From Comamonadaceae bacterium CD01 (GTDB lineage Bacteria; Pseudomonadota; Gammaproteobacteria; Burkholderiales; Burkholderiaceae_C), in the NCBI GenBank assembly GCA_002894305.1, contig PGEI01000032.1, positions 1 to 32,284 of the forward strand: a DNA stretch of 32,284 bases. Reading direction: 5' to 3'. The notes beneath the pieces were generated by a model. The model worked only from the letters and a program-made list of their open reading frames with translations. It made no database searches and had not been told where the DNA came from. Both the position numbers and the translations under genes were made by a program. Shown here in pieces: positions 1 through 32,284 of the stretch (its first letter is position 1; every line of letters starts with the position of its first letter).

Positions 1-47
1 TTGACGTTGTAGTCGACCACGCGTTTGACGGGGACGAGGATTTTCAT
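1..47 (-). CDS. etfB: Electron transfer flavoprotein beta subunit, N-terminus only
   Basis: Only the first 15 codons are inside the window; the gene continues past the left edge. The visible peptide starts MKILVPVKRVVDYNV, which is the classic N-terminus of the beta subunit of electron transfer flavoprotein. A GGAAGG ribosome binding site lies about 7 bases before the ATG. ETF is the soluble FAD/AMP carrier that takes electrons from acyl-CoA dehydrogenases and passes them to ETF:quinone oxidoreductase. Its position next to a cluster with four acyl-CoA dehydrogenase subunits makes sense, although many bacteria have etfBA as a general housekeeping pair. Family identity is seen directly in the sequence; a dedicated role in steroid breakdown is inference. 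Confidence 0.85.
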   Translation of the reverse strand, partial: MKILVPVKRVVDYNV

Positions 48-123
48 GGGTTCACCTTCCAAAAATTCACACTGAAAACAACGATCTCGGAATGACTATC
101 GGGGAAAAACCCGGGAGCAGATG

Positions 124-165
124 CGTCCAAATGGACGATGACCCCCGCGAGTGATTTCCCACAAT
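124..165 (+). promoter_or_regulatory. Candidate operator and promoter for the enoate reductase gene
   Basis: A copy of the shared cluster element, CGTC-N6-GACGATG, covers 124-140. It is followed after 19 bases by CACAAT (160-165), a four-of-six match to a -10 hexamer. If this is a promoter, transcription would start near 172, downstream of the GTG at 151, so the ATG at 199 would be the start codon. On the opposite strand a degenerate relative (TAGTC near 93-98) sits about 45 bp before etfB, so the region could serve both divergent genes. The motif is read from sequence; its function is inferred from recurrence. Confidence 0.5.
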
Positions 166-198
166 GGGCTTCACAACCGCATCCACCCCCACACGAAT

Positions 199-2328
199 AT
201 GGCCACCACTTCCTATGACGCGCTGCTGCAGCCCGGCAGCATCGGCACATTGCAACTGCGCAACCGCATCGCCCTGGCGCCCATGGGCGAGAACTTCGGC
301 GGCACCGACGGCCACGCGACCGAGAAGACCCAGGCGTACTACGAGGCACGCGCACGTGGCGGCGCGGGCCTGATCATCCTGGGCACGACGGCCGTGTCCT
401 GGCCCAGCGGCACCAGCGAGCCGCACCAGCTGGGTATCTCCAAGGACGAGTTCATCCCTACGCTGGCCGAGGTGGTGCGCCGCATCCACGCGCATGGCGC
501 CAAGGCGGCGATACAGATCAACCACAGCGGCAAGGTGGCCGCCAACGACCGCGCGCATGGGCGCGAGATGTGGGTGCCTTCGGTGCCGCCGGAGCTGCCG
601 CCCAACAAGGCCATGCTCATGATCACCAGGCAGGAGCTGTCGACCTTCGTCGGCGTCGGGCCGTACCCGGATCGCTACCGCGTGATGGACGAGGCCGACA
701 TGGCGCAGATGGTCGAGTGGTATGCCGCGGCGGCCGTGCGCGCCCAGCAGGCGGGCTTTGACGCGGTGGAGGTGCACTGCGCGCACAACTACATCATTGC
801 CGGCTTTCTCTCGCCGTACTTCAACCAGCGCACCGATGGCTACGGCGGCAGCCATGCCAACCGCACGCGGCTGATGCGCGAGGTGTTGGCCGAGGTGCGC
901 CGGCGCGTCGGCCCCGATTTTCCCGTCTGGGTGCGGCTGGATGCCGAGGAGATGCATACGCCCGGTGGCATCGAGCTGCAGGAGGCGCTGGAGAATGCGC
1001 GCATCTGCGAGTCGTTGGGCGTGGACGCGATCAGCGTCTCGGCCTATGCGCGCATGACCTGCGGCAGCGATTTCACCGATGCGCCGATTCCGCAGCAAAG
1101 CGGCGCCTACCTGGAGTACGCCCGGGCGTTCAAGCGCGCGGTCAAGCTGCCCGTCATCGTCGCCGGGCGCGTCGAGCCCGAGGTGGGCGATGCGTCGATC
1201 CGCGCCGGCGAGGTCGATTTCGTCGCAATGGGGCGCAAGCTGCTGGCCGACTCCGACCTGCCCAACAAGCTGCAGGCCGGCAAGCCGCAGGACGTGCGCC
1301 CCTGCATCTACTGCTACGCCTGCGTCAGCGAGATCTTCGTCAACCGCGGCATCAAGTGCGCGGTCAACGCGCAGACCGGCCATGAACACGAGGCACCCAT
1401 CGTCCCGGCCGAGCAGCCCCGTCAGGTGCTGATCGTCGGCGGCGGGCCCGCGGGCATGGAGGCGGCGCGCGTGGCGGCGCTGCGCGGGCACCGGGTGACG
1501 CTGGTCGAGCGCAGCAACCGCCTGGGCGGCACGCTGTTCTTTGCCGGCCTGGCCTATCCAGAGAATGGCCGCCTGCTGGATTACCTGGTGCGCCAGATGC
1601 AGCACCCCAACATCACGGTGGAGCTGAATACGACGGCGGACGCGGCGCTGCTGGCGCGCGTGCGCCCCGACGCCATCCTGGTCGCGACAGGCGCCAAACG
1701 TGCGGCGCCCGCCATCGAGGGCGCTCAGCAAAACCACGTGTGGAGCGGCGACGAGCTGCGCCGCCTGATGACGGGCGACGGCGCCGACGAGATCGCACGG
1801 GCCAAGCTCGGCCTGGCCGAGCGCGCGCTGTTCAAGGCCGGCGGCATGCTGGGCGTGACCGACAGCGCGGCCGCGCTGCAAGGCCTGTCCAAGCTGTGGA
1901 TGCCGCTGGGCAAGCGGGTCGTCGTCGTCGGCGGCGGCCTGGTGGGGCTGGAGCTGGCGGAGTTTCTGCTGGCGCGCGGGCGGCAGGTGACGGTGCTGGA
2001 GCCGGGAACCCACGCCGGCACCGAGCTGTCCATCGTGCGGCGCTGGCGCGTGGTCGAGGCGGTGCAGGCCCATGGCACGCTGCACCTGCAGGCGCAGGTG
2101 CAAAGCATTGGGCGCAAGCAGGTGCAATGGCTGGACAAAAAGGGACAGGCGCACAGCACCGATGCCGATTCCGTCGTGCTGGCGCTGGGCGCCGAGCCCG
2201 ATGCCAGCGTGGCCGAGCAGCTGCAGGCGCTGACCGAGGTGCCGGTGCAGCGCCTGGGAGACAGCGAGACGCTGGGCTATATCGAGGGCGCGATGCACAC
2301 CGGCCACCACGCCGGGCGTACCGTGTGA
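199..2328 (+). CDS. NADH:flavin oxidoreductase, FadH/BaiCD/BaiH-type (FMN, 4Fe-4S, FAD)
   Basis: This 709-residue protein has the three-part plan of 2,4-dienoyl-CoA reductase and of the bile-acid ene-reductases BaiCD and BaiH. An Old Yellow Enzyme-type TIM barrel fills roughly residues 1-360, with the active-site stretch HCAHNYIIAGFLSP near residue 193 followed by the NQRTDGYGGS signature. A 4Fe-4S cluster motif follows (Cys369, Cys372, Cys375, Cys387). A FAD-binding GGGPAG is near residue 413 and an NAD(P)-binding GGGLVG near 577. It should reduce an activated C=C bond in the cytoplasm using NAD(P)H. In this cluster the substrate may be a dienoyl-CoA or a 3-oxo-4-ene/4,6-diene steroid. I chose the ATG at 199 because family members begin close to the barrel and the putative promoter lies at 124-165; the in-frame GTG at 151 would add 16 unrelated residues. 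Neither start has a strong ribosome binding site. The exact substrate is not known. Confidence 0.85.
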   Translation: MATTSYDALLQPGSIGTLQLRNRIALAPMGENFGGTDGHATEKTQAYYEARARGGAGLIILGTTAVSWPSGTSEPHQLGISKDEFIPTLAEVVRRIHAHGAKAAIQINHSGKVAANDRAHGREMWVPSVPPELPPNKAMLMITRQELSTFVGVGPYPDRYRVMDEADMAQMVEWYAAAAVRAQQAGFDAVEVHCAHNYIIAGFLSPYFNQRTDGYGGSHANRTRLMREVLAEVRRRVGPDFPVWVRLDAEEMHTPGGIELQEALENARICESLGVDAISVSAYARMTCGSDFTDAPIPQQSGAYLEYARAFKRAVKLPVIVAGRVEPEVGDASIRAGEVDFVAMGRKLLADSDLPNKLQAGKPQDVRPCIYCYACVSEIFVNRGIKCAVNAQTGHEHEAPIVPAEQPRQVLIVGGGPAGMEAARVAALRGHRVTLVERSNRLGGTLFFAGLAYPENGRLLDYLVRQMQHPNITVELNTTADAALLARVRPDAILVATGAKRAAPAIEGAQQNHVWSGDELRRLMTGDGADEIARAKLGLAERALFKAGGMLGVTDSAAALQGLSKLWMPLGKRVVVVGGGLVGLELAEFLLARGRQVTVLEPGTHAGTELSIVRRWRVVEAVQAHGTLHLQAQVQSIGRKQVQWLDKKGQAHSTDADSVVLALGAEPDASVAEQLQALTEVPVQRLGDSETLGYIEGAMHTGHHAGRTV

Positions 2329-2462
2329 CGGTCTCGCGCCGCGCGGTTTCCGATCTAGGGTTTTGGGCCCGTGTAGGGGTCCGCCTCGGGCCGATGGGCG
2401 CGCTGCGCCGGCGTTGATCGCGGCGCGGGCGTTTGCCGGCGGCTATCGGCCAGAGGGCTAGC

Positions 2463-2609
2463 CTCCTATTGATCCGGCCCCGTAATGTTTGAACCCGTCG
2501 CCCCGGCGAAAGCCGGGGCCCAGATACCCCCCACCAGCGTTGGCACTGGATTGCGGCTTTCGCCGCAATGACGAAACCTCAAAATTTCAAGGGGCCGGAT
2601 CAATAGGAG
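2463..2609. repeat. MITE-like element with 19-bp terminal inverted repeats
   Basis: The 300-base space between the convergent reductase and regulator genes (2329-2628) has no gene but holds this structured element. Its ends are perfect 19-base inverted repeats (2463-2481 and 2591-2609, reading CTCCTATTGATCCGGCCCC inward). Inside are two perfect 8-bp hairpins with tetraloops: GCCCCGGC/gaaa at 2500-2519 and ATTGCGGC/tttc at 2550-2569. The hairpin cores resemble the 'gcgaaagc' repeats dispersed in many proteobacterial genomes. There is no transposase. It could be a non-autonomous mobile element, and its hairpins could also end transcription from both sides. The rest of the space (2329-2462) shows nothing I can name. 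Confidence 0.7.
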
Positions 2610-2628
2610 CCTGCGCGGCAGAAGCGCG

Positions 2629-3795
2629 TCAGTCCTTGGTGCCCAGCCAGGCGACGCTGTTGAGGAAGATGCGCACCAGTTCCATCTGGCGGCGCACACC
2701 GGTCTTGGAGAAGATGGAGCGCAAGTGCGCCCGCGCAGTGTTGCGGCGGATGTTCAGCGCTTCGGCCGCCTCTTCGAGCGACATGCCGTTGGCCAGCTGG
2801 ATGGCCAGCATGGTCTCGGCCGGCGTGAGCTGGAACAGCTGCTGCGCCAGCTTGACCGGCGGCTGGCTCTTGCTCTCGGAGTCGCGCACGAAGACCGCGA
2901 CGGCCGGGCGCTGCTTGCCCTCGGTCCACTCGTCGGGCGAGATGCTTTGCACCACCACGCCCCAGGCCAGCTGCCCCGAGGGGCGGCCGACCGACAGGGC
3001 TTCGGTCAGCCCCACCTTCTGCTGCGTGCCGTCGTGGTGCAGCGCGTCCTTGATCATGCGTTGCAGCTTGCGGTTGTCGTTGGCGTAGGTGGCTTCGAGC
3101 TGATTGCCGGCGATGCGCAGCCCGTCGTGCTTGTCCAGGATGGACTGGGCCGCCTGGTTGGACTCGATGACGTTGCAGTCCCGGTCGAGCACAACGACGC
3201 CCACCAGAAGCTGCGCCATCGCACGGCTGTACAGCGAGAGCACCTTGCGATCCTGGTGCATCGCCAGGTGCAGGTTCAGCGCGCGCTTGATGTGCGGAAT
3301 CAGGCGCCGGCCCAGGTCTTTGTCGGCGGCGGAAAACGGCGGCTCGTCCTCGCTGCGCGTGACGCGAAAGCCGTAGACCTCGCCTTCGCGCGTGCCGATG
3401 TCGGCGGCCATGACGTGGTACACGCCGTGCGGCGCGCACCAGTCGCGGTAGTAGTCCGAGGCGCGCCACTCGGCGTCGGAGATCACGTCGGCCGTGGTCA
3501 CCAGGCGGTCGGGCTGCACACCGGTGAACGGGCTGACGTTGAGGTTGGGGGTGTACTGCTCCAGCGTGCGCCTGTCCTTGCTGACCGAGACGATCAGGCC
3601 CGCGTCTTCTGCGGTCACGGTGCGCACGATCAGCGAGACATAGTTGCCGTGCAGCTCGTCGCGAATGTGCTCCAGGCAGTCTTCCCAGCCTTCGGCGTTC
3701 AGCGCAGCCTCATACAGCTTGTCCAGGATCTGGCTGAACCGATCCAGGGTGATGGGGCTGTTGTCAGTGCCGGTGGACGGTGCGGGATCGGACAT
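2629..3795 (-). CDS. LuxR-family transcriptional regulator, TeiR/TesR-like
   Basis: The 388-residue protein has a C-terminal GerE/LuxR helix-turn-helix at about residues 320-388 (LTPAETMLAIQLANGMSLEE, then RNTARAHLRSIFSKTGV). The long N-terminal region, with a PAS-like stretch near the middle (VGVVVLDRDCNVIESNQAA), could sense a ligand. No receiver domain is visible. Size and architecture resemble TeiR/TesR, the LuxR-type activator needed for testosterone catabolism in Comamonas testosteroni; this is recalled, not searched. It is the last gene of the minus-strand catabolic train, 82 bp after the thiolase gene, and may have its own promoter. It is the best in-window candidate to bind the repeated GTC-N6-GACGATG element. 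The start at 3795 lacks a clear Shine-Dalgarno sequence, so a few residues are uncertain. Confidence 0.8.
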   Translation of the reverse strand: MSDPAPSTGTDNSPITLDRFSQILDKLYEAALNAEGWEDCLEHIRDELHGNYVSLIVRTVTAEDAGLIVSVSKDRRTLEQYTPNLNVSPFTGVQPDRLVTTADVISDAEWRASDYYRDWCAPHGVYHVMAADIGTREGEVYGFRVTRSEDEPPFSAADKDLGRRLIPHIKRALNLHLAMHQDRKVLSLYSRAMAQLLVGVVVLDRDCNVIESNQAAQSILDKHDGLRIAGNQLEATYANDNRKLQRMIKDALHHDGTQQKVGLTEALSVGRPSGQLAWGVVVQSISPDEWTEGKQRPAVAVFVRDSESKSQPPVKLAQQLFQLTPAETMLAIQLANGMSLEEAAEALNIRRNTARAHLRSIFSKTGVRRQMELVRIFLNSVAWLGTKD

Positions 3796-3877
3796 GGGCA
3801 GGGCAGAGAAGGGGAGGCGGTGGGGGCGCAAGTCTAACGGTTGGCTCCTGCTTGCGCCGCGAAATGATGCTTCAGGT

Positions 3878-5092
3878 TTACACCAGTTCGAATAGCCCTG
3901 CGGCACCCATGCCACCGCCGATGCACATGCTGACCACCGCGTAGCGCACGCCGCGGCGGCGCCCCTCCAGCAGTGCGTGGCCGACCAGGCGCGCGCCCGA
4001 CATGCCGAACGGGTGGCCGATGGAGATGGCGCCGCCGTTGACGTTCAGGCGGTCATCGGGAATGCCCAGCTGGTCGCGGCAGTAGATCACCTGGCAGGCA
4101 AAGGCTTCGTTGATCTCCCACAGGCCGATGTCGGCCACAGTGAGGCCGTGGCGCGCCAGCAGCTTGGGGATGGCGAACACCGGGCCAATGCCCATCTCGT
4201 CGGCGCCGCAGCCGGCCACGGCCACGCCGCGGTAGGTGCCCAGCGGCGTGAGGCCGCGTTTTTGCGCCTCGGCGCGGCTCATCAGCACGCTGGCGCTGGC
4301 GCCGTCGGACAGCTGCGAGGCGTTGCCGGCGGTGATGAATTCGCCCTGGGGCACCCATTGGCCGTTCTTCCACACGGGCTTGAGGCTGGCCAGGCTTTCC
4401 AGCGTGGTGCTCGGGCGGTTGCCTTCGTCCTGGGTCAGGGTCACGTCTTCGCGGCCGGCTTCGTTGCCTTCCTTGTCGAACAAGAGCTTGCTCGTCGTGA
4501 GCGGCACGATCTCGTCGGCAAACAGGCCGGCGGCCTGGGCGGCGGCCACGCGCTGCTGGCTTTGCAACGAGTATTCGTCCTGCGCGGCGCGCGAGACCTT
4601 GTAGCGGCGGCTGACGATTTCGGCCGTCTCGATCATCTGGATGTAAGCCGTCGGCATGGCCTCCAGCACGGCCTTGGACTGCGCGCGGTAGCTGTTCTTG
4701 TGCTTGTTCTGCACCAGCGAAATCGATTCGAGGCCGCCGGCGACGGCCACGTCCATCTCGCCCGTCATGATGCCCTTGGCGGCCGTGGCAATGCTCATCA
4801 GGCCCGAGGCGCACATGCGGTCGATGGCCATGCCGCCCACGCTCTCGGGCAGGCCCGCGGTGTAGGTGCACAGGCGTCCCAGGTTGTAGCCCTGAGAACC
4901 CTGCTGCGCGGCAATGCCGAGGATGACGTCGTCCACGTCCTTGCCGTCCACGCCCGCCTTGGCGAGCGCTGCGCGGATCACGTGGCCGCCCAGCACGGGG
5001 GCCTCGGTGTCGTTGAAGGCGCCGCGGTAGGCCTTGCCGATGGGGGTGCGGGCGGTGGAGACGATGACTGCGTCTTGTGCGTTGTTGCTCAT
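3878..5092 (-). CDS. Acetyl-CoA acyltransferase (thiolase)
   Basis: This is a full-length thiolase of 404 residues. The nucleophilic cysteine is Cys94 in [12 protein letters not shown]. The C-terminal catalytic elements are [16 protein letters not shown] (His) and [13 protein letters not shown] (Cys). NEAFA is also present. It should cleave a 3-ketoacyl-CoA with CoA, releasing acetyl-CoA or propionyl-CoA. It differs clearly from the FadA6-type thiolase at 11731-12900, so the cluster has two distinct thiolases. It lies 12 bp after the MaoC hydratase gene and forms a hydratase-dehydrogenase-thiolase run with ipdF. A GAAGGA ribosome binding site precedes the ATG. A role in steroid side-chain or B-ring beta-oxidation, or in late ring C/D products, is possible; the sequence alone does not decide. 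Confidence 0.9.
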
Positions 5093-5104
5093 GAATGCAT
5101 TCCT

Positions 5105-5563
5105 TCAAAAAAACAGGCGGCTGATGGTGTCCACCACGCAGCCGGGCTTGTCCGAACCTTCGATCTGCACGGTGACGCGCACCGTCACCTGCACGCCGTC
5201 GCCCTTGACGGGCTCGGCTGCCACCACCACGCCGTGGCCGCGCACGCGCGAACCCACCGGCACGGGGGAGGGAAAGCGCACCTTGTCGCAGCCGTAGTTC
5301 ACGCCCATCTTCAGCCCCTGGTACTCGACCAGCTGGGGCAGAAACAGGTTGGCCAGCGACAGCGTGAGGTAGCCGTGCGCAATGGTCTTGCCGAACGGGC
5401 CGTCCTTGGCACGCTCGGGATCGACGTGGATCCACTGGTGGTCGCCCGTGGCGTCGGCAAAGGTGTTGATGCGATCCTGGGTGATGGCCAGCCAGTCGGT
5501 CGTGCCCAGATCCTGGCCGACGGCGGCCTGCACGGCGGCGGCAGAATTGAAAGCCTGCGCCAT
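5105..5563 (-). CDS. MaoC-like enoyl-CoA hydratase (hot-dog fold)
   Basis: The 152-residue protein is a single-domain MaoC/R-hydratase. The hydratase-2 motif is visible: TFADATGDHQWIHVDPERA followed by GKTIAHGYLTLSL, in which the Asp and His of DHQWIH form the usual catalytic pair. Such enzymes add water to trans-2-enoyl-CoAs to give (R)-3-hydroxyacyl-CoAs, and actinobacterial homologues act on steroid side-chain CoA esters. The gene begins 3 bp after ipdF ends and is followed 12 bp later by a thiolase, so the three are almost certainly co-transcribed. The substrate is unknown. Confidence 0.85.
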   Translation of the reverse strand: MAQAFNSAAAVQAAVGQDLGTTDWLAITQDRINTFADATGDHQWIHVDPERAKDGPFGKTIAHGYLTLSLANLFLPQLVEYQGLKMGVNYGCDKVRFPSPVPVGSRVRGHGVVVAAEPVKGDGVQVTVRVTVQIEGSDKPGCVVDTISRLFF

Positions 5564-5566
5564 GGT

Positions 5567-6352
5567 TTACGCCCTTTGCGAGCTGACGGAGACCACTTCC
5601 CCCGTCATGTACGAGGTGTAGTCGCTGGCCAGCATGATCATCACGTTGGCCACTTCCCAGGGCTCGGCGCCGCGGCCGAAGGCTTCCTTGGCCGACAGCT
5701 CGTTGAGCAGTTCCTCGGATGCGGATTTTTTCAGGAAGGCGTGGATGGCGATCGACGGCGCGACGGCGTTGATGCGCACGCCGAACTCGGCCGCCTCCAT
5801 CGCCGCGCAGCGCGTCAGCGCCATCACGCCGGCCTTGGCCGCGGCGTAATGCGCCTGCTCCACCTGCGCGCGCCAGCCCAGCACCGAGGCGTTGTTGACG
5901 ATCACGCCCTTGCCGCGCGGCTGCATCACCTGCAGCGCGGCGCGCGTCATGCGGAACGTGCCGGTCAGCGTCACGTCGATGACCTTGTGCCATTCGTCGT
6001 CCGGCATGTCGATCAGGCGGCGGCTGGTGCCCAGGCCGGCGTTGTTGATCAGCACGTCGACGCCGCCGGTTTTTTCCTCGGCAAAGGCGATCAGCGCGTC
6101 GACCTGGGCCTGCTGGCTCACGTCGCACAGCTGGCCGTGGATGGCTTGCAGGCCGGTTTTTTCTTTCAGGGCGACGACGGCTTCGGTGAGGCGCCGCTCG
6201 TGCACGTCGGAGATGACCAGGGCGCGGCAGCCTTCCTCGGCGGCGCGCTGGGCGGCGGCAAAGCCAATGCCGGCGCCGGCGGCGGCCGTGACCAGAACGG
6301 ACTTGCCGCGCAGCAGGCCGTGGGCGGGGACGTAATCGGGGGAGGGTTTCAT
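5567..6352 (-). CDS. ipdF: SDR oxidoreductase IpdF of HIP-CoA degradation
   Basis: This 261-residue short-chain dehydrogenase closely resembles mycobacterial IpdF (Rv3559c). Shared landmarks are the opening GHGLLRGKSVLVTAAAGAGIG, in which the usual first glycine of TGxxxGIG is Ala, and the block NNASVLGWRAQ. The YAAAKAGVMALTRC active site and the tail LTGEVVSVS also match. IpdF acts on the CoA thioester of the perhydroindane propionate (HIP) left after rings A and B are removed, at the oxygen on C5. I set the start at the ATG at 6352 because it matches the family N-terminus; a longer frame runs into the upstream repeat. It leads the ipdF-MaoC-thiolase-regulator segment and has its own copy of the shared operator 58 bp upstream, so it may be a second transcription start inside the long operon. 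Confidence 0.88.
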   Translation of the reverse strand: MKPSPDYVPAHGLLRGKSVLVTAAAGAGIGFAAAQRAAEEGCRALVISDVHERRLTEAVVALKEKTGLQAIHGQLCDVSQQAQVDALIAFAEEKTGGVDVLINNAGLGTSRRLIDMPDDEWHKVIDVTLTGTFRMTRAALQVMQPRGKGVIVNNASVLGWRAQVEQAHYAAAKAGVMALTRCAAMEAAEFGVRINAVAPSIAIHAFLKKSASEELLNELSAKEAFGRGAEPWEVANVMIMLASDYTSYMTGEVVSVSSQRA

Positions 6353-6409
6353 GGGGCGGGGATCTCCAGATTGGGTTTTGTCCCTATGGTGTCGCCCCGG
6401 CGCGGGCGG

Positions 6410-6431
6410 CGCATCGTCCGCAAGGACGATG
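6410..6431 (-). promoter_or_regulatory. Palindromic copy of the cluster operator upstream of ipdF
   Basis: An 8-bp perfect inverted repeat, CATCGTCC-GCAA-GGACGATG, spans 6412-6431. Read toward ipdF it matches the shared element CGTC-N6-GACGATG, and by symmetry it matches in the other direction too. It lies about 58 bp before the ipdF ATG. It is the most symmetric copy in the window and hints that the binding protein is a dimer. The symmetry is seen; the binding is inferred. Confidence 0.5.
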
Positions 6432-6486
6432 GGCTGTCTTTGGCTGTGCTGGCATGGCTGGCCGGTGCGAGGGCGTCGATGTTGCT

Positions 6487-6589
6487 GGCCCCCACCCCAG
6501 CCCTCCCCCAAAGGGGGAGGGAGAAACAGCCATCGCCGCCCCGGTATTACTCCTTCCCCCTTTGGGGGAAGGCAGGGATGGGGGCGGCC
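6487..6589. repeat. Paired G/C-tract inverted repeat, copy 1
   Basis: Two related units face each other: a CCCACCCC..CCTCCCCCAAAGGGGGAGG unit and its near reverse complement TCCTTCCCCCTTTGGGGGAAGG..GGGATGGGGG. Each has its own small hairpin, and together they can fold into one large stem. It fills the 266-bp gap between the fadE30-like gene and ipdF. No U-run follows, so it is not a standard Rho-independent terminator. Similar units recur at 8943, 9982 and 12939. Confidence 0.7.
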
Positions 6590-6618
6590 AGCACATCCCC
6601 GCCGTCAATCCCACCTCC

Positions 6619-7791
6619 TCAGCGCGGCATGCCCAGCGCCCGCTCGGCCATCAGGTTGAGCTGGATTTCGTTGCTGCCGGCATAAATCGTGTCGGCGCGG
6701 CTCGACAGCCAGATGTGGCGCAGGCCGTCGTGCAGCGGGTCACCGTCATCCATGTCCGCCGCCGGGCCCAGCACGTCCATGGCCAGCTCGCCCAGGTCGC
6801 GGCGCCAGTTGGACCAGGCGTATTTCGACACGCTGGCCGCGCGCGGGTCGGCCTGCTCGCCGCTGGTGCGCAGCGCGTGGCTGCGCAGGGTGTCCAGGCC
6901 CAGCGCGGCCTGGGCGATGCGCTGGCGCAAGAGCGGGTCACGCGCTGCGCCGTTGGCCTTTGCGGTGGTGATCACGTCCTGCAGCTCGGCGCGGAAATGC
7001 GCCTGCTGGCCCAGAGTGGACGCGCCGCGCTCGCAGCCCAGCAGGTACATGGCCACCTTCCAGCCCTCGCCCGGCGCGCCCAGGTGCAGGCTGGCTTCGG
7101 TGCGCGCACCGTCGAAGAACACTTCGTTGAATTCGCTGCCGCCGGTGATCTGGCGGATGGGGCGGATCTCCACGCCCGGTTGATCAAGCGGCACCAGCAG
7201 AAAAACCATGCCTTTGTGGCGCGGCTGGCCCGGCTGGCGTTCCTCGCAGCGCGCCAGCACAAAAATCCAGTTGGATTCATGCGCCCAGCTGGTCCAGACT
7301 TTTTGCCCGTCGATCATCCATTCGCCAGTGGCCGCGTCGCGCCGCGCGCGGGTGCGCACGCCGGCCAGGTCCGAGCCCGCGCCGGGTTCGGAATAGCCCT
7401 GGGCCCAGTAGTCGGTGCCGGCCAGCACGCCGGGCAGAAAGCGTTTTTTCTGCTCGGGCGTGCCCCAGGCCATCACGGTGGGTGCCAGCAGCGTCTCGCC
7501 GATGTGGCCGATGCGCCCCGGGCCGCCGCAGCGCACGTACTCTTCGTGGAAGATGATTTGCTGCGCCAGCGGCAGGTTGCGCCCGCCATGCTCTGTGGGC
7601 CAGCCCAGGCCGGTCCAGCCGCCACGGGCCAGCTCCTGCTCCCAGCGTTTGGCCAGCTGGGCGTCGTAGTGGGGCGAGCTCAGGCCTGCGGCGCCGCGCA
7701 GCGGGGCAAATTCGCCGCGCAGGTGTTCGTCCATCCAGGCGCGCACTTCGGCGCGAAAAGCTTGTTCTTGGGCGGTTTCATGCAGGTTCAT
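6619..7791 (-). CDS. fadE30: Acyl-CoA dehydrogenase, FadE30-like
   Basis: This is a 390-residue acyl-CoA dehydrogenase. It resembles mycobacterial FadE30 along its length: GLGWPTEHGGR, WAQGYSEPGAGSDLAGV, INGQKVWTS-type WMIDGQKVWTSWAH, PIRQITGGSEFNEVFFD and the tail DTIYAGSNEIQ. FadE30 introduces a double bond into the CoA ester of the hydroxylated HIP intermediate, feeding electrons to ETF. The position of the catalytic glutamate of MCAD-type enzymes (YEG) is Ala here (YAG), as expected for the heteromeric steroid dehydrogenases where the base lies elsewhere. The gene overlaps the end of the next dehydrogenase gene by ATGA (7788-7791), so the two are translationally coupled and probably form an alpha2beta2 complex. 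Confidence 0.87.
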   Translation of the reverse strand: MNLHETAQEQAFRAEVRAWMDEHLRGEFAPLRGAAGLSSPHYDAQLAKRWEQELARGGWTGLGWPTEHGGRNLPLAQQIIFHEEYVRCGGPGRIGHIGETLLAPTVMAWGTPEQKKRFLPGVLAGTDYWAQGYSEPGAGSDLAGVRTRARRDAATGEWMIDGQKVWTSWAHESNWIFVLARCEERQPGQPRHKGMVFLLVPLDQPGVEIRPIRQITGGSEFNEVFFDGARTEASLHLGAPGEGWKVAMYLLGCERGASTLGQQAHFRAELQDVITTAKANGAARDPLLRQRIAQAALGLDTLRSHALRTSGEQADPRAASVSKYAWSNWRRDLGELAMDVLGPAADMDDGDPLHDGLRHIWLSSRADTIYAGSNEIQLNLMAERALGMPR

Positions 7792-8924
7792 GCGGCGGTC
7801 TCCTCGGTGTCGAGCAATTGGCGCGCGACCTGCTCGCGCCACCAGCGCAGCGATCCCAGGCGCTGGCTGCTGGCCTGGGCGCGGCGAAAGTACAGATGGG
7901 GGTCGTATTCCCAGGTAAAGCCCACGCCGCCGTGCAGCTGGATGGACTCGCGCGTGCAGTACAGCGCGGCCTCGGTCGCCTCGCTGATGGCGTGCGCCGC
8001 GGCGCGCAGCAGCACGCCGTCGGCCGGCTCGGTGTCGGCCAGGCAGGCGGCGCCGTAGACGGCCGAGCGGGCGGTCTCCACTGCTACCAGCATCTGGCCC
8101 ACGCGGTGCTTGACGGCCTGGAAGCTGGCGATGGGTTTCTCGAACTGCTGGCGCTCCAGCGTGTAGGCCAGGGACAAGTCCAGCGCCTGCTGCGCCACGC
8201 CAACCTGCTCGGCAGCCAGTGCAATGGCGGCCACGCAGCGCGTGTGCGCAAGCAGTGCCTGCAGCGCCGGGCCGTGGGCGATGCGCTGGGTGGCGTCGAG
8301 CGCTACGTTTTCTGCGGTGACGGTGCCGTGCAGGCGCGTGGCGTCCACGGCGGGCTGCTGGGTAACGGTCAGGCCGAGTGCGTCGGCAGGCACGAGGAAC
8401 AGGCCCCATTCGCCATCGGCCTGCAGCGCGGGCAGCAGCAACTGCTGCGCCACGGGAGCGGATCCGACCTGCGGCCACTGGCCTTGCAGCAGCCAGTGGT
8501 TGTTCTGTGGCGTCGCCTGGGCGCCGACGGTGGGCGCATCGGGTTCGGGCAGTGCCAGGGCAAAGCGCTGTTCACCGCTGGTCAAGGATTGCAGCGCGGC
8601 GTCCACCTGCGGCTGGCCCGCCAGCGCGCGCAGCGCCGTTGCGGCCAGGGCCACGCCGTCGAAGTAGGGCACGCAGGCCAGGCGGTGGCCCAGCTGTTCC
8701 TGCAACAGCGCCAGCTCGACCACGCCCAGGCCCAGGCCGCCCTGGTCCTCGGGGCTGTGGATGCCGCACCAGCCCAGCTCGGCCAGGCCTTGCCACAGGG
8801 CTTCGTTCCAGCCGCCGGGCTGGCTGCCCGCGCTGCGCACGCGCTCGCTGGTGCTGTGCGCGGCAAGGAATTCGGCGGCGCTGTCGACGATCAGGCGTTG
8901 TTCTTCGCTCAGGTTCAAATCCAT
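7788..8924 (-). CDS. Acyl-CoA dehydrogenase, partner subunit of the FadE30-like protein
   Basis: The 378-residue protein belongs to the more divergent acyl-CoA dehydrogenase class that pairs with a canonical subunit in steroid degraders. The N-terminal helical domain includes GWCGIHSPEDQGGLGLG. The middle beta domain is poorly conserved and Ala/Gln-rich. The C-terminal domain carries ERQQFEKPIASFQAVKHRVGQM and QLHGGVGFTWEYDPHLYFRR, which contact FAD and the partner subunit in the family. Its stop codon overlaps the start of the FadE30-like gene. I start it at the ATG at 8924, giving MDLNLSEEQRLIVDS; the open frame extends upstream only through the G/C repeat. It probably cannot act without its partner. 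Confidence 0.85.
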   Translation of the reverse strand: MDLNLSEEQRLIVDSAAEFLAAHSTSERVRSAGSQPGGWNEALWQGLAELGWCGIHSPEDQGGLGLGVVELALLQEQLGHRLACVPYFDGVALAATALRALAGQPQVDAALQSLTSGEQRFALALPEPDAPTVGAQATPQNNHWLLQGQWPQVGSAPVAQQLLLPALQADGEWGLFLVPADALGLTVTQQPAVDATRLHGTVTAENVALDATQRIAHGPALQALLAHTRCVAAIALAAEQVGVAQQALDLSLAYTLERQQFEKPIASFQAVKHRVGQMLVAVETARSAVYGAACLADTEPADGVLLRAAAHAISEATEAALYCTRESIQLHGGVGFTWEYDPHLYFRRAQASSQRLGSLRWWREQVARQLLDTEETAA

Positions 8925-8942
8925 GGCATGGCTCTGCTTTTT

Positions 8943-9054
8943 GCTCCTTCCCCCTTTTGGGGAAGGCAGGGGTGGGGGTTTCTTGCCTGGCGCAGGGGCT
9001 GTGCTTGCGTCGCTGGCCCCCACTCCAGCCCTCCCCCAAAGGGGGGGAGGGAGC
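8943..9054. repeat. Paired G/C-tract inverted repeat, copy 2
   Basis: This copy has the two units in the opposite order to copy 1: CTCCTTCCCCCTTTTGGGGAAGG first, then CCCCCACTCCAGCCCTCCCC with AAAGGGGGGG. About 30 bp of unrelated sequence separate the arms. It occupies nearly all of the 141-bp gap between the SDR gene and the dehydrogenase gene. No T-tract is present. Confidence 0.7.
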
Positions 9055-9065
9055 TGAAAACCGGC

Positions 9066-9941
9066 TCAGGTGCCGTAGACTTTTTGCGGCTTCGGGCTCT
9101 GGGCGATCAGTTCGTCGACCACGGCGGTCAGTTCGGCGGGCTCCCAGCGCGCGCCCTTGTCGCGGATGGCGCCGGTGTGCCAGCCGTCGGCCACCGAGAT
9201 TTCGCCGCCCTTGGCCTCGAAGCAGCGGCCGGTCACGTGGGCCGACAGCGGGCTGCCCAGCCAGACGACGATGGAGGCGACGTTCATCGGGTCCCAGGCG
9301 TCAAAGCCGTCGTCGGGTTTCTTGACCAGGTCGGGCATCGCGCCCTCGGTCATCGCGGTGCGCGCGGCCGGCGCCAGGCTGTTGGCGGTGATGCCGTAGC
9401 GCGCCAGTTCCGCCGCTTGCACCAGGGTCAGCCCGGCAATGCCGGCCTTGGCCGCTGCGTAGTTGCTCTGGCCGATGGAGCCCTGCAGGCCCGCGCCCGA
9501 GCTGGTGTTGATGATGCGTGCGTCCACCGCCTTGCCGGCCTTCTTCTGGTCGCGCCAGTAGCGGCCAAAGGTGTTGCCCATGCAGTAGTGGCCGCGCAGG
9601 TGCACGCGCATGACCATGTCCCAGTCTTCTTCCGAGAGGCTCAGGAACATGCGGTCGCGCAGCACGCCGGCGTTGTTGACGACGACGTGCACGTCGCCGA
9701 AGGCGGCCAGTGCGGCGTCGAGGATGGACTGCGCGCCGGCCAGCGAGGTGATGTCGCCGCCGTTGGCGATCGCCTGGCCGCCGGCGGCCTTGACCTCGTC
9801 GGCCACGGCCTGCGCGGCGTCCAGGCGGATGTCGTTGACGACGACGCTCGCGCCTTCTTGCGCAAACGCCAGCGCGTAGGCGCGGCCCAGGCCGGCGCCG
9901 GCGCCGGTGATGACGACGGTGCGGTTGGTGCAGATGGTCAT
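9066..9941 (-). CDS. SDR family 3-hydroxyacyl-CoA/hydroxysteroid dehydrogenase
   Basis: The 291-residue protein has a canonical NAD-binding TGAGAGLGRAYALAFA at about residues 12-27. NNAGVLRDRMF follows, and the active-site serine and tyrosine lie in NTSSGAGLQGSIGQSNYAAAKAG. Its NAGVLRD, the Asp-rich ND region and the C-terminal WEPAEL tail are typical of the dehydrogenase domain of peroxisomal-type multifunctional enzyme 2 and of the mycobacterial Hsd4/ChsB-like SDRs, which oxidise 3-hydroxyacyl-CoAs of steroid side chains. A strong AAGGAG ribosome binding site sits 5 bases before the ATG at 9941. It lies between the amidase and dehydrogenase genes, isolated on both sides by G/C repeats. A role as beta-oxidation dehydrogenase for a steroid CoA ester is likely; the exact substrate is unknown. 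Confidence 0.85.
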   Translation of the reverse strand: MTICTNRTVVITGAGAGLGRAYALAFAQEGASVVVNDIRLDAAQAVADEVKAAGGQAIANGGDITSLAGAQSILDAALAAFGDVHVVVNNAGVLRDRMFLSLSEEDWDMVMRVHLRGHYCMGNTFGRYWRDQKKAGKAVDARIINTSSGAGLQGSIGQSNYAAAKAGIAGLTLVQAAELARYGITANSLAPAARTAMTEGAMPDLVKKPDDGFDAWDPMNVASIVVWLGSPLSAHVTGRCFEAKGGEISVADGWHTGAIRDKGARWEPAELTAVVDELIAQSPKPQKVYGT

Positions 9942-9981
9942 GGGGGCTCCTTGGGTGCTTGAAATGAAGAGTGCTTGTTTT

Positions 9982-10104
9982 GCTCCTTCCCCCTTTGGGG
10001 GAAGGCGGGGATGGGGGCGGGGTGGGAGCGCCGGCATCTTGCCGGCATGGGCGCGCCGGCGTCGCCGGCCCCCACCCCAACCCTCCCCCAGAGGGGGAGG
10101 GAGG
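9982..10104. repeat. Paired G/C-tract inverted repeat, copy 3, with an inner GC hairpin
   Basis: Same arrangement as copy 2, with arms at about 9982-10017 and 10069-10104. The spacer holds an additional run of GCCGGC half-palindromes (10029-10069). A truncated third arm (CCCTCCCCAGAGGGGGG) follows at 10112-10128. It lies in the 197-bp gap between the amidase and SDR genes. Confidence 0.68.
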
Positions 10105-10138
10105 AAATCGGCCCTCCCCAGAGGGGGGATGGAAAGCC

Positions 10139-11707
10139 TTAGCGCAGCGCCGCCAGATCCGGCATGCGCTGCGCCCAGGGCATGGCTTGCTCTAGCTGCG
10201 CGGCCAGGGCCAGCAGGCGGTCTTCGCGGCCGTAGGGGGCGACGAAGTGGGCGCCGACGGGCAGGTTGTCCGCCGTCCAGTGCGCCGGCACCGACATGGC
10301 CGGGTGGCCGCTGATGTTGAACAGCGAGGTGAAGGCCGACGAGGCCATGGCCTGGCGGGCGTAGCTCTCGAAGGGCTGATCCAGCGTGAGCACGCCCAGC
10401 TTTTGCGCCGGCACGGCCGTCGTCGGCGTGAGGATGAGGTCGTAGTCGCCCAAAAAGGCGTCGATGATCTGGCCGGCCTTGTCAAAGCCCAGGCGCGCCT
10501 GGTAGAGCTGCTGCGCCGTGGCCTTTCTGGCCTGCTCAAGCGTGGCCCAGTCCAGCGGCTCCATCTCGTCTTCGCGCACCGCGCGGCCCAGCAGCTTTTC
10601 GCGCTGGCTCACGGTGTAGAGCATGCCCGCGCCCATGGCGGCGCCCATGCCGGCGTAGACCTCTTGCACCGGAAGCGCCGGCATTTTCTCTTCCAGGTGG
10701 TGGCCCATGCCGGCGCAGACGTGGGCGGCGCGCTCGAGCGCGGCCAGGCAGTCGGTGTGCACCGGCACGCCAAAGTAATTGCTGCGCCACACGGCAATGC
10801 GCAGCGGGCGCGGCGCCCGGGTGAGCGCGGCCAGGTAGCTGCCCGGCGCGGCCGGCGGCGGGCCGATGCGCGAGCCCGCCTCGGGGCCGGCGGTCAGGTC
10901 GAGCAGCAGGGCGCTGTCGCGCACGCTGCGGCTGATCACGTGGTTGACCGACAGGCCCGAGCCGTCGAGCACGTCGGGCCCGGCCGGCACGCGGCCGCGG
11001 CTGGGCTTCAAGCCAAACAGCCCGCAGTGCGCCGCCGGAATGCGAATCGAGCCGCCGCCGTCGCTGGCGTGCGCCACCGGCACGATGCCGGCGGCCACGG
11101 CCGCCGCCGTGCCGCCCGATGAGCCGCCGGTGGTGTGCGCCGTATTCCAGGGGTTGAGCGTGGCGCCGTACAGGCGCGATTCGGTCGTCGTCGTCATGCC
11201 GAATTCTGGCGACGCCGTCTTGCCAAAAATGTTGAGCCCAGCGCGCTGGTAGCGCTTGACCAGCGTGGTGCTGTGCGTGGCCACCGCGCCCTTGAAGAAG
11301 GCGCAGCCATTGGTCGTCACCGTGCCTTCGACGTACTGGCCCAGGTCTTTGATCAGAAACGGCAAGCCCCACAGCGGCGCCTTCTCCACAGCGGTCTTGC
11401 GCGCCTGGGCCGAGAGCGCCGACAACGCCTTGGCCTGCTGGCGCGCCAGGTCAAAGTCGCGGATGACGACGGCGTTGAGCTTGGGCAAGGCCTCGACGCG
11501 GGCAATCGCCGCGTCCAGGGCGTCCAGCGGGGTGACCTCGCCGCGGGCGATTTGCCGCGCCCAGGTGGTGGCGTCGGGCGGCGCGACTCCATGGCTTGCG
11601 TTGGCCGCCGCGCCCTGGGCCTGGGCGGGCAGGGCGGCCGCTGCCGCGCCGGCAGCAGCGCCCTGCAGGAAAAGCCGGCGCTTGGGGTCTTGGGCGCTGC
11701 GGGGCAT
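10139..11707 (-). CDS. Exported amidase (amidase signature family, Tat signal)
   Basis: This 522-residue amidase-signature enzyme shows the whole Ser-cisSer-Lys triad: Lys120 in FLIKD, Ser196 in HTTGGSSGGTAAA and the nucleophile Ser220 in SDGGGSIRIPA. The N-terminus carries a twin-arginine signal (KRRLFLQG at residues 9-16, an Ala-rich core and AQAQG as likely cleavage region), so it should fold in the cytoplasm and act in the periplasm. A clear AAGGAG ribosome binding site lies 7 bases before the ATG at 11707. It sits 23 bp after fadA6, inside the steroid operon, where no known step of ring degradation needs an amide hydrolase. One reading is that it removes glycine or taurine from conjugated bile acids; other amides or esters are possible. 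The enzyme family is certain, the substrate is speculation. Confidence 0.88.
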   Translation of the reverse strand: MPRSAQDPKRRLFLQGAAAGAAAAALPAQAQGAAANASHGVAPPDATTWARQIARGEVTPLDALDAAIARVEALPKLNAVVIRDFDLARQQAKALSALSAQARKTAVEKAPLWGLPFLIKDLGQYVEGTVTTNGCAFFKGAVATHSTTLVKRYQRAGLNIFGKTASPEFGMTTTTESRLYGATLNPWNTAHTTGGSSGGTAAAVAAGIVPVAHASDGGGSIRIPAAHCGLFGLKPSRGRVPAGPDVLDGSGLSVNHVISRSVRDSALLLDLTAGPEAGSRIGPPPAAPGSYLAALTRAPRPLRIAVWRSNYFGVPVHTDCLAALERAAHVCAGMGHHLEEKMPALPVQEVYAGMGAAMGAGMLYTVSQREKLLGRAVREDEMEPLDWATLEQARKATAQQLYQARLGFDKAGQIIDAFLGDYDLILTPTTAVPAQKLGVLTLDQPFESYARQAMASSAFTSLFNISGHPAMSVPAHWTADNLPVGAHFVAPYGREDRLLALAAQLEQAMPWAQRMPDLAALR

Positions 11708-11730
11708 GGTGTGTCTCCTTGGTGTTGTTT

Positions 11731-12900
11731 CTACAGACGCTCGATGATGGTGACGTTGGCCTGGCCGCCGCCCTCGCACATGGTCTGCAGGCCGTAGCGC
11801 CCGCCGGTGCGCTCCAGCTCGTGCAGCAGCGTGGTCATCAGCTTGGCGCCGGTGGCGCCCAGCGGGTGGCCCAGCGCGATGGCGCCGCCGTTGACGTTGG
11901 TGCGCGCCGGGTCGTAGCCGGTCTCCTTCAGCCATGCCATGACGACCGAGGCAAAGGCCTCGTTGATCTCGACCAGGTCGATGTCGTTCATGCTCATGCC
12001 GGCCTTCTTCAGCGCGTAGGCGGTGGCCGGGATCGGCGCGGTCAGGTGCCAGATCGGGTCGTCGGCACGCACGCTGATGTGGTGGATGCGCGCGCGCGGC
12101 GTGAGGTTGTAGCGCTTGAGCGCGGCCTCGGAGACGACCAGCACAGCGGCGGCCGCGTCGCAGGTGGAGCTGGAGACGGCGGCGGTGATCTTGGGGTAGG
12201 TGGGGTCGACCGGGTCGAGCGTGGCCATCTTCTCCAGCGTGCTCAGGCGGGCGGTCTCGTCCATCTTGAAGTTGCCCCCTTCCAATGGATAAGGGACGAT
12301 TTCGCGATCAAAGCGCCCTTCGGCAATCGCCTTCAAGGCCTTGTCGTGGCTGTTCTTGGCAAACACTTCCATGTCGGCGCGGCTGGCGCCCCAGTGGTCG
12401 GCAATGCGCTGCGCGGCGTAGAACTGGTTGACCGGCGCGTCGCCAAAGCGCGCCTGCCAGCATTTGCTTTCGGCAAACGGCGTGGTGAAGCCCAGCGGCT
12501 GGCCGGCCAGCATGGCCGACGAGATTGGAATGGCGCTCATGGTCTGCACGCCGCCGGCGAGCACCACGTCCTGCGTGCCGCTCATCACCGCCTGCGCGGC
12601 AAAGTGCACCGCCTGCTGGGAGCTGCCGCACTGGCGGTCGATGGTGGTGCCGGGCACGCAAAGCGGCATGCCGGCGGCCAGCCAGGAGGTGCGCGCGATG
12701 TCGCCGGCCAGCGGGCCGATGGTGTCGACGCAGCCGAAGATGACGTCGTCGTACTCGTCGGCCGGAACGGCGTTGCGCTCGACCAGTGCGCGGATGACGT
12801 GCGCGCCCAGGTCGGCTCCATGCACGTGGGCCAGCGACCCCTTGCGCTTGCCGGTGGGCGAGCGCAGGGCGTCGACGATATAGGCTTGGGGGGTGGCCAT
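11731..12900 (-). CDS. fadA6: Thiolase FadA6 of steroid ring C/D degradation
   Basis: The 389-residue protein matches mycobacterial FadA6 (Rv3556c) in many remembered stretches: [37 protein letters not shown] with the nucleophilic Cys91, [45 protein letters not shown] and the tail [20 protein letters not shown]. FadA6 performs the thiolytic cleavage after ring C is hydrolysed by IpdAB, turning MeDODA-CoA into MOODA-CoA and acetyl-CoA. The start at 12900 has AAGGA upstream; the frame extends further only through the G/C repeat. It is followed closely by the amidase gene and preceded by a dehydrogenase pair. Confidence 0.9.
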
Positions 12901-12938
12901 GGGGTGTCCTTGTCTGTCAATGGATGGGTGGGCGGCTT

Positions 12939-13053
12939 GCTCCTTCCCCCTTTGGGGGAAGGAGGGGATGGGGGCGGCTGTTGCGGTAAATGCCTTGTGT
13001 TGGTTGCATGCGTCGCTGGCCCCCACCCCAACCCTCCCCCAGAGGGGGAGGGG
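12939..13053. repeat. Paired G/C-tract inverted repeat, copy 4
   Basis: Arms are CTCCTTCCCCCTTTGGGGGA at about 12939-12976 and CCCCCACCCCAACCCTCCCC plus AGAGGGGGAGG at about 13019-13053. It occupies the 171-bp gap between the dehydrogenase gene and fadA6. The order of arms is the same as in copies 2 and 3. Confidence 0.7.
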
Positions 13054-13071
13054 GCGAAAGCGGGGCGCGGC

Positions 13072-14139
13072 TCAGTGAAACGTCGCCCCCGCCCCCAGCG
13101 GCGCACCGTCGGTGAACAGGGCGGCGCCCAGGCGCTCTTGGTGAAAGGCGCGGTCGCCCCAGGCACCGTTGAGCGCCCAGGCGCGCTTCATGAACATCTG
13201 CAGGTCGACCTCCCAGGTGTAGCCCATGGCGCCGTGTACCTGGATGCCCTTGCGCGCGGCCAGCAGCGCGGCTTCGCCGCAGGCCAGCTTGGCGTGGGCC
13301 ACGCGGGCGCTGGTGCTGGCGTCCTTCGTCGCCAGCGCGGCGGCGGCGCGGTAGAGCACGGGCTTGGCGAATTCGATGGCGGTGAACACGTCGGCCAGGT
13401 GGTGCTTGACCGCCTGGAAGGCGCCAATGGGCTTGCCGAACTGCTTGCGCTGGCCGGCGTAGTCCACCGTCAGGTCGAGCATGCGCTGGGACAGGCCGAT
13501 GAGCTCGCCGGCGACGGCCAGCGCGCCGCGCTCGAGCGCTTCGTCCCACAGCGCCTGGCCGGTGGCGGCGTCGGCAATGCGCGTGGCGTCGCCCGGCTGC
13601 CACTGCACGGTGCTCAGGCGGCGCGAGGCGTCGATGCTGCGCTCGGTCTGCACCTGCACCTGGCTGGCGGGAACGGCGTGCACCTCAAGCCCTTGGGGCG
13701 TGGCGTGGGGCAGCAGCAGCAGGTCGGCCAGGTGGGCGTCGGCCACCCAGGGGTTGACCGGATGGCCCACGGCGATGCGCGCGCTGCCGTCGACGATGCG
13801 CGGCAGCCAGGCGGCGCGCGCGGCGTGGCCGGCGGGCAGGGTGGCCAGCAGGCCGGCAGCAATGTAGGCGGTGTCGATCAGCGAGTCGGGAATGGCGTAG
13901 TAGCCGAGTTCCTGCGTCATCAGCGACCAGTCGACGTCGCCCAGGCCCAGGCCGCCTTCTTCCTCGGGCACGGACAGGGCGGTGAGGCCTTGCTCGGCAA
14001 TTTTCTTGCGCAGCGCGGGGCTGCGGCCGCTGTCGGTGTCCCAGACTTCGCGCAGCATCTCGGGCGGCGCCTCGGTCATCAAAAAGCGGCTGACCGAGTC
14101 GCGAAACGCCGTCTGGTCTTGGGTGAAGGTGAACTCCAT
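13072..14139 (-). CDS. Acyl-CoA dehydrogenase, divergent partner subunit
   Basis: A 355-residue acyl-CoA dehydrogenase of the divergent partner class. It starts MEFTFTQDQTAFRDSVSRFL after a GGAGAA ribosome binding site, contains SVPEEEGGLGLGDVD in the N-terminal domain, and has GQRKQFGKPIGAFQAVKHHL and VHGAMGYTWEVDLQMFMKRAW in the C-terminal domain. It should pair with the subunit encoded just upstream (14310-15464), forming a second heteromeric steroid acyl-CoA dehydrogenase in this operon. By analogy with FadE31-33 of mycobacteria, the pair could act on the ring-opened C/D products; this is inference, as the two pairs cannot be assigned to substrates from sequence alone. Confidence 0.84.
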   Translation of the reverse strand: MEFTFTQDQTAFRDSVSRFLMTEAPPEMLREVWDTDSGRSPALRKKIAEQGLTALSVPEEEGGLGLGDVDWSLMTQELGYYAIPDSLIDTAYIAAGLLATLPAGHAARAAWLPRIVDGSARIAVGHPVNPWVADAHLADLLLLPHATPQGLEVHAVPASQVQVQTERSIDASRRLSTVQWQPGDATRIADAATGQALWDEALERGALAVAGELIGLSQRMLDLTVDYAGQRKQFGKPIGAFQAVKHHLADVFTAIEFAKPVLYRAAAALATKDASTSARVAHAKLACGEAALLAARKGIQVHGAMGYTWEVDLQMFMKRAWALNGAWGDRAFHQERLGAALFTDGAPLGAGATFH

Positions 14140-14242
14140 GGTGGTTCTCCGGATATCAGTGATTCTTGGGGCTCAGCGGCTGAAACTGGCGCAACCCAGG
14201 TCAGGGCATCCGCGCAAGGGCAGCCCCGCCGCGCTGGATGCG

Positions 14243-14282
14243 TCCCCCTTCCCGCGCCGCGCAGCGGCGCGAGAGAAGGGGG
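14243..14282. repeat. Long GC-rich hairpin between two dehydrogenase genes
   Basis: TCCCCCTTC and GAAGGGGGA form the outer stem, and CGCGCC/GGCGCG the inner stem around a short GC-rich loop. It lies in the 170-bp gap between the paired dehydrogenase genes. It differs from the four G/C-tract pairs and has no T-run on the transcribed strand. It may stabilise or separate the mRNA segments of the operon. Confidence 0.6.
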
Positions 14283-14309
14283 AAGGCGCGAAGCGACTCA
14301 GGGGGTTGT

Positions 14310-15464
14310 TCATGCTTTGGGCATGCCGAGCACGCGCTCGGCAATGATGTTGCGCTGGATCTCGTTGCTGCCGGCGTAGATGGGGCCGGCCTGGGCGAAC
14401 AGGAAGCCTTCCAGCCATTCGTGCACCTCGGCGTCGTCGACCAGCTCGGCGCGCGCGCCCAGGATGCGCATGGCCGTCTCGTGCAGCAGCAAGTCGAGCT
14501 CGGACCAGAAGATTTTGTTGGTGCTGGCCTCGGCGCCAATGGTGGCGCCCTGGGCCAGCTTGCCCACCGTGTGGTAGGAGGCCAGCGTGTAGGCCTCGGC
14601 GCCCATCCAGGCGCGGGTCACCGCCTCGCGGATGCTCGGGTCGCGGTCGCAGGCGCTTTGGTGCTTGCGGTACAGCTGCACCAGTTTTTGCGCCGTGCGC
14701 TGGTAGCGTGCCGGCGAGCGCAGCAGCAGGCCGCGCTCAAAACCGGCGGTGGCCATGGCCACGTGCCAGCCGCGGCCCTCGTCGCCCAGGCGGTTGGCCA
14801 CGGGCACGCGCACGTCGTCAAAAAAGATTTCGGCAAACGCCTCTTTACCGTTGAGCGCGCGGATCGGGCGCACGGTAATGCCCGGCGCGTCCAGCGGCAC
14901 CAGCAGATAGGTCAGGCCGTGGTGGCGCGAGGACTGCGGGTCGCTCCTGAACAGGCCGAACAGCCAGTTGGCGAACACCGCGCGCGTGGACCAGATCTTC
15001 TGGCCGTTGACCACGTAGTGGTCGCCGTCGCGGATGGCGCGGCTGCTGATGGCGGCCATGTCCGAGCCGGCGTTGGGCTCGCTCCAGCCCTGCGCCCACA
15101 TGTCGTCGCAGCGTGCCGTGCTGGGCAGAAAGCGCGCCTTTTGCTCGGGCGTGCCAAATTCCATCAGCGTCGGGCCCAGCAGCAAGATGCCGTTCTGGTT
15201 GACGCGCTGGGGCGCGTCGTGGGCCCAGTATTCCTCTTCAAAGATCAGCCACTCGACCAGGTCGCTGCCACGTCCGCCCAGCGCCTTGGGCCAGGTGATG
15301 CTGCTCAGGCCCGCGTCGGCCAGCGTGGCCTCCCACTGGCGGTGCTGCTCGAAGCCCTCGCGCGTGTCGTAGCTGGCAAAGGGCGCTTTGGGGACGTTGG
15401 TGGCGAGCCAGTCGCGCACCTCGGCGCGAAAAGCCTGCTGGGCGGGCGTGTAGCGTAGTTCCAT
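14310..15464 (-). CDS. Acyl-CoA dehydrogenase, canonical subunit of second pair
   Basis: The 384-residue protein is a canonical-looking acyl-CoA dehydrogenase: ITWPKALGGRG, WAQGWSEPNAGSDMAAISS for FAD and substrate contact, YVVNGQKIWSTRAVFANW, FFDDVRVPVANRLG and the C-terminal PIYAGSNEIQRNIIAERVLG. As in the FadE30-like protein, the YEG glutamate position is Ala. It resembles FadE30/FadE31-type enzymes but is less close to FadE30 than the product of 6619-7791. An AAGGA ribosome binding site precedes the ATG at 15464, and the gene starts 25 bp after echA20. It probably forms a complex with the product of 13072-14139, despite the 170-bp gap between them. Confidence 0.86.
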   Translation of the reverse strand: MELRYTPAQQAFRAEVRDWLATNVPKAPFASYDTREGFEQHRQWEATLADAGLSSITWPKALGGRGSDLVEWLIFEEEYWAHDAPQRVNQNGILLLGPTLMEFGTPEQKARFLPSTARCDDMWAQGWSEPNAGSDMAAISSRAIRDGDHYVVNGQKIWSTRAVFANWLFGLFRSDPQSSRHHGLTYLLVPLDAPGITVRPIRALNGKEAFAEIFFDDVRVPVANRLGDEGRGWHVAMATAGFERGLLLRSPARYQRTAQKLVQLYRKHQSACDRDPSIREAVTRAWMGAEAYTLASYHTVGKLAQGATIGAEASTNKIFWSELDLLLHETAMRILGARAELVDDAEVHEWLEGFLFAQAGPIYAGSNEIQRNIIAERVLGMPKA

Positions 15465-15489
15465 GGTGGCTGTGTCCTTGGAGGCGATT

Positions 15490-16248
15490 TCAGAATTTGG
15501 CGTCGCGCTTGTTGACGAAGGCGTCGCGCGTCTCGGCGGAGTCCGGGCTCATGTAGGCCTGCAGCGTAAAGCCTTGCTCCCAGCGGTATTTGTCCTCCAG
15601 GTTGCCGTCCTCGATGCCGTTGAGCGCCTCCTTGGCGATGCGGATCATGGCGGGGCTCTTGGCAGCGATCTTGGCGGCGATCTCAAGCGCGGTGTCCCGC
15701 AGCGCGTCGCGCGGCACGACGCGCTCGATCGCGCCCAGGCGCAGCGCCTCGGCCGCGCCGATCATCTCGCCGGTGAAGAACAGGTAGCGCGTCTTCTGCA
15801 CGCCGAACATGCGCTGCAGGTGGGCCGCGCCGCCCATGGCGCCGCGGTCGACCTCGGGCAGGCCGAAGGTGGCGTCCTCGGCGGCGATCACGATGTCGGC
15901 CGCGCCGCAGATGCCGATGCCCCCGCCCAGCACGAAGCCGTGCACCGCGGCGATCACCGGCACCCGGTTGCGGTGCACCGCCTTGAAGGTGGCGTAGTTG
16001 CCCGCGTTGACGCTGACGATGAGCTTGTCGTTGGCCGCCAGCTCCTTGATGTCGACGCCGGCGCAAAAGCCGCGGTTCTCGGCGCGGATGACGATCACGC
16101 GCACTTCGGGGCGCTGGCCGGTGGCCTCGATCTCGGCGGCCAGGCCGTTCCAGCCGGCGGCGTTCAGGGCGTTGACCGGCGCGCGGTCGATCACGATCTC
16201 GGCGACGCCGTTGTCGTGGATCTTGGTGAAAAACTGTTGTTCGCTCAT
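15490..16248 (-). CDS. echA20: EchA20-type CoA-ester hydrolase that opens steroid ring D
   Basis: This 252-residue crotonase-fold protein matches mycobacterial EchA20 (Rv3550): GFCAGVDIKEL forms the first oxyanion hole, HGFVLGGGIGICGAADIVIA the second, followed by EDATFGLPEVDRGAMGGAAH and the tail YRWEQGFTLQ. EchA20 is a crotonase that hydrolyses a carbon-carbon bond, opening ring D of HIEC-CoA to give COCHEA-CoA. The start at 16248 overlaps the stop of ipdC by ATGA, so translation is coupled. A longer in-frame reading upstream exists but is only the shadow of ipdC. Confidence 0.9.
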   Translation of the reverse strand: MSEQQFFTKIHDNGVAEIVIDRAPVNALNAAGWNGLAAEIEATGQRPEVRVIVIRAENRGFCAGVDIKELAANDKLIVSVNAGNYATFKAVHRNRVPVIAAVHGFVLGGGIGICGAADIVIAAEDATFGLPEVDRGAMGGAAHLQRMFGVQKTRYLFFTGEMIGAAEALRLGAIERVVPRDALRDTALEIAAKIAAKSPAMIRIAKEALNGIEDGNLEDKYRWEQGFTLQAYMSPDSAETRDAFVNKRDAKF

Positions 16249-17348
16249 GGCTGGATCGCGTTGGTTCGTACGGTTGTGAGCGCCTGCAGGCGCTCTTGTG
16301 CCTGCGCGGCAATGCCGCGGATGACTTGCTCGCATGAGTCGAGGCGGCCAATCAGCGCGGCCACCTGGCCGGCGGACATCACGCCCTCGGCGGGCTTGCC
16401 GTCGACCATGGAGCGCTGCAGCAGCATGGGGGCGTTGGCCGCCATCACGGTCTGCGCGACGCTGGCCGGGTCTTCGCGCAGCGCCTGCCACAGCACCGAC
16501 AGGGCGTGGCCGGTGGTCATGCCGGTCTGCGCCTTCCACTGCAGCGCCAGCGACAGCGCGATGCGCACGCGCTTGAAGGGCGAGGCCTTCTCCAGCATCG
16601 CCAGGTATTCGTTGGGAATCATGCGCTGGGGCATGCCGTCGACCAGGTGAGAGATGCGGATCTTCTCGGCGTCCTTGGCCGCCAGGTAGCGCGCCAGCGT
16701 CTCTTGCGGCACGCCCGAGTCGCTGGTCATCAAAAACCGCGTGCCCATGGCAATGCCCTGCGCGCCAAAGGCCAGCGCCGACAGCAGGCCGCGCCCGTCG
16801 TAGAAGCCGCCGGCGGCCACCACCGGCACGTCGACAGCGTCGACCACCTGGGGCAGCAGCACCGTGGTGGGGACGCTTCCGGTGTGGCCGCCGCCCTCGC
16901 CACCCTGGATGGTGATGACGTTGGCGCCCATCTCGATGGCTTTTTGCGCATGCTTGAGCGCGCCCACCGTCGGCATGCAGACGATGCCTGCGTCGCGCAG
17001 GCGGCCAATCGTCTTCTTGTCCGGCCCGCGGCCGTAGCTGACGGCGCGGATCTTGTACTTGACCGCCAGGTCCAGCAGCTGCTGCGCGTTGGGCTGGAAC
17101 ATGTGGAAGTTCAGGCCGAACGGGCGGTCGTCGGTGAGCTTTTTGACGCGCAGGATCTCGGCCTCGATGCGGTCGGCGGCAATCGTGGCGCCGGCCAGGA
17201 AGCCGAAGCCCCCGGCGTTGGTCGTCGCCGCCACCAGGCTGGAGCCGGCGACCCAGCCCATCGCGGTCTGCACCACCGGGTATTCACAGCCCAGCAGGTC
17301 GCACAGCGGCGTGCGCAGGGCAGGGCGCGTGGCGGCGCTGGTGTTCAT
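16245..17348 (-). CDS. ipdC: IpdC-type flavin-dependent dehydrogenase (nitronate monooxygenase fold)
   Basis: The 367-residue protein has the FMN TIM barrel of the nitronate monooxygenase/2-nitropropane dioxygenase family. It resembles IpdC (Rv3553) most: PVVQTAMGWVAGSSLV at the N-terminus, IQGGEGGGHTGSVPTTVLLP for FMN phosphate, VAAGGFYDGRGL, MGTRFLMTSDSGVP, and the C-terminal NAPMLLQRSMVDGK with SAGQVA. IpdC is the flavin enzyme that dehydrogenates the HIP-derived CoA ester before ring opening. It overlaps both neighbours by ATGA (at 16245-16248 and 17345-17348), so it is tightly coupled to echA20 and to the upstream hydratase. Confidence 0.9.
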   Translation of the reverse strand: MNTSAATRPALRTPLCDLLGCEYPVVQTAMGWVAGSSLVAATTNAGGFGFLAGATIAADRIEAEILRVKKLTDDRPFGLNFHMFQPNAQQLLDLAVKYKIRAVSYGRGPDKKTIGRLRDAGIVCMPTVGALKHAQKAIEMGANVITIQGGEGGGHTGSVPTTVLLPQVVDAVDVPVVAAGGFYDGRGLLSALAFGAQGIAMGTRFLMTSDSGVPQETLARYLAAKDAEKIRISHLVDGMPQRMIPNEYLAMLEKASPFKRVRIALSLALQWKAQTGMTTGHALSVLWQALREDPASVAQTVMAANAPMLLQRSMVDGKPAEGVMSAGQVAALIGRLDSCEQVIRGIAAQAQERLQALTTVRTNAIQP

Positions 17349-18253
17349 GCACCCTCTCCCTGCTTGTTGGCCTGCACCATGCTCTTGGCGTCGTGGCCGC
17401 CCAGTTGGCCGGCGCCCAGCACCTGGCTTTGCGCATGGGCGAAATGGTGATAGCCAAACGCCATGTCCATGGTGCTGCGCAGGCCCTGCAGCTCTTCGAC
17501 GCGGTTGATGACGGTCTTGGTCAGCGACAGGCCCAGGCGCGGCTGGCTGGCGATTTTTGCCGCCCAGGCATAGGTGGCGGCCTCCAGCTCGTCGCGCGAC
17601 ACGACCTTGTTGACCATGCCCATCTGGTATGCGCGCTCGGCCGGCATGCGCTCGCCCAGGTACAAAAATTCCTTGGCAATGCGCGGGTTCAGCTCATGGG
17701 CGTGGGCAAAGTATTCGACGCCGGGAATGCCCATGCGCACCACCGGATCCTGGAAGAAGGCGTCGTCGCTGGCGACGATCAGGTCGCAGACCCAGGCCAG
17801 CATCAGCCCGCCGGCAATGCAGGCGCCCTGCACCATGGCAATGGTGGGCTTGGGCATGTCGTGCCAGCGCCGGCACATGCCCAGGTACACCTCTTGCTCG
17901 CGCGCATAGAGCTGCTCCGCGCCCGGCTTGTTGGTGTGGTCCCACCACAGGTGCTTGCGCTCAAAGCTCTTGTTGATGTCGCGCCCCGGCGTGCCGATGT
18001 CGTGGCCGGCGCTGAAGTGCTTGCCCATGCCGCGCAGCACGATGACCTTGACCGCGTCGTCGGCGATGGCGCGCTCGAACGCAGCGTCCAGCGCATAGGT
18101 CATCTGCGAGTTCTGCGCGTTGTTGAACGTGGGACGGTTCATCGTGACCGTGGCAATGCCGTCGGCCACGGCGTACAGCACGGGCTCCTGGGTTTCGTAG
18201 ACGGACTTGTCCTCGCGTTGGACGAGGGCGTCGCCGGGGGCGGTGGTGCTCAT
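17345..18253 (-). CDS. Enoyl-CoA hydratase/isomerase of steroid degradation
   Basis: A 302-residue crotonase-family protein, longer than the usual 255-265 because of an N-terminal extension and an insert around WWDHTNKPGAEQLYAREQEV. Oxyanion elements are HFSAGHDIGTP and VQGACIAGGLMLAWVCDLIV; IPGVEYFAHAHELNPRIAKE follows. It is not the EchA20 homologue, which is the next-but-one gene. It lies between ipdB (4 bp away) and ipdC (ATGA overlap), a position that makes a role in the HIP-CoA pathway nearly certain. Hydration of an unsaturated CoA intermediate is the natural guess; the specific step is not visible. Confidence 0.85.
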   Translation of the reverse strand: MSTTAPGDALVQREDKSVYETQEPVLYAVADGIATVTMNRPTFNNAQNSQMTYALDAAFERAIADDAVKVIVLRGMGKHFSAGHDIGTPGRDINKSFERKHLWWDHTNKPGAEQLYAREQEVYLGMCRRWHDMPKPTIAMVQGACIAGGLMLAWVCDLIVASDDAFFQDPVVRMGIPGVEYFAHAHELNPRIAKEFLYLGERMPAERAYQMGMVNKVVSRDELEAATYAWAAKIASQPRLGLSLTKTVINRVEELQGLRSTMDMAFGYHHFAHAQSQVLGAGQLGGHDAKSMVQANKQGEGA

Positions 18254-18257
18254 GGTC

Positions 18258-19028
18258 TCAGGCCTTGATGACGCTGGCGCGCAGGTTGTGGGGGTCGAAG
18301 CGCTGGAGCAGCGCCAGCTGCTCGGCGCTGGGGTCGGCCGTGGTGGGGACATTCTCGGGAATGTGCAGCGCAAAGCCGGTCGCTTCCTGCACCTGGGCGA
18401 CAGTCACGCCCGGGTGCAGCGACACCAGGCGCGCCTGGTGGTCGGGGCCGCCGAAGTCGAACACGCACAGGTTGGTGAAGATGCTGCGCACGTCGGCCAC
18501 TTCATGGAGGCTCCAGCCGCGCGCCAGGCGCGCCGGGTTGTAGCCCACCGACGCGACCATGTCGACCTCGCCTTCGACAAACACCTTGGTGCTGTGGTTG
18601 GGCACGAAGAACGAGTTGGCGTGGCTGATGGAGTTGCCCGGAAAGCCGCGCACGCCCAGCATCATCGACTTCGGGCGGGCGTAGTCGCCGCCCACCATCG
18701 AGATGTTGCCCTGGCCGAAGCGGTCGACCTGGGTGGGGCCCACCATGGCGTGGCGCTTGCCACCCCAGACGTTGTCGAAGATGCGGGCAAAGCCCATGTG
18801 GCTTTCGCGCTTGATTTGGTAGTCGCCGCGCGGGCCGATGGGCACGGGCTCCTGCACGATCCAGGACTCGGAGTCGGTCATCATCAGGTCGGGGTTGACG
18901 CTGACCATGCACACCGAGGCGGCCAGGCGCGGCACGATGCCGATGCCAGTGGCCAGCACCTCGCCGTCGTCCTTCCAGACCTGGGCGGCAGCGCAGATGA
19001 TGCGGTCCACCAGAGCAATTTCACTCAT
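18258..19028 (-). CDS. ipdB: IpdB subunit of the ring C-opening COCHEA-CoA hydrolase
   Basis: The 256-residue protein belongs to the CoA-transferase beta-subunit family and is the partner of the next gene upstream. Recognisable parts are GEVLATGIGIVPRLAA near the N-terminus, GGDYARPKSMMLGVRGFPGN and the tail LHPGVTVAQVQEATGF. In mycobacteria IpdA and IpdB form a heterotetramer that looks like a CoA transferase but hydrolyses the last carbocycle of the steroid. The ATG at 19028 has AAAGGA upstream. The gene order ipdA then ipdB with 17 bp between them is the expected one. Confidence 0.9.
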   Translation of the reverse strand: MSEIALVDRIICAAAQVWKDDGEVLATGIGIVPRLAASVCMVSVNPDLMMTDSESWIVQEPVPIGPRGDYQIKRESHMGFARIFDNVWGGKRHAMVGPTQVDRFGQGNISMVGGDYARPKSMMLGVRGFPGNSISHANSFFVPNHSTKVFVEGEVDMVASVGYNPARLARGWSLHEVADVRSIFTNLCVFDFGGPDHQARLVSLHPGVTVAQVQEATGFALHIPENVPTTADPSAEQLALLQRFDPHNLRASVIKA

Positions 19029-19045
19029 TTCGATTTCCTTTCTGG

Positions 19046-19924
19046 TCAGAACACGGGCAGGGGCAGCTTGGCAAGCGCGTCGGCGCCGCCCACGCGCTCC
19101 AGGTACTGCTCCTGGCTGCACTGCACATAGCGTTCGAAGTAGTGGGCCCAGCCGCCTTCTTCCTTGGCGCTGGCTGCGTACTCCTTGAAGTGCTTGACGT
19201 CGAAGCCGTACAGCGGCGCGCACGAGCTGGGGTGGGCGCCAAAGGGCAGGTGCACGACGGCGTTGGTCTCCGAGCGCTCCCAGGGCACGTAGCGCGCTTC
19301 CTCGCCCTGGGCGAAGTGGCTGCTGTCGACCAGCTCGTCGCAGCTGACGATGGTGTTGCGCGCGGCGCGGGCGAACAGGTCGTCCATGTACAGGTCCGGG
19401 CCCTTGACCTGGCAGACGCCGCGCACGTCGGCGCGATCCACGTGCAGGAGCGCCACGTCCAGCGGCAGCGCGGGCATGGCCACCCACTGCTTGTCGTCGT
19501 AGGGCGAGTCGATCAGCTTGATGTCCGGGTTGACCTTGGGCACGTCGGTGTTCAGGCCCAGGCGGGTGGGGATGAAGGGCACTTGCATGGCGGCGGCTTT
19601 CAGGCCGAGCATGAACATGCCCTCGTCGATCTCCATCACCTCAAGCGCGCCGCTCTGGCGGGCCTTGCGAAAGTACGGCTCCAGCGGAATGAAGTCCAGC
19701 GACACGAAGGCGAAGATCAGCTTCTTGACCTTGCCGGCGGCGCACAGCATGCCCACTTCGGCGCCGCCGTAGGCGACGACGGTGAGATCCTTGACGGGGC
19801 TGCGCAGCAGCTCGCGCACCAGGGCCATGGGCTTGCGCCGCGGGCCCCAGCCGCCGATGCCGACGGTCATGCCGTCCTTGATTTGGGCTACCGCGTCCGC
19901 GGCGCTGATCAGTTTGTTGCTCAT
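19046..19924 (-). CDS. ipdA: IpdA subunit of the ring C-opening COCHEA-CoA hydrolase
   Basis: The 292-residue protein matches IpdA (Rv3551) in MTVGIGGWGPRRKPMALVR at the N-terminus, VAYGGAEVGMLCAAGKVKK and EIDEGMFMLGLKAAA. The glutamate of the DEGM motif (Glu101) corresponds, from memory, to the catalytic glutamate of the mycobacterial enzyme. With IpdB it converts COCHEA-CoA to MeDODA-CoA, opening the last ring; FadA6 then cleaves the product. It starts with a strong AAGGAGG ribosome binding site and lies only 5 bp after the dioxygenase gene. Confidence 0.9.
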   Translation of the reverse strand: MSNKLISAADAVAQIKDGMTVGIGGWGPRRKPMALVRELLRSPVKDLTVVAYGGAEVGMLCAAGKVKKLIFAFVSLDFIPLEPYFRKARQSGALEVMEIDEGMFMLGLKAAAMQVPFIPTRLGLNTDVPKVNPDIKLIDSPYDDKQWVAMPALPLDVALLHVDRADVRGVCQVKGPDLYMDDLFARAARNTIVSCDELVDSSHFAQGEEARYVPWERSETNAVVHLPFGAHPSSCAPLYGFDVKHFKEYAASAKEEGGWAHYFERYVQCSQEQYLERVGGADALAKLPLPVF

Positions 19925-19929
19925 GGCGC

Positions 19930-20844
19930 TCAGGCCTCCTTGTCCAAGAGTTGTTGTTGCGACACGCTGAAGTCGTGCCCCCACAGGCTCACGCGGGTGA
20001 ATTCGTGGGCGATGTGCTGCGCCCAGTCGATGACTGCGCCGTTGTAGCCAAATTCAATGTCGAAGTTGGACGGCGTGCGCATGTAGAAGGAAATCATCTT
20101 GTCGTTGGTGTGCTGGCCCAGCGTGGCCGTCTGCTGCACCTTGTGGGCGTACATGCGGTCGATGGCGCGGCCCACCTCGGGCATGTCCTCGACCTCGACC
20201 ATCACGTGCACGCAGCCGCTCTCTACGGGGAAGCCCGCGATCGCCAGGCTGTGGTGGCGGCCGTTGTTGCAGTGCAGGAAGTGGATGGGCAGCGACACGC
20301 CCTCGGTGCCCGGGGGCTCGAAGTTCATGATGTCGGACAGGCCGAATCCCATCACGTCCTTGAAGAAGGCGGCGGTCTTGGCGAAGTCGGGCGCGGGCAG
20401 CACGGTGTGGCCCATGCCGATGGCGCCAGTGACGAAGCGCGAAACCCCGGTCGGCGAGGCGAAGTGCTGGAAGTCGGACTTGAAGCCCCAGCTCACCTCG
20501 TGGCGGTTGCCCGAGGGGTCGCAAAAGCTCACCAATTGCTGCACGCAGCGGCGGCGGCAGAAGGCGGCGTCTTCGAACTGGTGCGCCACGCCCGCGTCGC
20601 GCAGGCTTTGCACGGCCTGCTCGAATGCCTGCTGGTCCGCCACCTCCCAGCCCGATGCGGTATAGGCGTTGTGCGCGCCGGGCTCGACCGCGAAGCGGAA
20701 CTGGCGCTCGTCCATGCGCACGTACAGGCCGCCGCCCTCTGCGGGCGCGGTCATCATGCCCAGCACGCCCTCGGCATACTCCTTCCAGCGTGCGATGTCG
20801 GTGGTCTGCGCCACCACGTACGCCAGTGCGCGAATGTCCATCAT
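19930..20844 (-). CDS. hsaC: Type I extradiol ring-cleavage dioxygenase, HsaC/TesB type
   Basis: This 304-residue two-domain vicinal oxygen chelate protein has the complete catalytic set of type I extradiol dioxygenases: iron ligands His146 (GMGHTVLPAPDF), His213 (CVHVMVEVE) and Glu264 (FDIEFG). The second-sphere residues His198 (GRHHSLA), His245 and Tyr254 are also present. In this context it should cleave the aromatised ring A of the secosteroid 3,4-DHSA, as HsaC and Comamonas TesB do. An AGAGGA ribosome binding site favours the first of two adjacent ATGs (20844). It is the first gene of the long operon and has a copy of the shared operator about 93 bp upstream. Its usual partners (flavin monooxygenase, meta-cleavage hydrolase) are not in the window, so cleavage of another catechol cannot be excluded. 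Confidence 0.87.
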   Translation of the reverse strand: MMDIRALAYVVAQTTDIARWKEYAEGVLGMMTAPAEGGGLYVRMDERQFRFAVEPGAHNAYTASGWEVADQQAFEQAVQSLRDAGVAHQFEDAAFCRRRCVQQLVSFCDPSGNRHEVSWGFKSDFQHFASPTGVSRFVTGAIGMGHTVLPAPDFAKTAAFFKDVMGFGLSDIMNFEPPGTEGVSLPIHFLHCNNGRHHSLAIAGFPVESGCVHVMVEVEDMPEVGRAIDRMYAHKVQQTATLGQHTNDKMISFYMRTPSNFDIEFGYNGAVIDWAQHIAHEFTRVSLWGHDFSVSQQQLLDKEA

Positions 20845-20911
20845 GTGTCGTGTCCTCTCGAAAAGGTGAGCGCCAAGGCGGGGCTGCTCTTGTCTCTTGG
20901 ATGTGCTGGTG

Positions 20912-20955
20912 ATTCTGGACAGCGCGGCTGTTGCGGGCATCGTCCGTTGAGACTA
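20912..20955 (-). promoter_or_regulatory. Candidate operator and -10 element for the main catabolic operon
   Basis: Read toward the dioxygenase gene, the element is TTAGTC-TCAACG-GACGATGCC (20936-20956), a strong copy of the shared motif. CAGAAT (20912-20917), a four-of-six -10 match, follows after 20 bases. An mRNA start near 20904 would give a leader of about 60 bases. The site lies between the terminator of the upstream envelope genes and the first gene of the operon, which is where an operon promoter is expected. Confidence 0.5.
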
Positions 20956-20991
20956 ACGAAAACGCACACTGTCGCGGGTTGGACAGGGCGC

Positions 20992-21025
20992 AAAAAAGCA
21001 CCACGCGCCGAGGGGCGGGTGGTGC
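20992..21025 (-). terminator. Rho-independent terminator after the DUF1329 gene
   Basis: On the minus strand GCACCAC..GCC pairs with GGCG..GTGGTGC (20998-21025, 12-bp stem with one mismatch and a four-base loop), and six T residues follow almost directly. It ends the DUF1302-DUF1329 transcript, so the dioxygenase operon downstream must have its own promoter. Confidence 0.85.
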
Positions 21026-21034
21026 CAAAAACCG

Positions 21035-21056
21035 TGGATCCAGTCGCCTGGATCCA
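21035..21056. repeat. Short perfect palindrome after the DUF1329 stop codon
   Basis: TGGATCCAG and CTGGATCCA form a 9-bp perfect inverted repeat around TCGC. It lies between the stop codon of the DUF1329 gene and the terminator. It may be part of a double hairpin that protects the 3' end of the mRNA. Confidence 0.55.
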
Positions 21057-21078
21057 GGGCCATGCGTCGGTGGGTGGC

Positions 21079-22461
21079 TTACAGGCCGGCGCGGCGCGCT
21101 GCGTCGGGGCCGAAGTCCTTGGGGCTCAACTTGCCGGTGTTGAGCGTGTAGCCCTGGGGCTGCTCGTTGACCAGGTTGAACGCCAGGTAGGAGCCGGTCT
21201 GCAGGTCGTGGTACAGGCCCACGCCGGCCTGCCAGGTATTGGCCTCGTAGGCGTAGAAGTAGTTGACCATGCCGGTGCGCCACAGGCCGCCGCGGGCGTC
21301 GTAGTTCTCGCCCATCAGCATCAGGTGGCTGTCTTCGTCGATGTACATCACGCGCTTGCTGTAGAGGTGGCGAAAGCCCTCCTTGAGCGTGCCTTCGAGC
21401 ACCCAGACACGGTGCAGCTCATAGCGCATGGCGTCGGGGTTGACGTGGTTGGGCGTGAGCAGGTCGGCGTACTTGATGTCGGGCGAGTGCAGGCGGTAGG
21501 CGTTGTAGGGCACGTAGACCTCGCGCTTGCCAACGATCTTCCAGTTGTAGCGCTCGCCCGTGCCGTTGAACAGGCGCACCTCGTCGACGGTGATGGAGCC
21601 GCCCGAGCCCGGGAAGGACATGTCAAAGCCGTAGCCCGGCGACTGGCGCACGCGGCGCGTGCCGGGGTCGTAGCGCCAGCTCTGGCGCGGCTTGGTCTTG
21701 AAATTCCACCACTCCATGCCGGTGTTGATCTCGCCCTTGTCGCGCTCGGGCAGCAGCGTCTCGTTCATGTAGAACGACGACTGGTTGTTGTCCGCCGTGT
21801 TCTGCGGCTTGCCCGGCTCCAGGTGCGAGGCGAGGTTGCGCGACTTGACGCGGCCCCAGTTGATCTTGCCGTCGGCCAGCACGTAGGCGTTGTCGGAGAT
21901 CAGCTCTTCGGTGAACGGGCGGTAGGTGAAGACCGAGGACGTCCACAACAGCTCCAGCCCCGTCTTGGGGAAGGGGAAGGCAAAGCCGCCGGTGGTTGCC
22001 AGAATGCCCTCGCCGTCGTCGACCAGCTCGGCCTTGGCGGCGTTTTCCTTGGTGATGGCGCAGACCGAGTCGGGCAGGCGGAAATCGCGCCGGCTCTGGT
22101 AGATGGGCATCTTGAAGGTGTCGGGGTACTTCTTGAACAACGCCTTCTCGCCGTCGGACAGGCGAGCGGCGTATTGGTCCATATTGGCCGCGGTGATGGT
22201 GAACAGCGGCTTGTCGTCGGGGTAGGGGTTGATCGGGTGGCCGCCCGTGCCCTTGAAGTTCACGTGCGGGGGCGCGCCCAGCCATTTGCCGCTGTAGGCG
22301 GCAACGCTGCCGTCGGCGTTGCCCGCCTTCTCGGCGCCCACGCAGGTCAGGTCCTTGCCCAGGCGGGCGATTTCCTCAGCCGTGCCCTTGGCGCTGGCCT
22401 GGCCCGCCAGCAGGCAGGCGGCGGCCGCTGCCAGCCACAGGTGGTGGAATTTCTTGCTCAT
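21079..22461 (-). CDS. DUF1329 periplasmic/outer-membrane-associated protein
   Basis: The 460-residue protein starts with a Sec signal peptide (MSKKFHHLWLAAAAACLLAGQASAKG, cleavage likely after ASA). It has the DUF1329 look: GGHPINPYPDDKPLFTITAANM, then FPFPKTGLELLW, DDNQSSFYMN-type stretch and a long C-terminal part rich in Tyr, Trp and Asn ending in NLVNEQPQGY. This family is thought to have a LolA/LolB-like fold that binds hydrophobic ligands, and it usually occurs beside a DUF1302 protein and an RND permease, as here. It probably carries a hydrophobic molecule (steroid or lipid) across the periplasm. It is 33 bp from the DUF1302 gene and ends at a terminator. The function is inferred from fold and neighbours. 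Confidence 0.85.
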   Translation of the reverse strand: MSKKFHHLWLAAAAACLLAGQASAKGTAEEIARLGKDLTCVGAEKAGNADGSVAAYSGKWLGAPPHVNFKGTGGHPINPYPDDKPLFTITAANMDQYAARLSDGEKALFKKYPDTFKMPIYQSRRDFRLPDSVCAITKENAAKAELVDDGEGILATTGGFAFPFPKTGLELLWTSSVFTYRPFTEELISDNAYVLADGKINWGRVKSRNLASHLEPGKPQNTADNNQSSFYMNETLLPERDKGEINTGMEWWNFKTKPRQSWRYDPGTRRVRQSPGYGFDMSFPGSGGSITVDEVRLFNGTGERYNWKIVGKREVYVPYNAYRLHSPDIKYADLLTPNHVNPDAMRYELHRVWVLEGTLKEGFRHLYSKRVMYIDEDSHLMLMGENYDARGGLWRTGMVNYFYAYEANTWQAGVGLYHDLQTGSYLAFNLVNEQPQGYTLNTGKLSPKDFGPDAARRAGL

Positions 22462-22494
22462 CTTTGCGATCCTGGTTTTCTCTGGAAACGGGGT

Positions 22495-24153
22495 TTAGAA
22501 GGTGTATTTGGCGTTGAACGACACATAGTCGCGGTCGGCCATGGTGCGGCCGGCGGCAATGTCGGCCGAGCCCAGGTAGTTCACCCAGGTCAGGCCCAGC
22601 GATAGATTGCCCAGGTATTTCATGGTGGCGCCCAGCGTCAGGCGCTTTTCATCGCGGCCCATGCCGCCGATGGCGCTGCCCTGGATGTTCTGCGTCCAGG
22701 TGGCGCTGGTGCTCAAGTCCCAGCCGCTGAAGACGTTGGGGTAGTCGAAGATGGCACCCACGCCCAGCAGGGTGGAGCCGCGGGTCTGGCCGTCGTAGAC
22801 GTATTTGGAGGAGGTGCTGCTAACGCCGCCGCTGGTGACGGTGAGCGCGTCCACACCAACGATGCGCTGGTGCATGACCTCGCCCATCAGCGTGGTCTGG
22901 TGGGCCAGCATGCTCGGGCCCATCATGTACAGCGCATTGACGTTGGCCTGCAGATAGCGGCCGCGGGCCGGCGCGCCGTTGTCCAGGTAGACGGCCGCGC
23001 CGTCGCGGTAGCTCAGGTCGCCGCCGAACTGCACCGAGTCACCAATCTTGGTCGACAGGCTGACACCAGTGAGCTTGATGTTGTCGAAGTAGGCCAGCTT
23101 GTAGTAAGGGGCGCTTGCGGGCGAGGCCTGGGCGCCGAACTTGGTGAACGACGAGTATTGCGTGTCGCCGGTGAAGTCGAAGAACATCGAGCCCACGCGG
23201 TCGTGGTAGCGGTAGTGAAACAGCCCCAGCTCGGTGGCGTCGGTGGCCTGCCAGCGCAGGCCCAGGCCCCATTGGCCGGAGTTCTTGGGCTTGATCTCGC
23301 CGGCGAAGTTGGCAATGGCGCCGCTGTGATCGGGCAGGCTGTTGATGGCGCCAGGAGCGAAACGCATGAACTGCGCGCCCGGGCCAAACGAGTCGCTGCC
23401 AAAGAAGTCGCCCACCGGGTTCAGGCGCGTCTCCTCCCAGTGGAACTGGTAGAAGCCGGTGGCCGTCAGGTCGTCGGTCAGCGTCAGGTCGGCCGAGATT
23501 TGCGGCACGGGCAGATAGCCTTCCTTGGCCTCGGTGCCGGGCACGTTGAACTTGGTCGCATCCAGCGGCACCTGGCCCTGGCTGATGTTGGCCCAGAACA
23601 TGCTCTCGCCCCAGGCCACCACGTGCTGGCCGAGCTTGACCGACAGGTACTGGTCGTTGCCCACGGTCCAGCTGCCGAAACCGTAGAAGTCGAGCAGGCG
23701 CGCGTCCTGGCCGCTGCGCTTGCGCGTGGTCGAGACGAATTCGTTGTGCGGCCCGATCTTGTTGACCGTGGACGGCGAGTTGTTGGCGTTGATGCCGCGG
23801 TAGACGGTGTCGTAAAAACCCGTGGCGCGGGCGAGAAAGCCGACGTTGTCGTGCTTGAGCTTGATCTCGCCGAGCACGCTGGTGCGGTTGTTGACCAGGT
23901 CGCCGCGCTTGAAGTTGCGCGTGCCGTCGTCATAGTCGGGCGCGGCCAGGTAGACCGACGAGGGCGCCATGGTGCGCATCGAGCCGGTGTAGGACAGGGT
24001 CAGCGAATAGTCCAGCGTGGTGTCGTCCGACAGGTAGACCGTGGGCGCGGCCTGGGCGGCGGCGCCCAGCGTCAGCAGCGCCAGCGTGGCGGCGCGCGCC
24101 ACCAGCGTACGCGCGGGAGCCTTGCCCCGGCGAGCGGGGGACGAAAAATCCAT
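22495..24153 (-). CDS. DUF1302 outer-membrane beta-barrel protein
   Basis: The 552-residue protein has an N-terminal signal peptide (basic start, then LVARAATLALLTLGAAAQAA). The rest is beta-rich with alternating aromatic residues and ends in FNAKYTF, the terminal Phe being typical of outer-membrane barrels. It contains the DUF1302 hallmarks RTSVLGEIKLKHDNVG, LGQHVVAWGES and KEGYLPVPQISADLTLTDDL. Such proteins are encoded in many steroid and aromatic degraders and may be channels for hydrophobic substrates. An AAGGAG ribosome binding site precedes the ATG at 24153. It is transcribed with the DUF1329 gene and divergently from the RND permease gene. Confidence 0.87.
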   Translation of the reverse strand: MDFSSPARRGKAPARTLVARAATLALLTLGAAAQAAPTVYLSDDTTLDYSLTLSYTGSMRTMAPSSVYLAAPDYDDGTRNFKRGDLVNNRTSVLGEIKLKHDNVGFLARATGFYDTVYRGINANNSPSTVNKIGPHNEFVSTTRKRSGQDARLLDFYGFGSWTVGNDQYLSVKLGQHVVAWGESMFWANISQGQVPLDATKFNVPGTEAKEGYLPVPQISADLTLTDDLTATGFYQFHWEETRLNPVGDFFGSDSFGPGAQFMRFAPGAINSLPDHSGAIANFAGEIKPKNSGQWGLGLRWQATDATELGLFHYRYHDRVGSMFFDFTGDTQYSSFTKFGAQASPASAPYYKLAYFDNIKLTGVSLSTKIGDSVQFGGDLSYRDGAAVYLDNGAPARGRYLQANVNALYMMGPSMLAHQTTLMGEVMHQRIVGVDALTVTSGGVSSTSSKYVYDGQTRGSTLLGVGAIFDYPNVFSGWDLSTSATWTQNIQGSAIGGMGRDEKRLTLGATMKYLGNLSLGLTWVNYLGSADIAAGRTMADRDYVSFNAKYTF

Positions 24154-24240
24154 GGGGAATCTCCTTGGGGGTTTTGAATGAGGGTTGAGGTGCATCAAAT
24201 CCATGCGGCGCCAGACGATGCCAGCACCCAGGGGGTGGCT

Positions 24241-24259
24241 GCATACCGCGTTCGGACTA
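24241..24259 (-). promoter_or_regulatory. Weaker copy of the cluster operator upstream of the DUF1302 gene
   Basis: Read toward the DUF1302 gene the site is TAGTC-CGAACG-CGGTATGC, which keeps the left half (TAGTC) and the end (ATGC) of the shared element but not the GACG core. It is about 90 bp before the ATG. A GTTTTTC tract precedes TAGTC here as it does in the etfB upstream region. The 231-bp divergent space (24154-24384) contains this site, the stronger plus-strand copy and no gene. Confidence 0.35.
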
Positions 24260-24303
24260 CTGAAAAACCCCGCTGAGGGTTGTCCCTGGGGGGCGCGGCG
24301 CGC

Positions 24304-24346
24304 TACTCCTTTTGGACGATGCCGGGGGGCAGGTGTCTTGAATAAT
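24304..24346 (+). promoter_or_regulatory. Candidate operator and -10 element for the RND permease gene
   Basis: TACTC-CTTTTG-GACGATGCC (24304-24323) matches the shared element in the orientation of the permease gene. AATAAT (24341-24346), a five-of-six -10 match, follows after 19 bases, the same distance as upstream of the enoate reductase gene. The site ends about 62 bp before the ATG at 24385. Confidence 0.5.
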
Positions 24347-24384
24347 GGCCGCGTACCTCCCCATTCCCCTGACCTGCGCCTGCC

Positions 24385-26820
24385 ATGACCACCGCCCCAG
24401 AAACCCTGTCCCGCACCGATGCCTTCGTCGCCAAGATGGCGCATGCGCTGATCAATCTGCGCAAGCCCCTGGGCATCTTCTTCCTGCTGCTGACGCTGTT
24501 GCTAGGGGCGGCGGCGGTCAACACTCGGCTCGACCCGGGGTTCAACAAGCTCATTCCACTCAAGCACAACTACATGAGCGCGTTCCTGGAGCATTCGGGC
24601 AGCTTCTCGGGAGCCAACCGGGTGATGGTGAGCGTGCAGTGGAAGGGCGAGGGCGACATCTACAACCCCGAGTTCCTGGCGGTGCTGCGCAAGGTCAACG
24701 ACGAGGTGTTCTTCATCCCCGGCGTCAACCGCGGCAGCGTGCGCTCGATCTTCTCGCCCAGCGTGCGCTACATCGAGGTGACCGAGCAGGGCTTTACCGG
24801 CGACGTGGTGATTCCCGCGCGCTTCAACGCCGACGCCGAGAGCATTGCGCAGGTGCGCGCCAACGTGGCCCGCTCGGGGGTGGTGGGGCAGCTGGTGGCC
24901 AACGACCTGAAGTCGGCCATGGTCCAGGCCGACCTGCTGGAGATCAACCCCGAGAACGGCGAGCACCTGGACTACGCCAAGGTGGCCGGCCAGCTCGAAC
25001 GCATCCGCAGCGAGTTCGCCGGCAAGGACATCGACCTGCAGATCGTCGGTTTCTCCAAGGTGATGGGCGACGTGATGGACGGCCTGACCACGGTGGCGCT
25101 GTTCTTTCTGATGGCCTTCGTCATCACCTTTGCGCTGCTGTGGTGGTATTCGCACTCGCTCAAGCTCACCGTGCTGGCCATCGTCGTCGCCATGCTGCCG
25201 GTGATCTGGCTGCTGGGAATTTTGTCGCTGCTGGGGCGCGGCATCGACCCGATGTCGGTGCTCGTGCCCTTTCTGATTTTCTCGATCGGCGTGTCGCACG
25301 CGGTGCAGATGACCAACGCCTGGAAGCAGAACGTCATGGCCGGCGAGAGTGCGCGCCTGGCGGCGGAGAACTCGTTTCGCAAGCTGGCTATCCCCGGCAT
25401 CATGGCTCTGCTGGCCAACGCGCTGGGCTTCATGGTGATCATGGTGATCGACATCCCGATCGTGCACGAGCTGGGCCTGACCGCCTGCCTGGGCGTGGCG
25501 CTGATGATCATGACCAACAAGATGTTCATGCCCATCATCCTGTCGCACCTGCGCCTGGAGTTCTCGGCGAAAAAAGCGCCTGACGGCGTTGCCAAGCACC
25601 ACCCGCTGTGGTGGCGCGTCTCGGCGCTGGCGCTGCCCAAGCCGGCGCTGGCCACGTTTGCCGTCATGCTGGTGCTGCTGGCCGGCGCCACCTATTACTC
25701 GCGCCTCTTGCAGACGGGCGACATCGGCAGCGGCGTGCCCGAGCTGCGCGCCGACTCGCGCTACAACCAGGACAACGACAAGATCATCGCCAACTACTCC
25801 ATCGGCATGGACGTGCTGTCGGTCTATGTTGAGACCAAGGATCTGCAGGAGGCTTGCCTGAACTGGGAGGTGATGAACGCGGTCGAGCGCTTCGACCAGC
25901 ACATGCGCGGCGTGGCCGGCGTGCGCTCGGTCAGCTCGATCGCGGGGCTGACCAAGCTCTATGCGTCAAGCAACAACGAGGCCAACCCGCGCTGGGCCGC
26001 GCTGCAGCGCAGCGAGGGCGGCCTGCGCACCGGCGCGCGCGCGTCCAATCCGGAGAACGGCCTGAACACCGACGGCTGCAAGGTCCTGCACATCGCCATC
26101 TACCTGGCGGATCACGAGGGCAGCACGCTCAAGAACGTGGTCGACGAGGTGCAGCACTTCATCGACGCCAACCCGCTGCCCCATGCGGTGTTCCGCCTGG
26201 GCGGGGGCAACGCCGGCGTGGCCGCGGCCACCAACGAGGCGGTGGAGAAGGCCGAGGTGCAGATGCTGCTGTCCATCTTTGCCTCCATCTCGCTCTTGTG
26301 CTGGCTCACCTTCCGCAGCTGGCGCGCCGTGCTGTGCGTGATCGTGCCGCTGGTGCTGGTGACCATCATGTGCAACGCGCTGATGGCGCTGCTGGGCATT
26401 GGCCTGAAGGTTGCCACGCTGCCGGTGATCGCCCTGGGCGTGGGCGTGGGCGTGGACTACGGCATCTACATCTTCGAGTCGATGCAGCACGAGATCCACA
26501 ACCGCGGCCTGAGTCTGCGCGAGGCCTTCTACGAGGCCATGCGCCAGCGCGGCACGGCCGCCGTGTTCACCGCCGTGACCATGGCCGTGGGCATTGGCAC
26601 CTGGGTGTTCTCGGCGCTCAAGTTCCAGGCCGACATGGGCGTGCTGCTGGCCTTCATGTTCCTGGTCAACGTGCTGGGCGCCATCTTCCTGCTGCCGGCG
26701 CTGGCCTGCTGGCTGGGCGTGGAAGACGAGCAGCAGCGCCACTACCGCGGCGGTGCGCACGGCGACGCGACGGGCGGCACGCGCACGGGCGATCACCCGG
26801 GGGCGCATAGCCCGACGTAA
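24385..26820 (+). CDS. RND/MMPL-family inner-membrane transporter
   Basis: The 811-residue protein has the duplicated RND plan. One membrane helix near residues 28-46 is followed by a large periplasmic domain to about residue 225 and a bundle of five helices (about 230-390). A second copy begins with a helix near 418-436, followed by a periplasmic loop to about 620 and a final bundle (about 630-785). VPFLIFSIGVSHAVQMTNAW and VIALGVGVGVDYGIYIFESM are the GxxxD-type repeats of the family. It resembles the MMPL-like permeases found beside DUF1302/DUF1329 genes, which probably move hydrophobic compounds using the proton gradient. It is divergent from the envelope pair and ends in a strong terminator, so it is probably transcribed alone. 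Direction of transport is unknown. The Shine-Dalgarno sequence is weak. Confidence 0.88.
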   Translation: MTTAPETLSRTDAFVAKMAHALINLRKPLGIFFLLLTLLLGAAAVNTRLDPGFNKLIPLKHNYMSAFLEHSGSFSGANRVMVSVQWKGEGDIYNPEFLAVLRKVNDEVFFIPGVNRGSVRSIFSPSVRYIEVTEQGFTGDVVIPARFNADAESIAQVRANVARSGVVGQLVANDLKSAMVQADLLEINPENGEHLDYAKVAGQLERIRSEFAGKDIDLQIVGFSKVMGDVMDGLTTVALFFLMAFVITFALLWWYSHSLKLTVLAIVVAMLPVIWLLGILSLLGRGIDPMSVLVPFLIFSIGVSHAVQMTNAWKQNVMAGESARLAAENSFRKLAIPGIMALLANALGFMVIMVIDIPIVHELGLTACLGVALMIMTNKMFMPIILSHLRLEFSAKKAPDGVAKHHPLWWRVSALALPKPALATFAVMLVLLAGATYYSRLLQTGDIGSGVPELRADSRYNQDNDKIIANYSIGMDVLSVYVETKDLQEACLNWEVMNAVERFDQHMRGVAGVRSVSSIAGLTKLYASSNNEANPRWAALQRSEGGLRTGARASNPENGLNTDGCKVLHIAIYLADHEGSTLKNVVDEVQHFIDANPLPHAVFRLGGGNAGVAAATNEAVEKAEVQMLLSIFASISLLCWLTFRSWRAVLCVIVPLVLVTIMCNALMALLGIGLKVATLPVIALGVGVGVDYGIYIFESMQHEIHNRGLSLREAFYEAMRQRGTAAVFTAVTMAVGIGTWVFSALKFQADMGVLLAFMFLVNVLGAIFLLPALACWLGVEDEQQRHYRGGAHGDATGGTRTGDHPGAHSPT

Positions 26821-26854
26821 CAGCCAAGACAGCGGCGTGATTGCTGCTTGATTG

Positions 26855-26880
26855 CGGGACGCCCTGGGCGTCCCGTTTTT
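26855..26880 (+). terminator. Rho-independent terminator after the RND permease gene
   Basis: CGGGACGCC and GGCGTCCCG form a 9-bp perfect stem with a three-base loop (26855-26875), followed by five T residues. It lies 35 bp after the permease stop codon and before the NTF2 gene, which would therefore need a separate promoter; none is obvious in the 20 bp left before its ATG. Confidence 0.92.
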
Positions 26881-26900
26881 GTTGAACTCAGGAAGACTGC

Positions 26901-27365
26901 ATGGACATGCACGCCATCACGGCCCACGTCGCCATCCCCCAGCTGCTGTACCGCTATGGCGAGGCCATCGACCAGGGGCGGCTCACGCAGGCGGCGGCGC
27001 TGTTCGAGCATGCGCGCATCCTGACCGGCGCGCCCCAGCCCCTGGACGCGCAGCAGCTGCTGGCGCTGTGGCGCAAGCTGCTCATCCTCTACCCCTGCGG
27101 CACGCCGCGTACGCGCCACCTGATCACCAACCCCATCGTCGAAGTGGCGCCGGACGGCCGCACGGCGAGCGCGCGCTCGTGCTACACGGTGCTGCAGGCA
27201 GTCGACGGCTTTGCGCTGCAGGTCATCGCCAGCGGTCGCTACCTCGACCGCTTTGAATGCGTGGACGGCGCCTGACGCTTTGCCGAGCGCGACTACCGGC
27301 AGATGGATTTCGTCGGCGACATGAGTCGCCACGTGCAGTGGCCACAGCGCGGCGAAGCTTCATAG
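26901..27365 (+). pseudogene. NTF2/SnoaL-like protein interrupted by an in-frame TGA
   Basis: An ATG with a well-placed AGGAAG starts a SnoaL-like protein of 124 residues that stops at TGA (27273-27275). The same frame then continues for another 29 codons to a TAG (27363-27365). The continuation reads RFAERDYRQMDFVGDMSRHV, which is the typical C-terminal strand of this family, where the residue before RFAERDY is normally Trp. So TGG appears changed to TGA. The upstream part keeps Tyr19, Asp24 and His73, the three positions used by the bile-acid dehydratase BaiE. Losing the last strand would probably destabilise the fold. It may be a recent pseudogene, a sequencing error or a leaky stop. It is the only plus-strand gene of the right-hand module. 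Confidence 0.8.
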
Positions 27366-27393
27366 CGCGCCTGGGCAGAAGCGGGGGGTGTTG

Positions 27394-27458
27394 TGGGAGT
27401 GGCGCCTTTGTGGGAGCGGCGCCCTCGCCGCGATGAGTGCCGGCGAGACGCCGGCACT
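27394..27458. repeat. REP-like hairpin pair
   Basis: Between the interrupted NTF2 gene and the Old Yellow Enzyme gene, GTGGGAGCGGCG-type sequence forms one hairpin (GCGGCG/CGCCGC, 27416-27431). A second hairpin follows (AGTGCCGGCG/CGCCGGCACT, 10 bp perfect, 27436-27458). A partial direct copy of the GTGGGAG unit precedes it at 27393. The TGTGGGAGCGGC start resembles REP sequences of gamma- and betaproteobacteria. Confidence 0.6.
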
Positions 27459-27470
27459 CCGGCACCATGC

Positions 27471-27498
27471 AAAACGCCCCGGGGTTGCCAGGGCGTTA
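27471..27498 (-). terminator. Terminator after the Old Yellow Enzyme gene
   Basis: On the minus strand AACGCCC...GGGGCGTT forms a stem (27473-27497) ending in four T residues. It lies about 20 bp after the stop codon of the Old Yellow Enzyme gene and closes the SDR-SDR-NTF2-OYE operon. Confidence 0.75.
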
Positions 27499-27518
27499 TG
27501 TGAGAGCAAGTGGCTATT

Positions 27519-28595
27519 TCAAGCCGTCGCGGTGGCCGCCAGCGGGTAGTCGGTGTAGCCGGCTGCGCCCGCGGTGTACAGCGTGCGCCGGTCGAAACGC
27601 GCCAGCGGCAGGCCTGCGCGCAGGCGCTGCACCAGGTCGGGGTTGGCGATGAAGTGGCGCGCAAACGAGATGGCCTCGCCCTCGCCGGCCTGCAGCGCTG
27701 CCTCGGCGCTGGCGCCGTCAAAGCCGTCGTTGAGGATCAGCGGGCCGCCGAAGTTGGCGCGCGCCAGCGCGAAGGCGTCGATGTCGTCGACCGAGGCGCG
27801 CATCACGTGCAGATAGGCAAGGCCCAGCGGGCGCGCCTGGCGCATCAGCTCGGCGTGGGTGGCGGCCGAGTCTTCGTCGGCCGTGTCGTTGTAGGTGTTG
27901 CCCGGGTTCAGGCGCAGGCCCACGCGGCCGGCGCCGATGGCGTCGGCCATGGCGGCCAGGCACTCGAAGGCAAAGCGCGCGCGCGCGGTGGCGTTGCCGC
28001 CGTAGGCGTCCTGGCGCGCGTTGGTGTGCGAGCTCAAAAATTGCATGCTCAGGTAGCCGCTGGTGCCGTGCAGCTCCACGCCGTCAAAGCCCGCGTCACG
28101 CGCACGCAGCGCGGCCGCTCGGTGCTCGGCAATCGCCTCTTTCACCTGCTCGGTGGTGAGTGCCTGCGGGTGGTCGAAGGGCTGCATGCCGGCCGCGTCG
28201 GTCCAGATCTCGCCGCGCGCCTGCAGCGCCGACGGCGCCACCGTGGGTACGCCGGCCGGCTTGATGTGCGCGCTGCCAACGCGCCCGCCGTGCATGATTT
28301 GCAGCACGATGCGCCCGCCGCGCTGGTGCACCGCGTCGGTGACGCGGCGCCAGCCGGCGACGTGGGCCGGAGTCTCGATGCCGGGCTGGCGGCAGTAGGC
28401 CTGGCCGGCCACCTCGGGCCAGGTGCCCTCGGCGACGATCAGGCCGGCGTCGGCGCGCGCGCCGTAGTGCTCGGCCATCAGCGCGTTGGGCGTGCCGTCG
28501 GCCTCGGCGCGGTTGCGCGTCATCGGCGCCATCACGATGCGGTTGGCCAGTTGCAGGTCGCCGAGCTGGGTGGGGGTGAACAAAAGCGGTGTCAT
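27519..28595 (-). CDS. Old Yellow Enzyme family ene-reductase
   Basis: The 358-residue protein is a single-domain FMN TIM barrel: LANRIVMAPMTRNRA at the start, GLIVAEGTWPE, VLQIMHGGRVG, then ELHGTSGYLSMQFLSSHTNA with RQDAYGG, and SFARHFIANPDLVQRL for phosphate binding near the C-terminus. It should reduce a C=C bond next to a carbonyl with NAD(P)H. The substrate-binding pair of most family members is His-x-x-Asn or His-x-x-His, whereas this protein has His-Gly-Thr-Ser, so the second position is Ser. The gene follows an NTF2 gene by 33 bp and ends an operon. Reduction of a steroid enone is a reasonable role in this setting. There is no clear Shine-Dalgarno sequence. Confidence 0.88.
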   Translation of the reverse strand: MTPLLFTPTQLGDLQLANRIVMAPMTRNRAEADGTPNALMAEHYGARADAGLIVAEGTWPEVAGQAYCRQPGIETPAHVAGWRRVTDAVHQRGGRIVLQIMHGGRVGSAHIKPAGVPTVAPSALQARGEIWTDAAGMQPFDHPQALTTEQVKEAIAEHRAAALRARDAGFDGVELHGTSGYLSMQFLSSHTNARQDAYGGNATARARFAFECLAAMADAIGAGRVGLRLNPGNTYNDTADEDSAATHAELMRQARPLGLAYLHVMRASVDDIDAFALARANFGGPLILNDGFDGASAEAALQAGEGEAISFARHFIANPDLVQRLRAGLPLARFDRRTLYTAGAAGYTDYPLAATATA

Positions 28596-28628
28596 GGGCG
28601 GGCGAAACAGTTCAAGGGCTGCGCAGCG

Positions 28629-29270
28629 TCAGCGCACGCGGATGCGCGGCGCCGGCGTGCCGCGGCGGATGGTTTTGAGGAATTGCTCCAGCGGGGCGGG
28701 GGCGGCCACTTCGGGCAGGCTGTCCTTGTCCGGGCGCTGGGCCCAGAACTCGCGCCACGAGGGAAACAGGTCGTGGAACGTGCCCCAGTAGGGCTCGCGG
28801 CCGGGCCAGCGCATCTTCATGTCGCCAATCGGCGGCTTGTTCAGGTCGGTGGCGTACCAGTAGCAGGGCAGGCGGCGGCGGAAGTACCACTGGCCGTCGA
28901 TGCGCTCGTAGTCGTCCCAGTACAGCATCTGCATGATGACCCACTCGGGGCCGCATTCATGCTCGTTCTTGGAATAGACCACGCCGGTGGCGTGATCGGC
29001 ATCGACGAACTCGATGATGTGCTGGCCCAGGTGGTGCGAGGTGCCGGTGAACTGGTCGCGCAGCGTGCTGTCCTGCCAGGCCTTGAAGTGCGCGCGGCCG
29101 ACCTTCTCCTTGCCGACGCGGATGTCGGGCGCGAACAGGTTGACGTGGGCGTCCATGTCGCGCATGTCCAGCGACAGCGAGTATTTGCCGGCCAGCTGGC
29201 GGATGGCGTCGAGCGACTCCAGGCGGTCGATGCGCTCTTCCAGCGTGGCGGGCCAGGTGTTTGTGGTCAT
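28629..29270 (-). CDS. NTF2/SnoaL-like protein with BaiE-like catalytic pattern
   Basis: The 213-residue protein has the SnoaL-like alpha+beta barrel pattern: LEERIDRLESLDAIRQLAGK at residues 10-29, then Tyr30 and Asp35 (KYSLSLD), a His pair at 79-80 (TSHHLGQH) and YERIDGQWYFRRR near 135. Tyr, Asp five residues later and a His about 45-50 residues on are the catalytic triad of the bile-acid 7alpha-dehydratase BaiE and of steroid hydratase relatives. The C-terminal extension (RWPGREPYWGTFHDLFPSWR) is longer than in BaiE. It is in an operon with two SDR genes and an ene-reductase. Dehydration of a hydroxysteroid is plausible but unproven; other NTF2 proteins are isomerases or have no catalytic role. 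Confidence 0.82.
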   Translation of the reverse strand: MTTNTWPATLEERIDRLESLDAIRQLAGKYSLSLDMRDMDAHVNLFAPDIRVGKEKVGRAHFKAWQDSTLRDQFTGTSHHLGQHIIEFVDADHATGVVYSKNEHECGPEWVIMQMLYWDDYERIDGQWYFRRRLPCYWYATDLNKPPIGDMKMRWPGREPYWGTFHDLFPSWREFWAQRPDKDSLPEVAAPAPLEQFLKTIRRGTPAPRIRVR

Positions 29271-29284
29271 GGCTGATCCGGGTC

Positions 29285-30052
29285 TTACAAGGCGGTGACG
29301 AGCACGGCGGAGCGCCCGCCGTCGACGGGAAGCGACGCGCCGGTGATGTAGCCGGCCTCGTCGCTGGCCAGGAAGACGATGGCGTGCGCCAGGTCGTCAG
29401 GCTGGCCCACGCGGCCCATCGGGATGAGTTTTTCGGTGGCCTTGCGGCTCTCGTCGGTGGCCAGCATGCCGGCGGTGGCGGGCGTCTCGACCACGGCCGG
29501 GATCACCACGTTGACGCGCACGCCGTGCGGCGCGCCCTCGGCCGCGGCCGCGCGCGAGAAGTTGTCCACCGCCGCCTTGGCCGCGCTGTAGCCCGCCATC
29601 CAGGGCGTGCCCAGTTGTCCGCAGATCGACGAGACATTGACGATGGAGCCGCCCTTGTCCTTCATCAGCTTGAGCGCGGTGCGCGTGCCCCAGAAGCTGC
29701 CGTCGACCGTGGTCTTGAAGTTGGCGTGCCAATCCTCGGTGCTCATCGCCTCGATGGCGCCCCAGGTGTAGGCCATGGCGTTGTTGACCAGGACGTCGAG
29801 CCGGCCGTGGCGCTGTGCGGCGGCCTCGATGGCGCCGACGTACTGCGCCTCGACGCCCACGTCGGCCACGACGGCCTCGGCCTTGCCGCCCGCGGCGCGG
29901 ATCTGCGCCACGACCGCGTCCAGCGGCTCCTGGCGGCGCCCGCAGATGACGACGGTGGCGCCTTCGAGCGCCATGCGCTGCGCGGTGGCCGCGCCAATGC
30001 CGCTGCTGGCGCCCGAGATGAAGGCGACCTTGCCTTGCAGTCGATTACCCAT
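29285..30052 (-). CDS. SDR family oxidoreductase
   Basis: A 255-residue classical SDR: GASSGIGAATAQRMA for NAD(P), NNAMAYTWGAIE, the catalytic Ser and Tyr in VNVSSICGQLGTPWMAGYSAAKAAV, and a C-terminal GYITGASLPVDGGRS. The ATG at 30052 follows AAAGGAG. The gene is 17 bp after the next SDR gene and 14 bp before the NTF2 gene. It probably oxidises or reduces a hydroxyl or keto group of a steroid (hydroxysteroid dehydrogenase), as such SDRs cluster with steroid genes; position and stereochemistry are not visible. Another possibility is a 3-hydroxyacyl-CoA dehydrogenase. Confidence 0.87.
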   Translation of the reverse strand: MGNRLQGKVAFISGASSGIGAATAQRMALEGATVVICGRRQEPLDAVVAQIRAAGGKAEAVVADVGVEAQYVGAIEAAAQRHGRLDVLVNNAMAYTWGAIEAMSTEDWHANFKTTVDGSFWGTRTALKLMKDKGGSIVNVSSICGQLGTPWMAGYSAAKAAVDNFSRAAAAEGAPHGVRVNVVIPAVVETPATAGMLATDESRKATEKLIPMGRVGQPDDLAHAIVFLASDEAGYITGASLPVDGGRSAVLVTAL

Positions 30053-30069
30053 GTTTTTCTCCTTTGTGC

Positions 30070-30801
30070 TCACAAGAAGGCGCTGCCGCCGTTGACGGCC
30101 ACGCTCTGGCCGGTGACGAAGCCGCTGTCGTCGCTGGCCAGGAACACCGCCACCTTGGCGATGTCCTCGGGCTCGGCCATGCGGCCCATGGGCACGCCGG
30201 CAATGATGGCGTCGGCCCATTCCTGGGGGATGCCCTGCATCATCGGCGTGTTGGTCGGGCCGGGCACCAGGGTGTTGACGCGGATGCCGCTCTTGGCCAG
30301 CTCCTTGGCCATCACGCGCGTCAGGCCCTGGATGGCGGCCTTGGAGGTGACGTAGTGCGCCGGGCCGTCGCCGCTCACCGCCGAGGTGCTGCCGACGTTG
30401 ACCACCGCGCCGCCGCCGTTCTTGAGCATGGCGCGCACCGCCGCGCGGGCGCAGTAGAAGGCGCCGTTGAGGTTGACGCCGATCACGCGGGCCCAGGCCT
30501 CGTCACTCATCTCGGTAAAGCTGTCCATGCCGCCGGTGCCGGCGTTGTTGACCAGCACGTCCACGCGGCCGAGCTTTGCGACCACCTCGTCGACCATGGT
30601 GTTGACCGCGGCCGAATCGGCCACGTTGAGCGCCAGCGCCAGGTGCTTGCCCGCCAGGCCGGCCAGCGTCTGCTGCGCGGCCTCCAGGTTCAGGTCCAGC
30701 GCCACGACGGTGGCGCCCTCGGCGGCGAAACGCTGCGCGATCGCGCGGCCCATGCCCTGGCCGGCACCGGTCACCAGCGCCACTTTGTCCTTGAGTTTCA
30801 T
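30070..30801 (-). CDS. SDR family oxidoreductase (FabG-like)
   Basis: A 243-residue classical SDR: MKLKDKVALVTGAGQGMGRA at the start, NNAGTGGMDSF, catalytic VNVGSTSAVSGDGPAHYVTS followed by KAAIQ, and SGFVTGQSVAVNGGSAFL at the end. The start at 30801 has GGAG in front; a longer frame is possible but lacks support. It is the first gene of the SDR-SDR-NTF2-OYE operon, with a strong copy of the shared operator about 72 bp upstream. Likely a hydroxysteroid or 3-hydroxyacyl-CoA dehydrogenase. Confidence 0.86.
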   Translation of the reverse strand: MKLKDKVALVTGAGQGMGRAIAQRFAAEGATVVALDLNLEAAQQTLAGLAGKHLALALNVADSAAVNTMVDEVVAKLGRVDVLVNNAGTGGMDSFTEMSDEAWARVIGVNLNGAFYCARAAVRAMLKNGGGAVVNVGSTSAVSGDGPAHYVTSKAAIQGLTRVMAKELAKSGIRVNTLVPGPTNTPMMQGIPQEWADAIIAGVPMGRMAEPEDIAKVAVFLASDDSGFVTGQSVAVNGGSAFL

Positions 30802-30871
30802 TGTTTGCTCCGATGTTGATCCTGGGGCTTGTGCCCGAGTCGGCTCAAGCGTAAGGACGGCAGGCCGGCGT

Positions 30872-30891
30872 GCCATCGTCCGATGGGACTA
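30872..30891 (-). promoter_or_regulatory. Candidate operator of the SDR-SDR-NTF2-OYE operon
   Basis: Read toward the SDR gene the site is TAGTC-CCATCG-GACGATGGC, a strong copy of the shared element. It also contains the small palindrome CCATCG-TC-CGATGG. It directly adjoins the stop codon of the upstream SDR gene (30892-30894), so it lies in the only gap between the two SDR genes. Confidence 0.5.
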
Positions 30892-31695
30892 CTAGGAGCC
30901 CCGGGCCTGCGGCAGCCAGGGAATGCCGTTGATGTGGCTGCCGCCGTCGACGAACAAGGTGTTGCCGGTGAGGTAGCGGCAGTCGTCGCTGGCGAGAAAC
31001 AGCGCCACGCTGCCGATGTCGTCCTCCGGGTCGCCCATGCGGCCCATGGGGTTGAACTTGAGCAGCTCGGCGGCGTTGGCCGGATTGGCGGCGGCGAATT
31101 TTTGGTATGCCTCGGTGGCTGCGCCCGGGCAGATGGCGTTGCAGCAAATGCCGTCGGCCGCCCATTCGCGCGCGGCGGTGCGGGTGAGCGTGCGCAGCGC
31201 CTCCTTGGCCATGTTGTAGTCGCCGGTATAGGGGTGGGCGTTGACGCCGTTGAGCGAGCACATGTTGATGATGCGGCCCCAGCCGCGCTCGCGCATGCCC
31301 GGCTGCACCGCCTGCATGGCCCACAGCGCGGCCTTGGGCGCCATGGCCATGGCCCAGTCCACGTCGGCGTCTGCAAGCTGCTGCACCGCGCTGTAGCCGC
31401 GCTGGCCGGGGCGGCGGCCCCAGGCGTTGTTGACCAGAATGTCCACCCGCCCGAAATGCGCCATGGCCTGCTGCACCGTGGCCAGCACCTGGGCATGCTC
31501 GGTGACGTCGCAGGCGCCGGCCTGCGCGGCAATGCCGTGTTCGCTGCGCAGCTGCTGCGCCGTGCGTTCGGCGGCCGCGCCGTCAATGTCGCACAGCCAC
31601 AGGCTGGCGCCCTCGCGCGCGAAGCGGCGGGCCACCCCGGCGCCAATGCCGGCCGCGGCGCCGGTGATCAGGGCCACCTTGTCTTTGAGTCGCAT
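30892..31695 (-). CDS. SDR family oxidoreductase
   Basis: A 267-residue SDR: MRLKDKVALITGAAAGIGAG for NAD(P), then NNAWGRRPGQRG where most relatives have NNAG. The catalytic serine is in NMCSLNGVNAHP and the Tyr-Lys pair in DYNMAKEALRTL. It ends YLTGNTLFVDGGSHINGIPW, a tail seen in hydroxysteroid-type SDRs. AAGGA precedes the ATG at 31695. It lies 61 bp downstream of the BaiE-like NTF2 gene and is separated from the next SDR gene by a candidate operator, so it probably belongs to a transcript that starts beyond 32215. The substrate is unknown. Confidence 0.86.
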   Translation of the reverse strand: MRLKDKVALITGAAAGIGAGVARRFAREGASLWLCDIDGAAAERTAQQLRSEHGIAAQAGACDVTEHAQVLATVQQAMAHFGRVDILVNNAWGRRPGQRGYSAVQQLADADVDWAMAMAPKAALWAMQAVQPGMRERGWGRIINMCSLNGVNAHPYTGDYNMAKEALRTLTRTAAREWAADGICCNAICPGAATEAYQKFAAANPANAAELLKFNPMGRMGDPEDDIGSVALFLASDDCRYLTGNTLFVDGGSHINGIPWLPQARGS

Positions 31696-31756
31696 GGGTT
31701 TCCTTGTGCGTGGTTGCAGCGCGGGCGCCGATGCGCCGATGCGCCGGCGGGTCGGG

Positions 31757-32215
31757 TCAGGCGCCGGCCTGGGGGCTGGCCGCGTGGCCGGTGACCTCGG
31801 CCAGGATGGTCGAGCGCGTGGCGACGATCTTCCACTGCCCCTGGATGCGCCGGTAGGCGTCCTCGTACATCACGCCCAGGCGGCGCGTGGCGCCGGTGTG
31901 GGCGTCCAGGTTGAAGTAGGCCAGCGACCAGCGGCCCCGGGCGTTGTCGGCGTCGATCAGTTCGATCTCGGGGTTGGCGCCGTGGTGGCTGTCGCGCACC
32001 TGGGGCTGGCAGGCCAGGCGCTGGTACAGGTCGACAAAGCTGTCGCGGTCGGCAAAGCGGCCCAGCGGCCCGTAGTCGATGTCGATCGCGCCGGTGGCAA
32101 AGCAGTCGCGGATGGTCTCGACCTCTTTCAGGTCGCAGGCGTTGAGGTAGCGGTGCTTGAGCTGGCGGATGGCTTCGACGGCTTCCAGCCGGGCCAGGCG
32201 TTCTTCGATGGTCAT
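31757..32215 (-). CDS. NTF2/SnoaL-like protein, BaiE-like dehydratase candidate
   Basis: The 152-residue protein aligns by eye with BaiE, the bile-acid 7alpha-dehydratase. The N-terminal helix reads MTIEERLARLEAVEAIRQLK, followed by HRYLNACD with Tyr23 and Asp28 in the BaiE spacing. SHHGANPEIELIDADNARGR contains His77 at the BaiE histidine position. YRRIQGQWKIVATRS near residue 125 forms the last strand. In BaiE these three residues remove water from a 3-oxo-4-ene 7-hydroxy steroid CoA ester. It is shorter than the 213-residue relative in the neighbouring operon. Upstream sequence to the window edge (32216-32284) shows no clear promoter. The fold is well supported; dehydratase activity is inference. 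Confidence 0.82.
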   Translation of the reverse strand: MTIEERLARLEAVEAIRQLKHRYLNACDLKEVETIRDCFATGAIDIDYGPLGRFADRDSFVDLYQRLACQPQVRDSHHGANPEIELIDADNARGRWSLAYFNLDAHTGATRRLGVMYEDAYRRIQGQWKIVATRSTILAEVTGHAASPQAGA

Positions 32216-32284
32216 GGGCCGGGGTCTCCAGAGGGGTCATTCCATTTCCATATCAACCGATTACTTTGTCGGCTTCGCTTGTCG

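Follow-up and report, generated by a model that had tools for sequence, protein, structure and literature searches.

Promoters of the class II LuxR type carry a lux box, a 20-bp dyad centred at about -42.5, lack a -35 element and are served by an activator with a GerE-type helix-turn-helix (HTH). Among steroid degraders, TeiR/TesR has been known as the activator of the model organism since 2004 (reference in PMC6678751). In the available passages of three papers (PMC6895838, PMC6678751, PMC8399759), the tesB, tesA2 and tesA1 units of Comamonas testosteroni are reported to be TesR-dependent, tesR-like genes are said to be confined to C. testosteroni, and TeiR is presented as a polar membrane kinase. 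According to the accessible part of PMC10637631, testosterone induces the LuxR gene of C. testosteroni JLU460ET together with neighbouring genes of its operon (log2 4.88-5.57). An excerpt of a review calls regulation in bile-acid degrading Proteobacteria "largely unknown". No report of the motif described here or of a TeiR binding site was found in the literature searched (subscription papers were outside its scope), and GGACGATG as a literature string occurs in 1,203 papers, of which the 20 listed include no title on steroid bacteria.

A stretch of 32,284 nucleotides of Comamonadaceae bacterium CD01 (the window) was analyzed for a recurrent upstream element, which is very probably the operator of a TeiR/TesR-dependent activator promoter family for aerobic steroid catabolism. 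Five boxes were distinguished, and their matrix scores are given along with the genes they precede.

121..140, + strand: box 1, ATGCGTCCAAATGGACGATG, upstream of the FadH/BaiH-like gene (start 199); score 25.5
6412..6431, - strand: box 2, CATCGTCCTTGCGGACGATG, perfect palindrome, upstream of the ipdF-MaoC-thiolase-teiR operon; score 22.7
20938..20957, - strand: box 3, GTTAGTCTCAACGGACGATG, upstream of hsaC and the long operon behind it; score 32.5
24302..24321, + strand: box 4, GCTACTCCTTTTGGACGATG, upstream of the RND gene (start 24385); score 18.3
30874..30893, - strand: box 5, AGTAGTCCCATCGGACGATG, upstream of the SDR operon (start 30801); score 24.9

All five strong copies proposed by the first-pass annotation are present where it had placed them and on the same strands. 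Its consensus, (A/C)GTC-N6-GACGATG, captured a real element, while the sites are better described as a 20-bp imperfect palindrome around (A/C)GTCY-N4-GGACGATG. The promoter-proximal half, GGACGATG, is nearly invariant and the distal half is looser, so that only box 2 is perfect and the others are imperfect in the distal half. The site at 6410-6431 is readable on both strands as the dyad CATCGTCC-TTGC-GGACGATG (22.7/22.1). In reverse reading box 4 scores 6.4, and it may point to the DUF1302 gene as well. With the coordinates of the first-pass annotation none of the five copies overlaps an assigned gene, in line with the intergenic position it gave them; the 20-bp version of box 5 overlaps by 2 bases the stop codon of the gene whose end is at 30892. 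The distances from box end to start codon are 58, 59, 93, 63 and 72 bases for boxes 1-5, each toward the gene faced. A weaker copy had also been suggested at 24241-24259, and this one was not recovered among the top 14 matrix matches, the lowest of which scored 6.4.

The form GTCYN4GGACGATG has 5 matches on both strands of the window, representing 4 sites with the palindrome counted twice; box 4, with its CTC, lies outside this form. In 300 dinucleotide shuffles of the window the same form gave a mean of 0.01 and a maximum of 1, a comparison which is partly circular as the motif was derived from the same window. Four other genomes supplied the 35 oriented strict matches, all from steroid stretches, on which a non-circular matrix was trained; the selection pattern fixes its core columns, while the flanks and N4 are free. 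The six top oriented matches of this matrix across the window coincide with the five sites and nothing else (32.5, 25.5, 24.9, 22.7/22.1 and 18.3), followed by 9.0. Best scores on 60 Markov-1 sequences had a mean of 9.1 and reached 19.0 at most, and 22 scores above 10 occurred among the top fives. The five sites are real and far above chance. An exact match to the literal pattern at 19336-19352 (+ strand) in the hsaC gene block scored 7.5 and was taken as a false positive.

The first-pass annotation had noticed a -10-like hexamer at three sites. These hexamers are present, and the count proved too low, as NANNNT trails all five boxes.

160..165, + strand: -10-like CACAAT, 19 bases past box 1
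6386..6391, - strand: -10-like CACCAT, 20 bases past box 2
20912..20917, - strand: -10-like CAGAAT, 20 bases past box 3
24341..24346, + strand: -10-like AATAAT, 19 bases past box 4
30848..30853, - strand: -10-like TACGCT, 20 bases past box 5

The -10 hexamer played no part in site selection. A sigma-70-like NANNNT was found 19-21 bases past the box at 12/14 oriented sites of the same genome, 67/81 of the family and 38/51 of distant genomes; eight control windows of the same width gave 0-10. The dyad centre, derived from the predicted -10 at 19-21 bases, falls at about -42.5, over the -35 region, which we take to be the classical class II position of LuxR-type regulators. As the spacing between box and -10 is fixed, the earlier suggestion of -35 overlap, dimer symmetry and activator geometry is strengthened.

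Strict matches are distributed non-randomly in genomes with a close TeiR, as expected from the proposed link with steroid genes. Here 9 of 10 places are on contigs with steroid genes; in other genomes the counts refer to the matches listed. Every one of the 13 strict matches in the complete genome G004 falls in one of two steroid regions, where 9 of 11 sites are no more than 100 kb from teiR (p about 1e-10), and 7 of 10 strict matches in C. testosteroni NFYY023 (G128) are within 100 kb of tesR. The strong box is found at the tesB (31.6) and tesA2 (30.2) units of NFYY023, while for tesA1-tesG, also reported as TesR-dependent, the site is weak in both NFYY023 (9.2) and G004 (11.2), which counts against the proposed regulon. 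In the genome studied here, the match on contig C3 is upstream of an hsaA-like gene 88.5% identical to hsaA of G004.

The distribution of strict matches and conservation at orthologues were the two tests by which the first-pass annotation would have been refuted, and it passed the second as well, the element being conserved upstream of orthologues. It is present at all 10 hsaC genes compared from TeiR-bearing genomes, in addition to Vibrio and G180, and in ten aligned hsaC promoters identity is 85% in the box and 84% in the -10 against 30-37% in the flanks. Among the hsaC and hsaC-like loci examined 12 of 16 have the box, and the 4 boxless loci are without a TeiR homologue above 35%. In 398 Pseudomonadota genomes the box occurs at 6 of 8 hsaC genes, all 6 with TeiR; the remaining two show a TeiR match of 31% or, at E 1e-40, no match. 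An hsaC-like match was obtained in 25 plasmid records, five of which were examined (H1, H2, H7, H16 and the record of H20). Orthologous boxes were found for box 1 in G004 and G142, for box 2 upstream of ipdF in G004, G142, G018, G128 and G094, and for box 5 in G004, G142, G018, G128, G447 and G210. The counterpart of box 4 in G004 is stronger and reads both ways (30.9 and 17.4). A Vibrio plasmid of 45% GC carries the box upstream of hsaC, hsaA, etfB-etfA-teiR and an enoyl-CoA hydratase gene. Two genomes count against the link with TeiR: hsaC of Sphingobium TomTYG64 lacks the box despite a TeiR homologue of 35%, and in Cupriavidus necator C39 (41%) the matches are all weak (18.8, 16.9 and 15.9).

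The best candidate for a binder is encoded in the window itself.

2629..3795, - strand: teiR/tesR homologue, proposed binder, last in the operon that box 2 precedes
2674..2844, - strand: TeiR residues 318-374, LuxR-type HTH with recognition helix NTARAHLRSIFSKTG

TeiR shows 65% identity to its C. testosteroni homologues and its GerE HTH scored 26.0 bits against a cut-off of 23.5. The recognition helix NTARxHLR is retained among box carriers. No Pfam match to an autoinducer domain was obtained at 1e-3. The AlphaFold model has a modest confidence (mean pLDDT 63.5); it appears to resemble GAF domains as well as the ligand domain of VqsR (TM 0.73 by target length). Its Foldseek matches, which give a hint only, include bacteriophytochromes, RhlR, SdiA, VqsR and CepR2. 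The box tracks the TeiR clade, the helix is conserved and teiR is situated in a box-led operon, and the LuxR/TeiR-like protein thus keeps its place as best candidate binder. Judged from sequence, the protein that docks at the element is most likely TeiR, the steroid regulator. Autoactivation of teiR is predicted because the perfect palindrome heads the ipdF operon and teiR is the final gene of that operon. The ±1.5 kb flanks of the seven closest teiR genes have no box, because the box sits at the operon start.

Another source considered for the matches was noise from coding sequence or repeats in a high-GC genome. Loose patterns are indeed noisy: with two mismatches 86 matches occur in the window versus 19.7 expected, and with one mismatch 304 in this genome versus 179 for the reversed control. 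They were discarded as a genome scan, the strict pattern and the pattern plus -10 giving better separation. Matches to GTCN5GGACGATG on contigs C33, C66, C133, C156 and C158 lie in long open frames, score at most 14.6 (that on C33 below 5) and were set aside as coding background; other coding matches fall, for example, within ipdF of Burkholderia, Caballeronia and G467. G447 has 10 pattern matches versus 7 for the reversed control. Strict totals per genome also fail to separate TeiR carriers (11 in G104 and 10 in G115, neither with a TeiR match at 1e-10). However, strict matches cluster at steroid promoters, box and -10 are conserved where the flanks are not, and the 88 kb surrounding 22 distant LuxR genes contain one match of at least 15. 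These cross-genome tests refute noise as the main explanation and leave it a negligible probability. It is similarly very improbable, if marginally less so, that the element serves an alternative sigma factor as its -35 region and is no activator site. The constant distance to the -10 and the strong conservation of the proximal half would suit such a promoter, but the distal GTCY and the bases preceding it are conserved as a 20-bp dyad with one perfect copy (the core columns being fixed by the selection pattern), and to our knowledge sigma factors need no such dyad. Moreover, the -10 is sigma-70-like, and usual sigma spacers are shorter than the 20-base gap.

An activator operator of the steroid regulon could instead be bound by another regulator of the cluster, of LysR, XRE or TetR type, with TeiR as an upstream sensor kinase. 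According to excerpts of reviews, TeiR is a polar membrane protein and has kinase activity, and the JLU460ET cluster, as far as the accessible text goes, includes LysR and XRE genes. Against this, TeiR alone among the window proteins scanned has a regulator domain, and in the Vibrio plasmid stretch from hsaC to the last acyl-CoA dehydrogenase gene no transcriptional regulator other than a TeiR-like protein is annotated. The GerE HTH and recognition helix are conserved along with the box, and in the same partial source the LysR genes of JLU460ET show a shift of log2 1.4 or none, against 4.88 for the LuxR gene. Binding by another regulator is on this evidence improbable.

For TeiR itself, we infer binding to the box, activation of the downstream genes and steroid as the signal. 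A LuxR-type TeiR/TesR dimer would bind the 20-bp dyad centred at about -42.5, with a steroid or steroid metabolite as the probable trigger. Bound TeiR would replace the absent -35 element and recruit sigma-70 RNA polymerase to the -10 (NANNNT) about 20 bases downstream, as in class II activation. With teiR at the end of the ipdF operon and the perfect palindrome at its start, the system would amplify itself. A wider and more tentative reading, for which we see somewhat less than even chances, is that TeiR is a LuxR-type DNA-binding steroid receptor, whose N-terminal domain of GAF/autoinducer-receptor fold and PAS-like domain sense steroid and drive a self-amplifying regulon through a single -42.5 box, one code across pseudomonadotal degraders. 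If true, the same box and regulator would link Comamonas and Burkholderia with a Vibrio plasmid and with G180, a lineage outside the class, contradicting the membrane-kinase model and the claim that tesR occurs in C. testosteroni only. The box bears on the choice between TeiR as DNA-binding activator and as membrane kinase, and a defined box at a defined promoter position makes the old question of how steroid degradation is regulated directly testable. It would also make the regulon predictable from sequence in bacteria which clear hormones and bile acids from water and soil, and box-bearing promoters could serve as parts for steroid biosensors.

Compared with described systems, the C. testosteroni TeiR/TesR regulon shares a homologous regulator and, in NFYY023, tesB and tesA2 units opening with a strong box; the published passages available differ in describing a membrane kinase and no binding site. 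The lux box has the same dyad length, centre, missing -35 and GerE-type HTH as found here in the proposed binder, whereas the half-site here is GGACGATG, the regulator is without a Pfam autoinducer domain and the role is steroid catabolism. Actinobacterial KstR/KstR2, as far as the sources available describe them, likewise place dispersed steroid catabolic units under one regulator, but are repressors of TetR type with no relation to the proposed LuxR-type activator. EdcR of Caenibius tardaugens also governs a proteobacterial steroid gene cluster, but is described in the available part of PMC8700777 as an estrogen-dependent repressor. The element is a genuine box of TeiR/TesR type with its regulon, representing a new operator of a known kind.

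The Pfam and NCBIfam domain inventory of the window identifies it, from the predicted products, as a proteobacterial 9,10-seco steroid cluster. It encodes a FadH/BaiH-like flavoenzyme, a LuxR/GerE protein, thiolases, a MaoC protein, SDRs, acyl-CoA dehydrogenases, an amidase, enoyl-CoA hydratases, an hsaC-like dioxygenase, DUF1329 and DUF1302 proteins, an RND/MMPL transporter, and OYE and SnoaL proteins. The window is the complete contig C138 of a draft assembly (3.76 Mb, 212 contigs). The gene of the LuxR-type protein, teiR, is situated downstream of the ipdF, MaoC and thiolase genes on the same strand; the intervening gaps measure 3, 12 and 82 bases. The first-pass annotation had described a shared intergenic element before the FadH/BaiH-like gene, ipdF, hsaC, the RND gene and the SDR operon; all five sites were confirmed in the sequence and all lie between assigned genes. 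Terminator-like hairpins at 20997-21056 (minus strand), between DUF1329 and the hsaC box, are consistent with a new transcription unit beginning at hsaC.

The strict pattern of this 20-bp imperfect palindrome, GTCYN4GGACGATG, matched the window 5 times against a mean of 0.01 and a maximum of 1 in 300 shuffles of the window, a test which is circular in part. A weight matrix was trained on 35 oriented strict matches from the steroid stretches of four other genomes (G004, G142, G018 and G128, the last being C. testosteroni NFYY023). The five window sites headed its ranking (18.3-32.5; next score 9.0), and the best scores in 60 Markov sequences averaged 9.1, the highest being 19.0. Genome-wide, the strict pattern gave 10 matches against 0 for the reversed control: 5 in the window (one site counted twice), 3 on contig C149, and one each on C3 and C158. 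An hsaA-like gene lies downstream of the C3 box; the C158 match scores 7.4 and lies within a long open frame. C149 carries DUF1302, DUF1329, enoyl-CoA hydratase and aldehyde dehydrogenase genes.

Matrix matches on C149 (five sites with a -10, in six orientations, and one further match)
26417, plus strand, and 26428, minus strand: site with a -10 in both orientations
7791, minus strand: site with a -10
1931, minus strand: site with a -10
6832, minus strand: site with a -10
124, minus strand: site with a -10
24125, plus strand: match without a -10, score 15.1

For the -10 test, sites were picked without reference to downstream sequence (score at least 15 for oriented sites of this genome). A -10-like hexamer, NANNNT, started 19-21 bases past GGACGATG at 12 of 14 own-genome, 67 of 81 family-genome and 38 of 51 distant-genome oriented sites, totals which include matches inside coding sequence and count palindromes in either reading. 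Eight control windows of equal width gave 0-1, 3-10 and 0-10, respectively. The own-genome exceptions were 24125 (plus) on C149 and 6416 (plus) in the window. The latter is the outward plus-strand reading of the perfect palindrome 6412-6431 (score 22.1), and points at the end of the acyl-CoA dehydrogenase gene 6619-8478. With the -10 starting at -12, the dyad centre is predicted at about -42.5. We consider the cis-element and its regulon, with activator geometry, to be real.

Conservation before orthologous genes, proposed earlier as a check, was found. Ten hsaC promoters were compared (this genome, G004, G142, G018, G128, Burkholderia arboris, Caballeronia SBC2, G467, and G447 and G210 from other orders of the same class). 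Mean pairwise identity was 85% in the box and 84% in the -10, against 30% upstream of the box, 37% between box and -10 and 37% beyond the -10; anchoring on the box biases the box value upward, not that of the -10. In the hsaC box the four central bases (N4; CAAC/CAAT/CATC) showed 86% mean identity across genera and orders, though outside the dyad core. G180, of another class, has a box before hsaC (score 20.1). On the Vibrio alfacsensis plasmid pVa1 (GC content 45%), hsaC, hsaA, etfB-etfA-teiR and an enoyl-CoA hydratase gene are preceded by boxes, and every one of these boxes has an annotated CDS downstream. The plasmid's steroid-degradation cluster (6545-39614) has an hsaC operon order resembling that of the window and a TeiR homologue of 41%. 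Several genomes also have orthologous boxes in front of their SDR, ipdF, enoyl-CoA hydratase, aldehyde dehydrogenase, FadH and RND units.

The predicted concentration at steroid genes was borne out in G004, a single contig, where all 13 strict matches (11 sites) fall at 2.02-2.10 or 2.516-2.522 Mb, regions containing homologues of this genome's steroid contigs. For nine of the 11 sites teiR is no more than 100 kb away (p about 1e-10), and with the -10 added 14 of 19 matches lay in these regions (control 0). In G142, 9 of 10 places are on the contig that bears teiR, making up 8 sites of which one is coding; 7 of 10 matches cluster in G128 and 4 of 5 in G018. In G447, 8 of 10 matches to the -10 pattern clustered, yet the reversed control also gave 7 in the same place. 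Five of 18 matches in G210 lie at 3.29-3.48 Mb, close to two teiR paralogues; of 12 in G467, three are close to teiR, the hsaC site among them, and one more is coding. G180 has 2 of 16 close to hsaC, and G444 none of 2 clustered. Match counts alone fail to mark TeiR carriers (11 in G104 and 10 in G115, both without a TeiR match at 1e-10); the 8 matches of G052 are spread over 8 contigs. Strong box-like matches (22.9-24.4) within ipdF orthologues (L115 32515, L116 32640, G467 C2 1333424) lie in coding sequence and were treated as coding background.

The element is most likely a TeiR/TesR box, putative as yet, with activation and a steroid signal likewise proposed. Among 150 family genomes, hsaC (E 1e-60) was found in 5, all with TeiR at E <1e-160. 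Among 398 Pseudomonadota genomes, hsaC was found in 8 (E 1e-50) and TeiR in 7 (E 1e-40); six of the eight hsaC genes have the box, all in genomes with TeiR (33-100% identity). The box was not found at hsaC of G444 (TeiR 31%), G269 (no TeiR at 1e-40), Novosphingobium aromaticivorans pNL2 (best TeiR-like protein 28%) or Sphingobium TomTYG64 (35% homologue elsewhere), giving 12 of 16 hsaC(-like) loci with a box. In TomTYG64 a degenerate GGACGAAG box (GTCTCTTCGGACGAAG; L188 12731; score 20.0) precedes a kshA gene on a plasmid with the 35% homologue, a possible alphaproteobacterial variant. Cupriavidus necator C39 (TeiR homologue 41%) gave only matches of 18.8, 16.9 and 15.9 within 41 kb. Box carriers retain NTARxHLR in the HTH; the helices differ in LuxR relatives of about 26%. 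Around distant LuxR genes, 22 loci (88 kb) gave one match scoring at least 15. Such a match was present at 8 of the 17 loci that surround TeiR-clade genes and at none of the seven closest, since the box sits at the operon start there. A box lies immediately upstream of the Caballeronia TeiR gene, and TTGACGATG-type boxes 230-330 bases upstream of second TeiR paralogues in Comamonas (L075-L080); the Comamonas boxes hint at cross-regulation.

TeiR has been portrayed as polar and kinase-active in the accessible text of PMC6678751 and PMC8399759, and the word "promoter" is absent from the main text of two recent TA441 papers. The accessible text of PMC6895838 reports tesR-like genes from C. testosteroni only, and states that TesR of TA441 is required for induction of tesB-tesR, tesA1-tesG and tesA2-ORF18. 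In G128, strong boxes were found at tesB (31.6) and the hsaA-like tesA2 gene (30.2); nothing better than CTAGTCCATGTGAAGGATT (9.2; counterpart in G004 11.2) was seen at the divergent hsaB/hsaD/hydratase/aldehyde dehydrogenase/aldolase operon. In strain JLU460ET, according to the accessible part of PMC10637631, many cluster genes had risen by log2 4-9 once cells had spent 3 h with testosterone. These include the LuxR gene (4.88) and the neighbouring genes for thiolase (5.07), dehydratase (5.57) and fabG (5.35).
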